Shown here: piece after piece, positions 1-64,000 of the stretch
Position numbering within the stretch: the stretch's first letter is position 1
How the letters are laid out: every line of letters starts with the position of its first letter
NCBI RefSeq assembly: GCF_029714405.1
Contig: NZ_CP121650.1
Coordinates: forward strand, 7,445,001-7,509,000
Length of the DNA stretch: 64,000 bases
Reading direction: 5' to 3'
DNA from: Bradyrhizobium sp. CB82
Lineage (GTDB): Bacteria > Pseudomonadota > Alphaproteobacteria > Rhizobiales > Xanthobacteraceae
The notes under the pieces: generated by a model
Databases searched by the model: none
The model's input: the letters and a program-made list of their open reading frames with translations, nothing else
What the model was told of the DNA's origin: nothing
Position numbers and translations under genes: made by a program

Positions 1-3
1 CTC

Positions 4-1185
4 GTGTGCGGACAAACCTTGATGCAGCAGGGGTGGGCCGCGCAAGTCGGGAGCCCCGTGGTCGCCGGCTATCTGGCCCCTTGGAAGGCCCGGCCAGGCG
101 GTCCGAGCATCAGGACGATCCCAGCTCGCGAGCTGACCCACTTGATGTACGCATTCGGTACCGTCTCGGCAGAAGGACTAGCTGAACTTACGGACCGTTG
201 CCTCGACGCCGGGGCCTGCGACGGGACGGCGCCCCCCGGTCCGTTCGGCGGCAACTTCGCCCAACTCGCCGAATTGAAGCGGAACAATCCGCAGCTTCGG
301 ATCCTGATTTCGTTAGGCGGTTGGAGCGGATCGAAATATTTCTCGGTCGCAGCTGCCACGCCGCTCTCGCGCGCGCGATTTGCACAATCCGTCATCGAGG
401 TGTTCTTTCGGCCGTATCCAGGTCTGTTCGATGGCGTCGATGCCGATTGGGAATTTCCCGTCTCAGGAGGACGTCCAGGAAATCTCGCGCACCTTAACGA
501 CCGTGGCAATTTCACGCTCCTGATTGCAGAGCTCCGCCGAAAGCTCGCGGACTTTTCCGCGTTGGAGCGCCGGAACCTGGAGCTCACCATCGCGGTGTCG
601 TCCACGCCTGACAAAATTATCAATCTAGAGGCGGCCGCTCTCGCCCGCCTGGTCGACCGAATTAATGTGATGGCCTACGACTATCATGCGGGCTCGGCCT
701 TTGCCGGCTTCAATGCCCCACTGTTCGCCGGTGCCGGAGATCCAAATCCCGACCTCAATGTCGATGCGAGCGTGAACGCCTTGATCCGAGCCGGCGTGCC
801 GCCCGCCAAGGTGACGCTCGGGATGGCCTTCTATGGCCGAGCCGTTGCGGGCGTGACGCAAGAAAAGGGCGGGCTTTTCCAACAGGGGGCTACAGCGAGC
901 GAGGAGTGGGGAGGAAGCGACGGCATCGATTATCGGGATCTCGTTGCCCGGCGACCGGAGGAGCAGGGCTTTCGCCGATATTGGAGCGACGAGGCCCAGG
1001 TGCCGTGGCTCTATAACGCCGAACGGCGCTTGTGGATCAGCTACGACGATCCACTCTCCATCGCATGCAAGGCGACGTACGCTCGCGCCCATGCGCTCGC
1101 CGGAATCATGGTCTGGGACTTATTCGCCGACGACGGTTCGCTGCTCGCAGCACTCCGCACTCCGCTTGTGCGAAGGTCCGAATAG
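4..1185 (+). CDS. GH18 family chitinase-like glycosyl hydrolase (start possibly upstream of window)
   Basis: Glycosyl hydrolase family 18 enzyme, expected to cleave beta-1,4-GlcNAc polymers such as chitin. The family signature DxxDxDxE is present as DGVDADWE near residue 143-150, with the last Glu as the expected catalytic acid. The SxGG strand motif (SLGGWSG, about residue 103), MAYDYH (about 223) and MAFYGR (about 275) also fit the GH18 barrel. The C-terminal VWDLFADD matches the last barrel Trp strand. The reading frame opens with a GTG only three bases inside the window and no signal peptide is visible, so the true N-terminus may lie upstream. It is followed by a cytochrome c peroxidase fragment, so it stands alone. 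Chitin or a lipochitooligosaccharide as substrate is an inference. Confidence 0.88.
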   Translation: MCGQTLMQQGWAAQVGSPVVAGYLAPWKARPGGPSIRTIPARELTHLMYAFGTVSAEGLAELTDRCLDAGACDGTAPPGPFGGNFAQLAELKRNNPQLRILISLGGWSGSKYFSVAAATPLSRARFAQSVIEVFFRPYPGLFDGVDADWEFPVSGGRPGNLAHLNDRGNFTLLIAELRRKLADFSALERRNLELTIAVSSTPDKIINLEAAALARLVDRINVMAYDYHAGSAFAGFNAPLFAGAGDPNPDLNVDASVNALIRAGVPPAKVTLGMAFYGRAVAGVTQEKGGLFQQGATASEEWGGSDGIDYRDLVARRPEEQGFRRYWSDEAQVPWLYNAERRLWISYDDPLSIACKATYARAHALAGIMVWDLFADDGSLLAALRTPLVRRSE

Positions 1186-1240
1186 GAGCGTAGTTACTTT
1201 CCTGCTCGGCGTGATCGAGAAGTCGGGCACCGTTGTTTGA

Positions 1241-1477
1241 CAAGCCGCCGACAAGGGCCGCTTTGCGGTTACCAAGATCGCAAGCGATGAATATTTATCC
1301 GCGCCGCTGCGCAACGTCGCCTTACGGGCATCGTACTTCCATTCGGGGCAGGTCTTGAGTCTCAAGCAGGCGGTGGGCGTGATGAGCGAAGCGCAGCTCG
1401 GCGCCAAGCCAGGCAAAAAGGAGGTGGATGATATCGTCGCATTCCTTCGCCAACCGGGCAGCTACCAAAGATCAAAT
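1241..1477 (+). pseudogene. C-terminal remnant of a di-haem cytochrome c peroxidase (MauG/CcpA type)
   Basis: The frame starting right after the TGA at 1238-1240 reads ADKGRFAVTK...LRNVALRASYFHSGQ...LKQAVGVM...EVDDIVAFLRQPGS. This is the typical end of bacterial di-haem cytochrome c peroxidases: the LRNVALxxxYFHSG segment followed by the last helix before the C-terminus. Neither CXXCH haem motif is present, there is no start codon upstream in frame, and the preceding 55 bases after the chitinase do not supply the missing domains. It is therefore a truncated relic of a gene otherwise lost. Confidence 0.75.
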
Positions 1478-1601
1478 ACCCGATCTTGTCGGTGCGGACC
1501 GACCCAACGCCGCCTCTTTCGGCCAGCAATAGACGGGCATTTGCTCTCATCACTGGACTGTCGTCAGCAATTTAAGGCACTCTCAGTCGTAAAGCGCATG
1601 C

Positions 1602-1841
1602 TCACTCTAAAAGCATGGTCAGTTTGACGACACCGTCTTCCAACTCGCCACGCGCGAATCTTTCGCGGGCCGCACGCTCCAACTCTTTCCGGTGCTTGTG
1701 AAGATAGCTGGAAGCCTGGTCGGGAGTCCGGAATGTCGTCTGAAGTTGGCACAGTTGCCGCTCAGCGCCGATTGCCAGTAGGGAAGTGATTAATTGGCCG
1801 TCTTGCGAATTATCTTCAGGCGTGATCCGCACGGACTTCAT
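1602..1841 (-). CDS. Small conserved-looking hypothetical protein (79 aa)
   Basis: A compact 79-residue protein beginning MKSVRITPEDNS and ending KLTMLLE. An AGGAG Shine-Dalgarno sequence lies about 8 bases before the ATG at 1841, which supports the start. The sequence is soluble and helix-rich, with a charged segment (HKHRKELERAARERF) in the second half. I do not recognise a domain. The composition and good ribosome site argue for a real gene of the small-protein kind common in Bradyrhizobium. It is isolated, with no operon partner. Confidence 0.55.
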   Translation of the reverse strand: MKSVRITPEDNSQDGQLITSLLAIGAERQLCQLQTTFRTPDQASSYLHKHRKELERAARERFARGELEDGVVKLTMLLE

Positions 1842-2264
1842 GTAGCCGTCTCCTAAGACTCGGAAGATCCCAGTTCTTTGGAAAAGCGCCCGCAGACGCG
1901 TTCAAAAAAGCAAACGGCTACTGAATAGAGGCAACGTGAGCCTATTAGCACAAGGGCGCCCCTACGCAAATGTTGCCATTCAATCAATGATACAGACGTC
2001 GCCAAGGCCTTCCGCGAGGCATGGAACCAAAGTGAGTTGTCTCGCAATTCACTCGCCGCCGCCTTCGGCCTATAGGCGCGAAAGGCAGCGCTTAGCGACA
2101 ACGCAACATACAGCCGTGCAAAACAAAGTGTTCTGACACCTTGAAGGCGGATTTGTCTGCCTCACCTTGACACCGCCACGGCGATTGAGCCCGTCAATGA
2201 AACTGTATTGGTGCTCGTCAGATCGCAACAAACGCACGACACCGATGATTTTATCGTGAGACCA
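1842..2264. other. Intergenic stretch without a supported gene
   Basis: Only short overlapping open frames on both strands, none with a recognisable domain or a convincing ribosome-binding site. No repeat or RNA structure was identified. Confidence 0.4.
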
Positions 2265-2708
2265 TCACTGGCAAGCGTTTAGCGTGGATTCTGGGAACAA
2301 TGGTGATCGACGAGAATGGCAGTCAACAGGAAGCAGGAACGTCAGCTCAATAGACTGCGCTCTTGATTGATCGCTGAGAAAATCTGCCAGAGCCCTCCTG
2401 GCGGGATCGGGAGCGTTTCGATGACCAGGATAGAGGTCTCGAAGAAGGACCTCGAACGTATCGCGCTTCAGGAAATCTGCAGCTTTCCGGGTACAGAACA
2501 GGTGATTTCTGTCGAAATAGAATCTGCGGCTGACCGGCCTTAAGGCATGAATTGGATCCTTCACGTCACGGCGCGGGACAAAGCGGATCTTGATCGCATC
2601 CAGTACGCTGCGAGAACGACGACTGAGCGATTGAAGCGCCGGTATAGCCTTGAGGCTAACTCTTAGCGGTGCGCTCTTGGCAGTTCTTGGCATGCGAAGA
2701 GAATTCAT
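2265..2708 (-). CDS. Hypothetical protein, uncertain (147 aa)
   Basis: Open frame of 147 residues on the minus strand that overlaps the stop of the membrane-anchored protein upstream by 4 bases (ATGA type overlap), which is the main reason to list it. The product is basic and has no recognisable domain, signal peptide or membrane segment. It could be a real second gene of a two-gene unit or a chance frame. Confidence 0.3.
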   Translation of the reverse strand: MNSLRMPRTAKSAPLRVSLKAIPALQSLSRRSRSVLDAIKIRFVPRRDVKDPIHALRPVSRRFYFDRNHLFCTRKAADFLKRDTFEVLLRDLYPGHRNAPDPARRALADFLSDQSRAQSIELTFLLPVDCHSRRSPLFPESTLNACQ

Positions 2709-3082
2709 TGATCGAAGGCAAGACGACGCTGCCCTGCGCTGGTCGCCCGATGTGAATGAACGATGCGCTGAACGACGCGCTTGTTTACCGGCGCGGTCTG
2801 GCGGGTCGCGGCAGGAGCGGATAGCGGCCCCGTTTCAGACGCTTGGCGCGGCAGGTCTTCGAATCGTTCGGCCGCCGCTGGAGCAGCAGGCTGCAGCGGA
2901 TTCGATGTGTCGAACACGATCTTTTCCGGAAGAACTCGCGCCGAGTGAATCCGAATAATCGTCCGATCGATCTCTTGGTCGTCGGCCTGAGCCACAGTCG
3001 CTGCTGGAAGGTAGCGATCGGCGATGAAGAGAAGGATTAGGAGCAAAGCGCCGGTGAACAGAAAATATCGAATGATTAGCAT
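2705..3082 (-). CDS. Small membrane-anchored hypothetical protein (125 aa)
   Basis: The frame is open from 3253, but the ATG at 3082 is the better start: it is preceded by GAGGA four bases upstream and opens directly into a hydrophobic segment (LIIRYFLFTGALLLILLFIA, residues 2-21) that should anchor the protein in the inner membrane. The rest is a periplasmic or extracytoplasmic tail rich in Ala, Pro and Arg, ending in a basic stretch. I recognise the style (single N-terminal helix, then a DRYLPA segment and low-complexity tail) from Bradyrhizobium hypothetical proteins, but not a function. Confidence 0.6.
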   Translation of the reverse strand: MLIIRYFLFTGALLLILLFIADRYLPAATVAQADDQEIDRTIIRIHSARVLPEKIVFDTSNPLQPAAPAAAERFEDLPRQASETGPLSAPAATRQTAPVNKRVVQRIVHSHRATSAGQRRLAFDQ

Positions 3083-3650
3083 AGGTCCTCGCTGACAACT
3101 CGCGTCAACGGGAAAATCCGGCAATGGTTCCGGCGCTCTACTATAAGTCTTTCGGGCGCAGTACTGCTCGTGGGTGCCCGTGGCTGGGAGACCGATTGCG
3201 CGCCCCGCCTGTCCACGTTGTCGGCTATCGGCCGAGCGTGACCGTTTGGGCACGCCGCAGAAATACGCCAGTTACCGCTGAGTTACTGCCCGATCCCAGC
3301 AAACCAAGACTGACGGCCCCGCCGGCTTGAACCGGCATCGTAGCGACTTACCAAATCATGGCTGTAATCGCGAGCGGGCCTGCAGCCGCCACTAACGAAA
3401 CGAGCCAATGCCCCGCGAGATCAGAATGTACGCTGCGTACAGATCTGGTTTGCGGGTACCGGCATCGCCGTTGCGCTTCGCAGTGAGCTCCAAAGCCCGA
3501 CATTCCGACACGACTCTCATCGTCAGCCCGCCAGCAATACACTGCGAATCTCATGCAAAACGAACGTGGGGGTGCCGCCTCGCCGGCGTCGCATCGACTC
3601 GCGGGCCGGAGTGTTTGACCAAAGCGAGGTCGCCGTTGCCGCATGCATGA
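3083..3650. other. Intergenic stretch without a supported gene
   Basis: About 570 bases between the membrane-anchored protein and the LuxR-type gene. Frames present on both strands lack domains and plausible starts. Nothing else was identified. Confidence 0.4.
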
Positions 3651-3857
3651 CTAAGGCGCCTGGAGCGCGTAGATGACTGCAATCTGGGTACGGTTCTGCA
3701 GATTGTATTTGCGTATGATATTGCTGACATGCGCACGCACGGTGTTTTCCGAAATCTGGAGTTCACAGGCGATGTTCTTGTTCTGCATGCCGCGGGCAAT
3801 CAGCATCATGAGTTCGCGCTCACGCGGCGTGGGTGTGACGGTTACCTTTGTGTTCAT
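3651..3857 (-). CDS. Stand-alone LuxR/GerE-type helix-turn-helix protein (68 aa)
   Basis: The whole protein is a LuxR C-terminal DNA-binding domain: the family motif TPRERELMMLIARG, then NKNIACELQISENTVRAHVSNI (the recognition helix region with TVRAHVSNI) and KYNLQNRTQIAV. It has no receiver, PAS or autoinducer domain, so it resembles a truncated NarL/FixJ output domain or a small GerE-like regulator. The start at 3857 (MNTKVTV) avoids a non-homologous 15-residue extension. It lies 51 bases downstream of the exporter operon on the same strand and may be co-transcribed with it and control it, or be a fragment of a lost response regulator. Confidence 0.75.
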   Translation of the reverse strand: MNTKVTVTPTPRERELMMLIARGMQNKNIACELQISENTVRAHVSNIIRKYNLQNRTQIAVIYALQAP

Positions 3858-3908
3858 GATCAATTTTCCCGTGGCATGAGGTTGATGTGACCATCTCGGC
3901 ATTATTTC

Positions 3909-5132
3909 TCACTCCACCTTGAGCGCTTCGATCGGACTGAGCTTGGAAGCCATGTGGGCGGGATAGAACCCGAAGATCACACCGGTCATGGCTGAAAATC
4001 CGACGGCAAGGCCAATCGACCGCACGTCGATCGCAGTGATCCAGCCGGCCAATCGCGCCACCGTCATCGACAGCGTGATGCCGCCGACGACGCCGATGGC
4101 GCCACCAAGAAGACAAAGGACGAGAGCTTCACAAAGAAATTGCAAACGAATATCGCGCATCCGGCCACCGAGGGCGCGGCGAATTCCGATCTCTCGGGTA
4201 CGTTCAGTGACGGAAACGATCATCACGTTCATGATGCTGATGCCGCCGACGAGGAGCGAGACCGAGGCGATCGCGAACAGCAGCAGCGCCACGGTGCGGA
4301 TGGCGCCCTGTTGCGCCTCCATGGCGGCCGCGGGATCCTGCACCTTGAAATCGTCGGCCTGGCCGGCGGGAATCCTGTGTCGTTGCCGCAGCAGGCCTTC
4401 GATCTCGCTGATCGCGCCCGCCATCTGGGTATCGGAGGCGACCTTGACGAGGATATAGGCGATGGCGTCCCGGTTGATACCGCTTGCGCTGCCGAGAAAG
4501 CGCAGCTTGGCCGTGGTCAGTGGAACGAAGGCGACATCGTCCTGCGAGGGTCCCTTGCGATCGAGCACGCCGATGACTTCGAGCGGGACCTGCATGATCC
4601 GGACTTGCGCGCCGATCGGATCGTCGCCCGGCGCGAACAACTCTTTGGCGGCGGCACTGCCGAGAATGACGATCTTCGCGGCGCTCGCTTCCTCGGCCGC
4701 GGAGAAGTATCGACCGGATGACAATTGCCAGTCGCGCACCATGAAGTGCGAGGTGGTCGTGCCGTTGATCGTGGTGTTCCAGTTCTTGCTTTCCCGGATG
4801 ACTTGCGCTGTGCCAGAGACCGAACCCGCCGCGGTCTGGATCTCCGGAATCTGATCGAGGATCGCCCGCACGTCGCCCTCGGTCATCGTCAGCTTGGTGC
4901 CGGCCTTCATGCGAACGGCACCCTGCTGGACCGCGCCCGGCATGATCATCAGCACGTTGGAGCCGATCGAACGGATCTGCTCCTCGACGCGAAGTTGCGC
5001 GCCCTTGCCGATGGCGAAGACGGTGACGATCGAGGCCACGCCGATCACGATGCCCAGGATGGTCAGGATGCTGCGCAACGGGTTCAGGCGCAGCGCATGA
5101 AGGGCGGTCTGAAGGGCCTGATATGCCGTCAT
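3909..5132 (-). CDS. MacB/FtsX-type ABC transporter permease
   Basis: Membrane subunit of a MacB-family tripartite exporter, 407 residues without a fused ATPase domain. It has the N-terminal transmembrane helix (RSILTILGIVIGVASIVTVFAIGKGA, about residues 19-44), a large periplasmic MacB_PCD domain, and three C-terminal FtsX helices (LLLFAIASVSLLVGGISIMNVMIVSVTERTREIGIRRALGGR and the following segments). The TERTREIGIRRALG signature is classic for the family. The start overlaps the ATPase stop by 4 bases, so it is translationally coupled. Family members export peptides, siderophores or macrolides; this substrate is unknown. Confidence 0.92.
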   Translation of the reverse strand: MTAYQALQTALHALRLNPLRSILTILGIVIGVASIVTVFAIGKGAQLRVEEQIRSIGSNVLMIMPGAVQQGAVRMKAGTKLTMTEGDVRAILDQIPEIQTAAGSVSGTAQVIRESKNWNTTINGTTTSHFMVRDWQLSSGRYFSAAEEASAAKIVILGSAAAKELFAPGDDPIGAQVRIMQVPLEVIGVLDRKGPSQDDVAFVPLTTAKLRFLGSASGINRDAIAYILVKVASDTQMAGAISEIEGLLRQRHRIPAGQADDFKVQDPAAAMEAQQGAIRTVALLLFAIASVSLLVGGISIMNVMIVSVTERTREIGIRRALGGRMRDIRLQFLCEALVLCLLGGAIGVVGGITLSMTVARLAGWITAIDVRSIGLAVGFSAMTGVIFGFYPAHMASKLSPIEALKVE

Positions 5133-5851
5133 GATGCCCAGACCTTTTTCGGCATTGGATCACGTATCTCATCGGCGACGACCTCGCCGTCATGCAGGCG
5201 GATGGTTCGTTCGCAGCGCGCGGCCACGCTGGAATCGTGCGTGATCATCACGATGGTCTGGCCGCCGTCGTGGAGAGCGTCGAACAGGGCCAGAATCTCG
5301 GCGCCGGTCCGGCTGTCCAGCGCGCCGGTCGGCTCGTCCGCGAGCAAGATCGCAGGCGATGCGACGAGGGCCCGCGCGATCGCGATACGCTGCTGCTCGC
5401 CGCCGGAGAGCTGTCGCGGAAAATGCCGCGCCCGGTGCAGCATGCCGACCGCCTCAAGGCACTGTTCGGCACGCAACATCCGCTGCTTGTGGCGGATGCC
5501 GCCATAAACGAGCGGCAGCGCCACGTTCTCGAGCGCATTGTGGCGCGCGAGCAGATTGTAGGATTGGAACACGAAGCCGATGCTGTGCGCGCGCAATTCG
5601 GACCTGCGGTCATCAGGCAGGTCGGCGACGTCGCCGCCTTCCAGGAGGATCTCGCCCTCGCTCGGACGATCGAGTAGTCCGATCATGTTCATCAGGGTCG
5701 ATTTCCCTGACCCCGAAGGGCCCATGATGGCAAGGCTTTCGCCGCGCCGGATGTCGAAGCTGACGGCGCGCACCGCGGTCACCGCGACACCGTCGGTCCG
5801 GAAGGTGCGACAGACCGATCTGAGGCTGACGAGTGCGGGGAGGGCTGTCAT
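5129..5851 (-). CDS. MacB/LolD-type ABC transporter ATPase
   Basis: ATPase of 240 residues with Walker A GPSGSGKST, Q-loop FQSYNLL, signature LSGGEQQR, Walker B ILLADEPTGALD and H-loop MITHD. These are the hallmarks of the MacB/LolD/YknY branch that energises mechanotransmission permeases. The frame is open further upstream, but the ATG at 5851 overlaps the adaptor gene's stop by 4 bases and starts directly into the domain (MTALPALVSL), so it is chosen. It powers the permease encoded next on the same transcript. Confidence 0.93.
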   Translation of the reverse strand: MTALPALVSLRSVCRTFRTDGVAVTAVRAVSFDIRRGESLAIMGPSGSGKSTLMNMIGLLDRPSEGEILLEGGDVADLPDDRRSELRAHSIGFVFQSYNLLARHNALENVALPLVYGGIRHKQRMLRAEQCLEAVGMLHRARHFPRQLSGGEQQRIAIARALVASPAILLADEPTGALDSRTGAEILALFDALHDGGQTIVMITHDSSVAARCERTIRLHDGEVVADEIRDPMPKKVWAS

Positions 5852-7251
5852 GACCCGAACCTTATTCCAAGCAGTTCCATGCCCGCGGGCCGGATCGCCT
5901 GACCGACCGCCACCTGGCTGCCTTCGGTCAGGTCGCCGCTTTTGAGCGCGACCTGTTCGGCGCCGTCGGTGCCGACCGTGACAGCGATGCGCTTGAGCGA
6001 GCCCGTAGACGTGCGCAGCCATACGCCGTCCCGGCTTTGGGTCGTGGACGGCTGCGTGCCGCTCGGCTGGAAGCGGAGCGCCGCGACCGGCACCTTCAGA
6101 ACGTCGTCCTGGCGGTCGATCACGATCTTGACGAGCGCGGTCATGCCGGGGAGCAGCGCGCCGTCGAGATTGGAGGTCGACAGCACGACGGTATAGGTGA
6201 CCACATTTTGCTGCGTCTTGGGCGCCTTGCGGACCTGCCGCACGACTGCCTCGAAGCGGCGGTCCGGATAGGAATCGACCGTGAAGTGCGCGCGCTGGCC
6301 GGCGGCGATGCGTCCGATATCTGCCTCGTCGACCTGGGCGTGGATCTCCATGTCCTCGAGCCGGTGCGCCACCAGGAAGGCAGTTCGCGCCTCAAGACCG
6401 ACCGCGAGGGTCTGTCCCTCGTTGATGAACCGGCCGACGACCACACCGTCAATCGGAGAGCGGATGATGGTGCGGTCGAGATCGGCCTCGGCGGCGCGGA
6501 GAATGGCCTCCTTCTCCGGCACGGCTGTCCTCGCCTGCTGGAGCTCGGCCTCGATCCGGCGCAGGTCGGCGGTGGCACCTTCGACGGCGTAGGCGTTCAG
6601 GGTCACGAGGACCTCCGCCTCGCGCTCCTGTGCGAGGCGCGCGGTGAAATCGGTCTGCGCGTCCTCGACCGTCGTGGTCGCTACCACGTTCTGCGACTGT
6701 AACGCCAGTTTGCGCTGGAGCGTCCGCTGCGCCGAAGCCTTGACCGCCTGGGCGCTGTCCAGTTTGGCCGCCAGCACCGCCCTTGTGCCCTTCGCATTCT
6801 CAAGGTCGATCTTGCCGCGGTCGAGCTTGGCTTGCTCCAGCTCGACATTGGCGCGCGCCATCTCGACCGCCGCCTTGGCTTCGTCGACCTTGGCCGCAAA
6901 GCTCCGCGAGTCGATCTGTGCCAGCGGCTGGTCCTTCCGCACATTGTCGTTGAAGTCGACGTGGACCTTCGAGATCTGCCCCGACAGTTGCGATCCCACT
7001 TCGATCGTCTTCACGGGCTGAAGCGCGCCGGTGACCGTGATCGTCTGTTCGATGCTGCCGCGCTGGATCGAGGCATAGCGGAACATCGGCGGGTCGGAGC
7101 CGATGGTCGGAGCTTCCTGCACCATAGACGCGCGATCGACCCTGTTGCCGATCCAGGCAAGGGATGAGCGTGTGCCGCCGGTATCGGCGATAAACGCAAC
7201 GACGAATACGGCCACGCCGCCCAGCGCGACAATGATTGAACGAAAACGCAT
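5848..7251 (-). CDS. HlyD/MacA-type periplasmic adaptor protein
   Basis: First gene of the exporter operon, 467 residues. An N-terminal membrane helix (SIIVALGGVAVFVVAFIADTG) is followed by the lipoyl-like half motif (GALQPVKTIEVGSQLSGQI), a long helical hairpin region (about residues 115-255, rich in Ala, Glu and Lys), a second lipoyl half (DRTIIRSPIDGVVVGRFINEG) and the beta-barrel and MP domains. This order is diagnostic of MacA/HlyD adaptors that bridge the inner-membrane transporter and a TolC-like outer-membrane channel. No outer-membrane partner is encoded in the window. Order adaptor-ATPase-permease with 4-base overlaps indicates one tightly coupled operon. Confidence 0.92.
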   Translation of the reverse strand: MRFRSIIVALGGVAVFVVAFIADTGGTRSSLAWIGNRVDRASMVQEAPTIGSDPPMFRYASIQRGSIEQTITVTGALQPVKTIEVGSQLSGQISKVHVDFNDNVRKDQPLAQIDSRSFAAKVDEAKAAVEMARANVELEQAKLDRGKIDLENAKGTRAVLAAKLDSAQAVKASAQRTLQRKLALQSQNVVATTTVEDAQTDFTARLAQEREAEVLVTLNAYAVEGATADLRRIEAELQQARTAVPEKEAILRAAEADLDRTIIRSPIDGVVVGRFINEGQTLAVGLEARTAFLVAHRLEDMEIHAQVDEADIGRIAAGQRAHFTVDSYPDRRFEAVVRQVRKAPKTQQNVVTYTVVLSTSNLDGALLPGMTALVKIVIDRQDDVLKVPVAALRFQPSGTQPSTTQSRDGVWLRTSTGSLKRIAVTVGTDGAEQVALKSGDLTEGSQVAVGQAIRPAGMELLGIRFGS

Positions 7252-8449
7252 TTTGAAAATCTGACCTAAAAATGACGTGGATCATGTTGCGGACAAAGCC
7301 TGGTGTCGAGTACCGCGAGAGAAAAGCGATGAACTCACTGCTTTGAAGATTTCAACAGTCTTTCCGTTTCTTGCCCGCTCCTGTTCTTGGAATTGATCGC
7401 GCTTATCGCCGCAGTCCTTGCTCAACCATCCTGTTCTGAAACGGCCACATCGAATAGAATCTCCCGCTAGAAAAACGTTGCGGTTCCGCGAAAGAGAGCT
7501 CATTTTGCGCTCTTTCTTGGCTGCTTTTCAATATATCACTAACTCTATCGTGCATGTGTACGAACTCGCCGTGACAGATCAGTGACTTCATTCGTCGTCT
7601 AATCCGCAAGCGGCTTTAAGATCCGCACGTATGGCGCAGCTATTCTTTCACTCGACTGCCTTGACTTTTTCAGATGGCGTTTGAATTCGCATGCTCGAGA
7701 CGAATGCCGTCGCGCAAGCGAAATGCCATCGCACAAAACCAGCGCGGATTACCTCCCCCACGCCGGATGTCCGCGGAAGAATATCAGGAGGCACAATCTG
7801 CACTAGTCAGGAGCGCGCGAATCCGGCGACTGGTACCCTCGACTCGGCCGGCATGCACAGAACTGGTGTCGAGATTCTCGCAACAAATGCACACCGCCGT
7901 CGGGCGCCCTTTGAGAGCGGCATCGGGCACGCTGATCAATACCGCCCACTTCAGAGGTGAAAACATGCCGGACGGAATAAACGCCGCCCGGACCGGGCCC
8001 CACGAGCAAGATTTTCTACATCTTCCGCCAGAGCGGAGGAACCAGGAGAAGGGTGAACTCGCCCGCATCAACCTCGCGGCTGGGTGGTTGCTTGATCCAT
8101 AGCGCATTAAGTGATGTACAAATAGAAACTCGGCGCGTTGGCATCGCCCGGATCATGATAAGCTGGGCGAGATGCTCAGACTCGGTTCGCCAACGCGAAA
8201 TATCCCCTCCGCGTGGCCGATATAGTGTCGTCGGAACCGGAGCCACCCTCCCCGAGAACATGCGATCATCTATCGCGCCTGCCGGCTGCTGCCGTCGAAG
8301 GTGCCGACACGCGGATGGAAGGACGGAAGCTCTCTCATAAGACGACGCGAGAACCTTTCTCAATGACTTAGCTGCTTCGCCGCGTACATCTGGCCCGGCC
8401 ATTACTCCTCACATCGCGGTTTATTGTCGGGTGCGACGGCAAGCTTAGC
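7252..8449. other. 1.2-kb stretch without a supported gene
   Basis: Several medium open frames exist (for example plus strand 7674-8102 and minus strand 7403-7609), but they are Arg/Ser-rich, overlap each other on opposite strands and show no domain. The region probably holds the exporter promoter at its left end and decayed sequence in the rest. Confidence 0.4.
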
Positions 8450-8995
8450 TCACTTGCCCAAAACTTTGACTGCGATCGCTTGCAGACCGTCTTCGCCGAG
8501 TTCCTCGATATAGCTAACGCGCGCTCCGACAGCGATCTCCGCGCCAGCTCCCAGAATACTGATGCTGCTGAAGTAAATCTCCTGATTAGTGGCGCTCTTG
8601 AGGAAACCGAACTGGCGCCCTGGATCAATCCGCACCACGGTGCCAACCGTCTCTGCTTCCCGGGACGCTATCCGACCGCTGCCAATCAGATTCTCGTGCT
8701 CCCTCAGGTGGCTCCGTACTCGGTTGAACGCATCGTCCACGGCCGAGCTTAGATCGGTGTACTGCTCACCCCCCTCAGACCTCCATCCGATATCCACCTC
8801 GCTCCCATTGGGAAGCGCGAGCCGAATGCTTACGTGGTACTGACTATCCGGCTCGCGACGATCACCCGAGCCTCGCACGGTGATTCGTCCCACCGTCGCT
8901 CGACCGTACAGTTGTTCCAGTTCGGAAATGTGCCGTTCAATGGCGGCTTGCAATCCTGGGGGCGGTGCCAGATTCTCGAATGCGATTTGAGCCAT
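8450..8995 (-). CDS. HPF/RaiA-like ribosome-associated protein fused to a cold-shock-like domain
   Basis: 181 residues in two parts. Residues 1-105 resemble the S30AE/HPF fold: an N-terminal AFENLAPPPGLQAAIERHISELEQLYG helix and a later amphipathic helix with DLSSAVDDAFNRVRSHLREHENL. Residues 115-181 look like an OB-fold cold-shock domain (GTVVRIDPGRQFGFLKS...IYFSSISI...VGARVSYIEELGEDGLQAIAVKV), with GFLKS in the position of the GFGFI RNA-binding strand. HPF-family proteins bind the 30S decoding region and hibernate ribosomes; the second domain presumably adds RNA binding. The start at 8995 gives a clean domain boundary. It is monocistronic. Confidence 0.8.
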   Translation of the reverse strand: MAQIAFENLAPPPGLQAAIERHISELEQLYGRATVGRITVRGSGDRREPDSQYHVSIRLALPNGSEVDIGWRSEGGEQYTDLSSAVDDAFNRVRSHLREHENLIGSGRIASREAETVGTVVRIDPGRQFGFLKSATNQEIYFSSISILGAGAEIAVGARVSYIEELGEDGLQAIAVKVLGK

Positions 8996-9216
8996 GATAT
9001 AGTGTTTCCAATTCGATCCGATCAGGCTTGGCTAGCGTTCAATCCAGCCTAAATAAATCGAGCTTGGCTTGATCCCCATCGGCCTGTTCAACATGCGTTC
9101 CTGCCTCAACTGCCGAACAGATGGTTAGCGTCTACTACGACACGCCAGCTGCCGAATTGACGTCACATCTCCTCGAGCTCGCGCCAAGCTTCATGAAACT
9201 CCAGCGACCTCAGCCT

Positions 9217-9933
9217 TCAAACGAGAACCATTTGGATCCCGGCGGCGAACAGAACTGCCGCGAGGATGAACCTGGTGGCTGTTTGACCCAGCCATTTGAG
9301 GCCGATCGCCGTTCCTGTGATGGAGCCCCCCAGCGCGGCGATGGCATATGACCCGAGATGCAAAGACGGAACTTGGCCGGCGAGAAGAACTCCGGCTAAC
9401 CCGACAGTGGAGTTCGCCAGGATGAATGGGCTCGACAGCGCAGTGGTCTGCTTAGGAGACGCCCAATTCAATGCAATGAGCGTCGGAGCCAAGAACACTC
9501 CGCCGCCAACACCGGTCAGGCCAGAAATCAGGCCGACGATCGCTCCAACACTTACGGTACCCCAGAGCGGGATTTGGCGATCCTGATCGCTGACCCGATC
9601 GCGCCGTAAGGTCATCACGGCGCCTGCCAGGAGAAGGAGGATGCCAGTCATTGGCTTGTAAATGTAATCCCCGAGAACGATAAGACCGCCGCCAAGTGCC
9701 ATTGGCGTTGATGAAAATAAAAGCGGACGCAGCATTGTCCAGTCAACGGCTCTGTTGCGATTAAAGACCCAAGTTGAATAAGTCGCGACAACCACGTTGA
9801 GAGCAAGCGCTGTCGGGCGCATCTCTGTTGGCGGAAGAGCGGCGAACGCCATCAGCCCGAGAAACGCGGTCCCGCCCGCCTGCCCGACCGTCGCGTAGAG
9901 CAGTGAGATGACGGCCAAAGCCAGAGAAAACAT
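9217..9933 (-). CDS. TauE/SafE-family (DUF81) membrane permease
   Basis: 238 residues, almost entirely hydrophobic, with seven to eight predicted helices. The two repeated family motifs are visible: an N-terminal GQAGGTAFLGLMAF with the TALALNVVVA helix, and a second GLISGLTGVGGGVFLAPTLIALNWASPKQTTALSS. The GLISGLTGVGGG plus APTLI pattern is characteristic of TauE/SafE proteins, which export sulfite, sulfoacetate or other small anions in characterised cases. No strong ribosome site precedes the ATG at 9933; a conserved upstream element lies at 10115-10165. The actual substrate is not determinable. Confidence 0.85.
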   Translation of the reverse strand: MFSLALAVISLLYATVGQAGGTAFLGLMAFAALPPTEMRPTALALNVVVATYSTWVFNRNRAVDWTMLRPLLFSSTPMALGGGLIVLGDYIYKPMTGILLLLAGAVMTLRRDRVSDQDRQIPLWGTVSVGAIVGLISGLTGVGGGVFLAPTLIALNWASPKQTTALSSPFILANSTVGLAGVLLAGQVPSLHLGSYAIAALGGSITGTAIGLKWLGQTATRFILAAVLFAAGIQMVLV

Positions 9934-10057
9934 GCTGCACCGACTTTGGCGAAGTTTTTCGCCTTCCGACGCCAGGCTGATAGCGGCTCAGCGCGTACAT
10001 CGGCTTCCGAGATCGCGAGTGACGGCTTTAGGCAACGAGTGAGCACATCTTTCAGGT

Positions 10058-10123
10058 TCATCGGGCGGCCACATCTATATTGCATCCTGATTTTCTTCTG
10101 GCTTGATTGAGTACGATTGCCAC
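10058..10123 (-). CDS. Possible 21-codon leader ORF in conserved upstream region A
   Basis: A GTG inside the conserved element opens a short frame reading MAIVLNQARRKSGCNIDVAAR. The corresponding leader at 16315-16434 shares MAI at the start and RKSGCNID in the middle, and that at 26891-26983 shares MAIV. In a different frame of the same DNA, the ATG at 10085 gives MQYR, also shared with the porin gene. Which frame, if any, is translated is unknown, and no good ribosome site is visible. Confidence 0.2.
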   Translation of the reverse strand: MAIVLNQARRKSGCNIDVAAR

Positions 10124-10165
10124 GTGCGCGTCATCTTCATCAATTGCCAATGTTAGTAGTTGACC
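10115..10165 (-). promoter_or_regulatory. Conserved upstream element, copy A (toward the TauE-type gene)
   Basis: Read on the minus strand: GGTCAA, CTACTAA, CA, TTGGCAATTGAT, 12 bases, then CACGTGGCAATC. Four further copies with the same order and almost the same spacing lie at 16426-16475, 18204-18254, 26975-27024 and, on the plus strand, 37662-37712. Each points to the next gene downstream. Copies A and B are also alike further downstream, including GGATGCAATATAGAT about 30-40 bases after the element. The rest of the interval 9934-10808 holds no supported gene. Confidence 0.6.
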
Positions 10166-10746
10166 GTATGACCAGGCTCGGAAAAACGGTCTCCAGAACC
10201 TTGAAGCTGTCACCGAGGCGGCCGATGTATATTTGCACTAGCTGTGCGTTTAAAAAGTGCGCGGCCGATGTGCTGGCCGACAAGGCAGAACTGAAAAAGT
10301 ATGCCGCTAACGTCGCGCTTTTCGCTTGGACGGCCTGGGGCAATCGCCCGAAGAGATGGGGCAAGCGAAGCTCCCGTCGACTGCTGGCGAGCATCGCGGC
10401 TCCGGCTCATTGCTCCTGGAGCTTGGTGCGAACTGATCCTTCGCATTGGATCGGCGAAGGAGGAAGCGAGGAAACGCCAGGTGTCGGCAAAGCCGCACCT
10501 CTGGCAGTTGGCGGACGTGCCGGTGCGCCGTGAAGCCAAATCCAGCAAAGCCGAGGATCCGCACCACAGCCTTTGCGAACAATCCGACAGCAGCTTTGCG
10601 AGTTTGTCGGGTTTGAGCCGATCTCCCTAGTCTGACGCTACGCACACGATCGCGAGGCGCTCGCAGACCTCGCAATTTCGCCTTCGGCACGCAGCTTGCT
10701 TCGCCCAGCACACCATCACCGTCTCGCCTCCCGGCTCGGTGATGCA

Positions 10747-10786
10747 GGGGCGGACCGGACGTGTCACGGCGTGTTGTGTCCGCCCC
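10747..10786. repeat. Inverted repeat with 9-bp perfect arms
   Basis: GGGGCGGAC at 10747-10755 is the exact reverse complement of GTCCGCCCC at 10778-10786, with a 22-base loop. It ends 22 bases before the ATG at 10809. There is no T-run, so it is not an ordinary terminator. It could be an operator or an mRNA leader hairpin. Confidence 0.5.
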
Positions 10787-10808
10787 GACCGATCTGCGGT
10801 GAGGTGAC

Positions 10809-11192
10809 ATGAAACAGCATATGCGGGCGGCGGCGGCTGCGGTCGCCTTTGCTCACGCGCTCCGCCGCGAGGTCCTCAGCTTGTACGAACACGAGACCCG
10901 TGGGTACAACAGGATCAGGGTGTGGGTAAACGCAAATTGGGCGAGCGGATACGACTACGACAATCAGTGCAAAGTCGGCGGCTCACTGCCGCATATGTTT
11001 CACCACGGCGTGAGATCGCGTTGGCGGCTGAGGCCGAGCCCCCTGGGAGCGTACAGCGGCTTTGATCATGACACTTCATCTTTCTTTTCCGTAAAGGTCA
11101 CCAGCAAGCACGCCAGGGTGTTCGATCACCGGGAAGGCGCGGACTTCACGTACACGATCTGGTCGGGGAGCCGCACTCCAATCACGGAGTGA
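10809..11192 (+). CDS. Small hypothetical protein with repeated aromatic-Asp motifs (127 aa)
   Basis: A GAGGTG ribosome site precedes the ATG. After an Ala-rich N-terminal helix (MKQHMRAAAAAVAFAHALRR) the protein is built of short beta-like units with an aromatic-Asp-aromatic/His pattern: GYDYDN (about residue 58), GFDHDTSSFFSV (about 86) and VFDHREGADFTYTI (about 106). I know small alphaproteobacterial proteins of this style but no function for them. The neighbouring hairpin at 10747-10786 may belong to its leader. Confidence 0.6.
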   Translation: MKQHMRAAAAAVAFAHALRREVLSLYEHETRGYNRIRVWVNANWASGYDYDNQCKVGGSLPHMFHHGVRSRWRLRPSPLGAYSGFDHDTSSFFSVKVTSKHARVFDHREGADFTYTIWSGSRTPITE

Positions 11193-11319
11193 ATCGATGA
11201 CAAGCAATCTTGACACTTTACGCAGTGCAGGTTTGCGCCGCAATCCGGGTTGCGCGTTACCGGTCAATGCACAGACCGGGGCCGCTTTGGTCACGAGCGG
11301 TCGGCTAGAGGCAGCTTCG

Positions 11320-11496
11320 ATGGAGCGGTACACGGCCTACCTAGTCGGGCCAGATGGGCATGCTGTGGGTTTTGTCGAATTTATCTGTTCTGATGAGGGC
11401 GCAGCAAAGGAGCGGGTACGGCAAGTTGCAAATGATTACGCGATTGAGCTTTGGCAGAGCGATCGCAAGATAGTAGCGTATGAAGCACAACGGTAG
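11320..11496 (+). CDS. Small hypothetical protein (58 aa)
   Basis: The frame is open from 11197, but the protein-like part starts at MERYTAYLVGPDGHAVGF (11320), preceded by AGAGG about 8 bases upstream. The sequence YTAYLVGPDGH...EFICSDEGAAKERVRQ...IELWQSDRKIVAYEA is a compact alpha/beta pattern of a kind frequent among Bradyrhizobium small proteins with no assigned function. It follows the gene at 10809 on the same strand after 127 bases. Confidence 0.55.
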   Translation: MERYTAYLVGPDGHAVGFVEFICSDEGAAKERVRQVANDYAIELWQSDRKIVAYEAQR

Positions 11497-12170
11497 CCCT
11501 CAGCACGAGAGGTACGATGCGGTTGCGGCCGTCTAGCGACAGAGGTTGAGACGCTATGGCCACCGTCTATCGCGTCGGACTCGCGATCAGAACTTAGACT
11601 AGTCGTTCACATCGACATCACTACGCCGATACGAACTTGTCCAAAAGCGTTTTTATAGGCTCTTTGGCCCGCAAACCACGCGTTCCCCTCCTCTTAGAGG
11701 CCGCAGTAGTGCGAAGGTTTAGCCGCCGTTCTTGCGCCGCAAGCGGCTTTTCAAGACGAGGTTGGGTAAGAAACTCTGAGAATGAGTCGCGAATTATGTC
11801 CTGCATCCCTAACGCAACGAAAACCACTCTAGCCGTCTCGATGCCGGACCGTCAGCCTGGAAACAAGCCGTCTTTTGAGAGGTGGCCTTGGGGGATCGTT
11901 TGTTGGCGACTTGAGAGCGAATAGCGCATCTGGCATAGGCCGGCAATACCCCAATGACGCGCCTTGCTCGCAACCGGAGGTCCTTCTCGGATTTAATGCA
12001 TGCCGCTGAGCAAGCGAAAGGAACCTCCTCGATACGATCCCAGAATTCGCAATTTTCCCTTTGGCAGATCTGCATCACTTCGCCGTGGGCGTCGATTGGG
12101 CGGCAGCGCGGCGCATAAGTGAATCCACGTCTTTCTGCCCCAGCAATCCACGTTCTATGGCACGCGAGAA
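11497..12170. other. Stretch without a supported gene
   Basis: The minus-strand frame of the aspartase remnant continues here to 11809 but loses all similarity after the RSF residues near 12171. No other gene, repeat or RNA was identified. Confidence 0.4.
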
Positions 12171-12702
12171 ACGATCGATGTTCATCGAGCGCTTCCCGCA
12201 CGATCGCGGCAACACTTGCGTACCCGAACTTGGGTACCAACGCTGTTGCTAGAGCACACGACGCAAGCAGATTCTGCCGCGAACGCTCCTCATTTACTGT
12301 AAGCGAGCGCACATACCGTTCGATCAAGACAGTCGCCGAACGCTGCAGGAGAGTGATCGATTCGATCAGACGATCGCAGACTAGCATGTCGTAACAGTTG
12401 ATCTCCAACAGTCCTTGTTGGCAGGCCATTGCTATGGAAGCGTCGTTCCGGCGCGGATCTCTTGAGACGCCTCAATGATGGCATCCGCTTTCTGCGCTGA
12501 CAGCGCGCCGATCTCTTGATTCGCTCGCGCCGCCGCTTCTTTTATCATCGCCAGTGCAGGGACAAACTCAGGCAGCGTCGACGATCGTGCGGCGCGTGAG
12601 TGGAAAATTCTCCAAAGCCCGGAGAGTATTGATGCCGTAGAGCGCGTCCGCTGGTAGTTGTCTCTCACCAAGAACGTCTTCTTCGGTTCGCATTTCGCCC
12701 AT
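12171..12702 (-). pseudogene. aspA: Internally deleted aspartate ammonia-lyase (aspartase) gene
   Basis: Three segments in order on the minus strand match AspA. The N-terminus, from about 12702 (MGEMRTEEDVLGERQLPADALYGINTLRALENFPLT), is followed by a second block in another frame (PALAMIKEAAARANQEIGALSAQKADAIIEASQEIRAG, ending 12432). The third is the C-terminal block starting near 12429 (LLEINCYDMLVCDRLIESITLL...VNEERSRQNLLASCALATALVPKFGYASVAAIVREALDEHRS). Roughly 280 residues between the second and third blocks, including the catalytic Ser loop, are missing, and at least one frameshift is present. A functional enzyme cannot be made. The fumarase/aspartase assignment is based on the LPADALYGINTLRA and TALVPKFGY-like motifs. 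Confidence 0.75.
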
Positions 12703-13128
12703 GACATTGTATTCTCGCGTTTCTAGGGTGACCCATCGATATCCCGACTGGGCTTCGCCAGAGCAGACAACGTCTAGCGAGAGAGTATCTCCTGCAAAGT
12801 GCGACCGCGAACTGACAAGGTCAGATCGTAGAGCTGTCCTGGTGAGCACCATTCTGACATCCGCCTTGCCTAAGCGGGTCGCTATCGAGGTGCGAGATGC
12901 CGCGAGCTTTGCCGATACATCGCTAATTCGGCTTCCCTATAGACGGCAGAGGGACCAGCCGAGATAGAACAGTTCGGAGCAAATGGCCCCTGCCCTCTGA
13001 CCCAATTTGCGAGAGGCGCTGAATTGCATGGATCCAAGAAGCCACGTTAGCTGACCAACCCAATGGCCATAAATGTGGTGGGCGTTCACGCTATCTGGCC
13101 GCGGTGTTCGCCTAGCATGGCGGATACC
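12703..13128. other. Stretch without a supported gene, left flank of the IS element
   Basis: Only short frames without domains. The sequence ends in the target duplication GACAGTAT (13129-13136). Joining the left flank to the sequence after 14573 does not recreate a recognisable gene. Confidence 0.4.
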
Positions 13129-13136
13129 GACAGTAT

Positions 13137-14565
13137 GGGGATGTCCCGGGTTCTGTTGAACTTCTGAAGAGGTCGGCGTTGCCCACCTTGAGCCGGTAGG
13201 CTCGGGGTGCTGATTCCACAAAGGAGAGCAACGCCATGACGAGAGATATCACACCGGCTGGTTCGCCGGCGACCGGGGCTGTGGACGAAGCGTTTGCAGA
13301 AGTGCGGGCGAGCTTCGATCGGTTCTGCCTTGCGGCAGGGATCGAGGCGCTCGGCACGATGATGGAGGCGGATGTCACGGCGGCCTGCGGGCCGCGCCAC
13401 GGTCGCGATGCGGGGCGGCAGGCGCACCGTTGGGGCCGAACGCGGGGCCGGATCGGCTTCCACGGCGGCAAGATCGAGGTCGAGCGCCCGCGGGTCCGGG
13501 GCGTGGACGGCCGCGAGGTCACGATCCCGAGCTGGGAAACGGCAGCGCAGGAGGACTGGCTCGGTCGCTGGGCGATGAACCTGATGCTGATCAATGTGTC
13601 GACGCGCCGGTTCGGCCGCGCTGTCCGGCTGCCCGAGGGTGACGTGCCGGCACCGCCCGGATCAGGGGTTTCGAAGTCGGCGGCCTCGCGGAGGTTCGTA
13701 GCGCTGTCGGCGGCGCGGCTGGCCGACTTCATGGCTGCCGATCTGTCCGCGCTCGACCTTCTGGTGGTCCAAATCGATGGGCTGCATCTCGGCGACGATC
13801 TCGTGCTGGTCGCCGCGATCGGGGTTGACGGCGAAGGCAACAAGCATCCGCTGGCTCTGGTGGAAGGGGCGACCGAGAACGCCGCAACGGTTCAGGCCCT
13901 GCTGGACAACCTGGTCTCGCGCGGGCTCGACCCGACGATGCCAAGACTGTTCATCGTCGACGGCGCGAAGGCGTTGTCGAAGGCGATCCGCCGCACCTTC
14001 GGTTCGGCCGCTGCGATCCAGCGCTGCCAGATCCACAAGGCGCGCAACATCATGGAACGCCTGCCGAAAGAGCATCATGCGGCCACCCGTCGGGTGCTGC
14101 GCCAGGCCTGGGAGCTCGATGACGCCGACAAGGCTGAAAAATTGATCCGCAATCTCGCGCGCCGACTCGACCAGCAATGGCCCGGCGTAGCGGCCAGCAT
14201 CCTTGAAGGCCTCGATGAAATCCTGATTGTCGTCCGGCTGAAGCTGCCGAAGGAGCTTCGTCGATCGCTCGCCTGTACCAACATCGCCGAGAACATGATG
14301 GGCACCATTCGCCGCGTCACGCGCAACGTCAAACGCTGGCGGGATGCTGGTATGGCCCTGCGCTGGGTCGCGGCCGGCATGATCGAGGCCAACAAGGGCT
14401 TCCGACGATTGAAGGCGTATAAGCAATTGTCGGTTCTGCGTGCGGCCCTTCAAGCTCACCACGATCGCATGACGATCAAGCCCGTTGCCCACGTCACGAG
14501 GGCCGCGTAACATTCATTCCGGCAACGTAGGCCCGGCGTAGTTCAACACCGATCGGGACATCCCC
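13137..14565 (+). mobile_element. Complete IS256-family insertion sequence (1429 bp)
   Basis: Bounded by imperfect inverted repeats. The left end reads GGGGATGTCCCG then, after a few bases, TGTTGAACT; the right end, read inward on the minus strand, has the same two blocks. An exact 8-bp direct repeat, GACAGTAT, lies outside each end (13129-13136 and 14566-14573), the target duplication length expected for IS256 elements. The single gene inside is intact, so the copy may be recent and active. Confidence 0.93.
13236..14510 (+). CDS. IS256-family transposase (mutator type)
   Basis: 424 residues, normal length for the family. DDE residues are expected at D in VVQIDGLHLGDD (about 176), D in LFIVDGAKALSKAI (about 242) and E in TNIAENMMGTIRRVTRNVKRW (about 350). 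The segment CQIHKARNIMERLPK between the second Asp and the Glu is typical of IS256 transposases. GGAGAG lies 7 bases before the ATG. The gene fills the element and shows no disruption. Confidence 0.95.
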   Translation: MTRDITPAGSPATGAVDEAFAEVRASFDRFCLAAGIEALGTMMEADVTAACGPRHGRDAGRQAHRWGRTRGRIGFHGGKIEVERPRVRGVDGREVTIPSWETAAQEDWLGRWAMNLMLINVSTRRFGRAVRLPEGDVPAPPGSGVSKSAASRRFVALSAARLADFMAADLSALDLLVVQIDGLHLGDDLVLVAAIGVDGEGNKHPLALVEGATENAATVQALLDNLVSRGLDPTMPRLFIVDGAKALSKAIRRTFGSAAAIQRCQIHKARNIMERLPKEHHAATRRVLRQAWELDDADKAEKLIRNLARRLDQQWPGVAASILEGLDEILIVVRLKLPKELRRSLACTNIAENMMGTIRRVTRNVKRWRDAGMALRWVAAGMIEANKGFRRLKAYKQLSVLRAALQAHHDRMTIKPVAHVTRAA

Positions 14566-14623
14566 GACAGTATTGCAAGATCCGCATTGGCGTGCTTGTG
14601 AATTTCCCCCTATCTTTGAAGGC

Positions 14624-16381
14624 TTAGAAGAATATCGACGTAGACACTAACACGTTCAACGCATGTCCCGTTCGCGGTGTGTAAGTGATGCTTGTCGGGT
14701 TATTGACGTATGTCAGTCCTAAGCTTGAATATACCCCGGGTGACAGATGTGCCGTGTAGGTTGCGGAAAGCGCCGTACTGTCGCGATGCACAAGATGGCC
14801 CTTGGCCACGGCAGCTTCTACTGCAACGTTGCTCCACGCAGTGTTGGTGGCAACAATCGCAATCTGATCACTTGGACGGCTGTCAAACAACCCCTTCGCG
14901 TAGAGACGGAGCTCGTAATACTCACTCACCCTGTTTAAGTCGGGCGGCGCGTACATCACAGAAAATCCTGCATAGATGCCACGAGCTGGTGAGCCTTGGA
15001 CATCCGACTGCCAGAGTTGCCTGTCCGCTGCCACGTAATAGATGCTATTCCCGTCGGATCTCGGTTGGTTCGGATACTGCAGGTCAGTGAAGCTGCTATT
15101 GGTGAAACCGGCACCTACCCGCAACCAAGTCTCAGGTAAACCTGGAGCAGCTTTGTTCTTGTAGCCGGCTTCGTCGAGCAAGAGAACGCCCGCGTTCGTC
15201 GTGCTCCAGTTTAACCCGGTCGGATTTTCGCGAATGTGCGCAAATTGACCGTCTGGACTGAGTGAACGCTGTACTGAAATCCGGTTGTAGAACCGGTCAT
15301 CAAAATTGTACTTTAGATTGAAGGCTGGCGTCGGCGCGGCATTGTTGCTCATGCCTGCTTGGTACAAAATGTGGGATGACGCTCCAAAAACGTTTACTGC
15401 TGCGTTTCCTCCGACCACCGTGCCTACGAACTCATTTATGTTCCTGAGATAGCCCATTTTGAGCTCGAGTTTCCCGTCAAAAAACGTTTGATAGTAGGCA
15501 ATCGTATTGATCCCAACTCTATCTGGCCCCCCGGGCTTCCATGTCCAGTACTGCTGCTGGGCTCCTACGATGATCTGACCATCGGGAATCCCAAATCGGC
15601 TGAGATCATAGGTCACGATCATGAAATTCAGGGTATTGAATGTCGGGTTCTGACCAGCATATAGCTGATCACGAATGGTGCTCTTCGCTGCATTCGGTAG
15701 CTGATTGTCCACGAAGGTGTTTACAGTCCCGCCAACATAGCCGATTCCGACTTCCCCCAGCGCAGATCTAACGCCGCCGTAATCCTGATCTATTGTATCG
15801 GCCGGACCAGGAATATTGAGCCACATACCTTTTTCGCGTAGGTCCTCGAACTTTGCGAAAGGACCGGCTTTCTGTGGAGTTTTATTCTTTGCAACTACAG
15901 GCGCACCGTCGCGCTTTGCTGCAAACGCATTGACCGTTTGTGCAAGCGCTGCCCTATCGACGAGACGCGCTGCTTGTTGGCACCCGTACCTTCGGTAGGG
16001 CTTAGCCGAACGGTTCTTCTTTTGAACTTCTCCTTGGGTGACCTCGTTAGGAGTACCGCTTTGTGGGCTAAGCACAGTGGCAGCTTGTGCCAGCGCCGTA
16101 TCCCCGACGGGACTCGCAGTGATGGACAGTGCGATAGTAATCCATCTCCGCGCGTTTGCTCCATGAAATTTCGTCCGCAGCGCCCTAGCCGTGATAGAAA
16201 GCGATGGACGGCCACGAAGCGCTGAGACCTTTGAGGGCTTGGTCCTCGATGATAGCGCGAGAAAGCTAGCTAGCGGCTTCCATGAGACGGGAACGACCGC
16301 TGTAGGAGTGGGCCTCACAGCAGTAGATGACGAGACAGCAGATCCATCACGCCTGCTGGCGTAGGCAGATCTATATTGCAT
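14624..16381 (-). CDS. OprB-type carbohydrate-selective porin
   Basis: Outer-membrane beta-barrel porin. The mature part carries the OprB pattern GMWLNIPGPADTIDQDYGG...GIGYVGGTVNTFVDNQL, many alternating aromatic strands, and ends in Phe-Phe as required for BAM recognition. The ATG at 16381 (MQYRSAYASRRDG) follows GGAAG at a good distance. The N-terminus is unusually long: the segment RRWITIALSITASPVGDTALAQAA, about 80-100 residues in, looks like the true signal peptide, so translation may start internally, or the first 80 residues are a read-through extension. The conserved upstream element B lies at 16426-16475. Family members take up sugars; the substrate here is unknown. Confidence 0.82.
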   Translation of the reverse strand: MQYRSAYASRRDGSAVSSSTAVRPTPTAVVPVSWKPLASFLALSSRTKPSKVSALRGRPSLSITARALRTKFHGANARRWITIALSITASPVGDTALAQAATVLSPQSGTPNEVTQGEVQKKNRSAKPYRRYGCQQAARLVDRAALAQTVNAFAAKRDGAPVVAKNKTPQKAGPFAKFEDLREKGMWLNIPGPADTIDQDYGGVRSALGEVGIGYVGGTVNTFVDNQLPNAAKSTIRDQLYAGQNPTFNTLNFMIVTYDLSRFGIPDGQIIVGAQQQYWTWKPGGPDRVGINTIAYYQTFFDGKLELKMGYLRNINEFVGTVVGGNAAVNVFGASSHILYQAGMSNNAAPTPAFNLKYNFDDRFYNRISVQRSLSPDGQFAHIRENPTGLNWSTTNAGVLLLDEAGYKNKAAPGLPETWLRVGAGFTNSSFTDLQYPNQPRSDGNSIYYVAADRQLWQSDVQGSPARGIYAGFSVMYAPPDLNRVSEYYELRLYAKGLFDSRPSDQIAIVATNTAWSNVAVEAAVAKGHLVHRDSTALSATYTAHLSPGVYSSLGLTYVNNPTSITYTPRTGHALNVLVSTSIFF

Positions 16382-16434
16382 CCCGACTTCCTTAGCGTGT
16401 GAGGCGTGACTTTTCGCTGCCGCTCGATTGCCAC
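16315..16434 (-). CDS. Possible 39-codon leader ORF in conserved upstream region B
   Basis: Opens with a GTG inside the conserved element and reads MAIERQRKV..., sharing MAI and RKSGCNID with the short frame at 10058-10123. It overlaps the first codons of the porin frame in a different phase. Evidence for translation is only the partial similarity of the two leaders. Confidence 0.2.
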   Translation of the reverse strand: MAIERQRKVTPHTLRKSGCNIDLPTPAGVMDLLSRHLLL

Positions 16435-16475
16435 GTGGTCGCCACTGCATCAATTGCTAAGGTTGGTAGGCGACA
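16426..16475 (-). promoter_or_regulatory. Conserved upstream element, copy B (toward the OprB porin)
   Basis: Minus-strand reading: CTACCAA, CC, TTAGCAATTGAT, 11 bases, CACGTGGCAATC. It lies 45 bases upstream of the porin ATG at 16381. A second weak similarity to copy D lies about 50 bases further upstream (TTAATGTC on the plus strand at about 16510 and 27068). Confidence 0.6.
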
Positions 16476-17091
16476 TCAGCCGCAGGGTGCTGCTTCTCGA
16501 TTCGCGAACTTAATGTCAGATGGGGCGCGCGACCAATCTGTGCTCTTTCCTCACGGGGCTCGTCTACAAGTAGAGCGACGGGCCAAGCGTTCTGCCATCC
16601 TCGCCAGAAAATGGAGATTGTGTGCCCGAGGAGGTTAGCGCCCGTCTCAAGCCTCTCCTAGGCGAGGACACGACTACGGCAGCTCACGTAGGATGGACAA
16701 GAAGATGTGCTGATGGTGGCTCAGAAGAACTGGCGACTGCTCGGCATCTGCCGAGGCCACTGCGGATGAGTAGGCGGATCGTGAGACCACGGCAATGGTT
16801 GCCCCCATGGAGAGAGCATTTTTCGAAAAGCGTGCGCCCCTTCTGGCGCGGTTCAAGACCGACATCCATCGGCGAAACGGGCGGCTGGTCGACTACTAGT
16901 ACCGCTACCGCGTAGCTGCTGAACCCGATATGCCCTCTAAAGAATAGTTGCTGCTTTTCGATTTGCGCGCTCGCAGCATCAGGTTCATGGTAGGTGCGAT
17001 GGCGAACCAAGCTTCCGAATACTGCACGGAGCGATCGAGCGCATAACGGCAGAGTTTCCATCGGCCGGATCGCGGCCAATCTTGTGACCGT
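16476..17091. other. Stretch without a supported gene
   Basis: Frames on both strands (plus 16622-16915, minus 16684-17079) have no recognisable domain. Nothing else was identified apart from the element at its left border. Confidence 0.4.
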
Positions 17092-18021
17092 CTAGGCGAC
17101 CTCAGCGGCCGGCTGCTTAGGGGCCGTCACGCGTGTTACGCTGCTCCGACCATCGATGCTGACCGGTATTTCGCCGGCGATGGTTGCGCGATGAACAAGG
17201 CGGTGTCGGTCGCCGTAGTCGTTCACCGCGTAATGTTGTGTGGCGCGATTGTCCCAGATCGCTACGTCGCCTTCCTTCCAGTTCCAACGTACGGTGTTTT
17301 CGGGCGCAGTGATATGAGACTGAAACAAATCAAACAGCTTCTGGCCGTCGTATTTCGGGACACCAACGAAGTTCTGCACCAGCGCGCCGAGCACGAGCGT
17401 GCGTTCGCCGGTCTCCGGGTGTACGCGCACAACGGGATGCTCAGTCTGATAGATTGTTTTAGTGAAGACTTCGTCCAAGTGCCTTTTGTCGAGCTCGCTG
17501 GCGCGGGCCAGTATTGCGTAGTCGAAGGCGTTACTGTGAAGGGCCCACAGCTTGTCTGCAAGCCGTTGGAGCGGCGGAGCCAGGTCGAGGTAGGCCGTGA
17601 CGGTATTTGACCAAACCGTATCGCCACCGAATGGTGGCATCACAATGCCTCGCAGCACCGCAATCTTGGGGTAGGCATCGATGAAGGTACCATCAGTGTG
17701 CCAGAGGTCGGCCCGGCTACCGGCGCGGGCTGAATCAAGCTCGATGATCGACGCTGTTCCGTTAATCGCACCGAGCGTCGGATGACGTGCCAGTTTTCCG
17801 AAACGAACGGCAAAGCGCTCCTGCTCCGTATCATCAAGGTGCCCCTGTTCGCGAAAGAAGATAACCTTGTGCTCCAACAGCAGCTCATTGATCGAGGCGA
17901 TCGTCTGCTCCGGCAAATCGCCCGACAGCTTAATGTTTCGGATTTCTGCGCCGATGCGCGCTGCGCGTTTGATGATATCCGCGCGAGGACGGACATTGTT
18001 CGACAAGACCGTTGCAGTCAT
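17092..18021 (-). CDS. TauD/TfdA-family 2-oxoglutarate/Fe(II) dioxygenase
   Basis: 309 residues from the ATG at 18021 (MTATVLSNN), preceded by GGAG; the frame is open 27 codons further to 18102. The iron-binding HxD is WHTDGTF (about residues 107-113), and the distal His lies in HRLVHRATI about 30 residues before the end, with the 2-oxoglutarate-binding Arg next to it. The N-terminal part with GAEIRNIKLSGDL and HKVIFFREQG is typical of taurine and 2,4-D dioxygenases. Characterised relatives oxidise sulfonates, sulfates, phenoxyacetates or quaternary amines; substrate unknown here. The conserved element C lies 180 bases upstream. Confidence 0.9.
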   Translation of the reverse strand: MTATVLSNNVRPRADIIKRAARIGAEIRNIKLSGDLPEQTIASINELLLEHKVIFFREQGHLDDTEQERFAVRFGKLARHPTLGAINGTASIIELDSARAGSRADLWHTDGTFIDAYPKIAVLRGIVMPPFGGDTVWSNTVTAYLDLAPPLQRLADKLWALHSNAFDYAILARASELDKRHLDEVFTKTIYQTEHPVVRVHPETGERTLVLGALVQNFVGVPKYDGQKLFDLFQSHITAPENTVRWNWKEGDVAIWDNRATQHYAVNDYGDRHRLVHRATIAGEIPVSIDGRSSVTRVTAPKQPAAEVA

Positions 18022-18203
18022 TACTCCAGCGTCTCCAATTTTGCGCCGCGGGACCACATTATTCAACTCGACAGAGCTGACGAACGCCAAATAGGGCTGC
18101 ATGGCGGGATCCGACGTAGTCCGTGGTGCAGCGACGAGTCCTTGCTTGAGCTCTTCACGCGACCTCGGAGGTTAGTTCGGCGTTCGCGAAGGTCTTGATT
18201 TAA

Positions 18204-18254
18204 GATTGACCAGTACGTCAGTTCGATCAATTGCCAGTATTGGTAGTTGACCGG
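18204..18254 (-). promoter_or_regulatory. Conserved upstream element, copy C (toward the TauD-type dioxygenase)
   Basis: Minus-strand reading: GGTCAA, CTACCAA, TAC, TGGCAATTGATC, about 10 bases, then TACTGGTCAATC in place of CACGTGGCAATC. The left half is nearly perfect and the right half is the most divergent of the five copies. The remaining bases from 18255 to about 18750 contain no supported gene. Confidence 0.55.
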
Positions 18255-18754
18255 GGCGAGAGCTTCGCAGTTCGCTGAGGGATCGATGTCTCGTCCACTA
18301 CCGAATGAATATGAAATCTGTGCTTATTGGATAAGGCAATGAGAGCGGCCTCTGTGATCGACTTAGAGGGGCGGTCTAAGCAATCCAAATTGCCGCGCTA
18401 AAGAGTCGCGGCGGTGACACCGAAGCGGAAGTACCCAAGAGCACTCCATTCCTCTCCATGCGCAACGCCTAGAAAAGATCGGGGATAAGGAAACGCTTGT
18501 CGAGGTTTTTAACCCTTTGTCGAGCTGTGCGTTTTGTGTGGCGTGGCTTCACAGCGGCGGCGTTTCCCAGGCCTGGGCTACTCGATGATCATTAGCCGAG
18601 CGTCGCGTGACCAACAACAGCGCGATCGCAAGCGACGGTATTACGGCCAAACTCGTCGATCAGATGCAAGCGCCCCGAGCCTGACACTACGATTGCTCCG
18701 GGGCGCTCGATGCGTCCATTGGCATCTCAGGGTTGACGTACCGCTTCCGTTGCA

Positions 18755-18975
18755 GATAATCGGAGGCGTCGAGGTTCTCCAGATCTCGTTTGATCTGGAG
18801 CTAAGAGGGAAGACGGTGCGCTTTCGATCCGTTCAGGATTAAAGTAATACCGGCGCTGCCCCCGCAACTGTAAGCGGCGAGCCCGTATCCACACGCGTCA
18901 CTGAAGCAAACGCTTCGGGAAGGCCGGATGCAGGCGATGACCCGCGAGCCAGGAGACCTGCCCCGACAACATAAT
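18755..18975 (+). promoter_or_regulatory. Cobalamin (AdoCbl/B12-box) riboswitch upstream of metE
   Basis: Contains the conserved B12-box core GCTGCCCCCGCAACTGTAAGCGG at about 18855-18878, an upstream GAGGGAAGACGGTGCG block, a downstream CACTG...GGGAAGGCCGG segment, and the closing GATGACCCGCGAGCCAGGAGACC. These are the hallmark sub-elements of cobalamin riboswitches in the right order. It lies about 110 bases upstream of the metE ATG. The expected behaviour is that coenzyme B12 represses the B12-independent enzyme, sparing it when MetH can work. Outer boundaries are approximate. Confidence 0.93.
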
Positions 18976-19008
18976 CGTCCACGGGCGGGGTGTCCGGTGG
19001 TACGCCTA

Positions 19009-19039
19009 GCAGGAGGCCTCGCTTTGGCGGCCTTCCTGC
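19009..19039 (+). promoter_or_regulatory. Hairpin between riboswitch and metE start (probable expression platform)
   Basis: GCAGGAGGCC pairs with GGCCTTCCTGC across a loop of about 10 bases, with one bulge. It is not followed by a U-run, so control is more likely through access to the ribosome site of metE than by intrinsic termination. Confidence 0.5.
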
Positions 19040-19086
19040 CTGCGTTTCCGCCATGGCCTTTGCCCCCACACAATGGGGATAAAGCT

Positions 19087-21414
19087 ATGTCTCTTCTCTC
19101 ACTTCCTGTCGCGACCCTCGGCATGCCGCGTATCGGGCCACGCCGTGAGCTCAAGCTGGCGCTCGAAGGCTACTGGGCTGGCAAAATCAGCGACCAGCAG
19201 CTCCTGAAAGCTGCGGCCGGTCTTCGTGTCGCCAATTGGGCACGTCAGAATTCGCTGGGCGTCACTATCATCCCGTCTAATGACTTTTCACTCTATGACC
19301 AGATTCTCGACACGAGCGTCACGGTCGGCGCCATACCTGAGGCGTATGGCTGGGAGAGCGGTCCCGTCTCGCTGAAGACCTATTTCACCATGGCGCGGGG
19401 CTCGCAAGACAAGGAAGACGCGAGCTGGGCTCACGCCCGTCAAGGCCTTGGCGCCTCTGCGCAGGAGATGACTAAGTGGTTCGATACCAATTACCACTAC
19501 ATGGTGCCAGAATTCCATAAAGGACAGACCTTCAAGCTCTCTTCCCGCAAGCCGATCGAGGAATATGAGGAGGCGAAAGCCCTCGGCTATCAGACGCGTC
19601 CTGTCTTGGTGGGGCCAGTCACCTTCTTGAAACTCGGCAAGAGCGCCGATCCGGCGTTTGATCCGATTTCGCTGCTCGATAGCCTCATGCCCGTCTATGT
19701 CGAGGTTCTTAAGGAACTGACGAAACGTGGAGCCGAGTGGGTCCAGCTTGATGAGCCCTATCTGGTGCTTGATCTCGACGAAACCACGCGGGATGCGCTC
19801 CAGCGCGCCTATGGGCGTCTCGCCGAGGAGGTGCCCGGCATCAAGGTCATGCTTGCAACCTATTTCGGAGCAATCGGCGACAATTTGGCGACCGCTCTGA
19901 AGCTGCCTGTTGCCGGACTGCACGTCGATCTTGTTCGCGCTCCCGAGCAATTGAGCCAGATTGAATACGGCGCGCGCGCGGACCTTGTGATTTCGCTCGG
20001 CGTCATCGACGGCCGCAACGTATGGCGTTCCAACCTGTCGGCACTGGTTGAGCGGTACAAGCCCGTCATTGCAAAGTTCGGCAAGGAGCGCGTGCAGCTC
20101 GCGCCTTCCTGCTCGCTTTTGCATGTCCCAATCGACCTCAAGCTCGAAACCGATCTCGATCGGGACGTGAAGAGATGGCTTGCCTTCTCGGTCCAGAAGA
20201 TCGAGGAGCTCACGACCTTGGCGAAGGCACTTGCGGGCGACGGAAATGTCATTGACGCGCTTTCCGAATCAGACCTTGCAGCGAGGGCACGCCAGGCATC
20301 GCCGAAAATCCATGACACGGCCGTCGCCCGGCGAACGGCGGCGATTGACGAGGCTATGCGCCGCCGAAACAGTGCTTTTGCGACACGTGCCGAGGTTCAG
20401 CGCAAGCGTTTCGGCCTGCCGTTATTCCCCACAACCACGATCGGGTCGTTCCCGCAGACGAGCGAGATACGCAACGCCCGCGCCGAGCATGCCAAGGGAA
20501 CGTTGACAAAGGCGAAATATGAACAATTCCTGAAGAAGGAAACGGCCAGCGCGGTCCTTTGGCAGGAAGACATCGGGCTCGACGTGCTTGTCCACGGCGA
20601 GTTCGAGCGCAATGATATGGTCCAGTATTTCGCCGAGCAGCTCTCCGGATTCGCGTTCACTAAGCATGGCTGGGTGCAATCCTACGGCTCCCGTTACGTT
20701 CGTCCGCCGATACTATTCGGCGATGTCTCCCGCCCGAAGCCGATGACCATCGAGTGGTGGCGCTACGCGCAGTCGCTGACCAGAAAGCCGATGAAGGCAA
20801 TGCTTACGGGCCCGGTGACAATTCTCACCTGGTCGTTTGTCCGTGACGATATTCCGCGTAGCGAGACCTGCCGTCAGATCGCGCTCGCGATCCGTGACGA
20901 GGTCGCCGATCTGGAAAAGGCCGGGGCAACCATGATCCAAATCGATGAGGCCGCGCTACGCGAAGGTTTGCCGCTCCGCCGATCCGATTGGAGATCTTAT
21001 CTCGACTGGGCAGTTGAAAGCTTCCGCCTCTGCTCCTCCGGTGTTGCCGATGCAACGCAGATCCATACCCACATGTGCTATTCGGAGTTCAATGCCATCA
21101 TCGATGCAATTGCCACGATGGACGCAGATGTCATCTCGATCGAAACGTCCCGCTCTAGGATGGAGCTGCTCGATGCGTTCACTGCCTTCAAATACCCGAA
21201 CGACATCGGCCCTGGCGTCTATGACATCCACTCTCCGCGCGTTCCCGAAGCCTCTGAGATAGCGGCTCTCATCGCGCTGGCTCGCCAACGACTGTCGGAC
21301 TCACAGCTCTGGATCAATCCGGATTGCGGCCTAAAGACTCGCAAATGGACCGAAGTTCGTCCGGCGCTCGTCAACATGGTCGCGGCAGCCCGCGAACTGC
21401 GCAAGTCTTCCTGA
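19087..21414 (+). CDS. metE: Cobalamin-independent methionine synthase MetE
   Basis: 775 residues, full length for MetE, which transfers the methyl group of 5-methyltetrahydropteroyltriglutamate to homocysteine. Both barrel domains are present: the N-terminal TLGMPRIGPRRELKLALEGYW and the C-terminal TTTIGSFPQTSEIRNAR. Zinc ligands are visible as HTHMC, the Glu of SIETSRSRM and the Cys of NPDCGLKTRKW. The frame extends upstream to 18928, but that part is riboswitch RNA; the ATG at 19087 after GGGGAT starts exactly where the family starts. Regulation by B12 through the riboswitch implies that the organism also has MetH. Confidence 0.96.
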   Translation: MSLLSLPVATLGMPRIGPRRELKLALEGYWAGKISDQQLLKAAAGLRVANWARQNSLGVTIIPSNDFSLYDQILDTSVTVGAIPEAYGWESGPVSLKTYFTMARGSQDKEDASWAHARQGLGASAQEMTKWFDTNYHYMVPEFHKGQTFKLSSRKPIEEYEEAKALGYQTRPVLVGPVTFLKLGKSADPAFDPISLLDSLMPVYVEVLKELTKRGAEWVQLDEPYLVLDLDETTRDALQRAYGRLAEEVPGIKVMLATYFGAIGDNLATALKLPVAGLHVDLVRAPEQLSQIEYGARADLVISLGVIDGRNVWRSNLSALVERYKPVIAKFGKERVQLAPSCSLLHVPIDLKLETDLDRDVKRWLAFSVQKIEELTTLAKALAGDGNVIDALSESDLAARARQASPKIHDTAVARRTAAIDEAMRRRNSAFATRAEVQRKRFGLPLFPTTTIGSFPQTSEIRNARAEHAKGTLTKAKYEQFLKKETASAVLWQEDIGLDVLVHGEFERNDMVQYFAEQLSGFAFTKHGWVQSYGSRYVRPPILFGDVSRPKPMTIEWWRYAQSLTRKPMKAMLTGPVTILTWSFVRDDIPRSETCRQIALAIRDEVADLEKAGATMIQIDEAALREGLPLRRSDWRSYLDWAVESFRLCSSGVADATQIHTHMCYSEFNAIIDAIATMDADVISIETSRSRMELLDAFTAFKYPNDIGPGVYDIHSPRVPEASEIAALIALARQRLSDSQLWINPDCGLKTRKWTEVRPALVNMVAAARELRKSS

Positions 21415-21932
21415 TGCCAGGGTGATCTGGCGGTCAAAGCCGTGTTCGTCGGAGAGGCTGGCTTTGTACACGGGGCCCGCGATTGCGGCCCAATGGCTCA
21501 TTGGGGCAGCAGCACGCGGATAACATGGACTCGAAAATTCTCTATCTCTCCTCTCACACCACAACCTGCCCGTTCAGGTCTGAGCACTTGAGGAGCTGGA
21601 TTGGGATCGCTGGAGGATCGTTCGAGGAGGTGCAACGCCAAAACCATGCGCTGCCGGGAATTGTTACTGAAATGGTCGAGATGAAGACTGATGAGGGGCG
21701 CAACGCCGCCGCATGATGGCGCAGAGCTGTCGATCGCTCAAGCATGTCCGGCCCGGTCACGAGTCGGCTGCTCGTGTCCATATGACGGGACCACGGTGGC
21801 AAAAGAGCTGAAATTTGGATGTCGATCACATTTCAACGTGCTAGCGCTATCACGCCATCATACTCGTTTAAATTGTCAATGCCGGGTTTTATAAGTAGGT
21901 CGCTCCGCTAATGGAGCGATATGGAGTCGGAA
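21415..21932. other. Intergenic stretch without a supported gene
   Basis: About 520 bases between metE and the bradavidin gene. Short frames only. The last 60 bases presumably hold the bradavidin promoter; no regulator site was recognised. Confidence 0.4.
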
Positions 21933-22442
21933 ATGTCTCAAGCGAAATGGAAATTGACGAACCGGATCGCCGCAGCCTGCCTCGGCCTACTCATCCTGGC
22001 GGCGCCTGCAGCGGCGCAACCGATCTGGACCTGGACCAACCAATACGGCTCAACGCTGGTGGTCGACAATTATAATCCGAACACGGGCGCTATTTCCGGC
22101 ACCTACACGAACAATGCGAGCAATAGCTGCGATGCAGGTGCCCCTCAGACAATGACGGGCTGGCTCGCGCAGACCAATAGTGGCGCGGCGATCAGCTTTT
22201 CGGTGAATTTTGTGGGCTGCGGATCGACAACCGTGTGGACCGGACAGCTGAACGCTGCATCTGGATTTCAGGGACTTTGGCTCCTTTCACTGGCGGAACC
22301 GGTGGCGTGGAACGGCATTAGCGCCGGCGCGGACACTTTCACCTTCGCAAGCGGCGACAAATCGAAACTACCGTCCGCTAGCGGCGAGGCGGCCAAGAGC
22401 GGTGCAGGCGAGAAGCTCTCGAATACCAAGTCTCGCAAGTGA
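21933..22442 (+). CDS. Bradavidin: secreted biotin-binding avidin-family protein
   Basis: Avidin/streptavidin-family protein of 169 residues closely resembling bradavidin of Bradyrhizobium, as I recall that sequence. A signal peptide (CLGLLILAAPAAAQ, cleavage after AAA-Q) precedes the barrel, which starts WTWTNQYGSTL and continues GAISGTYTNNASNSCDAG, MTGWLAQ, ISFSVNFVGCGSTTVWTGQL, FQGLWLLSLAEPVAWNGISAGADTFTF. These carry the family Trp residues, NxxG turns and two Cys (SNSCD and VGCGS) expected to form a disulfide. The C-terminus has EKLSNTK, the peptide known in bradavidin to occupy a neighbouring biotin pocket. An alternative ATG lies 12 bases upstream at 21921. Single gene, no operon. Confidence 0.93.
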   Translation: MSQAKWKLTNRIAAACLGLLILAAPAAAQPIWTWTNQYGSTLVVDNYNPNTGAISGTYTNNASNSCDAGAPQTMTGWLAQTNSGAAISFSVNFVGCGSTTVWTGQLNAASGFQGLWLLSLAEPVAWNGISAGADTFTFASGDKSKLPSASGEAAKSGAGEKLSNTKSRK

Positions 22443-22899
22443 CATGAATAGCCACATCGCAAAGGAAGGAACGTTATCGCGCTGCGCTTTCGTCCCCGCC
22501 TTAATCTACCCAGACGCTCACTTTAGTCCAAAAGCGGATTTGGTATCGAAGATCGAGTCTTGCCGAGCCCGAACGCCCTGAGCTGTTCAGGCTCGGTATT
22601 ACTCGTTGCAGGTGGGTCCAGCTGACCATATCGTTGGCCCCAGCTTCAAAATCAGTCTGTTTTGCGCAAATCGCCAGGATCGAGTTGCGCCTTGACGGCC
22701 ATGGCAAAAAAGGGGCGACCAAATAGACTGAACTTGTGCCCTCACGTCTCGATCTCGGCTCGTGGCCGGCACGCCACCTCTTGCTATGACCTACTGATGT
22801 AGAAGGTTAGGTTTCCCGTGCGGTCCCATTCAGCAGATCCTTTACCGGCGGCACCGCGTTGCGAATCACCTTACCCCGAGATCTACTTAGGCGTTCCGC
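22443..22899. other. Intergenic stretch without a supported gene
   Basis: A 73-codon minus-strand frame (22501-22722) is present but has no domain and no credible ribosome site. Nothing else was identified. Confidence 0.4.
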
Positions 22900-24222
22900 T
22901 TAAACAGGAGCGTCATCGTTATATGTCACGACGAGTCTAAGGCTGCAGGCGACGCCCGTTGCAATAACTAGGATGATTGCCATTCCGATCATGCCAATGT
23001 CAAAAGATCCCGTCCAGTCCTTGAGGAAGCCGACCATGTACGGGCCGATGAAGGCCCCAAAGGCACCAATCGAATTGATGAACGCGATGCCTCCAGCGGC
23101 AGCGGGCCCAGTGAGGAACCTCTGTGGGATCGTGTAAAGGACGGTCCGCGCCGAAATTGTGCCAATCAGCGCAAGCGTCATGCATATGAGCGCCGGTATG
23201 AGCGAGGTGAACACTACCGAAAACGCAAGTCCGGTGGCGCCAAGCATCAGTGCGGCGACCAGATTGTAGATCTTTTGCCCCTTGCAATCGACAAGGCGCG
23301 CCCAGAACAACGAGCCTATTGTCACAAAGAAATAAGGCGCGGCCGAGAGCCAACCAATCTGCATGTTGTTCAAGTTGTGGCTCTTTAGGATCAGAGGGAG
23401 CCAGATGCCTATCCCGTAGGAGGCGATCGTGAAAGCGAAGCTGATGCTTGTCAGCATCAGCACGCGGACATCCCTGATCGCGGCCCAGAGATCCTTTTTG
23501 ACCTTGTCGTGCTTTTCCTTAGCGAGCTCGTCCAGTAGCGCGTCCCGTTCCGCGGGCGTCAACCACGAGGCCTTGCCCGGCGTGTCGGCTATCAGAACGA
23601 GGCATAAGCCTCCGAGCAAGCAGGCCGGAAGGCCTTCGATCAGGAACATCCATTGCCAGCCGGCTAGTCCCCACACTCCATCCATTCTTAATAGCGAAGC
23701 CGAAAGCGGATTTCCGATCAACGAGGACAGCGGCGTTGCCGTCATGAACCAGGCGAGGACGCCGGTCCGCGATTGCGCCGGAAACCAAATGGAGATGTAC
23801 CAGATGACGCCAGGAAAAAAGCCCGATTCGAAAACTCCCAGAAGAAGACGGATTGCGTAGAAGCTGTATGGTCCAACGGCGAACGCTGTCGCCGCGGCTG
23901 CAAGGCCCCAGGTTATCATGATGCGGGCGAGCCAGCGTCGCGCTCCCACGCGATACATCATCATGTTGCTAGGTACTTCGAGGAGGCAGTAGCTAAAGAA
24001 GAGGATCCCAGCGCCCCATCCGAATTGCGTGGCACTTAAGCCGATGGCTTCGTTCATCTGCAGCGCAGCGATGCCGACACTAGTCCGATCGAGGTTGTTG
24101 AAAAGATAGGCGACGCCCAACAGCGGCACGAGCCGCCGCGTGTTCTTGACGACAGCGCTCGCGACCAAGCCACACCTTACCTTTTCGTCCGTATGACGCT
24201 GGGCAGCAACGGCGTCAACCAA
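22900..24222 (-). CDS. MFS transporter, anion:cation symporter (ACS) type
   Basis: 440 residues with about twelve hydrophobic helices. The ACS-family features are LFNNLDRTSVGIAALQMNEAIGLSATQFGWGAGIFF-like helix 1-2, SYCLLEVPSNMMMYRVGARRWLARIMITWG in loop 2-3 and GVFESGFFPGVIWYISIWFPAQSR in helices 4-5. Relatives import tartrate, glucarate, phthalate or other organic acids with protons. It is 229 bases downstream of the BKACE gene on the same strand, so both probably form a unit in which the permease brings in the acid that the enzyme or its pathway degrades. Confidence 0.9.
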   Translation of the reverse strand: MVDAVAAQRHTDEKVRCGLVASAVVKNTRRLVPLLGVAYLFNNLDRTSVGIAALQMNEAIGLSATQFGWGAGILFFSYCLLEVPSNMMMYRVGARRWLARIMITWGLAAAATAFAVGPYSFYAIRLLLGVFESGFFPGVIWYISIWFPAQSRTGVLAWFMTATPLSSLIGNPLSASLLRMDGVWGLAGWQWMFLIEGLPACLLGGLCLVLIADTPGKASWLTPAERDALLDELAKEKHDKVKKDLWAAIRDVRVLMLTSISFAFTIASYGIGIWLPLILKSHNLNNMQIGWLSAAPYFFVTIGSLFWARLVDCKGQKIYNLVAALMLGATGLAFSVVFTSLIPALICMTLALIGTISARTVLYTIPQRFLTGPAAAGGIAFINSIGAFGAFIGPYMVGFLKDWTGSFDIGMIGMAIILVIATGVACSLRLVVTYNDDAPV

Positions 24223-24450
24223 TTCGTTCTGCTCCTACAACTAATCGCTGACCACACGTCCACTTTTTTCTGACGCTATGCCGGGATGTTAGGCTGAAAC
24301 ATGGGAATCACGGCCCCAAGTGCCCGATCGCTCATTTTCAACCATCGATAACACTTTCTACTATTGGTCCCACGCTCAGGACTTCTCTAGAGCCCGTCAT
24401 CGAACTAGCGAGCCATCGTACGTCGCTTCCGATTGAGAGCGGCAAATGGG

Positions 24451-25353
24451 CTATCCGGGCTGTTTGTGTGGCGCAAGCCCGAGCATCGCTCGCGCTTCCA
24501 CTGTGGTGGCGGGCTCGTACCCAAGTTCTCGGATAATCTTTACGGTCTTGTCTACCAGGCGCACGTTGGTGGCAAGCATGCCCGGTTCGAGGTAGAGATT
24601 GTCCTCCAGACCTACACGCACGTGGCCGCCCGCGAGCACCGCGTGAGTTGTTGCGGGCAGCTGCGCTCGACCGACCCCGCTAACGCAAAACATGGCTCCT
24701 TTGGGAAGATTGCCGATCAGCAAATCGAGGATCTGCGGACTGTACGGCAATGCGCCCTGAATTGCGCGATCGGCACCAAGAACGAAATTGATCCAATAGG
24801 GAGGCTTATCGAACCCCTTATTGATGAGACGTATCGGATCTTGGAGAAGGTGGGAAAGTGAAAAGCATTCCCATTCGGGTTTGATGCCCGTTTTTTGGAA
24901 TCGCTTTGCCATGATGTCGCAGCGGCTCGGCGACGTGTTAACGACAACATCGCGACCGCCAAAGCTGGCCAGAACGCTGTGAGCGTCAAATGTCGCCATG
25001 TCAGCGCCCGCCTCAAGACCTTTTAGTCGCTCTTCAAATATAACCTCATCGAAACCGGGCTCTAGGGATCGGACCATGTCTCCATCAATGCCCCCGCCCG
25101 TGCTGTTGTTGATGATGATGCCGCATTTTGCCAGAATCCGGGAATTGATGTCCTGGTAAATTTCCGGATTACAGGTTGCGCCGTCGTCCGGCCTGCGCGC
25201 ATGCAGCGCCACGATAGACGCCCCCGCATCGTAGCATCGGTACACATCCTCGGCGATCTCGTTTGGCTGGGTCGGCAGGTGCGGGTTCTGCGATTTTTTC
25301 ACCACGCCTCCCGTCGGAGCAATCGTGACAATGACTTTTCTGTTAAAACTCAT
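24451..25353 (-). CDS. BKACE (DUF849) beta-keto acid cleavage enzyme
   Basis: 300 residues, normal length for the 3-keto-5-aminohexanoate cleavage family, which condenses a beta-keto acid with acetyl-CoA to give acetoacetate and a CoA ester on a metal-dependent TIM barrel. Family landmarks are VIVTIAPTGG at the N-terminus, GIIINNSTGGG, ATFDAHSV, INFVLGA, MFCVSGVGRAQLP and GGHVRVGLEDNLYL, whose Glu is an expected metal ligand. The usual HxH metal pair (VHIHxR) is here VALHAR, so the first His is replaced by Ala. The following RRPDDG is also unlike the common RDP. It may be a subfamily with altered metal binding. A neighbouring MFS gene follows. Confidence 0.88.
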   Translation of the reverse strand: MSFNRKVIVTIAPTGGVVKKSQNPHLPTQPNEIAEDVYRCYDAGASIVALHARRPDDGATCNPEIYQDINSRILAKCGIIINNSTGGGIDGDMVRSLEPGFDEVIFEERLKGLEAGADMATFDAHSVLASFGGRDVVVNTSPSRCDIMAKRFQKTGIKPEWECFSLSHLLQDPIRLINKGFDKPPYWINFVLGADRAIQGALPYSPQILDLLIGNLPKGAMFCVSGVGRAQLPATTHAVLAGGHVRVGLEDNLYLEPGMLATNVRLVDKTVKIIRELGYEPATTVEARAMLGLAPHKQPG

Positions 25354-25736
25354 ACTGCGTCTCCTGTCATCGCCGGCTTAGGTATTCATAACGGGTTCTT
25401 ACGTACGCGCTGAGGAACGACTTGACACAAGTCGCAAGGGCCGGAAGTGACGTCTTCGACAGGCTCCAGCCTCCAACACCTGGCATTCGGAACAGATCTG
25501 CTTATTGAGAATCGTCACGACGCCGAGTGCTCGCGTTGGGGAACAGCAGCTCGCTCATGCGAATGAGTTCGCGAACCTTTCGAGCGGAAATGTGCGCTTC
25601 AGCGCACCTTTTGTGTACGTTGCTAGGTCGTTCGCGACGATCCGTGCTCTCGTGGCCGCAAACAGCTGTCCAACTCGCTCCGACAGGTGGGCGCCGACGA
25701 CGGCGTTGCGTGACTCCAGTCATGTCCTTCGACGGG
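25354..25736. other. Intergenic stretch without a supported gene
   Basis: Overlapping short frames on both strands around 25502-25810, none with a domain; the right end overlaps the YWTD gene's 3' end. Confidence 0.4.
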
Positions 25737-26657
25737 TTAGATTTCGACATACGCAATGCCGGTGAAGTTGCCCTGGGACCAGAGGAGATTGTGTTTGTTC
25801 TTTCCATCAAGATTTGCGGAATAGATCGAACCGGCGAGGTCGGTAATGAACATCTGGTTGCCGGGAACGTCGAGTGCGATGCCGATTCCCTCCATGAGAT
25901 GCGTGATCAGAATTTCCGGCTCCGTCTTTAGATCGACGCACGCGCGATTGACTGTGTTGCCACGCGGCGGATCACCGCGGTCTGTCCAATAGAGGACGCG
26001 GTTCGCCAAATCGAACTCAAGGTGAATCGGCTCCGGCAAGTCGTCGAACAGCACTTCTATGTCGGAGCGGTTTGCCGGACTCTCGCCGTTCGGGATGTCC
26101 ATGTCCGCTCGGAAGATCCGGCCCTTGCCGGCATTGTCCGGACCTTTTTGCGTCCAGTAGATTTGGCGGCGATCGGTGTCCATGGTGATGCCGATGCACC
26201 ATTTGGTCGGGTCGCGTCGGTCCAACTCACCGCGGCCTGCCTCGATGAGCGTCTCGATCTCGGAGCCGTCGAGATTGCACCGCATGACCCGCATTCCCTC
26301 GCGGTCAGACCAGTAGAGCTTGCCGCCTTTTTGATCGAGCTGAATCTGCTTCGGTGTGAAAGTGACACCGCACGGGACGATGACTCTGCGAGCCGTTCCA
26401 TCGATATCGACGCGCTCAATCGAGCCATCGTTAACGGCGACACCGGAACCCATGTTGGTCCAATAGATGTGGCCGGCGCGGACATCGATGGCGATTCCGT
26501 CAGGAAGTTGACAATTGGTGACGACAACTTTTCGATCGGAGCCATCTGGCTTCATGGCTTGTATGCGGTTGGTACTCACCTCAAGAAAGAACAGCTGACG
26601 ACCTGCGAACTTTCGGCTGGACGAACGTTTCGATTTGATCTCACTGGCGCCCGTCAT
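25737..26657 (-). CDS. YWTD-repeat beta-propeller protein
   Basis: 306 residues from MTGASEIKSK (26657); the frame begins at 26684. It consists of repeated LDLR-type YWTD blades: LFFLEVSTNRIQAMKPDGSD, HIYWTNMG, KLYWSDREG, QIYWTQKGP, VLYWTDRGDP and MFITDLAG, each followed by an I..A/V.DGS turn. Five to six blades give a closed propeller. Bacterial members of this type are often annotated as hydroxyacyl-CoA dehydrogenases, but no such active site is visible here, and a binding or lactonase-like role is equally possible. No signal peptide. The conserved element D lies about 320 bases upstream. Confidence 0.82.
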   Translation of the reverse strand: MTGASEIKSKRSSSRKFAGRQLFFLEVSTNRIQAMKPDGSDRKVVVTNCQLPDGIAIDVRAGHIYWTNMGSGVAVNDGSIERVDIDGTARRVIVPCGVTFTPKQIQLDQKGGKLYWSDREGMRVMRCNLDGSEIETLIEAGRGELDRRDPTKWCIGITMDTDRRQIYWTQKGPDNAGKGRIFRADMDIPNGESPANRSDIEVLFDDLPEPIHLEFDLANRVLYWTDRGDPPRGNTVNRACVDLKTEPEILITHLMEGIGIALDVPGNQMFITDLAGSIYSANLDGKNKHNLLWSQGNFTGIAYVEI

Positions 26658-26890
26658 GTTCTCCCTCAGGATGATGTGCCGCAAGTGTTAAGCTGAAAAT
26701 TGCGTTTCAAGCTGCAGCGGATTCGAATCTCGTTTGTGGCGCGACGGGCAGGATGCGCTTTCGATCATCATGTGTTTGACACACTCTGCATCGTTCAACC
26801 CCGCGGGAAGAGCTGCATGGTATCGGTTAAGCAGTGGAGCAAGAGCCGGGCCAATTGCCAAACGTTCAGCCTATAAATTGTCGACCGAAC

Positions 26891-26983
26891 TTAGCTGGGA
26901 CTTAGATCTGACTTGCTGCGGACAGTCTTTTTGGCTCCGCTCCGTGTCGGTTTCCTTGACGGTTGATCGGCCACGATAGCCAT
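26891..26983 (-). CDS. Possible 30-codon leader ORF in conserved upstream region D
   Basis: Opens with ATG at the position where copies A and B have GTG and reads MAIVADQPSRKPTRSG..., a basic peptide ending at TAA 26891-26893. The shared MAIV start with the short frame at copy A is the only support. Confidence 0.25.
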   Translation of the reverse strand: MAIVADQPSRKPTRSGAKKTVRSKSDLSPS

Positions 26984-27024
26984 GTGTCCGTCTTCTCTAT
27001 CAATTGCCAAAATTGGTAGGTGAC
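26975..27024 (-). promoter_or_regulatory. Conserved upstream element, copy D (toward the YWTD protein)
   Basis: Minus-strand reading: GTCAC, CTACCAA, TT, TTGGCAATTGAT, 12 bases, CACATGGCTATC. The left half is identical to the consensus. The distance to the YWTD start is longer (about 320 bases) than for other copies, with the 30-codon leader frame in between. Confidence 0.6.
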
Positions 27025-27312
27025 TGTATCGCAGGGCGGTCCATGAGCATTCGATGGATAGACAGAATTAATGTCGGGCCGGCTAACGATTTAGTCGTCC
27101 GAGCCAGGCGGATCGATGAACCTCCGTCTCAGCCTCATTCCGCCTTCACCAAATGTCGCTGCGGGCAGAAGCGATACTGAATGGAAGTGGGGGGCGCCTT
27201 GTCCGCCTCGCCCGCCGACAGCACCAAGAAACGCGCTGTTCCGCCGATGAGCATGCTTCCGCGGCACTCGCCAGAGCTGGCTCGATCATTCGACCTCGAT
27301 AACCTGATCCAG

Positions 27313-27328
27313 TGGCACGCCAATTGCT
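27313..27328 (+). promoter_or_regulatory. Sigma-54 (RpoN) -24/-12 promoter
   Basis: TGGCACGCCAATTGCT matches the RpoN consensus TGGCACG-N4-TTGCW at every defined position, with GG and GC separated by 10 bases. Transcription should start near 27338-27340, which rules out the ATG at 27334 and the longer upstream frame, and fits a start at 27376. No perfect NifA site (TGT-N10-ACA) was seen; the nearest is TGT-N10-AGA at 27154. Confidence 0.85.
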
Positions 27329-27375
27329 GGAACATGAGGAAGAAGGCCACCATCTCGATGGTCGAGGGGATATCA

Positions 27376-27828
27376 ATGTCAAACCCGAATTGGTTCTCAT
27401 GGTACTCTTTTCCATTCTTTGCCCCACTTAGCGGGCCAGTGATCCAGGACATTGAAACGAATGTTGGCGCGCGACTCGATGAGGATGTGGCCAAAAGGAT
27501 GAGTGTAACCGAACGGTTCGACACCTTATCCGACGCCGTTGAAGAACTCGACGAAAAGCTCAGGACGCTCGCGAAGTCGCTCGGGCAGACACTTTCACTC
27601 GAGAGCTTCGGGGATAATTCCGATCAGCCAACACCAATGCAGCGGCTAAGAAACATGATCGATGCTGTGAACAAGATCAAAGACCGTCATCGCCAAGACG
27701 CCGATCAAGAAGCTAAACGCGCGCTCAACCTCCTGAAGACAGTTGACCCTGCGCGCTATAGCGAATTCGTTCGTGAGTTCGAGGGGGGCGGCGGCCCTAG
27801 GAGAGAGGCCGGCCGGGCGAGCGGCTGA
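27376..27828 (+). CDS. Coiled-coil hypothetical protein under a sigma-54 promoter (150 aa)
   Basis: Start fixed by GAGGGG six bases before the ATG at 27376 and by the sigma-54 promoter 50 bases upstream; the open frame begins earlier at 27181. The N-terminus is aromatic (MSNPNWFSWYSFPFFAPLSG), followed by a charged helix likely to form a coiled coil (TERFDTLSDAVEELDEKLRTLAKSLGQ) and another helix (RLRNMIDAVNKIKDRHRQDADQEAKRA), ending in a Gly/Arg tail. I do not recognise the family. The context (RpoN promoter, phasin unit next door) suggests nitrogen-fixation or bacteroid-stage expression and perhaps a granule-surface or chaperone-like role, but this is inference. Confidence 0.7.
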   Translation: MSNPNWFSWYSFPFFAPLSGPVIQDIETNVGARLDEDVAKRMSVTERFDTLSDAVEELDEKLRTLAKSLGQTLSLESFGDNSDQPTPMQRLRNMIDAVNKIKDRHRQDADQEAKRALNLLKTVDPARYSEFVREFEGGGGPRREAGRASG

Positions 27829-28111
27829 TCAGCCGGCCGGGCGAACCGTGCCCCCTGCTCTGGTCCGCGTACGCCCTGTCGAAAGCTCATTCGTGCCGGC
27901 GGATTCGATATCGGAGGTTGGCGGTTTCAGAGACAGACATCTGACCGCTGGATGACCGTGTCGTTCTGCCGTAGCGGATCATTGCCGCCCTCGTGATGAT
28001 GATCAGACGATCAGCCCTGAGGATGGCCGAACGTCGACTCGAAGGACGACGCATTCCAGCGGCGTAGCGCAAAGCACATCGTTCTTGTTCAGGGGATGAA
28101 CACCCGGTTAG

Positions 28112-28127
28112 TGGCACGGCGATTGCT
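28112..28127 (+). promoter_or_regulatory. Sigma-54 (RpoN) -24/-12 promoter of the phasin unit
   Basis: TGGCACGGCGATTGCT is again a perfect RpoN match. It is nearly identical to the one at 27313 including the flanks (GTGGCACG..., TTGCTGGRAC). Transcription should start near 28137. The interval 27829-28111 holds no supported gene and no perfect NifA site (TGT and ACA at 28087-28103 are 11, not 10, bases apart and too close to the promoter). Confidence 0.85.
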
Positions 28128-28193
28128 GGGACGCATTTAGAGCCGCGGAGATGGGGCGACGACGCGCTCTTGCAATCTCCCCCAGGAGTTCAG

Positions 28194-28448
28194 ATGAGGT
28201 CAACTCGATCGATCAATCAAGGCCATGCTGATGCTGCCCTCTGTCAATTCCGGAGCGGGCGCTTGGCGCCGCGGCACCGATCTGAGCAAAGCGGGGACAC
28301 TCCTCCCGCCATATTGCTGCATAGGGATCATGAAAGCGCGCGGCGCGACGAATTTTTGGTGCGTCTCGACGAGCTGCATTTTCATCTTGCCTTTCCCACA
28401 CCGGACGAATTCGGCGCACCAGCGCCGTCGCGAGCACTCACAACATGA
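28194..28448 (+). CDS. Small hypothetical protein, first gene of the sigma-54 phasin unit (84 aa)
   Basis: An AGGAG sequence lies five bases before the ATG at 28194, about 57 bases after the predicted sigma-54 transcription start. The C-terminal half looks protein-like (RRDEFLVRLDELHFHLAFPTPDEFGAP), whereas the first half is Arg-rich and poorly structured. It ends 13 bases before the phasin start, so the two would be co-transcribed. No known domain. Confidence 0.5.
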   Translation: MRSTRSINQGHADAALCQFRSGRLAPRHRSEQSGDTPPAILLHRDHESARRDEFLVRLDELHFHLAFPTPDEFGAPAPSRALTT

Positions 28449-28461
28449 CAAGGAGATTACG

Positions 28462-28923
28462 ATGAAAGAAGCTGGAATAAACGATGACGTCGCCGATGCA
28501 AGGCGCTCATTTCAGGACTTTACCAAGCAAACCATCGGAACGCAGACAGAGCTCTCGAAAAAGCTTTTCGACATCTACTGGCATTGGCAGGAGCGACTTC
28601 AGACGGAATGCGCGCAGGCGGTCGAATTCTTCGGGAAAGTCACCTCCACGGCCTCCGCAAACGATCAGATTGGCTTTCTTCAGGTCTGGATGAAAGGCGC
28701 TAAGGAGCGGGTCACGCAGGATGTGATCTACTCGATCGAAACCGCAAAAGCCCTCACGATTGTCGACTTTCCACTGTTCGCCAGCCCGGAGCTCTTCAAC
28801 AGTGCGGTCCTCTTTCCTCCTTTAGCATCACTCAACTTTCCAGCCGGGGCTGGCATCAACTTTCATTACGGCTCTTGGCAACTGCCGACTCTCCGGATCG
28901 AAGGAGGTCGACAAGAGCGTTGA
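28462..28923 (+). CDS. Phasin-family protein
   Basis: 153 residues starting after a perfect AAGGAG site at 28462. The body is a string of amphipathic helices characteristic of phasins, which coat polyhydroxyalkanoate granules: SFQDFTKQTIGTQTELSKKLFDIYWHW, ERLQTECAQAVEFFGKVTSTASANDQIGFLQVWMKGAKERVTQDVIYSIETAKAL. The FFGKV...DQ..FLQVWMK pattern fits the Phasin_2-like group. The C-terminal 45 residues are Pro/Phe-rich and probably disordered. Sigma-54 control from 28112 fits polymer accumulation in nitrogen-fixing or micro-oxic cells. Confidence 0.8.
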   Translation: MKEAGINDDVADARRSFQDFTKQTIGTQTELSKKLFDIYWHWQERLQTECAQAVEFFGKVTSTASANDQIGFLQVWMKGAKERVTQDVIYSIETAKALTIVDFPLFASPELFNSAVLFPPLASLNFPAGAGINFHYGSWQLPTLRIEGGRQER

Positions 28924-29303
28924 TGTTGGCTCCGTGCCAGAACAAAAGCCCTGCGTCATCGAGTTGGCGATTGCAGGAGCCCTCAACCTCTCGTCAGTTT
29001 TCGGATATTGCGTCCTAAACCGTACACGAACGAATAGAACAACGAGGCTATCTATGGATAACGCGGGTTATTGCTGGACCACATAAGTCGCCGCCGCCGG
29101 GACTCTCAAGGTTGGTAGGCGATTCTGGTTTGAAGCTGAGGTAAGGTCATTATTGTAGTTTTGCTTGATAGGTACGCGTGACCCGAAGATGCGGTTTAGA
29201 TTTGTAGACCTCGCCAGCGTACGCCGCGCGTATGAGTGGCCGGCGTCGGTTGGGCAGCTAGGCCCGCCCCCTACCGGGCAACGTTGAATCCAACATTGGA
29301 TAA
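28924..29303. other. Intergenic stretch; possible decayed copy of the conserved element
   Basis: No supported gene. Around 29060-29120 the minus strand has CTACCAACCTT and, about 33 bases later, ATGTGG, roughly in the spacing of the conserved upstream element, but the central TTGGCAATTGAT is absent and no minus-strand gene follows. Confidence 0.3.
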
Positions 29304-30146
29304 GTGCGAGTGCGTACCGTGAAGCTACATGGCTCCCGCGCCTGCGAAGCGAATCGGACCAGCGTCAGGGAATGGCTGCCGGTTGGTCCGGAAGAAGGGC
29401 TGGCCGACGTCCATCCGAACGCCAACCTGGTGTCCCTCCAGGAGTGCATCCAGCAGCGGATCGCGTCCGATCTTCACGATTCGACCTGCCAGCATTTGAT
29501 CGCCGCGAGCCTTGGCCTGATGCGCCTGCGCAGTTGCCTGAACGGTCAGGCCAGTGCTGCGCGGCTGTGTGACGACGAGATCGATGCCTCGATCGACGAG
29601 GCGCTGCGGGAGATCCGAGCGTTTGCGTATCTGTTGCACCCCCAGAATCTGACCGTCGACGGGCTGAAGGCGACAATCGAACGTTATTCGCGGGGATTTG
29701 CTGCGCGGACATCGCTGCACGTCACAACCAGGATTTCGTCGGATATCGATCGCTTGTCGCGTGAAAAGCAGCACTCGGTGCTTCGGGTCATCCAGGAGGC
29801 CCTCACGAACGTCTTTCGTCACGCGAAGGCGACGGAGGTGAGAATCGTCGTCGCCCCGACCGGTGGCCATTTTCAACTGACCGTCAGCGACAATGGGCGG
29901 GGCTTTCCGGCTGACCGTGCGAGATCCGGTACGAAGTCTGCGATGGGCGTTGGGATTCCGGCCATGCGGGCCAGATTGCAGCAGATCGGAGGCCCGCTTC
30001 ATGTCCAATCCAACGCGGCGGCGCGACATTCCGGCACCACATTGCTGGCGGTGTTCCCGCGCGATTTCGTCGAGAGCAGGCGTAACAGGAACGCCACAAC
30101 AGTCGTGAGGGCCCACGCAGGCACCCGCTGCAGACCGAGGTGTTGA
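29304..30146 (+). CDS. NarL-type sensor histidine kinase, catalytic part only (probable remnant)
   Basis: 280 residues comprising HisKA_3 and HATPase_c without any sensor domain. The phospho-accepting His is in IASDLHDSTCQHLIA (about residue 58). Further motifs are the N box RVIQEALTNVFRHAKATEV, G1 DNGRGF and the late-glycine loop MGVGIPAMRARLQQIGG. Relatives have 200-400 residues of PAS or membrane sensor in front, and the GTG at 29304 lacks a clear ribosome site, so this is probably a truncated gene. The C-terminal 25 residues are unrelated read-through. A response-regulator fragment follows. Confidence 0.75.
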   Translation: MRVRTVKLHGSRACEANRTSVREWLPVGPEEGLADVHPNANLVSLQECIQQRIASDLHDSTCQHLIAASLGLMRLRSCLNGQASAARLCDDEIDASIDEALREIRAFAYLLHPQNLTVDGLKATIERYSRGFAARTSLHVTTRISSDIDRLSREKQHSVLRVIQEALTNVFRHAKATEVRIVVAPTGGHFQLTVSDNGRGFPADRARSGTKSAMGVGIPAMRARLQQIGGPLHVQSNAAARHSGTTLLAVFPRDFVESRRNRNATTVVRAHAGTRCRPRC

Positions 30147-30370
30147 TCTTCACGGTGCACAATTCCAGCTTGCTCGCGCAGGAGGCGTTCCAGGCAGGCG
30201 CGCGCGCCTTCCTGCTGAAGTCTGACGCCAACAAGCTGCTGCTCGCGGCGGTCGCGGCGCTTCTAGCGCACAAGCCGTTATGTCGAACCGCGTCAACTGA
30301 TCGTCAGCGGAGCGGCGACCAATGTCGAGCAGGCGTGCAATGGCGTTCGAGACGCGTTCCGACGTCGTGA
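30140..30370 (+). pseudogene. Response-regulator receiver fragment
   Basis: The frame reads LIFTVHNSSLLAQEAFQAGARAFLLKSDANKLLLAAVAALLAHKPL, which is the second half of a NarL/FixJ receiver domain including the conserved Lys of LLKSDA. The phospho-acceptor Asp, the N-terminal half and the HTH domain are missing, and the frame then runs into unrelated sequence. Together with the truncated kinase before it, this is a decayed two-component system. Confidence 0.75.
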
Positions 30371-30639
30371 GCTTTGACTATTCGATGCTGCTCATAAGCA
30401 GACGGGAGGTTAGCCGTCGTGCCCCACAACACGGAAGTTCTGATCTCGATAGCGCACTAGAATGACGAACTGCTGGCCAAAGCCATCCTGACGGGACGCT
30501 CCTTGTTCAAGGCTAGATGCTAGAAACCGCCTGATTTCGGGATCCAAGGCACTACGGACCTTAGCGTGGACAGGCTTCTTAACGACAGTTAAATGGTCAA
30601 CATACAAACACTATGAAGCCGATGATGAGAGTACCTTAA

Positions 30640-31512
30640 ATGCAGAACGTGAAGGCGCCGGGAGATTATGAGGAATTGATCCATGTCATCCACAACCGCT
30701 ACGACGACATGAGCAAGTCCTATCGAAAGATAGCTGTTTATCTAACCCAGAACCCGAATGATGTCGCGGTCCTTTCGGTAAGCGCCATCGCCGATCGCTG
30801 CGGCATCCATGCCTCGAGCTCAGTGCGTTTCGCCCAGTCACTGGGCTATGAAGGTTTCAAGGAGCTTCAAGCGTTATTTCAGAGGCGCCTGTCAACTGCC
30901 GCCCCGGGGTTCGAAGCGCACATTAAAGCCGTGGAGGTTGAACTTGGTGCCCGTGTGGATCGCAGTGAAGTTGGTTTCCTGCGCGACGTGGTCGTCCGTG
31001 ACATTGCCTCCCTTCAAGACATTCTCAGGGACATCTCCCCAAAATCTCTCTCGAACGCGGTGAGCCTCCTTGAGAGAGCCGACTCGGTATTTCTGATCGG
31101 GCAACTGCGTTCAGCGCCCCTCGTTGAATTCCTCCGCTATGTATTGACCATGCTGGGCAAACGTTGCGTGTTGCTCGACGCAGGCGGCGGACTTGCGACA
31201 CACATTGCGCGTACGATCCGCAAGAAGGACGTGCTCTTGGCGGTATCGTTCCGCTTCTACGCAAACGAAGTCGTCAACGTTGTGGAAGACGCCGCGCGCA
31301 ATGATGTTCCTATCATTGCGCTATCGGATAGCACACTCTCTCCGCTGGCCAAGAGCGCCCGCGTTCTATTCGCTGTTCCAGAGCATGAATACACGTTTTC
31401 GCGCTCACTCGCCGCTCCTATGTGCCTTGTCCATGCTTTGATGGTAGCGCTGGCAGCGAGACTGCAGAAAAATAACGTCGATCCGCGGATTCCAACGGTT
31501 ACCGGTCAGTAG
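30640..31512 (+). CDS. MurR/RpiR-family transcriptional regulator
   Basis: 290 residues. The N-terminal HTH_6 domain has SKSYRKIAVYLTQNPNDVAVLSVSAIADRCGIHASSSVRFAQSLGYEGFKELQALFQRRL; the C-terminal SIS domain, for binding a phosphorylated or acid sugar, starts around ISPKSLSNAVSLLERADSVFLIGQLRSAPLVEF. It probably controls the convergent or neighbouring catabolic genes, for instance the Gfo/Idh/MocA oxidoreductase at 31688-32758. The start at 30640 has only a weak ribosome site. Confidence 0.9.
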   Translation: MQNVKAPGDYEELIHVIHNRYDDMSKSYRKIAVYLTQNPNDVAVLSVSAIADRCGIHASSSVRFAQSLGYEGFKELQALFQRRLSTAAPGFEAHIKAVEVELGARVDRSEVGFLRDVVVRDIASLQDILRDISPKSLSNAVSLLERADSVFLIGQLRSAPLVEFLRYVLTMLGKRCVLLDAGGGLATHIARTIRKKDVLLAVSFRFYANEVVNVVEDAARNDVPIIALSDSTLSPLAKSARVLFAVPEHEYTFSRSLAAPMCLVHALMVALAARLQKNNVDPRIPTVTGQ

Positions 31513-31687
31513 GGCAAACTGGAGCAGGCTTACGCTTGGATCCCCATTAAGATTCCAATTCCTCTGGCCAATTTCACGAAGGGACGCACAACGGCTGTCG
31601 AACGGTAACTCCAGCCCAGATTATGGCGCGGTCGTCCACGCCTTTTCTATGTTCATCGCCCAGTGATGTGCGCAGGCGAGCAGCGCC

Positions 31688-32758
31688 TCAAAAAACCAGT
31701 CGCCGATCGGTTACGGGAGTAACTCGCACCATGTCGGAGGTCGGATGGCGGGCACGGGCGTGCGATGTAATGGCTTGCGGTTGTCCTGTCAGGGCGGCCG
31801 TTTCAATTGCGATCAGTGCGCGCAAGTCGGCCAACCCCTCCTCGCCATTAGCCTCGGGCGGCGTTCCAGCCTTGATGCAATCTGAGAAATATTCCACCTG
31901 CGCGCCAAAATGGTCGATTTGCGGAAACTGCGTTTCGCGGACCTCACCATCGCGGCGCAGACGCAGTTTTGTTGCAGTCTCGAACCTGAAGCCGGGATCG
32001 AGTTCGAGGTCGCCCGCGGTCCCGACGACCCGATAATTGTCAACGGCGGCCGCCCCGAAGCTGGCGACGAATTGCGCCAAACCGCCCGAAGGGAAACGCA
32101 GCAAAGCTGCGACGGACGCTTCCACCTCGCCAAAACGTGGGTCATCGTTCGGTCGGTGCGCCATCGCCATGGCTTCGATCGGCTCTTCAGCAAAGACGTG
32201 ACGCGCCGCATTGACGCAATAAACACCGACGTCCTGGAGCGGTCCGCCCCAACTCGCGGCTTTCAGTCTGTGGTTCCCTGCCGCCGCCTGGAAACTGAAC
32301 ACCGATTGAAAGGAGAGCGGCCGGCCGATCGCGTCGTTGCGGATGTGTTCAAGGACCGCGACAGTTCCGGGCTCGTTGTGAAGCCGGTAGGCGGTCATAA
32401 GAAACACGCCTGCTTCGCGCGCAGCGGCGATCATGGCGAGCGCATCTCGTTCGTTGGTAGCTAGCGGCTTCTCGACCAGGACGTGTTTGCCGGCGCGAGC
32501 CGCCCGAACCGCGAAGTCCGCATGCAAGTGGTTGGGAAGAGCAATGTACACGGCGTCGGCCTCAGAGCCTCTCAAGAGGGCATCGTAACCGTCGTAGCCG
32601 ACAATCCGACCAACACCATGGAACTTCGCCAGCCGCGCGGCCTTGTCTCGATCACCGGTCACGATCGCGGTAACCTTCGAGTTCATGGACTGTCCTATTC
32701 CTGGCAGGAAAGCTTGCTGTGAAATCCGGCCCGCACCGACAACTGCATACTTGATCAT
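31688..32758 (-). CDS. Gfo/Idh/MocA-family NAD(P)-dependent oxidoreductase
   Basis: 356 residues. The Rossmann domain begins MIKYAVVGAGRISQQAFLPG; the EKPLATN motif (VLVEKPLATNERDALAMI) contains the family Lys. The C-terminal half is the usual alpha/beta barrel-like domain (GGPLQDVGVYCVNAARHVF with the Asp/His region). Family members oxidise sugars, inositols or glucose-fructose. It is convergent with the RpiR regulator, whose SIS domain would suit a sugar substrate. A TTG three bases upstream is in frame, but the ATG at 32758 is preferred. Confidence 0.9.
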   Translation of the reverse strand: MIKYAVVGAGRISQQAFLPGIGQSMNSKVTAIVTGDRDKAARLAKFHGVGRIVGYDGYDALLRGSEADAVYIALPNHLHADFAVRAARAGKHVLVEKPLATNERDALAMIAAAREAGVFLMTAYRLHNEPGTVAVLEHIRNDAIGRPLSFQSVFSFQAAAGNHRLKAASWGGPLQDVGVYCVNAARHVFAEEPIEAMAMAHRPNDDPRFGEVEASVAALLRFPSGGLAQFVASFGAAAVDNYRVVGTAGDLELDPGFRFETATKLRLRRDGEVRETQFPQIDHFGAQVEYFSDCIKAGTPPEANGEEGLADLRALIAIETAALTGQPQAITSHARARHPTSDMVRVTPVTDRRLVF

Positions 32759-33096
32759 CAATTTCTCGCTCAGGACACGCGTTGGTTGCGTGAGTAGCTG
32801 GTCGTTTCCCTACAGCCTCGTTTGCTCGCAACGGAGGATGTGGTCCATATTTCAGGATCGCCAGATCATTTCCAGCAAGTGCTACACCGACTTGCTCTGC
32901 GATGGTCGAGGTGACAATGCCGTCTCACGCGTTCGCGCCAACGGAAGAGCCAGCTTTCCCGGCGCTGCCCCATCAGCCATCTGCCTGCGATACGCCGCTT
33001 TCTTCCTGTCGTTGACCATCACCGTTTTTCCCCTGGTTCACTAAGGCTTAAGTAAGCCATGCCGCCGTTGCACATGAGCGTCGTCGGGTCGATTAT
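32759..33096. other. Intergenic stretch without a supported gene
   Basis: About 340 bases between two minus-strand genes; a plus-strand frame (32643-33044) is the shadow of the oxidoreductase gene plus non-coding sequence. Confidence 0.4.
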
Positions 33097-34761
33097 TCAT
33101 GCTCGCGACACGTTGCTTTTGCCAGCCCTCTCGGAGGCCATCGACGAGCCGATGATGCCCGCCGACGCCAATTGGGCGATCTCGGTCTCGGAGAGCCCGA
33201 GAAGTCCCGATAGTATCTCGCTGTTATGCTCTCCGAGCGTTGGTGCCGCTGTGCGGACCGCAAACGGCCCCGACCCGTCGCGGATCGGCATCGACGGCTG
33301 TGGATGCAAGCCAACGAACGCGCGTTCCACCTCGTGTAAAAATCCACGCGACCCGAGATGTGGGTCCCTGAGCAGATCAGTTGGCTGCCGAGCCACGCCG
33401 GCCGCAACTCTTCCCGCCTGCAACTTCGACATCGCCTGGTCGGCATCGCGGGTGAGAGTCCAGGCTTCAATGGCCCTCTCTATCTCGTCCTCGATGCAGC
33501 GGCGACCTTCTGCACATTGCAGCGACGCGTCTATCGCCCAGTCTGGCCGTCCGATGAGGATGGCAAGTCTCTGCCACATTTTCTCGTCGGTCGCCGCTAG
33601 CATGACCCAGCTGTCCTCCCCCGAGCACCGGAAGCAGCCATGCGGAACGAACTGCGGATGTCGATTACCATACTTCGGGGGCGGCATACCGCCGATCGAC
33701 TGAACGGTGATCCACGGCGCCGCAAACGGCATCATGCATTCGATTTGCGCAAGGTCGATGAACTGTCCGAGCCCGGTATTGCGGGCGTTTATCAGCGCGA
33801 CCAGAACGGCTGCGCAGCCGTTCAGCCCACCGACGGCATCCCCAAAGGCGACGTGGCTCATCACGGGTGGCCCGTCTGGATTTCCAACCACGATTGGCAA
33901 CCCTGCCCCCTGTTCGAGGGTCGAACCGTAAGCTCGACAATCGCGATAAAGGCTATTCGCGCCAAAAGCTGACATTGACAGCATGACAAGCCGAGGATTA
34001 AGCGTTCGGAGCACATCGTAGCCAAGTCCGAGCTTCGGCAGCACATCAACCGAATAATTATCGACGACAACGTCGGCTTCCGCCACAAGCCGCTTCGCAA
34101 GAACGAGGCCTTGGGGCTGCGTGAGGTCGAGCGTGATGCCGCGCTTGTTGCGGTTCATGACGCAAAAGGCTTGGCTCTTTTCGTACATCTGAGCGTCGAC
34201 GTAAGCGGACCGTCGGTCAACACCGCGCCACCAATCCGGATACTTGGTGGATTCGATCTTGATGACTTCCGCGCCAAGATCAGCCAGGGTGCGCGTGCAC
34301 AACGGGCCTGCCCAGCCCATCGTGAAGTCAATAATGCGAATTCCGCGCAAGGGCGGCCGTCCGGCATCGATGCACGTAGACGGCCGCACCGCAGCCAAAG
34401 ATGGATGCTTTCGGATGTCCGCGACAGATTGCTGCTCACCAAGAGCTGGAACCTTGCCCCCTCGGCGTGGAGGCGTCGATGTCAGCCGCTGCATCGACCC
34501 GACTGTCATGCCCTCTTCTTGGCTTAGGGCGATAGGTACGATTGCGCCGCGCTGCCTTTTTTCTGTGTCGAGGAGCAGATCGGATAGGCTGGGTACCGAT
34601 ACGATCGGGATCTTCCGTTTCAGTCCCTCGGCGAACCACTCCTGCGCTGTCCGAGCCTTCAGCCTTGGCACGAAGTGTCGTTCGATCATCTCGAAGTGTT
34701 GCAGACGCTCTTCGCTGAGGACCAGAGCCGGACTATCGCGCAGTTCCGACAGCCCGAGCAT
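33097..34761 (-). CDS. CaiB/BaiF class III CoA-transferase, second part of a frameshifted double-domain gene
   Basis: 554 residues as an open frame. Residues 1-105 are the C-terminal end of a first CoA-transferase domain (SPALVLSEERLQHFEMIERHFVPRLKARTAQEWFAEGLKRKIPIV). A complete second domain starts at GIRIIDFTMGWAGPLCTRTLADLGAEVIKIES, with NRNKRGITLDL and a second copy of the YGSTLEQGAGL and GLGQFIDLAQIECMMPF motifs; the catalytic Asp is expected in the Q-F-I-D-L-A-Q-I-E stretch. The first domain is encoded upstream in another frame (34686-35537). A one-base loss near 34840 separates the two. Members move CoA between organic acids. Confidence 0.82.
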   Translation of the reverse strand: MLGLSELRDSPALVLSEERLQHFEMIERHFVPRLKARTAQEWFAEGLKRKIPIVSVPSLSDLLLDTEKRQRGAIVPIALSQEEGMTVGSMQRLTSTPPRRGGKVPALGEQQSVADIRKHPSLAAVRPSTCIDAGRPPLRGIRIIDFTMGWAGPLCTRTLADLGAEVIKIESTKYPDWWRGVDRRSAYVDAQMYEKSQAFCVMNRNKRGITLDLTQPQGLVLAKRLVAEADVVVDNYSVDVLPKLGLGYDVLRTLNPRLVMLSMSAFGANSLYRDCRAYGSTLEQGAGLPIVVGNPDGPPVMSHVAFGDAVGGLNGCAAVLVALINARNTGLGQFIDLAQIECMMPFAAPWITVQSIGGMPPPKYGNRHPQFVPHGCFRCSGEDSWVMLAATDEKMWQRLAILIGRPDWAIDASLQCAEGRRCIEDEIERAIEAWTLTRDADQAMSKLQAGRVAAGVARQPTDLLRDPHLGSRGFLHEVERAFVGLHPQPSMPIRDGSGPFAVRTAAPTLGEHNSEILSGLLGLSETEIAQLASAGIIGSSMASERAGKSNVSRA

Positions 34762-35537
34762 ATCGCAGAATGCGTGCCATTGTGCCGGCGTGAATGTCGT
34801 AACACCGAGCCAGCCGTTTTTGGCTTCGTAAATGCCGCCCGGAAAACCGGCCAGAAGCGATTAATGCCAATCCGCCGCATGACTTCGCCGCGCGCCGAAG
34901 CCTCGAACATGAGATATTCGCTGATAGTGAGGCTCGATTCGAAGACACTGACCGACCACAACCGTCCTGCCTCACCCTCCATTCGTGCAACCGCCGAAGA
35001 AGCCGCCGCGATGAAACCCCACAGACCGCCGAGGATGCCCGTCTGGAAATCCGGTGCGTGCAACGGCGGGCCCTCGGCCGGTCCAACGAGCTTGATAAGG
35101 CCGGCGAGCGCGCGAATGGTCGCATCGGTTGCGGCGAATCCCGCATAAGGGCCCTCGCGGCCGAACCAGCTCGCTTCGAGGTGGATCAAACTGGATCGCC
35201 GTTGGCGGATCGCGGCGATGTCAATGGCGGGGCAATTGGCCGGATCAATGTCCCTGCCGTCAACCAGAATATCGCAGTTCTCGATCATCGTTTCCAGCCG
35301 CGTTATCGCGTCCGACGCAGCGGGGTCGATGATCGTGCTTGACTTGTTGAAGTTCAGGAAAGCGAACCAAGCGCTCTGGCCCATCGGCGTGAGCGGCGCG
35401 AAGTGGCGAATTGGATCACCTGCCGGCGGTTCGACCTTCTGAACATCCGCGCCGAAATCAGCAAACAATCGCGCGCAATAGCTGGTTGCCGCCGAGCTAC
35501 CAATTTCGACGACCCGCAAATGCGACAGTACTCCCAT
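34686..35537 (-). CDS. CaiB/BaiF class III CoA-transferase, first part of a frameshifted double-domain gene
   Basis: Starts MGVLSHLRVVEIGSSAATSYCARLFADFGADVQKVEPPAGDPIRH at 35537, five bases after GGAG; the frame is open to 35591. The family pattern continues to RRIGINRFWPVF, after which the frame turns into nonsense. Reading the other frame from there gives PGGIYEAKNGWLGVTTFTPAQWHAFCDMLGLSELRD, which continues directly into the gene at 33097-34761. One G or C is missing in the TTCCGGGCGG stretch near 34840. The original protein would have been about 790 residues with two CaiB domains, as in some rhizobial and actinobacterial CoA-transferases. Confidence 0.82.
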   Translation of the reverse strand: MGVLSHLRVVEIGSSAATSYCARLFADFGADVQKVEPPAGDPIRHFAPLTPMGQSAWFAFLNFNKSSTIIDPAASDAITRLETMIENCDILVDGRDIDPANCPAIDIAAIRQRRSSLIHLEASWFGREGPYAGFAATDATIRALAGLIKLVGPAEGPPLHAPDFQTGILGGLWGFIAAASSAVARMEGEAGRLWSVSVFESSLTISEYLMFEASARGEVMRRIGINRFWPVFRAAFTKPKTAGSVLRHSRRHNGTHSAICSGCRNCAIVRLWSSAKSVCNTSR

Positions 35538-35614
35538 CGTAGCTCCATTTTCCCAATCAAAGGCCTCCAATCGGGACTTTTTGACCCTCACAATTGCTCG
35601 CGCCGGATCGGTCC

Positions 35615-37255
35615 CTAGTGCGTGGCAAAGCCCTCATAGCCGCTTGCGACGACTTCGTCGCATTTTTGCCGATAGCGGCCCACACCCCCGGTATAAGAGA
35701 GTACTCGGCGCGGTTTCCCTTCGACGTTCGATCCCAAGTACCAGGAATCAGTCTTGGCGATCAGCATTGTGCTGGCCAACTCATCGTGATGCGCCACCCA
35801 TTGATCTTCCAACGCCTTAGAGGGTTCGATGAACTTCAAGTTTTTGCCGCGGAGATAGCTAATACATCCGGTAATCCACTCGACCTGCTGCTGTAAGCAG
35901 GTCGTCATGTTGCAAAGCGCGGCCGCGGGGGCAAGCGGCACAGCGGTCGTGAAGAGATTGGGATAGCCGTGCACCTGCAACCCCATGGTGGTCCGGATGT
36001 CTCTGCCCCACTCCTCCTTCAGAGATCGTCCATCGCGACCGCGGATATCGATGCGGGTCAAAGCGCCCGTTCCTGCGTCGAACCCCGTTGCTAGGATGAT
36101 GACGTCGAGCGGGTGAACCGTGCCATCGGCCGTCTGGATGCCTTCGGTCGTGATACGCTCGATTGGGCTGGTCTTGACGTTGATAACTTCCACATTGGCT
36201 CGCTGGAAGGCCTCGAGGAAATTCTGCTCCAACGGTACCCGATGGGTGCCAAATCCGTAATCGCTCGGGATCAGAAGGTCGCAAAGCTCTGGATCCCCAA
36301 GCCGCTCGCGCATTTTCGCGCGCACGAATTCGGAGATCTCCGCGTTCACCCCCTCATCGAAGAACAATTCAGCGAAGGACGCTATCCACAACTTCACAGA
36401 ACCGTCGTTCCAGCAGTCTTCGATCACCTTTCGGCGCTGTTGCGGTGGCAGACCAGCCCAGGCGTGCTCAACGTCAAATTCGAAGCCTGTGAATGTGTGT
36501 GGCAGCAGCTTGGTAAGGGCTTTGAATTTCGACTTGTAGGCCTCGACGTCCGCCGCGGTGTACTTGAGATTCTTCATAGGGAGGATGTATTGCGGCGTAC
36601 GGACGAACACCTTGAGATAGCCGACCTTTTCCGCGATCGTCTGGATCACCTGGATCCCCGTTGCTCCGATACCGACCACCCCGACACGCTTCCCATTAAG
36701 GTCGACCGTTTGCTGCGGCCATCGCGCCGTATGAAAAGCCTGCCCCTTGAACGTCTCTTGCCCCGGGAACGACACATGGGGCGCCGAAAGCATGCCGCAA
36801 CAGGTGACGAGAAACTGAGTATCGATCACGTCACCCTTGTCGGTCGCGACCACCCATCGCTCCGTCGTTTCGTTGAAATGAGCGCTCTGAACCGTCGTGC
36901 CGAACTGAATATTCTTGCGCAGATCAAGCTGGTCCGCCACGTAATTGAGCCAGCATTCGATTTCGGGTTGGCTCGGAAATCTTTCACTCCAGCTCCATCC
37001 TTTGTAGAGGTCTTCGGAGAAAAGGTACTGATAGACGTGGCCCTCTGAATCGACGCGCGCACCAGGATAACGGTTCCAATACCAGGTGCCGCCGACCCCC
37101 GAGGCCGCGTCGATCGCCCTGACGTTCAGCCCGAGCTCCCGTAGCCGGTACAGTTGATAAAGGCCAGCGATGCCGGCTCCGATGATCAGGACATCGAATT
37201 TCGCAGTCGCATTCGCGCCATTACCACCATTGGCCCAGCTCGTGGTTGGGGTCAT
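35615..37255 (-). CDS. Flavin-containing Baeyer-Villiger-type monooxygenase
   Basis: 546 residues. The FAD Rossmann motif is DVLIIGAGIAGLYQLYRLRE; the NADPH motif is VGVVGIGATGIQVIQTIAE. Between them is the Baeyer-Villiger fingerprint FxGxxxHTxxWP as FKGQAFHTARWP, which separates these enzymes from N-hydroxylating flavoproteins. Further signatures are GGTWYWNRYPGARVDSEGHVYQY and ILATGFDAGTGALTRIDIRG. It would insert oxygen next to a ketone to form an ester or lactone. It lies 78 bases upstream of the CoA-transferase gene on the same strand, so the two may have served one degradation pathway now broken by the frameshift. Confidence 0.92.
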   Translation of the reverse strand: MTPTTSWANGGNGANATAKFDVLIIGAGIAGLYQLYRLRELGLNVRAIDAASGVGGTWYWNRYPGARVDSEGHVYQYLFSEDLYKGWSWSERFPSQPEIECWLNYVADQLDLRKNIQFGTTVQSAHFNETTERWVVATDKGDVIDTQFLVTCCGMLSAPHVSFPGQETFKGQAFHTARWPQQTVDLNGKRVGVVGIGATGIQVIQTIAEKVGYLKVFVRTPQYILPMKNLKYTAADVEAYKSKFKALTKLLPHTFTGFEFDVEHAWAGLPPQQRRKVIEDCWNDGSVKLWIASFAELFFDEGVNAEISEFVRAKMRERLGDPELCDLLIPSDYGFGTHRVPLEQNFLEAFQRANVEVINVKTSPIERITTEGIQTADGTVHPLDVIILATGFDAGTGALTRIDIRGRDGRSLKEEWGRDIRTTMGLQVHGYPNLFTTAVPLAPAAALCNMTTCLQQQVEWITGCISYLRGKNLKFIEPSKALEDQWVAHHDELASTMLIAKTDSWYLGSNVEGKPRRVLSYTGGVGRYRQKCDEVVASGYEGFATH

Positions 37256-37661
37256 CTTCTCCTCCCGTCTGTTCCTGACGCCTGGCGACGGAGAGCAGCA
37301 GCAAGTATCGTACCAGTTGGGAGGCTGCGACAGTCAAGCGAACACAACGCCTAGAACGTAGCAACGACTGCGGCGCCTTATGCTTTTGAAGCAATTGCGA
37401 CATACGTCTGCAGTACGACAGCTTCGAGCTGCGTTCGATATGTCACGGACCGCAATCTGAGCGACCGCACGCGCGCAAACAATGGCCGGCAAGAGACATA
37501 CAATCGTCTATCGTAGCGGTCGCACTCGACGCTAAGCATTTGGAGGCGTGATGTGCATAGGAATGGTCGTATTATGCACGCATGCACCAACAGTCGGACA
37601 GCTTGTAATCATCCGATTGGCGGTCATTCCTCCGAGCCGTGACCGAGCCACTTTGCGAGCA
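37256..37661. other. Intergenic stretch without a supported gene
   Basis: Divergent promoter region between the monooxygenase and the O-methyltransferase genes. Short frames only; the element F begins at its right border. Confidence 0.4.
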
Positions 37662-37712
37662 GTCAACTACCAACAATGGCGATTGATCCACATAACAGGC
37701 GCGTGTCACTGA
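37662..37712 (+). promoter_or_regulatory. Conserved upstream element, copy F (plus strand, toward the O-methyltransferase operon)
   Basis: Plus-strand reading: GTCAA, CTACCAA, CAA, TGGCGATTGAT, 12 bases, CGCGTGTCACTG. The left half and the spacing match the four minus-strand copies. It lies about 90 bases upstream of the ATG at 37804, and it is the only copy on the plus strand, exactly where the downstream gene is also on the plus strand. Confidence 0.6.
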
Positions 37713-37803
37713 TAGCTTGCTAAGCGTCTGGCTGGAGCTTGCCGACGTCCAGCAATAGCTCATTTAGAGATACAAATTCGCTTTGAGACAAGGACTTGCA
37801 GCA

Positions 37804-38880
37804 ATGCATTCGTCTGCACTGACGTCACGCGCCAAGATCTCTGAAGCCGAGCCTGTCTGCTTTCCCGATATTGCTCAGATCATCAAGTGGCGCGACAGCT
37901 CCTATGCGGCCGATCTCTATATCGCCGCAGTCTCATGGCTTGATCTTTTTACCTACCTGGATGGCCAGCCGGTAACGGAAGAGGAGCTGCGAGTTCATTT
38001 CGTTCTTCGCGAGCGGCCAACGCGGACCATGCTTCGACTCTTTGAATCGTGGGGCCTCATCTCCAGACAATCCGGCCGACTGCAGGCAACGCCGACAGCC
38101 GTTCGGTATCTGAGCGGCAATTCCCCGGACAACGTCGCGTCGTATATTGCAACGATGAAATATAAGTCATCTGTCCGAGAACTTTATGAGATCCTGCGAC
38201 AGGATGGCTCGGATACCTGGCACGTTGAGCGCGGCGTAACCAAGACCTGGGACGCCTTGATGCAAACGGACGAGTTCGCCGATCTGAACACACGCGGGAT
38301 GGAGGAACGCGGACGGATCTTTGCGCCGCACCTTGCGAAGCTGCTTGATTGTACGAATGATACTTGCGTACTCGACGTAGGCGGTGGATCGGGGGTCTAT
38401 TCCGCGCATCTGTTGATGCGCTATTCCTCACTTTCGGCAACGATCCTTGAGCGTCCCCCCGTTGACCAGCTTGCAAGGACGTGCCTGACAGACCGGAATC
38501 TATACCCGAGTCGCGCCAATGTCATAGCTGGCGATATGTTCGTTGATCCTCTGCCTCGGAATGCTAGCCTCCACCTCTATTCGCACGTGCTTCACAATTG
38601 GGGACCAGACAAGGTTCATCTACTCCTGAGCAAGTCTTTTGACAGCATTGACTGCGATGGTCGGATAGCAATTTACGGCTGCCACCCTGATGATCGCGGA
38701 GAACAACCATCCCCGGCAGCCGAAGCAGAATACTCCGTGCTCCTGACCACCGGATACGAAGGCTGCTGTTACAGCTTTGAGGACATGCGGGCCATGCTCG
38801 AGAGGACCGGCTTCCAGGAGATCGAATTCCACAAATCAATCTGCAATCGCAGCCTCATCGTTGCGAGAAAGATCGCCTAA
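37804..38880 (+). CDS. SAM-dependent O-methyltransferase (Methyltransf_2/HIOMT-like)
   Basis: 358 residues from the ATG at 37804; a TTG 21 bases upstream is in frame. The N-terminal winged-helix dimerisation domain (VTEEELRVHFVLRERPTRTMLRLFESWGLISRQSGRLQATPTAVRYL) precedes a class I Rossmann domain with motif I CVLDVGGGSGVYSAHLLMRY, an acidic residue in ATILERPPV, and the segment LHLYSHVLHNWGPDKVHLLLSKS, where the His of VLHNW is the usual general base. The family methylates hydroxyl groups of small aromatic or polyketide acceptors. Here it precedes a TPP decarboxylase and an aldehyde dehydrogenase, which suggests a small-molecule pathway with a final methylation. Confidence 0.88.
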   Translation: MHSSALTSRAKISEAEPVCFPDIAQIIKWRDSSYAADLYIAAVSWLDLFTYLDGQPVTEEELRVHFVLRERPTRTMLRLFESWGLISRQSGRLQATPTAVRYLSGNSPDNVASYIATMKYKSSVRELYEILRQDGSDTWHVERGVTKTWDALMQTDEFADLNTRGMEERGRIFAPHLAKLLDCTNDTCVLDVGGGSGVYSAHLLMRYSSLSATILERPPVDQLARTCLTDRNLYPSRANVIAGDMFVDPLPRNASLHLYSHVLHNWGPDKVHLLLSKSFDSIDCDGRIAIYGCHPDDRGEQPSPAAEAEYSVLLTTGYEGCCYSFEDMRAMLERTGFQEIEFHKSICNRSLIVARKIA

Positions 38881-38955
38881 CGCCAATGACCTTTCCGCTT
38901 TTCAGGAACGGCTCATTCCACGGCCGCTGCTCTCAATGAATCTCGTGAGCACGGC

Positions 38956-40116
38956 ATGTCTATTCCAACCTATGTTCTCTTGTCTAAGCTTCGGGCGGCC
39001 GGGTATACTTTTTTCTCAGGAGTTCCGTGTTCCATCTTTGGTGATCTATTCGGCCTCGTCGCCGAAGCTTCGGGATTCCTGACTGTGCCGGCGGCCAACG
39101 AGGGTAGCGCAGTTGCGCTAGTTGCCGGCGCGGCGCTCTCAGGTCGACGAGGGGTCGTTGCGCTTCAAAATTCTGGGCTCGGAAATATCATCAACCCGCT
39201 GACATCTCTGTTGATGGTCAACAAAATTCCCATCCTGCTCCTGTTATCCGTTCGTGGCCACCCCGATGAACCTGCCGACGAGCCGCAACACGCGATTATG
39301 GGCGCCAACACAAAGGCCCTCCTGAATCAGCTCTCGATTGAATGCTGTGACTTTGATGGGACCCTGTCCGGCTTGGATCACGCGCTCGCACAAGGCGACG
39401 ATGCATTTCATCGCTCAGCGCCGTTTGCATTGCTCTTTCGCAGGGGTCAACTATCCGTGTGCTGCCCCGACGAAAGACAGGCTGATGCCGCTGATTATGG
39501 GGTCAGTGTCGGACAAGCCATTGAGTTGATCTACCAGCAGCTCGAGCCCGATACACTTATTGTCTCTACGACCGGATACATTTCTCGTGAGCTGTTCCGT
39601 GTCCAGGATCGTCCCACTAACTTCTACATGCAGGGCTCCCTTGGACATTGCAGCGCGGTTGCGGCAGGGGTTGCGCTGACTTCGCCCACCCGTACCGTCC
39701 TGGCACTGGATGGAGACGGCAGCGCGCTGATGCACATGGGTATCCTATCGACTATCGGCTATGCCGCCCCCCAGAATCTCATTCATGTGGTGCTGGACAA
39801 CGAAGGATACGTTTCGACGGGCGGTCAGTTCTCGACGTCACGAACGACATCTCTCGAGGCCGTTGCGTCCGCCTGCGGTTATCGAACGGCTACCCGCTGC
39901 GAGCTGTCCGAGCATATCACGACAGCCTTGCGACAGTGCGCCTGGCGCAGCGGCCCTCATTTCGTGGTCTGCAAGGTCAACCGCCTTCATTCCTCTCAGC
40001 TTGCCCGCGTCACAAGTCGATATTCTCCGCTTCAGAATAAGACCATGTTTCAGCGCGTCATCGGCATCCGCGGCAATGAGATAGCGACAGCCGACAAAAT
40101 GGGGCTTGTATCTTAG
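38956..40116 (+). CDS. TPP-dependent phosphonopyruvate/sulfopyruvate decarboxylase-like enzyme
   Basis: 386 residues in one chain. The N-terminal PYR half has PAANEGSAVALVAGAALSGRRGVVALQNSGLGNIINPLTSL, where the Glu activates thiamine; the C-terminal PP half has the TPP motif LDGDGSALMHMGIL followed 25 residues later by VLDNEGY. GLGNxxNPLTSL and RGxPxEPxDEPQH (here RGHPDEPADEPQH) are strong marks of phosphonopyruvate decarboxylase (Ppd/Fom2) and the related sulfopyruvate decarboxylase. The expected reaction is phosphonopyruvate to phosphonoacetaldehyde plus CO2. The next gene encodes an aldehyde dehydrogenase that could oxidise this product. No PEP mutase is encoded nearby. Confidence 0.88.
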   Translation: MSIPTYVLLSKLRAAGYTFFSGVPCSIFGDLFGLVAEASGFLTVPAANEGSAVALVAGAALSGRRGVVALQNSGLGNIINPLTSLLMVNKIPILLLLSVRGHPDEPADEPQHAIMGANTKALLNQLSIECCDFDGTLSGLDHALAQGDDAFHRSAPFALLFRRGQLSVCCPDERQADAADYGVSVGQAIELIYQQLEPDTLIVSTTGYISRELFRVQDRPTNFYMQGSLGHCSAVAAGVALTSPTRTVLALDGDGSALMHMGILSTIGYAAPQNLIHVVLDNEGYVSTGGQFSTSRTTSLEAVASACGYRTATRCELSEHITTALRQCAWRSGPHFVVCKVNRLHSSQLARVTSRYSPLQNKTMFQRVIGIRGNEIATADKMGLVS

Positions 40117-40262
40117 TTCGATGACCGACTGTGGGCTGATCTTCATCGCTCTGGTTTAGAATGTAAACGAGGTCGTCAAAGACGTGCTCCGACCGCCTAC
40201 CGCATCCGCTTCGAAGAAACGCGACCGCGGTCGTGGATCTCACACCCAACGAGAATTACAGC

Positions 40263-41705
40263 ATGTACGATAACGATGAAGACTATCATCCAATGCTCAT
40301 CGCAGGTGTGCCCGCTCACTCGGACGCAACGATCGACGTGAACAATCCATTCACGGGAATGCTTCTTGGCAGAGTCCCGCAAAGCAGACCGGAGCATGCT
40401 CGACAGGCATTTGAAGCAGCCGCGCGGATTCGCCCCCGGCTCACGCGTCGCGAACGAACGGATATCCTCCTCGGGACGGCAAGCGCCATTAAGAGAGATC
40501 AAGACCGGTTTGCTCGGCTTATCACATCAGAAACAGGGCTCTGCCTGAAGGACTCTTTGCATGAAACCGGGCGTGCATGCGACGTCTGGTCATTTGCTGC
40601 CCATACGCTAATCCAGAGTGACGGCGAGGTCTATCCATCTGACATTGGCGCAACCCCGCACAATCGGCGTATCTTTTCCATGCGAACGCCGCTCGCCGGT
40701 GCGATCTCAGCTATCACCCCGTTTAATCATCCTCTTAATCTCGTTAGCCATAAGCTTGCGCCCGCGATTGCAACAAACAACCGCGTCGTCCTGAAGCCGT
40801 CTGAGCGAGCGCCGTTGACTGCGCTCGCGCTTGGCAGGATTCTGCATGAGCAAGGTCTGCCCGAGGGAATGCTTTCGATCCTGACAGGGGCTCCCGCCCC
40901 CTTGGGAGACGCCATGTTTACCAATCCAAGTGCCGAGCTCGTCACATTTACTGGCTCCGTTCAGGTCGGGCACCATATTGCGGAACGAGCCGGTTACCGG
41001 AAGCTCATCTTGGAGCTCGGTGGGAACGACCCCATCATCGTGCTTGAGGATGCCGACGTCGATCGGGCAGCTTATTTGGCGGTTCAAGGAGCGACCAAGA
41101 GCTCGGGTCAACGATGTACAGCCGTCAAGCGGGCGTTGGTGGTTGAGTCCGTTGCCGACGAATTTGCCGAGCGGGCGCTGCATCACATGCTGAAGCTTTC
41201 GATCGGCGATCCCAGCGACCCATCAGTTGACATCGGCACTGTCATCAGTCGAGAGGCTGCCCAGCTGATTGCTCGACGGGTTGCCGATGCCGTCGATGCT
41301 GGTGCTACCCTGTTGCTCGGTAACCAGCCTAACGGCGCGTCCTATCCGCCCACCCTATTGGACCACGTCTCACCGACGTCTGAACTTGTTATGGAAGAAA
41401 CATTCGGGCCGGTGCTGCCAATCATCCGTTGCCCTAATGATGTTGATCAGATCATATCGATTGCGAACGCGACCCAGTTTGGACTTTCTGCTGGTGTGTG
41501 CTCCAACCGGCTTGATCATGTCACCAAGCTCATCGACGGTCTCGCCGTTGGTACCGTCAACGTGTGGGAGGTTCCTGGGTATCGCACCGAATTGACCCCA
41601 TTCGGAGGAATCAAGCAGTCCGGACTCGGGCACAAAGAGGGCGTGCTGGAGGCGATGCGGAGCTTCACGCAGTTGAAGACCTACTCGCTTCCATGGTCAG
41701 TCTAG
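40263..41705 (+). CDS. Aldehyde dehydrogenase, phosphonoacetaldehyde dehydrogenase (PhnY)-like
   Basis: 480 residues from the ATG at 40263; a GTG 30 bases upstream is in frame. It has the complete ALDH fold: AITPFNHPLNLVSHKLAPAIATNNRVVLKPSE for NAD binding, FTGSVQVGHHIAERAG, catalytic Glu in LELGGNDPI, and catalytic Cys in SSGQRCTAVKRALV. The HETGRACDVWSFAAHTL and SGQRCTAVKR segments resemble PhnY of rhizobia, which oxidises phosphonoacetaldehyde to phosphonoacetate; sulfoacetaldehyde dehydrogenases are close alternatives. It follows the decarboxylase by 147 bases, so substrate handover is plausible. The exact substrate is inferred from context and motif similarity. Confidence 0.85.
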   Translation: MYDNDEDYHPMLIAGVPAHSDATIDVNNPFTGMLLGRVPQSRPEHARQAFEAAARIRPRLTRRERTDILLGTASAIKRDQDRFARLITSETGLCLKDSLHETGRACDVWSFAAHTLIQSDGEVYPSDIGATPHNRRIFSMRTPLAGAISAITPFNHPLNLVSHKLAPAIATNNRVVLKPSERAPLTALALGRILHEQGLPEGMLSILTGAPAPLGDAMFTNPSAELVTFTGSVQVGHHIAERAGYRKLILELGGNDPIIVLEDADVDRAAYLAVQGATKSSGQRCTAVKRALVVESVADEFAERALHHMLKLSIGDPSDPSVDIGTVISREAAQLIARRVADAVDAGATLLLGNQPNGASYPPTLLDHVSPTSELVMEETFGPVLPIIRCPNDVDQIISIANATQFGLSAGVCSNRLDHVTKLIDGLAVGTVNVWEVPGYRTELTPFGGIKQSGLGHKEGVLEAMRSFTQLKTYSLPWSV

Positions 41706-41952
41706 GCCGGCAGTTCTCTTCCGTTTGAGTATCATGACGATCTGGCAGAGGCGGCGGCAGTAGCCCTTGCAAATGATTGCGATCTTCTGAGCTCTCCCAC
41801 GGTGGACCGGCTCGAAAGTTTTAGCTGCCGCGCTCGAGCATTTGTATTCCGCGAAGTCGGCCCCCCGAGCCAGACGTCGCGGTATCGTGGAGCTCGGCAC
41901 CCACCTCGATCGAGCCCCTCACGAATTGCTTTCGCGGTTGCGATTTCCATGT

Positions 41953-42849
41953 CTAGCGGGGAGATATATTGCCTTGATTTTCTAAAGACATTTCAACGGT
42001 TTCGAAGAACGATTTTACGCAGCGTAGGCGTCTTTTATCCGATGTCGTGACAATATATGTTTTGAAATCAGTGCAGAGTTCGTCGACTGTTTTATAGACG
42101 AGCTCCTCTGCTGGAAACACGCTGTCCTCAAGCAGGACGCCGATTCCTACTCCGTGCAGAACGGCCTCCTTCAGAACAGGATAAGTCGCCATTTTGATAA
42201 TATTGGGCATACTTGTACTGTTCTCAAGACAAGCTTTTTCCACTTCGCGGAGCGTCAGCGAACCATCCTCGGTTAGAATGATTCTCTCTTCGGCGAGTTC
42301 GGCAAGAGCGAGTGTCGGTCTGCAGGCGAGTCGATGCTCGCGCCGCATGAGGGCCATAAGCCGATTCTTGCTTAGCTGCACGTGGAATAGGTTGGCAATG
42401 TCATCAGGCTCAGTGATGATAGCAATATCGACATCACGCGCTTCAAGCCGTTGCTTAGCAAGCTCCCAGGGCACCAGGGAGAACGTGATTCTGACTGCGG
42501 GAAAATGCCGGTTGAACTCGGAAATAAGCGGCATTGCCGGGCGCGGCGCGTTCGCGATCACCGTTAGATGTCCGGCCGATAGGTCACTGTAGGCATTGAT
42601 CTTCTCCGCGACGAGCTGCTCGAGGACTCGAACGCGATCAGTTAGCGCAAACAGTTCCTGGGCCGGTTTTGTCGGCTCGAGCCCGCTGCGATGACGGATA
42701 AAGAGTGTCGTCCCCATATGTTGCTCAAGCTTGGCAAGGTGCTGGGTGACGGCCGATTGGGTGACACCGAGGACGGCTGCAGCTTCTGAAACGCTTCTCT
42801 GCCGGAAGACCTCTGTAAAGGCCGCAATCTGGTGAGAACTGATTTTCAT
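41953..42849 (-). CDS. LysR-family transcriptional regulator
   Basis: 298 residues from ATG 42849 (MKISSHQIAAFTEVFRQRSVSEAAAVLGVTQSAVTQHLAKLEQHMGTTLFIRHRSGLEPT), the standard LysR winged helix with the substrate-binding domain behind it. The frame is open to 42972, but the extra N-terminus is not family-like. It is transcribed away from the methionine-synthase/ABC-transporter array that starts at 43742 and is the natural candidate for its regulator, with an organic acid or methylated compound as inducer. Confidence 0.9.
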   Translation of the reverse strand: MKISSHQIAAFTEVFRQRSVSEAAAVLGVTQSAVTQHLAKLEQHMGTTLFIRHRSGLEPTKPAQELFALTDRVRVLEQLVAEKINAYSDLSAGHLTVIANAPRPAMPLISEFNRHFPAVRITFSLVPWELAKQRLEARDVDIAIITEPDDIANLFHVQLSKNRLMALMRREHRLACRPTLALAELAEERIILTEDGSLTLREVEKACLENSTSMPNIIKMATYPVLKEAVLHGVGIGVLLEDSVFPAEELVYKTVDELCTDFKTYIVTTSDKRRLRCVKSFFETVEMSLENQGNISPR

Positions 42850-43741
42850 GCCTTCGACGTCTGCTCCTCCTATTGCCGTAGATTCGCATTCCGACGCGGG
42901 TTCAAGGCTTTTCGCGCCCCTGCCTACTGGCAAGGTTGTTGGTACTGAGCGGCTTAAAGGCGACCAAAACACCGCGAGCTCAGAGAATGAGGCACGCGGC
43001 TTTGGCGTTCTTCTCGATATATTTGCTGATCACCGCATTGTCTCGACCGACGATCGAAACAACTCAACGTCGCGACGCCCTACCCCATATCGCCCTTCCC
43101 CAAGCATGGTTTGCTTCAAGATCGCAAATCTACGAAAGACCCAAGATGCTGCCTCAACTGGCGGTAGAGGCTCCTGCTGTGTTAGTCGAAAATGAACATC
43201 ACACGGTATCCGAAATGTCAAACTTTTGCTGCGTCTCCAAGCCGAGCATGGCGCGTGCTCGCTAGCATAGGCAAACAAGAGCTCCTGCGCTTGGAGAGCG
43301 TTTTCTCTGCGCGACTGACAACACAACCTTGATTTTTGACTGCGCCAGTTGCGCGCTGTTTTTTTCACAGTTCATCTCGACCATTTAACTTGTTTGCTGG
43401 ATGCGCTTCTCAGCAAGACCAGGAAGATGTGGCATAATTTACTGCGCGAATTAAGGCTGTCGCGCAGAATAAAATTGGCACCGGCGACAGATGCGCCGCC
43501 GATTGGATGCCAGCTTATTTAATTGCAGCAATACTTCAACTATTAGCAGGGCTAATAATAAGACATTTCTACGTCAACTGCGCTTGCTACGCACGTCTCC
43601 GGAAGCAGGCCGCAAACCACTATCAATCGGGCCCATCGAGGCGCAGCGCTCACGCACAACGAAATCGGGCTTTCGAGGAGGTGATCCTCTCCCCATCGAA
43701 AGAGAGGGGGCCGACCTCGTACGAATTAATAGGAGAGGCGA
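42850..43741. other. Divergent control region between LysR gene and the methyl/ABC array
   Basis: Nearly 900 bases with no supported gene. The part from about 43380 to 43560 is visibly AT-richer than its neighbours. No LysR site could be assigned with confidence. Confidence 0.4.
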
Positions 43742-44908
43742 ATGAAAATAAGCACCGACCGTATCCTCACGACCCACGTCGGCAGTCTGCCGAGGCCCTC
43801 TGGATTGGAGGAGATGCTCCTGGCGAAAGAGAAAAGCGAACTGGACGCTGACCGCAATCCGTTGCTGGCCGCTTCCGTCAGTTTGGCGGTCCTCGACATC
43901 GTAAAAAAGCAATCGCTCATTGGGCTTTCGGTTATCGATGATGGCGAGATGAGCAAATACGCCTATTCGACCTATGCGCGCGAGCGCATGACAGGTCTGA
44001 CGGGCGTTGACCAGCCGCTTGCCTTGTCCGAGCTGGCGGATTTTTCGAATTTCGCAAAGCGGGTCAATCTAGATATCAAGACGCCTGCGTGCGTGGGACC
44101 TATCGCGTACCAGGGCGAGGCGGCGGTGGCAACGGATATCGCCAACCTCAAAGCGGCACTGGATATGGTTCCTGTTGAGGAAGCGTTCATGAACGCCTCG
44201 TCTCCGGGAATTATGGCTCACTACATGCCGAATAAATATTATCCCTCGCAGGAGGCCTATCTCTATGCTTTGGCCGACGCGATGAAGACGGAATATGACG
44301 TCATCGCTGCATCGGGCATTCTCTTGCAGATCGACTGCCCTGATCTGGCGCTTGGACGCCATTTCCGGGCGAAGCCGATGGATGTCGCGGAGTTTCGCAA
44401 GGAAATTGCGCTTCACGTCGAGGTCCTTAATCATGCCCTGCGCGACATTCCCGCCGATCGGATGCGACTGCATCTATGTTGGGGCAATTACGAATCGCCC
44501 CATCATCACGATATCGATCTCCATGAGATCTTCGATATCATCATCAAGGCGCGGCCGATGGCACTTCTGCTGGAGGCGGCAAATCCACGTCACTCGCACG
44601 AATGGAGTCTGTTCAAACAGACACGGCTCCCCGACGACAAGATTCTCGTTCCGGGTGTCATCGATACCTGCACGAATTACATTGAACATCCTGAGGTCGT
44701 CGCCCAGCGCATCGAACAATACGCCAATTTGGTCGGACGGGAGCGAGTGATCGCCGGCACCGACTGCGGCTTTGCCAGCTTTGCAACGTTCCACACTGTT
44801 GATCCGGACATCGCCTGGCGCAAGCTCGAGTCGCTCGTGCAGGGCGCCGAGATTGCATCTCGCCGGCTCTGGAACGCCAGGCCTTCCGTTCAAGCCGTTG
44901 CTTCCTGA
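43742..44908 (+). CDS. Core-type cobalamin-independent methionine synthase family protein
   Basis: 388 residues corresponding only to the C-terminal catalytic barrel of MetE. The start THVGSLPRP is the UROD/MetE_C signature. Zinc ligands are at His244 and Cys246 (RLHLCWGNY), Glu278 (LLLEAANPR) and Cys342 (AGTDCGFASF). Lacking the N-terminal MetE domain, such 'core' proteins do not use 5-methyl-THF-polyglutamate in the usual way and may take methyl groups from other donors. AGGAG precedes the start. A full MetE is encoded at 19087, so this copy probably has a different donor. First gene of the array with phosphodiesterase and transporter genes. Confidence 0.88.
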   Translation: MKISTDRILTTHVGSLPRPSGLEEMLLAKEKSELDADRNPLLAASVSLAVLDIVKKQSLIGLSVIDDGEMSKYAYSTYARERMTGLTGVDQPLALSELADFSNFAKRVNLDIKTPACVGPIAYQGEAAVATDIANLKAALDMVPVEEAFMNASSPGIMAHYMPNKYYPSQEAYLYALADAMKTEYDVIAASGILLQIDCPDLALGRHFRAKPMDVAEFRKEIALHVEVLNHALRDIPADRMRLHLCWGNYESPHHHDIDLHEIFDIIIKARPMALLLEAANPRHSHEWSLFKQTRLPDDKILVPGVIDTCTNYIEHPEVVAQRIEQYANLVGRERVIAGTDCGFASFATFHTVDPDIAWRKLESLVQGAEIASRRLWNARPSVQAVAS

Positions 44909-44929
44909 CAGCTCAAGTAGCCCCCAATA

Positions 44930-45760
44930 ATGAAAATCATTCAAATCACCGACCTTCACCTGGTCCCAGCTGGCGATCGCCTGTTCGACAACGATCCTGG
45001 CGAGCGCCTGACCGCTTGTCTAGCAGATATCGCCAGGCAGCATGCAGATGCGGAGCTCTGCGTCATCACCGGTGATCTTGCTCATCATGGCGAAAAAAGC
45101 GCTTACGTTCGCCTGCGCGAGGCACTAAAGGTCCTGCCTATGCCGGTGCGGCTCTTAATGGGCAATCATGATAATCGCGCCAATTTCCGGAGCGTATTTC
45201 CCGAGGTTCCTGCCGATGATTTCGGCTTCATTCAATCCGCGCTCGACACGGCGGCGGGACGCTTTCTCTTCCTCGATACAACGCAAACCGACAGCCACGC
45301 CGGCCTTTACTGTGAGCAGCGCCAGGCATGGTTGCGATCGCGTCTGGGAGAGTCGCAAGGCAGCCCTGTCTATCTCTTCATGCACCACCCGCCGCTTCCG
45401 GTTCACTTCCGGCCCGCTGACGAGATCATGCTGGACGATGCTGCAAGATTTGGACGTCTCCTCGATGGGTACTCCATCCGCCATTTGTTCTTCGGGCATG
45501 TGCATCGCCCAATCGCCGGAAGCTGGCAGAACATTCCCTTTTCAACCTTGCGGGGGCTCAATCATCAATTGTGGCTCGATTTCGGTCACGAGCGAGGGAT
45601 TCCTTGCAGCATGGAGCCGCCAGCCTATGCGATCGCGTTCCTGAACTCGGACGCGGTGGTGATCCACACGCACGACTTTCTCGATACAAGCGCAAAGTAC
45701 CTGTACGAGCCCGACCTGCCCGTCGAACGTCAAGTCGTTTCAATGGCGCGGCGAAGATAG
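44930..45760 (+). CDS. Calcineurin-like phosphodiesterase (GpdQ/CpdA type)
   Basis: 276 residues with the complete two-metal site: D-x-H in QITDLHL, VITGDLAHHG, GNHDNR, MHHPPLPVHF and FFGHVHRPI. Length and order match cyclic-nucleotide or glycerophosphodiester phosphodiesterases of the GpdQ/Rv0805/CpdA group. It starts 21 bases after the core methionine synthase gene and is followed by the binding-protein genes, so it is probably in the same operon. In that context it could cleave an imported phosphodiester or phosphonate ester; cAMP is the alternative. Confidence 0.88.
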   Translation: MKIIQITDLHLVPAGDRLFDNDPGERLTACLADIARQHADAELCVITGDLAHHGEKSAYVRLREALKVLPMPVRLLMGNHDNRANFRSVFPEVPADDFGFIQSALDTAAGRFLFLDTTQTDSHAGLYCEQRQAWLRSRLGESQGSPVYLFMHHPPLPVHFRPADEIMLDDAARFGRLLDGYSIRHLFFGHVHRPIAGSWQNIPFSTLRGLNHQLWLDFGHERGIPCSMEPPAYAIAFLNSDAVVIHTHDFLDTSAKYLYEPDLPVERQVVSMARRR

Positions 45761-45892
45761 TCCAGAACCTGCACGCGGCGGGGATCCGCTTCCCGCCGAC
45801 GACCATCACGCCTGCCCTTCCTCGTCTAGCCCCGGCGCTGCAGTTGCTCGCCGCATTGGATTTTTATTTGCGAGCCTTAAAGGAGGATCCTC

Positions 45893-47128
45893 ATGAATTT
45901 GTCACGTCGCACGCTGCTCCGTTCTTCCGCCGCACTATCAGCCGCGTCCGTTTTTGGTTCACTGGCCGGCTCCGCCTCCGCGGCCTCGGACACCGTAACC
46001 ATCGCTTCGCTCTACGATCTCTCCGGACCGTTCGATGTCTATGGTGCACCGTCGAACATGTGCACGGAATTCGCAGTCAAGGAATTAAACGCGGCAGGAG
46101 GATTACTCGGCAAGCAAGTCGTCCTGAAGGCCTACGACTGCCAGTCGGACATCAACAAAGGTCCGCAATACGCGCAGCAGGCGGCGCTGCGCGACCGAGC
46201 CGTGATGGCGGTGGGCGCCTTGACCGGAGCTGCCCGAGAGGCGACACGACCGGTTCTGCGCAAATACAAGGTGCCGTACTTCTATGGTTCGATCTATGAA
46301 GGTGGCGCCTGTGAACAGAACATCTTCTGCTGTAACACCGAAGGAAACCAGCAGGTCGTTCCACTGCTCGAGTGGTCATTCAAAACCCTCGGTAAGAAGC
46401 TCTATTACATCGCTTCCGATTACAACGCGCCGCGCACATTCGGAGCCTGGAATCACGTGATGGCAAAGCGCGAAGGCGGCGAGGTGCTTGCAGACGACTA
46501 TTATCCCCTCGATGTTACGGATTTCACTGCGGCAATCGCCAAGATCCAGGCGGCAAAGCCGGATTTCATCCATTCCTGTCTGGTTGGTGGTCCGTCAATG
46601 TCCTTCTACCGCCAATGGGCCGCAGCGGGGATGTTGAAGAAGATTCCCATCGTCTCGATCATTTTCGGTGGCGGGCAAGAACACGAGATTTTGGCACCTG
46701 AAGAGACGAACGGCATCTACGCAGCCTACAACTATTTCCAGGAGCTCGATACGCCGCGAAACAAGGCCTTTCTGGCGCGCTTTGCTCAAGCGATGGGTCA
46801 AAGCCATACCTACATCAATGGCGAGGCGATCGGTGGATACAATACAGTCATGTTGTGGGCAGAGGCCGTCAAGCGCGCGAACAGCTTTGATCGCGACGCA
46901 GTCATGAAGGCTTGGGAAACCGGCATCACTTGGGAAGGGCCCGGCGGGAAAATGGTTACCGACGGGCCTACGCACCACACGACCCAGGACGTGCGCATTA
47001 TCAGGGTCGAAAACCGGGTCTGGAGCCTGGTTGCAACCAAGGAACAGATCCAGCCGGACAGTTATGGCGGCAGGTGCGACGTCTTTGCCCACCCCAACCA
47101 GACCGAATTCTTGATGCCACAGATGTAG
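45893..47128 (+). CDS. Tat-exported substrate-binding protein, Liv/urea type (copy 1)
   Basis: 411 residues, preceded by AAGGAGG. The N-terminus MNLSRRTLLRSSAALSAASVFGSLAGSASAAS is a twin-arginine signal (SRRTLL), followed by VTIASLYDLSGPFDVYG as in type I periplasmic binding proteins of Liv and urea/amide transporters (UrtA/AmiC group), with LAAGGLLGK-like and YYPLDVTDFTAAIAKIQAAKPD landmarks. It is homologous throughout to the next gene, with most residues identical and no large gap, so the pair is a tandem duplication. The substrate may differ between copies; it is not deducible. Confidence 0.9.
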   Translation: MNLSRRTLLRSSAALSAASVFGSLAGSASAASDTVTIASLYDLSGPFDVYGAPSNMCTEFAVKELNAAGGLLGKQVVLKAYDCQSDINKGPQYAQQAALRDRAVMAVGALTGAAREATRPVLRKYKVPYFYGSIYEGGACEQNIFCCNTEGNQQVVPLLEWSFKTLGKKLYYIASDYNAPRTFGAWNHVMAKREGGEVLADDYYPLDVTDFTAAIAKIQAAKPDFIHSCLVGGPSMSFYRQWAAAGMLKKIPIVSIIFGGGQEHEILAPEETNGIYAAYNYFQELDTPRNKAFLARFAQAMGQSHTYINGEAIGGYNTVMLWAEAVKRANSFDRDAVMKAWETGITWEGPGGKMVTDGPTHHTTQDVRIIRVENRVWSLVATKEQIQPDSYGGRCDVFAHPNQTEFLMPQM

Positions 47129-47250
47129 GCGGCTGCGCTCCCAGCGCTGCGTCTTTCAAGCGGCGCCGCAGCCTCATTTGCTTGCTGTTGGTTGTCGTCA
47201 CTCGGCAGGAGAGCACGCCTCTTCTGTCGAGCAGCCAAAGGAGAATTCTC

Positions 47251-48486
47251 GTGAAACTATCCCGTCGCTCGTTTCTCGGCACTTCGGCAGCGCTTTCTGC
47301 TGCATCCATCGCCGGCTCTCTTGCCGGAGGCGCGTGGGCCGCATCCGACACCGTCGCTATTGCTTCGCTCCATGATTTGTCGGGGCCGCTAGATATTTAT
47401 GGCGTACCCTCGAATTTGTGCATGAAAGTCGCCGTCGAGGAGATCAATGCCGCTGGCGGCCTGCTCGGCAAAAAGGTCGAGCTAAAGGTTTATGATGGCC
47501 AGTCCGACATCAACAAATACCCGCAATACGCGCAGAAGGCGGCGCTGAACGATCGGGTCGTCATGGTACAAGGTGCGCTCAGCGGCGCCGCGCGCGAGGC
47601 CACGCGCCCCGTTCTGCGCAAGTACAAGATACCTTTCATCTACGGCTCCTTCTACGAAGGCGGACTTTGCGAGAAGAATACATTCTGCGTCAACACGGGC
47701 GGTAATCAGCAGGTTGTTCCTTTGCTCGAATGGTCATTCAGGAATCTCGGAAAGAAGCTCTATTATATTGCGTCGGACTATAACGCCCCCCGCAATTTCG
47801 GGATCTGGAATCACGTGATGGCCAAGCGCGAAGGTGGCCAGGTGTTAGCCGATGATTACTATCCCCTCGATGTCACGGATTTCACCGCGGCTATTGCAAA
47901 GATACAGACCGCCAAACCGGATGTCGTGCATTCCTGCCTCGTTGGCGGTCCGGCCATGTCGTTCTATCGCCAATGGGCAGCGGCCGGAATGCTAAAAAAG
48001 ATTCCGATCATCTCGATCGTGTTTGCCGCTGGCAATGAGCACGAGGTTCTTGCTCCGGAGGAAACGGACGGCGTGATCGTCGCGTACAACTACTTCCAAG
48101 AACTGGACACGCCGAAGAACAAGGAATTTCTGGCCAAGGTGGAAGCCGTTGCCGGCAAGAACCACCCCTATATCAATGGCGAGGTGTTCGGCGGCTATAG
48201 CGGTGTCATGCTCTGGGCCGAAGCGGTCAAGCTTGCCGGCAGCTTCGAGCGGGAGGCGGTTCTGGCTGCCCTCGAAAGCGGCATCCGCTGGGAAGGTCCG
48301 GCCGGGGTCATGACCACGGATGGCCCCACCCACAACACGACCCAAGACGTTCACATCATCAAGGTCGAGAACCGCGTCTGGAGCCTGATCGAGAAGAAGG
48401 AGCAGATTCCGCCGGATACGTATGGTGGCAAATGCAACGTCTTCACCAATCCCAACCAGACGGATTTTCTGATGCCGCAGATCTAG
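47251..48486 (+). CDS. Tat-exported substrate-binding protein, Liv/urea type (copy 2)
   Basis: 411 residues from the GTG at 47251, which follows AAGGAG and begins the Tat signal VKLSRRSFLGTSAALSAASIAGS; the long upstream frame to 46912 overlaps copy 1 and is not credible. The mature domain starts SDTVAIASLHDLSGPLDIYG and ends PNQTDFLMPQI. It shares long stretches such as YYIASDYNAPR, DDYYPLDVTDFTAAIAKIQ and GGPAMSFYRQWAAAGMLKKIPI with copy 1. It lies directly upstream of the permease genes and is the main candidate partner of the transporter. Confidence 0.9.
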   Translation: MKLSRRSFLGTSAALSAASIAGSLAGGAWAASDTVAIASLHDLSGPLDIYGVPSNLCMKVAVEEINAAGGLLGKKVELKVYDGQSDINKYPQYAQKAALNDRVVMVQGALSGAAREATRPVLRKYKIPFIYGSFYEGGLCEKNTFCVNTGGNQQVVPLLEWSFRNLGKKLYYIASDYNAPRNFGIWNHVMAKREGGQVLADDYYPLDVTDFTAAIAKIQTAKPDVVHSCLVGGPAMSFYRQWAAAGMLKKIPIISIVFAAGNEHEVLAPEETDGVIVAYNYFQELDTPKNKEFLAKVEAVAGKNHPYINGEVFGGYSGVMLWAEAVKLAGSFEREAVLAALESGIRWEGPAGVMTTDGPTHNTTQDVHIIKVENRVWSLIEKKEQIPPDTYGGKCNVFTNPNQTDFLMPQI

Positions 48487-48579
48487 GTGGCTAGGCGGGG
48501 CGGCGCTCGCAGCGCCGCACCTTTCGCGGCGCCGCCGGCCCAATCCGCCTATCTCCATCTTCGCAAGCCGAGACAGTTC

Positions 48580-49443
48580 ATGGACAGTTTCGTCATATTG
48601 TGTTTCGCGGTGGTCAATTCCATTGCGCTTCTTGCCCTGATCAGCTTGGGGCTCGCCGTCATTTTCGGCATGATGCGCGTCATCAACTTTGCTCATGGCG
48701 AGTTCATCATGCTCGGTGGATACGCCACCGTGATCGCCAATCATGCCGGCGTCAATCTTTGGCTCTCCATGCTGGTTGTCGCCCCAATCTTCGTCGCTCT
48801 GATCGGTGCCGTGACGGAGCGACTGATCGTTCGCCGGCTGTACGGTCACCTAATCACGACGATGCTGGCAACCTGGGGTCTTAGCCTGTTTTTAATCGGT
48901 GCGGTGACCGCCATCTTCGGCAACACGACGATGGGCGTGAGCGCACCGCTGGGCAATATTCCGATTGGTGCCTACTCTATCGGTGCTTACCAACTGTTCT
49001 TGATTGGGATCACAGCTCTTTTGGTCGTGAGTTCTCTCCTTGCTTTGCACTGGACGAAGTACGGACTGATCGCGCGGGCGGCGATGCAAAATTCGGAGAT
49101 GGCAGCGACCCTCGGGATCAACTGTGATCGCGTATATGCGGCCACTTTCATCGTCGGCGCAGCAATCAGTGGCTTGGCCGGAGCGCTGCTTGCGCCGATA
49201 TCGGGTGTCCTTCCTCATATGGGCGCGGCCTATGTTGCCCGCGCCTTCGTCACGGTGATCAGCGGGGGCGGAGCCCTGATTACGGGCTTTCTGTCGGCCG
49301 CAACAATACTCGGGCCGGTTGAGGCGTTGCTTTCCTATTTTGCAACACCGGTCATCGGTCAGGCCTCGCTGCTGCTTTTGGCCGTGATCATCCTGCGCCT
49401 GTTTCCAACGGGCGTCTCAAGCTTGTGGACCGGAGGTCGATAA
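48580..49443 (+). CDS. LivH-type ABC transporter permease
   Basis: 287 residues from ATG 48580 (MDSFVILCFAVVNSIALLALISLGLAVIFGMMRVINFAHGEFIMLGGY). The GMMRVINFAHGEFIMLG segment is the classic LivH/UrtB signature. It has about eight helices and the cytoplasmic coupling region RAAMQNSEMAATLGIN. The frame is open to 48487, but the added Arg/Ala-rich stretch is not family-like. Works with the LivM-type protein encoded next. Confidence 0.92.
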   Translation: MDSFVILCFAVVNSIALLALISLGLAVIFGMMRVINFAHGEFIMLGGYATVIANHAGVNLWLSMLVVAPIFVALIGAVTERLIVRRLYGHLITTMLATWGLSLFLIGAVTAIFGNTTMGVSAPLGNIPIGAYSIGAYQLFLIGITALLVVSSLLALHWTKYGLIARAAMQNSEMAATLGINCDRVYAATFIVGAAISGLAGALLAPISGVLPHMGAAYVARAFVTVISGGGALITGFLSAATILGPVEALLSYFATPVIGQASLLLLAVIILRLFPTGVSSLWTGGR

Positions 49444-49447
49444 CGCC

Positions 49448-50464
49448 ATGGTACGTCAAGTCGAACATGCCCTTTTCCCAGTCGCCCTTGTGCTCTTCGC
49501 GGCTCTCGGGCCATTCGTTCTGGAGCCTTTCGATCTCGTCAATCTATCTGCCTTTTCGGCCATGGCGATCGCAGCACTCGGTCTTGCCTTCGTCTGGGGA
49601 ACACTCGGGATCCTGAACCTCGGACATTCCGTGTTTTTTGGTCTGGGTGCCTATGCCTATGCCATCGCGGTCTCCAATCTCGGCGACAGCACGCTTGCCG
49701 TATTGATTGGCATCGCGCTGGCGGTCGCATTTTCGCTTGTCCTCGGCTATTTCCTGTTCTTCAGCCGCTTGGGCGACGTCTATCTCGGCGTTATCACTCT
49801 GTGCGTGACGCTGATCTTCTATTCCTTCATGATGTCAACCGCCGATCCCTCGTTTCACATCGGCCCGGTGCCGCTCGGCGGCTTCAACGGGATCACGGCA
49901 GTCCCGTCGCTTAACATGCCAGGCGATCCGCAGGTATTTCTATCCACGGAAGCGACTTTCTCGATCTGCCTGCTTTCACTGGCGGGAGCTTACGTTCTGC
50001 TCTCGCTCTTGCGCTCGAGCGATGCAGGTCGGATCATGACGGCGATCCGCGAGAGCGAGTTGCGGAGCGAGCTTCTTGGTTACGACATCCGCTTCTACAA
50101 GCTCGTCGGCTTTGCCGTAAGTGCTGCCATTGCCGGGCTTGGCGGGGCACTTTACACGGCGGTGATGGGCTACGTCAGCCCGAACGTCTTTGACCTTCCG
50201 CAAGCCTCGCAATTCGTTCTGTGGGTGATCGCCGGCGGACTCGGGGCCTTTGTCGGACCCGTAGTGGCAAGCTTCGGCTTCCAGCTCCTGAGCAGCCAGC
50301 TCGGCGCAAACCAAGTTTTCAACACGGAGCTCATTTTCGGCGCGACGATCATCCTGTTCGTCATGCTCGTGCCGCAAGGCCTGCAGCCGATGCTTCTTGG
50401 CCTATCGAGCCTGAAGTTCCCGAACCGATTCGGCATTTTGCGACGGAAGGAGAAACCGGCATGA
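49448..50464 (+). CDS. LivM-type ABC transporter permease
   Basis: 338 residues. Family marks are FVWGTLGILNLGHSVFFGLGAYAYAIAVS near the N-terminus and AIRESELRSELLGYDIRFYKLVGFAVSAAIAGLGGALYTAVMGYVSP in the C-terminal half (the coupling loop and the following AGLAGALY-like helix). Starts 4 bases after the LivH-type stop and overlaps the LivG-type start by 4 bases, so it is translationally coupled. Confidence 0.92.
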   Translation: MVRQVEHALFPVALVLFAALGPFVLEPFDLVNLSAFSAMAIAALGLAFVWGTLGILNLGHSVFFGLGAYAYAIAVSNLGDSTLAVLIGIALAVAFSLVLGYFLFFSRLGDVYLGVITLCVTLIFYSFMMSTADPSFHIGPVPLGGFNGITAVPSLNMPGDPQVFLSTEATFSICLLSLAGAYVLLSLLRSSDAGRIMTAIRESELRSELLGYDIRFYKLVGFAVSAAIAGLGGALYTAVMGYVSPNVFDLPQASQFVLWVIAGGLGAFVGPVVASFGFQLLSSQLGANQVFNTELIFGATIILFVMLVPQGLQPMLLGLSSLKFPNRFGILRRKEKPA

Positions 50465-51207
50465 GCGGGGCCCCCATTCTCGCGACGCGCGGTCTCGTTA
50501 AGCGGTTCGGGGGTGTTGTTGCGGTTGATAGCGTCGACCTTGTCGTTAACGCCGGCGAAATCCGCTGCCTCATAGGCCCGAACGGCGCCGGCAAAAGCAC
50601 GCTCTTCAAATGCCTTACACATCAGCACCAGCCGACGAGCGGCCATGTTCTGTTCGAGGGCCGGGATCTGCAGGGGCTGGCCACCCATCGCATTGCCCGG
50701 CTTGGGATCGCCATTAAGAACCAGATTCCCAGCATCTACGCCAATCTTGACGTCCGTGAGAATATCCGCCTAGCGGCCCTGCGGAGGCGACTGGGAAAGC
50801 GCCAGCTGGACAGGGTCGTCGAGCTGACGCTGGACGAAATCGGCTTCGACGAACGTCTCGCCAGTCAGCCGGCGGCGACCCTCTCGCACGCGCATCGGCA
50901 ATGGTGCGAGCTCGGCATGCTGCTCGCGAGCAGCCCGCGCATCGCCCTCCTTGACGAGCCCACCGCCGGCATGACGCGTGAGGAGATGTTGAAGACCGTC
51001 GACATCATCAAACGTCTCAACGCCAGCGCCACGGTAATCGTCGTCGAGCACGATTTGGAGTTCATCGCCCGACTTGCGCAGAGAGTTACTGTCCTACACA
51101 GGGGAAAGGTGCTGGTTGAGGACACCATGGACAAGATCGAGGCAAACGAGATTGTTCGCGACATTTATCTCGGCCGCAAGAAGGAGGCCGCTCATGCTGA
51201 AGGGTGA
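50461..51207 (+). CDS. LivG-type ABC transporter ATPase
   Basis: 248 residues with Walker A GPNGAGKST, Q-loop KNQIPSIYANLDVRENI, signature-region LSHAHRQWCELGMLL (an unusual LSHAH in place of LSxGE), Walker B RIALLDEPTAGM and H-loop VIVVEHDLEFI. LivG/UrtD proteins with LSHGE or LSHGQ variants are common, and LSHAH keeps the Ser and first His. The ATG overlaps the LivM stop (ATGA). Confidence 0.92.
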   Translation: MSGAPILATRGLVKRFGGVVAVDSVDLVVNAGEIRCLIGPNGAGKSTLFKCLTHQHQPTSGHVLFEGRDLQGLATHRIARLGIAIKNQIPSIYANLDVRENIRLAALRRRLGKRQLDRVVELTLDEIGFDERLASQPAATLSHAHRQWCELGMLLASSPRIALLDEPTAGMTREEMLKTVDIIKRLNASATVIVVEHDLEFIARLAQRVTVLHRGKVLVEDTMDKIEANEIVRDIYLGRKKEAAHAEG

Positions 51208-51883
51208 ACGGTTGATCTCGGGCTACGGCAAGACGCAGGTACTGCGCAGCCTAAGCTTCGATCTCGGCGCTCATGAGATCCTGGGGATCATCGGCATCAA
51301 CGGTATGGGCAAGACCACCCTGCTCAAGACTGTCATGGGACTGTTGCCGGTGGAAGTTGGCCGGATCGTGCTGGACGGTGATGCCATCGAAGCTCTGCCT
51401 GCCTATCGACGCAGTCGTCTCGGCTTCAGCTACACGCCGCAAGGCGGAGCGGGTTTTCCTGGCCTCACTGTAAAGGAGAACTTGTTGCTTGCGGGCATGA
51501 TGCCCGGGTCCGGCAGAGCAAAGCCGATTGCCGAGATATTGTGCCTCTTTCCGAGACTCGAAAAGCTTCTTGCGCGCCCTAGCGGTGCCTTGAGTGGAGG
51601 CGAGCGGCAGTTGCTGGCCCTGGCGCGCGCCATGGTTCGCTCGCCGCGGCTTCTTCTGCTTGATGAATTGACAGAGGGCATTCAGCCTTCGGTGACCGAC
51701 GAAATCGCCGAATGCCTGTTGTCGATTCACCGGTCGGAAAAGACAGCCATGATCATTGCCGATCAGGATCTCAGCTTCTTGGCCTCGCTGGTCGGCCGAG
51801 CGCTGGTCGTCCAGAAGGGACAGATCGTGGCGGAGCGGAATCCAACTGAACTCCTTGCCGATAATGTTTTCGAGACGGACTGA
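51194..51883 (+). CDS. LivF-type ABC transporter ATPase
   Basis: 229 residues from ATG 51194, overlapping the LivG-type gene by 14 bases. Walker A GINGMGKTT, Q-loop YTPQGGAGFPGLTVKENL, signature LSGGERQ, Walker B RLLLLDELTEGIQPSV, and IIADQD in place of the usual H-loop (VEQN in LivF, with the expected His position replaced), as is usual in LivF/UrtE. Completes the transporter; its last gene. Confidence 0.92.
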   Translation: MLKGERLISGYGKTQVLRSLSFDLGAHEILGIIGINGMGKTTLLKTVMGLLPVEVGRIVLDGDAIEALPAYRRSRLGFSYTPQGGAGFPGLTVKENLLLAGMMPGSGRAKPIAEILCLFPRLEKLLARPSGALSGGERQLLALARAMVRSPRLLLLDELTEGIQPSVTDEIAECLLSIHRSEKTAMIIADQDLSFLASLVGRALVVQKGQIVAERNPTELLADNVFETD

Positions 51884-52017
51884 GGTCGTGCCGGCTCCGG
51901 GCCGCATCCAGCGATGCTGCGCCGTTGCCCTGGATATCAGCACCGAAGTCTCGATCCGTCCGAAACCGTGATCATCCCGTTTAGACAAGTGCCCACCGTT
52001 CAACTTGCGGAGCCATT

Positions 52018-52668
52018 ATGGCCACCAGAACTCTCTCAGTCCAACCGACCGTCCACCTCGGCGCTCTGATGCACGATACCACACTCGGCGCCTACTGCGA
52101 GGTCGGGGCGCGCACGATCTTGCGAGAAGTGACGATGGGCGATTACTCCTACGTCGAGAACGATTCCCAGATTACCTACACCACGATCGGAAAGTTCTGC
52201 TCGATTGCGGCAATGACACGCATTAACCCTGGCAACCATCCGATGCACCGCGCGAGTCAGTCACATTTCACCTATCGAGCGAGTGCCTATTTTCCCGGCG
52301 AAAGTGACGAGGCAGAATTCTTCGATTGGCGAAGGCAACATCAGGTCCACATCGGCCACGATGTCTGGATAGGTCACGGCGCAATCGTACTTCCCGGCCG
52401 CAACGTCGGCACGGGTGCTGTGGTTGCGGGCGGTGCAATCGTTACCAAGGACGTGCCGGCCTACACGATCGTCGCTGGCAATCCGGCACGCCCCGTCAGG
52501 CGGCGGTTCTCGGACGATATCGCCGGGCGGCTCGCCAGGCTTGCGTGGTGGGATTGGGATCATGAAAGCCTGCGGGTGGCGCTGACAGATTTCCGCAAGC
52601 TGACGGTTGACGAGTTTCTAAGCAAATACGAAGGGGGCGACCTTGCCAGGTTGAAATCTTCGTGTTGA
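52018..52668 (+). CDS. Left-handed beta-helix hexapeptide transferase of the phosphonate-associated type
   Basis: 216 residues with hexapeptide repeats ([81 protein letters not shown], then [53 protein letters not shown]). The [48 protein letters not shown] block is, in my memory of the family, that of the hexapeptide protein found in C-P lyase (phn) operons. His at WIGHG is the usual catalytic residue of acetyltransferases. Its actual acceptor is unknown. The link to phosphonate metabolism matters because it stands in an array with a phosphodiesterase and a transporter. Confidence 0.85.
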
Positions 52669-52892
52669 TCGCTTCGAGGGGACTGGTTTCTGATTGTCAG
52701 AGGCTCAGCAACGCACGAAGCGGACATCGAGCTCGTTTAAAAATCGTCGATTGCGCTCACTTGTCTTGTGTGGCGGTTCGCCGTCGTCTCCGTTGGCCGG
52801 TGCGCAATTGCTTACCCGCTTAGCCCCGGTTGCGTCAGCGCTGTCGAGAGTTCAGCCACGTAAAATGCCAGCTTATGAAGGAAGGGGTTAAC

Positions 52893-54080
52893 GTGTCATC
52901 CGTCGCACGAAATGAGTTTGCGCACGAAGCGATCAAAGAAGCTGCACCAGAGAAAAGCTTTCGATTTTACGACAATCGACAAAAGTACCTGATGTTCGTC
53001 AATACCTGCAGCGAGAAGCGTGTCGTATCAGAACGAATAGCGCTCGAACTCGATCAGATCCATCCACGTCCGCCTGCTGTGCGGGTCTTTGATGCGGGCG
53101 TCGGTGACGGGACGGTGCTGGCGCGCGTGCTGCGTTCGATGCATCAACGCTACGAGCATTTGCCATACTATGTCGTCGGGAAAGAGATCAGCCTCGAAGA
53201 CATTCGCTTGACGCTCGAAAAACTACCTGATCGGTTTCACGAACACCCTTCTATGGTCATTGTCCTGACCAACCTTTACTATCACGAAGCCCCATATCTT
53301 TCGCCAAGCTCGGCTTTAGCGACATCCAGGCTCGTCTGGCATGAAGTCGCCCTGAGCGGACGAACTGCGGCCGATTACGAGCGCCAGATCAATGATCTGG
53401 AGCCGTTTCTAGCTCAACATTGGAAGGCGAGCGTAAGCAAGAAATCCGGCAACCCGGTCTACGAGCGCCCGGTCGTTCTGGTGCTTTATCTGCAGAGCTG
53501 CCAGTTCCTGTTGAACCAGGTCATCCCCAGGCAAGGCGCGATCACGGCGGACTACGATCTTGTCATCGCCTCGCAGCCCTATCGGGCACGGGCGTCGGCG
53601 GAGTTCAAGGCAAGGAAGGTCGTTGCGCCATTAGCGCTCGCACTTGCTCCGGGAGGTCGATTGGTCGGCATTCATTCGTGCGGCAATGATCCAGGCCTTG
53701 AAATCATTCAGAGCGTGTGGCCGGGGGAACAGCCGTTCGCTAACGATCGACGAGACATCTTGCGCGAAACGAAAGTCGCGATGGGGCATGAGGCACGCCA
53801 GTACAACTTCAATGCACTGAGCGATAAGCAGTCTAGATTTAAGTACGTGATGTATACGTTGCCCAACGAAATCGACGCCGACGCCACCTCCATCGGGACG
53901 TCAACAATGTTCGCGGCTTGGAATAACGCCAGCTACGTGGCACAGATTGAGGACGAGCGACTGGCCCAGGCAATGACGGACGATCGGTACCTGGCATGCA
54001 CCAGGGAGATCTTGCGCAAGCATAATGGACTCTGGTTTTGGGACGAAACTTACGTCATCTCCCGGAACCACAAGCCGTGA
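52893..54080 (+). CDS. Class I SAM-dependent methyltransferase
   Basis: 395 residues from the GTG at 52893, which has GAAGGGG five bases upstream; the ATG at 52875 lacks a ribosome site. The start SSVARNEFAHEAIKEAAPEKSFRFYDNRQKYLMFVNTCSEK precedes motif I as VRVFDAGVGDGTVLARVLRSM, followed by KEISLEDIRLTLEKLPDRF and the later DYDLVIASQPYRA and ALAPGGRLVGIHSCGND segments. I do not recognise the exact subfamily or acceptor. It is followed by a MetF-like gene after 133 bases, which places methyl donation and folate chemistry side by side. Confidence 0.75.
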   Translation: MSSVARNEFAHEAIKEAAPEKSFRFYDNRQKYLMFVNTCSEKRVVSERIALELDQIHPRPPAVRVFDAGVGDGTVLARVLRSMHQRYEHLPYYVVGKEISLEDIRLTLEKLPDRFHEHPSMVIVLTNLYYHEAPYLSPSSALATSRLVWHEVALSGRTAADYERQINDLEPFLAQHWKASVSKKSGNPVYERPVVLVLYLQSCQFLLNQVIPRQGAITADYDLVIASQPYRARASAEFKARKVVAPLALALAPGGRLVGIHSCGNDPGLEIIQSVWPGEQPFANDRRDILRETKVAMGHEARQYNFNALSDKQSRFKYVMYTLPNEIDADATSIGTSTMFAAWNNASYVAQIEDERLAQAMTDDRYLACTREILRKHNGLWFWDETYVISRNHKP

Positions 54081-54213
54081 AATAGTTCAGCCTCTGCTGA
54101 GGCGCGGGACTTTTACCGCTCGCTTCCAACCTCAAAAGATCCGGCTGGTCACGTCGAGCCTCTGGCTGAAGATTGCCGTGCGCTCGCGTTGCGGACCGAA
54201 GAAGGACCAGTTC

Positions 54214-55119
54214 ATGACCGTGTCAAGGGCCCAAGCTTGCAACGAGGGGGACGCTTGCCAGCAATTTCTAGGTCAGTACTCCATCGAAATCACACCAAGC
54301 GATACTCGAGCGGTTGAGATGGCGAGGCGAGTCCTTTCGCCCGGGACCGAGATATATCTTGCGAGCATATCGGGAGAGCCGCTTGAGACGTTGGTTGCAA
54401 GAGCGCTAGAGCTCAAGACATCGGGCTTCGTTCCGGTGCCTCACTTGGTTGCACGTCGATACGAAAGCCATCATCAGCTCGAGACGACACTGGCCCGACT
54501 GCAGGAGGCCGGCGTCGATCGAGCATTGTTGCTGGCGGGCGACGTTGCGCGCGTCGTCGGACCGTTTCCTTCCAGTCGAGCGATGCTTGAGACGGGCCTG
54601 TTCGCTCGCTATGGCTTTGAACGTCTTGGCTTCGCCACCTATCCGCAGCCCCATCCGCACATCCCAACCGATGTGCTAGATGGCGAACTCGATCGAAAGG
54701 TTTCATTGACCGTTCGGCAAGGGATGACGCCGTGGGTCGTGAGCCAGTTTTGTTTCGAGCCAGACGACATAACGGCCCATATCAGTCGTTTGCAGATGCG
54801 AGGGATAATAGACGACGTTCGCGTCGGTTTGGCGGGGCCTACCACGCTAAAGAGCGTCATGCGTTTGGCGCTCATCTGTGGCGTATCACACTCTGCTCAA
54901 GCATTGCGCGCTCAAGGTCATAGATTAAGCCGTCTTGCCGTCGGTTATGAGCCGCGCGAGCTAATCGATCGACTCTTGCACAAAATGGAAAGCACACTTG
55001 AATTGCGATCGTTACGAGCGCACTTCTTCGGGTTCGGCGGACTTCAGCAAACAGCTACGTGGATCCGACAATATAACGTAAAGAGGCGACGCCCTAGATG
55101 CGCCGCAACGTCCTCATAA
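54214..55119 (+). CDS. MetF-like 5,10-methylenetetrahydrofolate reductase family protein
   Basis: 301 residues from ATG 54214, with AAGGA seven bases upstream; the frame begins at 54025 but overlaps the previous gene. MetF-type TIM barrel with YSIEITPSD at the first strand, FVPVPHLVARRYESHHQLETTLARLQEAGVDRALLLAGD, FATYPQPHPHIP, VVSQFCFEPDDITAHI and VRVGLAGPTTLKSVMRLALICGV. The last matches the MetF region that contacts folate and flavin. The activity would be reversible interconversion of methylene- and methyl-THF; running toward oxidation it could return methyl groups from demethylation to the C1 pool. Confidence 0.8.
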   Translation: MTVSRAQACNEGDACQQFLGQYSIEITPSDTRAVEMARRVLSPGTEIYLASISGEPLETLVARALELKTSGFVPVPHLVARRYESHHQLETTLARLQEAGVDRALLLAGDVARVVGPFPSSRAMLETGLFARYGFERLGFATYPQPHPHIPTDVLDGELDRKVSLTVRQGMTPWVVSQFCFEPDDITAHISRLQMRGIIDDVRVGLAGPTTLKSVMRLALICGVSHSAQALRAQGHRLSRLAVGYEPRELIDRLLHKMESTLELRSLRAHFFGFGGLQQTATWIRQYNVKRRRPRCAATSS

Positions 55120-56397
55120 TTCTAATACGGCACAGGTATGTTTCCGGGAAGCCAGATAACCGTCACAAGATCTGCCACTTGGTGCGGTGTTTATGTGGTT
55201 TGTCTCTACCCGGCCGGCTCATTGCATCCTGTGACAAAGCGACAGAACACATCTTCGGCGGTTACGAGGATGTTCGGCACCAATCTACGCGGCTTCGATT
55301 CCAGCGTTCAAGGCTACATGTTTTTCTGTCTCAGCATATCAGCGGGGCGCGGATTTCAGGCGCTGCCGCACCGGCTTTGCGTCTCTATGGGTTGCATCGG
55401 TCACCAGCGACCATTGTAGACGTGACCGGCGATTCGGGAGGCGACTGTGCCGGCCCTTAGCCCTCAGCGTCTGCCCAACAATCACTGCTCGTGGTCTGAA
55501 GCAGGATCCTGCCGGATGATCCGAGAGGGTTCATATGTTGCTCTCTCAACTCTTGACGCGGACGGTCACACGAGGATTGCCTCCGTCATCCGTGTAGTCC
55601 TCCACAATAACTTCGATTTCGTTGTACCAAAACCAAAACTGGCGCAGATGTTCTGCTCTGTGCTGTGCAACAATTTGAGCCTTCTCAAACTCAGTCAACT
55701 TTCTTCGAATCATTGGACTCTTCAAGCATCCGCGATCGCTAGTGGTCCCCAGCAGCACACAAAGAAAATACGACTGCCCCCGCACCAAGCCCTGCAGCGC
55801 TACTCGTCCCGTTCGGTTGGACGGCCTCACGTTAACGACAACTTCGTGGATAGGCCTGCGGAGGCGCCACACCCAGCGCCGCGGCCGCAATCCGTTCGGC
55901 GGCTCCGAATTTCTTGGCATGAGGCCCCCTCCGAAAAGCCCCGGCCACCTTTCGGCAGCCGGGCCAGTCTCTGGGAGGAACGGGCCTGAAAATCATCCCG
56001 AGCCACCGCCCCGTCAGGAGTAATAAGGCGGTTCTCTCATGCTACTCGGGCCAGCTGTCGAGAAGCTGACGAGCCCCCGTCTGGGAAACGCAAAGGACCT
56101 CCTTTGTTGCGATTGGCAGCGCGGCCGAAATAGGTCGGGATTTTTCGCGAACAAGGATTTATGGCAGGAGAATTGGCGCTCACCTGAGTACGTAGCGAGC
56201 ACCGCAGTCGATGAATTGACAACAGGCATTCGCTGGCGCGCTCGCGAGTTTTCACAGCAAGCTGCGCGTCATAGTCCGAATTGCTCAACAGCCTTGGCCC
56301 GAGCTCAAGGCAGCAATTTCCAAACGTCGACTGCCGTCGCAAGTGGTTCAAGCCGGAATCGAGCAGATCCGGCCGAAGGAAGGAAAGCGACCTGAAC
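55120..56397. other. 1.3-kb stretch of decayed or non-coding sequence
   Basis: Several competing frames on both strands, none longer than about 180 codons and none with a domain. A candidate small gene is described separately at 55546-55920. Confidence 0.4.
55546..55920 (-). CDS. Hypothetical protein, uncertain (124 aa)
   Basis: The last 50 residues (RRKLTEFEKAQIVAQHRAEHLRQFWFWYNEIEVIVEDYTDDGG, then NPRVTVRV) look like a folded protein, but the first 60 are Arg-rich and unconvincing. No domain recognised, no strong ribosome site. It competes with a plus-strand frame at 55447-55989. Confidence 0.3.
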   Translation of the reverse strand: MPRNSEPPNGLRPRRWVWRLRRPIHEVVVNVRPSNRTGRVALQGLVRGQSYFLCVLLGTTSDRGCLKSPMIRRKLTEFEKAQIVAQHRAEHLRQFWFWYNEIEVIVEDYTDDGGNPRVTVRVKS

Positions 56398-56650
56398 GAT
56401 ACGCACCTCGGCAGCTTGGCCGCCTATGCCGACGTCACCTACGTCGATAAGCGAACCTATAAAGCGTTTCGAACCGCTAGAAGCAAGCTACCAATCCTGG
56501 CGCAGTTCGTCCGACGCGTCGAAAAAGCCGGCCGTTACTCAGATATCATCGGGCAACTTGGCCTTCAAATACCTCTGGCCCTGCCAATATTTGAGGCCTT
56601 TGTCTCAAGACAAGAGGAGCTTATCGGGCGGAGCTTCGTGGCCCCCATTG
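56398..56650 (+). pseudogene. Fragment of an unidentified protein before hipA
   Basis: The plus frame reads LGSLAAYADVTYVDKRTYKAFRTARSKLPILAQFVRRVEKAGRYSDIIGQL, which looks like conserved protein sequence. It has no plausible start, and the frame then runs antisense into the 3' end of hipA. I do not recognise the parent family. Confidence 0.35.
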
Positions 56651-56686
56651 ACCTGCGATATTCGCGCTTCCAGCGTTTCCGATTGC

Positions 56687-58069
56687 TTAGTGAGGACGGG
56701 TGGTCGGCAGCTCTTCGGCGTCATCGGTTGCGATCGTCGGATCCTCCAAATTGTAACCGAACCCTTCGTAAGCGAACGCGCTGCGGATCAGTTCGCAATC
56801 CCGCTCGCTGACGCCAACTTGCCTGCAGACTCGATACCAGGCCTCCCCGATAGTCGCTTTCATCCCATCAACGATTGCCGTAGCGTCTTCTCTTGATAAG
56901 AGAAAACGCTCGCACTGCGACAGCAAGTTGACCCGGTTGGCGTATCGTCCCCAGTTGCCGAACGCCATCGCCAGGTCCCGGCGCTCTAATGCAATCATCG
57001 GGTTCGGAGTGAGGTCGTATGCTGGTGATAGCGACCATGCCTGGTCCTTTGCCAAGATGGCATGGTTACGTGGATGATCGTCGGTGTTGGAGATGAGGGC
57101 GTTAAAGCACACCCGCCGAAACAACTCTGGCAGATCCTTCGACTGACTTCCGGATGCGGCTCGTCGTATTTCGTCCGCCAGCAGAAGATATGACCATTTC
57201 TGACGCTTATCGACTGTGTCGGGTGTGTCATCCGCATCGAGCAGCGTCAAGGCGCTCACCATCCTGCTGCGGAGGTAGCCTTTTTCGGTCTTATTCCGAT
57301 CGAACCGTTTGACCAGGACAACGTCCTTGTCGCCGATTGTGGTCATCTGGCTCTCCGCACACGAGATCCCGCACTCGCGAGCAAGGGTCAGCATAGCGTG
57401 TTCGACCCGCGGATTATTCCAGCGATCATCGCGATGCGGGAATTTCGCGAGCCAAAGGGCATCCTCGTCCTCGACAGTAGCCTTAGGCCGCGCGCCGCCC
57501 ATCGAGGTGCCCGCTCGCATCAACGCCTCGGCCTGTTCAGCGTCAGCACGTGCTGGTGCTGGTGCTGACGGATCCTTTTCAGCGGCGACGATCTGGTCGG
57601 CCACTTCGATCAAACGCGCCAAATCCAGCGTTTTGTTGAACGTACGAACAGGTGCCGGCGGTTGCACGTTAAGACCAAAACCTAAAGCGCCGGCGCGATC
57701 GTCGGGTGAATTGAGCAGGTATTGAATCTCGCTCGGCGACGGGTTGCCTAGACGAGTTTCGATCAACTTGCGGCCCCAGGCGTCCGGAGAGCTGTCCCGC
57801 AACGCACCAAAATTGCCCCGCAGCTTCGTTGTCCGGAACGGAGGGACTTGAATCTTGAGCTCGACCGGATCGAACTCGACGCGATCCTTACGCTCGAGGT
57901 AGCTGCGGCCATAGACGAATTGTCCAACGGCGGCGCCTTGGCGGGTCGTGTCGAGCTGATAGCGCCCCGCCGTAACCGGTTCTGTCTGGCCTGGCAGCGT
58001 AATGTAGACGAAACACTCCTCAGAAGGCATTGCTTGGTCCGCCTCCCTGTCGAGCACGCTGGCGCTCAT
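56687..58069 (-). CDS. hipA: HipA-like serine/threonine kinase toxin
   Basis: 460 residues, full length. N-terminal subdomain-1 with GQFVYGRSYLERKDRVEFDPVEL, then FGALRDSSPDAWGRKLIE, typical of HipA. The kinase core includes GGARPKATVEDEDALWLAKFPHRDDRW (glycine loop and Lys), ALISNTDDHPRNHAILAKDQAWSLSPAYDLTPNP (catalytic and metal-binding Asp). HipA phosphorylates an aminoacyl-tRNA synthetase and halts translation. Start options are 58069, which overlaps the antitoxin gene by 50 bases, and MPSEECFVY at 58030. It is the second gene after hipB, so the pair forms a toxin-antitoxin module. Confidence 0.9.
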   Translation of the reverse strand: MSASVLDREADQAMPSEECFVYITLPGQTEPVTAGRYQLDTTRQGAAVGQFVYGRSYLERKDRVEFDPVELKIQVPPFRTTKLRGNFGALRDSSPDAWGRKLIETRLGNPSPSEIQYLLNSPDDRAGALGFGLNVQPPAPVRTFNKTLDLARLIEVADQIVAAEKDPSAPAPARADAEQAEALMRAGTSMGGARPKATVEDEDALWLAKFPHRDDRWNNPRVEHAMLTLARECGISCAESQMTTIGDKDVVLVKRFDRNKTEKGYLRSRMVSALTLLDADDTPDTVDKRQKWSYLLLADEIRRAASGSQSKDLPELFRRVCFNALISNTDDHPRNHAILAKDQAWSLSPAYDLTPNPMIALERRDLAMAFGNWGRYANRVNLLSQCERFLLSREDATAIVDGMKATIGEAWYRVCRQVGVSERDCELIRSAFAYEGFGYNLEDPTIATDDAEELPTTRPH

Positions 58070-58361
58070 CGAGGCCGCTTAGAGCGAGCCCCTCCTCATC
58101 GTTCTTCGGGTTGGCAACGTCGGCAAGCGATGCGAGCAGGTTCATTGCCCACAGCATGCCGACATACACGCCGGCACTGGTGCTCAATTTCCCGTTCTCA
58201 GCATCAGCGATGACGTGACGATCTACGCCCAGTTTAGCTGCCAGCACCGCATGGCTCAGGTTGCGGCGCAGGCGCGCGGTACGAAGATTGTTCCCCAGTC
58301 GCTTGACCGCCTCCTGGACGGCTGTGGGTGGCGCACTGATCAGTTGGCTACGAGGAGGCAT
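58020..58361 (-). CDS. hipB: HipB-like helix-turn-helix antitoxin/repressor
   Basis: 113 residues with an XRE-type HTH: VKRLGNNLRTARLRRNLSHAVLAAKLGVDRHVIADAENGKLSTSAGVYVGMLWAMNLLASLADV. It would neutralise HipA and repress its own promoter. The ATG at 58361 lies inside the first of four operator-like repeats. The C-terminal 30 residues (GLALSGLDERQRARQGGG) overlap the start of hipA. Confidence 0.88.
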   Translation of the reverse strand: MPPRSQLISAPPTAVQEAVKRLGNNLRTARLRRNLSHAVLAAKLGVDRHVIADAENGKLSTSAGVYVGMLWAMNLLASLADVANPKNDEEGLALSGLDERQRARQGGGPSNAF

Positions 58362-58492
58362 GGCGTCTTAAGGCTCCCTTAGATGATCTTTTGGCGTCTT
58401 ATGGCACCAGTCCTATAGCTGGCTCTTTGCCAGGTCAAGTCTTGGCGCCTTAAGCCGCCTCAAACGCCATCGTTGGCGCCTAAAGGCGCCAA
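58361..58492 (-). promoter_or_regulatory. Four tandem operator-like palindromes upstream of hipBA
   Basis: Repeats at 58361-58377, 58391-58409, 58442-58459 and 58473-58492 share TTGGCGYC-TWAR-GGCNCC. The fourth is a perfect palindrome, TTGGCGCCTAAAGGCGCCAA; the others have one to three mismatches. Centre-to-centre spacings are about 31, 50 and 32 bases. In E. coli, HipB binds four such sites upstream of hipBA, though with a different sequence, so these are the likely binding sites of this HipB. The first covers the hipB start codon. Confidence 0.8.
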
Positions 58493-59079
58493 TCTAGATT
58501 TGGCAGATAATCCAACTACTTGGGCCCGTCTAGATGTTTGATCCCAGATTTTGATGGGGCATCCTCGAGGGAGCCCCCACCGGGCAAACCGTCGAAAAAT
58601 GATCACGTAATTTCAATGTGTTATCTGCGGTAAAAACTCGTTGCTACACACGCTGTTACACACGCGGCTAGGCCAACCGTTCCCCACTGTTCTGCCCCTT
58701 TCATGGAGCGCCTCGCCTGCGCCACCTGACAATATGCCGCATCACCAGGACAGCGCCGGAAATGATCACTACCAGCGCGAGCAGACCGCCGAGGCCGGCC
58801 GCCAGCATCAACACGACGTGCAAGCCCTGCAGCGCCGACGTCATCACGTCCCCCGCCAATCACAAAGAGCGGAACGATAGCACTGCAACCATAACGATAG
58901 CCGGCGCTGACCGGCCGAGCGGCGCCGCCGTTCTGCGGGTTCAGCATGAGATGCGAACAAATTCCGCGCCAGGCCCAATAAATCGACCTTGCGGAACTCT
59001 TAAGATCAGCAACATCCGCCGCCGAGACTTTGACCGCCTGGCATCGGCTGGGCCAAGCAGGGAGCGCCGCGACGACAGA
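58493..59079. other. Stretch without a supported gene
   Basis: Includes the probable hipBA promoter at its left end and short frames at 58641-59000 without domains. Confidence 0.4.
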
Positions 59080-59756
59080 GGCGATCCGTCGAGCGATACA
59101 GCATAGTCAAGCGAACCTCAGGACGCTGGCAAAGCGCTGCGGCATCAGACGGTCGCCAAATGAAAGAAGCGGACCTGGTCGCTGACCTCCCGACCGGCCC
59201 CAAGCACGCCAGATCAATGGTACTGTCAGTCGAAGAGGAGGCAGTCATCGTTGCCTTCCGGCGCTACACGCTATTGCCGCTTGATGACTGCCTCTATGCG
59301 CTGCAGCCGACCACCCCAGATCTGACGCGCTCATCACTGCACCGCTGTCTGGAGCGCCACGGTATAGGCCTCTGCCGGATGTCAAAGGCGACAGACCGGA
59401 AAAGAAGAAGTTCAAGAGCCACCCGATCGGCTCCTTCCACATCGGTATCGCCGAGGTGCGGACAGAACAGGGTAAACTCCACATGTTTGTGGCGATCGAC
59501 CGAACCTCCAAGTTCGCTCACGTCGAACTGCACGAAAGGGCTACCACCGCCTTATCAAGGGAGTCTTGCGGGAACAGGTGCGACCGTGCCTGAGCATGAA
59601 GGCGCTCACCTGTGCCGGTGGACCTCAGCGTCCCAACCGCTGCCGCTCGCGCACGCCGCGTCGAGGCCGACGAGGAGCGCTGCGACCACTTGTCGATTCT
59701 TCTCTCTCTTGGATCAGCATCTCAAGGATTCAACGCTCACCGTAGATTGGCCTTAA
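59080..59756 (+). pseudogene. Frameshifted IS481-family transposase remnant
   Basis: Pieces in different frames match an IS481-type transposase in order: IRRAIQHSQANLRTLAKRCGI near 59085, DLPTGPKHARSMVLSVEEEAVIVAFRRYTLLPLDDCLYAL...LTRSSLHRCLERHGI from 59190, then in another frame KKKFKSHPIGSFHIGIAEVRTEQGKLHMFVAIDRTSKFAHVELHERA, where the first catalytic Asp is in AIDRT. The second Asp and the Glu region are missing or scrambled. No inverted repeats were found. Confidence 0.8.
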
Positions 59757-60037
59757 TATCTTAGCCTCGCGAAGCCATCAGGTGAGTGCGATCTGCGGCG
59801 CTCGAAAGCGTAGACCGGATTAATACCGCAATAGGCGTCTGTGCCGGACGCGGTGGCCATGCACTGGCTATAGCTCGAGAACTGGCAATTACCTGGGTAT
59901 CCCCAGATACGCCCTTGCAGGCAGTAAACGTCTTGTTGGGCCGGGGGCATGTATCCCGAACGATCCCGCGGACCTGTCTGAGCGAAAACCAAGGTGGGGA
60001 CTGCGAGCACAACGGCAAACAGGAGAGGATAGCGCAT
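59753..60037 (-). CDS. DUF3551-family small exported protein (94 aa)
   Basis: Signal peptide MRYPLLFAVVLAVPTLVFAQ with cleavage after FAQ, then a short Cys-rich domain: YCLQGRIWGYPGNCQFSSYSQCMATASGTDAYCGINPVYAF. The YCLQG..WGYPGNCQFSSYxQCMATASGT.A.CG.NP pattern with four Cys is that of DUF3551, common and multi-copy in Bradyrhizobium and presumably periplasmic with two disulfides. Function unknown. Confidence 0.85.
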   Translation of the reverse strand: MRYPLLFAVVLAVPTLVFAQTGPRDRSGYMPPAQQDVYCLQGRIWGYPGNCQFSSYSQCMATASGTDAYCGINPVYAFERRRSHSPDGFARLRY

Positions 60038-60567
60038 GGGACCCTCGTCTGACTTGATTTCCTACAAGCTAATGGATCCGATTCTGCGTTCTGTTGATCC
60101 TAGTCAATCGCGCGTTACTACCGTTTGCGAGAGCCCAAACGTGAAGCCGCAAGGCGCGAACGCCACGTTGATTTCAAATGAAGGCAAAGGCTAGCAAGCT
60201 CGAGCAGAGCAGCACAAGGCCTGTCGCTGTTAGCGCCAGCAGGCTGCTGGAAACAAGGTCATGATTATTCATCATATAGCCCTCGATTGCACAGCAAGAG
60301 GGAAAGCGACTATCCTGGCTGGCCCGATCGACCGCCTGATACATCAATGATTATTCGAATTTGTCGCAATAATCCTGCTATTCCCAGAAAGAGGCGCAGT
60401 TTTCCGGCGCGATTTGCCGACGGTCTGCCGTCTGGCGGCGTCGATATCGAAAAATCAAGTTTGAGAGAGCTTTGCGGGGCTGTCTGGTCAGACACCGGTT
60501 CTTTACGTGCCAATACATTTGACGTTCCCTAGTCGATCGTGTGTGTGACAGCGACGTTCCGATAGCC
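60038..60567. other. Stretch without a supported gene, downstream of hypE
   Basis: Short frames only (for example plus 60287-60532) without domain support. No hairpin-plus-T-run terminator for the hyp operon was recognised. Confidence 0.4.
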
Positions 60568-61608
60568 TCAGCAGATGCGTGGCAGTTGCTCGCCCGACAG
60601 CCAGTCGATGATGTAGCCGCCGCCAAAGCTGGTCGCCATTTGCACGAAATGATGGTCATCGGCGATTGCCTCGCCGATGTCGGCGGCATCGCAGCCGAGC
60701 GGATGAGCCCGCATGGCGGCGAGCACGGTGTTGGCGACCTCGGGCGACACGATGGCAACCAGCTTACCCTCATTGGCGACATGGAGCGGATCGATCCCCA
60801 ACAGCTCGCAGGCCGCCGCCACGTCCGGCTTCACCGGAATTGCCTCTTCCTGCAAGCGAAAGCCGAGGTTGGATTGCAGGGCGATCTCGTTCAGGGTCGC
60901 GGCAAGCCCGCCGCGCGTGGGGTCGCGCATTAGGCGGATGCCGTGGCCTCCGGCCTCAACCATCTTCACGACGAGGTCGTGCAGCGACGCCGAATCCGAC
61001 ATGACGTCGGTTTCAAAGGCGAGGTTCTGCCGCTTGGACATGATGGCGATGCCATGATCGCCGAGCGTGCCTGAGATCAGCACACGGTCTCCGACGCGCG
61101 CGTTTTCCGCGGAAAGATCGAGCCCGTCAGGCACCACCCCGACGCCAGCTGTCGAGATGAACAGGCCGTCGGCCTTGCCGCGCTCGACCACCTTGGTGTC
61201 GCCAGTGATGATGTGGACGCCGGCCGATCGCGCCGCGGCCCCCATGGACTCCGCGATCATTTTGAGGTGAGACAAATGAAACCCCTCCTCGATAATGAAG
61301 CTCGCGGACAGGTAAAGTGGCCGTGCGCCTGCCATTGCGATGTCGTTGACCGTGCCGTGAACGGCCAGCGAACCGATATTTCCGCCCGGAAAAAACAGCG
61401 GCGAGACGACGTAGCCATCGGTCGTCATCACCATGCGTCCGCCGCCGACGTCGAAGGCCGACTGGTCATTGCCACGCGCCAGCCATTCATTGCCGAACGC
61501 CTCGTGGAACAGTCCCGAAATGAGCTGCGCCATCGCGCGGCCGCCGGAGCCGTGAGACAGGTCGATGCAGCCATTGCTGATGTCGAGCTTGCCCTGATGA
61601 CCTTTCAT
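60568..61608 (-). CDS. hypE: Hydrogenase maturation protein HypE
   Basis: 346 residues from ATG 61608, which overlaps the hypD stop by 4 bases; the frame extends to 61776 inside hypD. PurM-like fold with ISLSHGSGG-type start (CIDLSHGSGGRAMAQLI), MTTDGYVVSPLFFPGGNIGSLAVHGTVNDIAMAGA, RDPTRGGLAATLNEIA and the essential C-terminal PRIC, whose Cys is carbamoylated by HypF and dehydrated to thiocyanate for the cyanide ligands of [NiFe]-hydrogenase. Last gene of the hypF-C-D-E operon seen here. Confidence 0.97.
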   Translation of the reverse strand: MKGHQGKLDISNGCIDLSHGSGGRAMAQLISGLFHEAFGNEWLARGNDQSAFDVGGGRMVMTTDGYVVSPLFFPGGNIGSLAVHGTVNDIAMAGARPLYLSASFIIEEGFHLSHLKMIAESMGAAARSAGVHIITGDTKVVERGKADGLFISTAGVGVVPDGLDLSAENARVGDRVLISGTLGDHGIAIMSKRQNLAFETDVMSDSASLHDLVVKMVEAGGHGIRLMRDPTRGGLAATLNEIALQSNLGFRLQEEAIPVKPDVAAACELLGIDPLHVANEGKLVAIVSPEVANTVLAAMRAHPLGCDAADIGEAIADDHHFVQMATSFGGGYIIDWLSGEQLPRIC

Positions 61609-62747
61609 GACGGCGGCCTCTGCTGATGATCGCGGAAACCGCCATATATCCAATGCGCGGCGCAGGCGCCTTCCGAGGAGACCATGCAGGATCCCATGGG
61701 CGTTACGGGCGTGCAGATCTTCCCGAACAGCTCGCAATCCACAGGCTTCCTTATCCCGCGCAGGATGGCAGCGCATTTACAGGCCGGATTGTCGGCAACG
61801 CACAGCTCGCGCATGTCGAAGCGCAGCTCCGCGTCGTATTTGGTGTAAGCGGGCTTCAGCCTCAGCCCGCTGTAGGGCACTGGGCCGAGTCCGCGCCATT
61901 CGAACCGGTCTCGCAGCTCGAAAACGTTGGAGACCTCCTCCTTAGCGCGCAGATTGCCGTCGCGGATCACCGCGCGGCGATACTGATTCTCTACTTCGTG
62001 GCGATGCTCGTTGACTTGCCGGACAAGCATTAGGATCGCCTGCATCATGTCGAGTGGCTCGAAACCGGTGATCACGATCGGCTTGCCAAACTCCTCCGCA
62101 ACAAACTCGTAAGGCGTCGTGCCAATGATGACCGAGACATGGGCTGGCCCGATGAACCCGTCAATCTCGACGTGGCCGATATTGCGTATATCGCAGCTCT
62201 TTAGAATATTATGCATCGCTGGGGGCGTCAGCACGTGGTTGCAGAACACGCTAAAGTTCGGGAGCTTCTTCTTTTCGGCCAGACGTATCATGATAGCCGT
62301 CGGCGGCGTGGTGGTCTCAAAGCCAATGGCGAAGAACACGACCTGGCGCGCGGGGTTCTCCTCTGCGATCCGGATCGCATCGATGGTGGAATACACCATG
62401 CGGACATCCGCGCCGCGGGCCTTTGCCTTGAGCAGCGAGACGCCTTCCGAACCCGGCACGCGCATGAGGTCGCCGTAACCGCAGAGGATGACTTCGGGCC
62501 GCATCGCGAGATGGATCGCCATGTCAATACGCCCTGCCGGCAGCACGCAGACCGGGCAGCCCGGGCCGTGGATCATCCGCACGTTGTTCGACAGCATGTT
62601 CTCGAGGCCATAGCGCGAGATCGTGTGCGTATGGCCGCCACAAAATTCCATGAAGCGATAGGGTCTTGCCAGATCGACCTCGGTGCCGATCGCTTTCGCT
62701 AGCCCCAGCGCGATCTCCTTGTCGCGGAACTCGTCGACATATTTCAT
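61605..62747 (-). CDS. hypD: Hydrogenase maturation protein HypD
   Basis: 380 residues. Conserved motifs: MEFCGGHTHTISRYG, HGPGCPVCVLP, GFETTTPPTA, VSVIIGTTPYEF, ENQYRRAVIRDGN and the [4Fe-4S] ligand region CKCAAILRG...CELFGKICTP...GSCMVSSEGACAAHW. HypD forms a complex with HypC and is the scaffold on which the Fe(CN)2CO unit is assembled. Overlaps hypC by 4 bases and hypE by 4 bases. Confidence 0.97.
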   Translation of the reverse strand: MKYVDEFRDKEIALGLAKAIGTEVDLARPYRFMEFCGGHTHTISRYGLENMLSNNVRMIHGPGCPVCVLPAGRIDMAIHLAMRPEVILCGYGDLMRVPGSEGVSLLKAKARGADVRMVYSTIDAIRIAEENPARQVVFFAIGFETTTPPTAIMIRLAEKKKLPNFSVFCNHVLTPPAMHNILKSCDIRNIGHVEIDGFIGPAHVSVIIGTTPYEFVAEEFGKPIVITGFEPLDMMQAILMLVRQVNEHRHEVENQYRRAVIRDGNLRAKEEVSNVFELRDRFEWRGLGPVPYSGLRLKPAYTKYDAELRFDMRELCVADNPACKCAAILRGIRKPVDCELFGKICTPVTPMGSCMVSSEGACAAHWIYGGFRDHQQRPPS

Positions 62748-62980
62748 TGCACGGCTCCCTGTCGCTCGGCGCTGAGCTCGCGCAACAAATCCAATGTGCG
62801 TCTGGCTTCCTCGGCGTCGATCTTGGTGAGCGCATAACCGACGTGAATGATCACGTAGTCGCCGACGGCGAGATCCTCGATCAGGGCAACGGAAATCTCC
62901 TTGCTGACGCCATCGATGGAGACGACGGCCATCTCGTCAGGCAAGATTTTTGTTACTGCTGCAGGTATGGCAAGACACAT
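62744..62980 (-). CDS. hypC: Hydrogenase maturation chaperone HypC
   Basis: 78 residues starting MCLAIPAAV; the N-terminal Cys2 is the residue that binds the iron precursor and HypD or the hydrogenase large subunit. GDYVIIHVGYALTKIDAEEA is the conserved C-terminal OB-fold motif. Its ATG overlaps the hypF stop by one base (TGATG). Confidence 0.96.
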   Translation of the reverse strand: MCLAIPAAVTKILPDEMAVVSIDGVSKEISVALIEDLAVGDYVIIHVGYALTKIDAEEARRTLDLLRELSAERQGAVQ

Positions 62981-64000
62981 CAGGCGGTTCCTTCCAGGCC
63001 TTGGTGTTCGATGAGTTGGAGCGCGGCGATCCAGGCCTGCCCCAGGCTCAGGCCGCCATCATTGGGCGGCACCTGGCGGGGCAGCAGCGGCGTGAGACCG
63101 GCTGCGAGGCAGCCCCGCTCGATCTCGGCGCTCAGGATCGCATTGAGAAAGCAGCCACCGCTCAAGGCGACGGTCATGATGCCGGTCTCCCGCGCGATAC
63201 GAACGATCCAGTCGACACAGGCGGCGGCGAACGTGCCGTGGAACAGTTCGGCGCCGTCGGTCGGATCGAGCACATCGTTCGCGAGCCGTTCGAGCAACGG
63301 AGACAGTGAGAGCACGCCGTTCTCGATCACCCAGCCGTCCCGAGCAACGCGGGGCTGGCGAACACGCGCTTCCAGCTTCATCGCGGCCTCGCCCTCGTAG
63401 CTTTGCACCAGGGAAAGCCGAAGCAGTCCTGCCGCCGCGTCGAACAGCCGGCCGGCGCTCGTCGTCATCGGCACGTCGCGCTGATCCAGCAAGGTGGACA
63501 GGCGCGCCGCTTGCGGCTGCGCGGCAAAGCGGCCCGGAATCTCGTCGCCGCGCTGCAATCCGTGTAGCACGCTCGCTGCCATCCGCCACGGCTCCCACGC
63601 GGCGCGGTCGCCGCCGGGCATCTTGAGTGGTGCGAGATGTCCGAGCCGGCGGAAGCGAGCCCCCTCGCACAGCAGAAGCTCACCACCCCAGTTGCCAGCG
63701 TCGCCGCCATAGCCGAACCCGTCGAGCACCAGCGCCAATACAGGACGTTCGACGCGATGTTCGGCCATTACGGACGCCGCATGGGCATGATGATGCTGAA
63801 TCGCAACCAGCCTCCTCCCGCTCGCTTCGGCAAAACGGGTCGACGCGATATTCGGATGCAGGTCATGCGCGACGACGATCGGCTCAACATCGAGCGTTGA
63901 AAGCAGTTGATGCACTGTTTCTTCTAAGATGCGCACCCCTTCCGCAGTGTCGAGATCGCCGATATGTTGGGAGACGAAGGCCTCGTCGCCGCGCGTAGCC
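62980..64000 (-). CDS. hypF: Hydrogenase maturation carbamoyltransferase HypF, C-terminal part (runs off the window)
   Basis: The coding frame continues beyond the window edge; the first codons visible read TRGDEAFVSQHIGDLDTAEGV, which is internal HypF sequence. The Kae1-like domain is present: VAHDLHPNIASTRFAE, IQHHHAHAASVMAEH (metal-binding His), LVLDGFGYGGDAGNWGGELL, TSSAGRLFDA-like TTSAGRLFDAAAGLL, VALSGGCFLNAIL and PPNDGGLSLGQAW. HypF makes carbamoyl-AMP from carbamoyl phosphate and loads it on HypE. The acylphosphatase, zinc-finger and YrdC domains would lie upstream, outside the window. Confidence 0.96.
   Translation of the reverse strand, partial: ATRGDEAFVSQHIGDLDTAEGVRILEETVHQLLSTLDVEPIVVAHDLHPNIASTRFAEASGRRLVAIQHHHAHAASVMAEHRVERPVLALVLDGFGYGGDAGNWGGELLLCEGARFRRLGHLAPLKMPGGDRAAWEPWRMAASVLHGLQRGDEIPGRFAAQPQAARLSTLLDQRDVPMTTSAGRLFDAAAGLLRLSLVQSYEGEAAMKLEARVRQPRVARDGWVIENGVLSLSPLLERLANDVLDPTDGAELFHGTFAAACVDWIVRIARETGIMTVALSGGCFLNAILSAEIERGCLAAGLTPLLPRQVPPNDGGLSLGQAWIAALQLIEHQGLEGTA

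What the first reader, a model, noticed from the sequence alone, without database searches (positions are those of the whole stretch)
10115..37712. Undescribed ~50-bp upstream element shared by five loci: a candidate local regulon
Five copies (10115-10165, 16426-16475, 18204-18254, 26975-27024 on minus; 37662-37712 on plus) share CTACCAA, 2-3 bases, TTGGCAATTGAT, 10-12 bases, and a CACGTGGCAATC-like block. Every copy faces the next downstream gene, and the single plus-strand copy precedes a plus-strand gene. The targets are a TauE-type permease, an OprB porin, a TauD-type dioxygenase, a YWTD propeller protein and an O-methyltransferase/decarboxylase/dehydrogenase operon. The core CCAATATTGG is palindromic, as expected for a dimeric regulator. 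It does not match, as far as I can tell, the nod box, the tts box, the FixK box or the sigma-54 consensus.
Basis: partly seen in the sequence, partly recalled or inferred. Interest (0 to 1): 0.85.

Follow-up and report, generated by a model that had tools for sequence, protein, structure and literature searches.

The report
Nodulation-linked promoter element and its regulon
A short DNA switch, repeated in front of at least fourteen genes in the symbiosis region of this nitrogen-fixing root bacterium and present in almost all sampled relatives that carry a nodulation gene, most likely marks the genes turned on by one little-studied LuxR-type regulator inside root nodules.

Summary
The five copies are real (exactly 5 in the window, 0.01 expected) and belong to a larger set: 14 clear sites plus one weak one in this genome, all in a 0.82-Mb stretch around nodA. 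The element is a 26-bp imperfect inverted repeat plus a second block, followed in 40 of 83 collected copies by a shared leader start.

In 117 Bradyrhizobium genomes it occurs in 61 of 64 with a strong NodA match and 0 of 53 without. Targets recur: PEP-mutase-like enzyme, OprB and Omp31 porins, TauE, TauD, an MsbA-like exporter, an FMN monooxygenase.

The best regulator candidate is an island-encoded LuxR-type protein with an autoinducer-binding domain. Its gene lies 1-5.3 kb from a divergent copy in at least 18 genomes and has a conserved sigma-54 box upstream.

In USDA110 its homologue blr1880 and three of four element targets, mapped by name and gene order, are published as about 20- to 50-fold lower in nifA-mutant nodules, yet no sigma-54 box follows the element there. 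I propose a cascade: NifA, LuxR, regulon. Binding is not shown, co-occurrence cannot single out LuxR, and the CT(N12)AG lux-box signature is not met.

The parts
10115..10164 (-). element copy 1: 26-bp dyad core 10139-10164 plus second block; upstream of the TauE-like permease
   Evidence: (R1 E 3.7e-15)
16425..16474 (-). element copy 2: core 16449-16474; upstream of the OprB porin
   Evidence: (E 8.9e-11)
18202..18251 (-). element copy 3: core 18226-18251; upstream of the TauD-like dioxygenase
   Evidence: (E 2.2e-11)
26975..27024 (-). element copy 4: core 26999-27024; upstream of the YWTD protein
   Evidence: (E 9.7e-15)
37662..37711 (+). element copy 5: core 37662-37687; upstream of the OMT / decarboxylase / dehydrogenase operon
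   Evidence: (E 2.4e-13)
9217..9933 (-). target: TauE/SafE-family permease, 238 aa
   Evidence: PF01925 E 6e-33; a TauE gene follows 5 of 83 collected sites and one site of the USDA110-sized genome
14624..16453 (-). target: OprB porin; likelier start at the ATG at 16381 (MQYRS..., 585 aa), 67 bp from the core
   Evidence: PF04966 E 5e-25
17092..18102 (-). target: TauD/TfdA-family dioxygenase, 336 aa
   Evidence: PF02668 E 5e-57; below the taurine dioxygenase cut-off (232.5 of 313 bits)
25737..26684 (-). target: YWTD beta-propeller protein, 315 aa
   Evidence: PF00058 E 4e-15
37783..38880 (+). target operon gene 1: O-methyltransferase
   Evidence: PF00891 E 2e-20
38956..40116 (+). target operon gene 2: phosphonopyruvate decarboxylase (equivalog level)
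   Evidence: TIGR03297 338.8 bits, cut-off 312.5
40233..41705 (+). target operon gene 3: phosphonoacetaldehyde dehydrogenase (equivalog level)
   Evidence: TIGR03250 662.9 bits, cut-off 635.65
41953..42972 (-). LysR-type regulator next to the phosphonate-like operon; a rival candidate regulator
   Evidence: PF00126 and PF03466; best NCBIfam family phn_lysR but under cut-off (157.2 of 341.1 bits)

Best explanation
The element is the operator and promoter-proximal region of a symbiosis regulon scattered over the Bradyrhizobium symbiosis island. A dimeric activator binds the 26-bp dyad (GTCAACTACCAAC/GTTRGCAATTGAT), helped by a weaker second site centred about 26 bp downstream, and recruits sigma-70-type RNA polymerase. 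The activator is most likely the LuxR-type protein with an autoinducer-binding domain encoded in the same island (here C1:7703129-7703995, minus, outside the window; homologue of USDA110 blr1880). That luxR gene is itself read from a sigma-54 promoter, so NifA in the low-oxygen nodule makes the LuxR protein, and LuxR with its ligand switches on the porins, exporters, TauD/FMN oxygenases and PEP-mutase-like enzymes. Shown here: the element, its spread, its link to nodA, its targets, the divergent luxR neighbour, the sigma-54-like box. From print: NifA dependence of blr1880 and of the target genes. Inferred: that LuxR binds the element, that it activates, that sigma-70 is used, and that a ligand is needed.
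For: Real and non-random. Nodulation-bound: element in 61 of 117 genomes, all 61 among the 64 with strong NodA matches; 53 have neither (Fisher 4e-30; 8 genomes with only weak NodA matches, E 1e-6 to 9e-4, were counted as lacking it). A better model (R2) also finds the element in one of the three missing, G040. Targets: nearest recognised gene behind 83 sites is PEP-mutase-like 26, OprB 9, Omp31 6, MsbA-like 6, TauE 5, TauD 4, FMN monooxygenase 4, OMT 3, aminotransferase 3, prolyl-oligopeptidase-like 3, three single families, none 11. LuxR: PF03472 E 3e-29, PF00196 E 5e-20; nearest solved relatives CviR, RhlR, QscR, LasR. Homologue of 150 bits or more in 61 of 117 genomes: 58 with element, 3 without; 3 element-only; 53 neither. 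G081 (nodA+) lacks both. Adjacency: 18 genomes with a divergent element 1.0-5.3 kb upstream of luxR (coordinates; listed; a lower bound, since one search's list is cut). In 22 named Bradyrhizobium luxR loci (three matches partial: L180, L182, L188), 14 have an element within 6 kb; all 17 sites are on the strand opposite luxR, 16 on its upstream side; 0 of 6 distant non-Bradyrhizobium loci have one. A PEP-mutase-like gene is in 10 of the 22. Sigma-54 box TGGTACGACACTTGCT upstream of luxR in 21 of 23 loci with up to 2 mismatches, 17 of 23 by a stricter pattern; within 150 bp behind the element in 1 of 83 sites. USDA110-sized genome (9,105,828 bp): four elements precede TauE, OprB, TauD and an OMP beta-barrel gene. 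PMC4926349 Table 3 (both parts read), log2 nifA/wt: blr1879 -4.4, blr1880 -5.0, bll2003 -4.3, bll2009 -5.6, bll2125 -5.0. PMC8632152 (passage) names bll2003 OprB; PMC6321122 (passage) names bll2125 taurine dioxygenase; bll2009 = TauE is inferred from order after hemN bll2007.
Against: No binding or mutant data. Within nodA+ genomes the LuxR-element association is not significant (58/3/2/1, p 0.18): any symbiosis-island regulator would co-occur as well. Two genomes (G037, G073) have one strong element each (R2 E about 7e-14) and no LuxR homologue; G067 has only a broken luxR piece. A LuxR homologue of 61% identity exists in a genome without strong NodA and without a convincing element (G065; R2 E 0.04). 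The lux-box signature CT(N12)AG is complete in 4 of 83 sites; the left CT in 81. Eight of 22 luxR loci have no element within the held flank, and G106 has a second, same-direction element 2.9 kb upstream of luxR. nifA-mutant nodules are abnormal; within the island alone the 3-of-4 overlap is only p about 0.006, from background counts I estimated. The fourth USDA110 target (OMP gene near base 2,836) is not recognisable in Table 3. PMC10454721 (passages) links blr1880 to a different, GC-rich motif and to FixK2 modules.
Confidence: 0.62

Rival explanations
1. A real symbiosis regulon, but bound by another island regulator: a LysR-type protein (for instance the one at window 41953-42972), NodVW/NwsAB, NolA, NodD2, or the LuxR of the island's own LuxR-LuxI pair (C1:8007917-8009296).
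For: The nodA correlation fits any island regulator. The roughly 50-bp two-block layout resembles LysR sites such as the nod box (recalled). The window LysR sits behind the copy-5 operon and its best family is phn_lysR. The island also holds an intact LuxR-LuxI pair with a LysR gene beside it and a further LysR at 7603380.
Against: The dyad has an even centre and no T-N11-A LysR motif (by eye; motif recalled). None of the three LysR proteins tested has a match (E up to 1e-15) in 89 fetched element-bearing stretches from other genomes, against 2 for the proposed LuxR and 1 for the pair's LuxR; but most stretches reach only 0.6-1.5 kb upstream of the element. None of these rivals was profiled across the 117 genomes.
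Confidence: 0.25
2. The sites are copies of a mobile or duplicated promoter cassette that carries a leader start codon from gene to gene; much of the conservation is common descent rather than selection on a binding site.
For: 40 of 83 sites share an ATGCAA-type leader start 48-126 bp behind the core, against 1 of 157 control stretches upstream (the 157 include matches read on both strands), with MQxxS-like leader peptides in front of unrelated genes, out of frame in front of TauE.
Against: Between distant genomes the 26-bp core and second block stay nearly fixed while spacer and upstream flanks diverge. No inverted-repeat ends or target duplications were seen by eye. The orientation to genes is kept.
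Confidence: 0.08
3. The targets depend on NifA and sigma-54 directly, and the element is an accessory upstream activator site for that system.
For: NifA dependence of bll2003, bll2009 and bll2125 in print.
Against: Only 1 of 83 sites has a -24/-12-like match within 150 bp downstream; controls 0 of 83 and 0 of 82. The element shows no TGT-N10-ACA (NifA site, recalled). The four USDA110 sites show no -24/-12 box within about 270 bp behind the core.
Confidence: 0.05

Closest known systems
lux box and LuxR-solo regulons (ExpR, QscR type)
   Same: Even-centred dyad; island-encoded LuxR with autoinducer-binding and GerE domains and no adjacent luxI; several scattered targets.
   Different: 26-bp rather than about 20-bp dyad; full CT(N12)AG in only 4 of 83 sites; a second block; the regulator gene carries a sigma-54-like box; ligand unknown. 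LuxR-solo subgroups that include Bradyrhizobium have been listed (PMC10134790, passage), so the protein group may already be catalogued.
nod box (NodD)
   Same: About 50-bp symbiosis-specific element upstream of genes of the same island.
   Different: Sequence and symmetry differ: no ATC-N9-GAT (named in PMC5596368, passages); the targets found are not nod genes.
tts box (TtsI)
   Same: Symbiosis-island element in front of scattered genes; the recalled consensus also starts with a GTCAGCT-like block.
   Different: No TCGAAAGCT arm (recalled); the targets found are not type III effectors.
NifA/RpoN regulon of B. diazoefficiens
   Same: Three element targets and blr1880 are NifA-dependent in nodules (PMC4926349, Table 3).
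   Different: The element promoters lack -24/-12 boxes; the link would be indirect, through LuxR.

Membership tests
lux box / LuxR-type operator | CT(N12)AG within an inverted repeat of about 20 bp (named in PMC4338825, passages) | tested here: not met
   Left CT in 81 of 83 sites, right AG in 4 of 83, both in 4 of 83
lux box / LuxR-type operator | Dyad symmetry with an even centre | tested here: met
   Consensus equals its reverse complement at 20 of 26 positions, centre between positions 12 and 13 counted from 0
lux box / LuxR-type operator | Bound by a LuxR-family dimer | not testable with these tools
   No binding assay
quorum-sensing LuxR protein | Autoinducer-binding domain (PF03472) plus GerE DNA-binding domain (PF00196) | tested here: met
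   E 3.4e-29 and 4.5e-20, both over cut-off
quorum-sensing LuxR protein | Conserved ligand-pocket residues (W, Y, D, W, G; recalled) | tested here: met
   Aligned with CviR: W of PDWC, Y of QRY, D of VDPV, W of YLWDE, G of EAGLKHG kept (read by eye)
LuxR solo | No luxI next to the luxR gene | tested here: met
   PF00765 matches in this genome are at C2:877775, C1:8008781, C1:8834964 and two short ones at C1:4026795 and C1:2015608, none near 7703129
nod box | ATC-N9-GAT modules | tested here: not met
   Not in the 83-site consensus (compared by eye)
sigma-54 promoter (target genes) | TGGYAC-N5-TTGCW | tested here: not met
   1 of 83 within 150 bp downstream; controls 0 of 83 and 0 of 82
sigma-54 promoter (luxR gene) | TGGYAC-N5-TTGCW upstream | tested here: met
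   17 of 23 with up to 1 mismatch; 21 of 23 to TGGTACG-N4-TTGCT with up to 2; no shuffled control was run and the loci are related
PEP mutase (main target enzyme) | NCBIfam equivalog TIGR02320 over cut-off | tested here: met
   323.6 and 334.8 bits, cut-off 319.55, own two copies
PEP mutase (main target enzyme) | EDK(X5)NS catalytic-loop motif (recalled) | tested here: not met
   Own copies QDS and EDS; 13 outside copies that show the motif have EDS (12) or EDN (1); no EDK....NS/TS ORF in the island list
transposable repeat | Defined ends, inverted repeats or target duplications | tested here: inconclusive
   Not seen by eye; only a repeat search within two 501-base stretches was run; the shared leader start shows copies extend past the binding site

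The most novel reading that the evidence does not exclude
Nodulating Bradyrhizobium carry a second tier of symbiotic control that has been overlooked: NifA switches on an orphan LuxR receptor in the nodule, and this receptor, tuned to a bacterial or plant-made small molecule, opens a genus-wide regulon of porins, exporters, oxygenases and an unusual PEP-mutase-like enzyme family lacking the EDK lysine, probably for exchange of a phosphonate-like or similar metabolite with the host.
Probability: 0.35. Interest if true: 0.86.

Novelty: new variant of a known kind. Interest (0 to 1): 0.72.

Why it matters
A possible role for the isolated LuxR gene in the symbiosis island of the soybean symbionts was called 'an exciting subject for investigation' in 2014 (PMC4070871, passage), and published start-site mapping found no motifs beyond RpoD- and RpoN-like promoters although 67% of start sites had neither (PMC4842269, passage). 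An element that tracks nodA across the genus gives that regulator a concrete predicted regulon, explains how genes without sigma-54 promoters could depend on NifA, and names the genes to test. It also flags a recurrent PEP-mutase-like enzyme of unknown chemistry as a symbiosis gene.

Tried and rejected
Transposon or repeat reading: kept only as a minor rival. Direct NifA/sigma-54 control of the targets: no -24/-12 boxes. Element in other rhizobia: of 397 genomes of the order 4 matched, three Bradyrhizobium (own included) and one partial match at E 9.6e-4 (G344), taken as chance; filters there were strict and I did not check which of those genomes nodulate, so absence elsewhere is not proven. 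Published description of the element: not found in the searches (open-licence papers only; one search held 0 papers). Phosphonate regulon as a firm claim: weakened because the PEP-mutase-like targets lack the EDK lysine. Papers on genistein-induced genes (PMC9069715) and rhizobial quorum sensing (PMC5977203) were seen in passages only and not used. No structure prediction or fold search was run.

Rows dropped: 158 matrix hits were reduced to 83 distinct sites by removing matches that read better on the other strand (the palindrome read backwards) and duplicates. A first count of downstream genes by a length/distance rule mixed families in one cluster; it was replaced by a protein search of the 2.5 kb behind each site, which cannot see families outside its 13 reference families and found none at 11 sites, one of them with only 184 bases held. 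R2 was built from 44 of 45 listed outside sites plus 10 own sites. The 95-of-8317 and 80-of-655 backgrounds are figures that I entered by eye. Many luxR matches are marked with a stop inside; in 5 of 5 loci looked at, the stop is the natural end, 241-247 residues into the match.

Full report
WHAT IS THERE. The five copies are real and at the stated places. Aligned, they show a 26-bp imperfect inverted repeat GTCAACTACCAA-NN-TTGGCAATTGAT and, about 10 bp further, a second block. With up to 3 mismatches the pattern occurs exactly five times in the window, against 0.01 expected. The quoted core CCAATATTGG occurs in no copy.

NOT LOCAL. The window lies at 7,445,001-7,509,000 of a 9.24-Mb chromosome of a 10.14-Mb genome. 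A relaxed pattern found 10 sites, with 1 for the reversed control pattern. A sequence-only profile of those ten (R1) found 13 at E 1.3e-5 or better and a 14th at 0.0013. A matrix scan of the joined 955-kb island gave 14 sites of 26.6 bits or more and then a drop to 16.8; a degenerate fifteenth (7,817,982) scores low but keeps a similar second block. The 14 lie between 7.455 and 8.278 Mb, around nodA at 7.598 Mb. The targets outside the window are two PEP-mutase-like genes, an MsbA-like exporter, an Omp31-like protein, an aminotransferase followed by a nucleotidyltransferase and a CDP-alcohol phosphotransferase, FMN monooxygenases (one behind the weak fifteenth site), a GDSL-family protein followed by an ORF that looks membrane-bound, a methyltransferase, and a GNAT-domain ORF (the Omp31 and membrane labels, and the second monooxygenase, are by eye).

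GENUS-WIDE AND TIED TO NODULATION. R1 hits 61 of 117 Bradyrhizobium genomes at E 0.001 or better. NodA matches occur in 72 of 117, of which 64 are strong (E below 1e-85) and 8 weak (E 1e-6 to 9e-4); I counted only the 64 as nodA+. All 61 element genomes are among the 64; 3 nodA+ genomes lack the element; 53 have neither (Fisher 4e-30). Re-scanned with a profile of 54 sites (R2), one of the three, G040, becomes positive (1.8e-4); G081 and G095 stay negative; of the 16 nodA-negative genomes in that call none reaches 0.001 (three partial matches at 0.02-0.04). In 397 genomes of the order only three Bradyrhizobium, own included, and one marginal partial match appear.

ANATOMY FROM 83 SITES. Conserved positions run from about -10 (TTGCGCCCCG) through the dyad to about +50; beyond that there is no general consensus. 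The second block sits at one spacing in 63 of 83 sites and one base closer in 6; in 10 the search pattern did not find it. In 40 of 83 sites a start codon with an MQxxS-like leader follows, most often 66-72 bp behind the dyad; control stretches show it in 1 of 157. In front of PEP-mutase-like genes this leader is the start of the protein; in front of TauE it is out of frame with the gene. So the promoter seems to have been copied together with a leader, an observation that stands apart from the question of the regulator.

TARGETS. Searching the 2.5 kb behind each of the 83 sites with reference proteins, the nearest match is PEP-mutase-like in 26, OprB 9, Omp31 6, MsbA-like exporter 6, TauE 5, TauD 4, FMN monooxygenase 4, OMT 3, aminotransferase 3, prolyl-oligopeptidase-like 3, YWTD 1, GDSL 1, methyltransferase 1, none 11. 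The copy-5 operon encodes a phosphonopyruvate decarboxylase and a phosphonoacetaldehyde dehydrogenase, both over the equivalog cut-off; both own PEP-mutase-like proteins pass TIGR02320, and one aligns over its catalytic domain to solved PEP mutase 1m1b. But the EDK lysine is replaced in both own copies and in the 13 outside copies that show the motif, so C-P chemistry is likely, not shown.

THE REGULATOR. A LuxR-type gene with an autoinducer-binding and a GerE domain lies at 7,703,129-7,703,995, 1.2 kb from the divergent PEP-mutase element. Homologues of 150 bits or more are in 61 of 117 genomes: 58 with the element, 3 without; 3 element genomes lack it. Over 265 genomes 126 have a match at 1e-50. 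From the coordinates, 18 genomes have an element 1.0-5.3 kb upstream of luxR on the opposite strand, a lower bound because one search's list was cut; G106 has in addition a same-direction element 2.9 kb upstream. In 22 named Bradyrhizobium loci 14 have an element within the 6-kb flanks held (less in L173, L174, L180 and L182), all 17 sites on the opposite strand and 16 on the upstream side; the six distant non-Bradyrhizobium relatives have none. Co-occurrence does not single out LuxR among island regulators (within nodA+ genomes p 0.18); adjacency, dyad and expression data do the work. As a small comparison, none of three island LysR proteins matches in 89 element-bearing stretches from other genomes (2 for LuxR), though these stretches are short.

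UPSTREAM OF LUXR. A sigma-54-like box TGGTACGACACTTGCT is kept in 21 of 23 loci (up to 2 mismatches) while the flanks vary. The box is 75-1151 bp from luxR, so a first gene or leader may lie between. In the genome of USDA110 size (G522, 9,105,828 bp) the order is ORF, luxR, rpoN, matching blr1879, blr1880 and rpoN1 blr1883 (PMC4070871 and PMC6515984 passages). In PMC4926349 Table 3 blr1879 and blr1880 fall by 4.4 and 5.0 log2 units in nifA-mutant soybean nodules. R1 finds four elements there at E 5e-4 or better, in front of TauE, OprB, TauD and an OMP gene. OprB bll2003 (-4.3), TauD bll2125 (-5.0) and, by gene order, TauE bll2009 (-5.6) are in the same table; the OMP gene is not recognisable there, and the table lists only changes beyond 4 log2 units. 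None of the four sites has a sigma-54 box behind it. The simplest reading is NifA, then LuxR, then element. The blr1880 protein is 57% identical to the own LuxR; the own genome also carries a broken relative (59%) beside its rpoN, so blr1880 may correspond to that copy rather than to the intact gene.

WHAT IT IS NOT. The full lux-box signature CT(N12)AG (PMC4338825 passages) is in 4 of 83 sites, so I do not file the element as a lux box; it works like one if LuxR binds it. It is not a nod box (ATC-N9-GAT, PMC5596368 passages). PMC10454721 (passages) proposes a different motif for blr1880, from expression modules; that is evidence against my assignment and should be tested first.

VERDICT. A real, undescribed (within the searches named) symbiosis-specific promoter element and regulon: about 0.95. 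LuxR as its regulator: about 0.62. The NifA-LuxR cascade in full: about 0.55.

Noticed in passing
L057:12918-15688 (own genome C1:8007917-8010687): An intact LuxR gene, a LuxI-type synthase (C1:8008781-8009296) and a LysR gene lie side by side inside the symbiosis island, apparently a complete acyl-HSL system apart from the LuxR proposed here.
   Followed up: partly
L011:10197-11168 and L014:10878-11864: Two PEP-mutase-like paralogues that pass TIGR02320 but carry QDS or EDS instead of the EDK catalytic-loop motif; 13 outside homologues that show the motif have EDS or EDN.
   Followed up: partly
L014:14911-19131: Aminotransferase, nucleotidyltransferase, CDP-alcohol phosphotransferase and a second aminotransferase-like gene in a row behind an element: possibly a phosphonyl or phosphonolipid tailoring cluster.
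   Followed up: partly
40 of 83 sites, e.g. window 16381 (minus) and 10085 (minus): A shared leader start (ATGCAA..., MQxxS) often about 67 bp behind the dyad in front of unrelated genes, out of frame at TauE: promoter-plus-leader duplication.
   Followed up: partly
own genome C1:8206235-8206846 (minus): Broken LuxR paralogue (59% identical to the intact one) beside rpoN at 8203530-8205047, the place of blr1880 next to rpoN1 in USDA110.
   Followed up: partly
window 13236-14510: Mutator-family transposase gene between element copies 1 and 2.
   Followed up: no
window 29304-30146 and 3651-3902 (minus): A short HisKA_3-type histidine kinase and a GerE-only fragment (83 aa), possible remnants of two-component systems.
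   Followed up: no
window 60568-63936 (minus): AIR-synthase-related (HypE-like) and HypF genes: hydrogenase maturation cluster at the window's right end.
   Followed up: no
G522:C1:2836 (L229): In the USDA110-size genome one strong element lies far outside the symbiosis island, at the start of the sequence, before an OMP beta-barrel gene.
   Followed up: no
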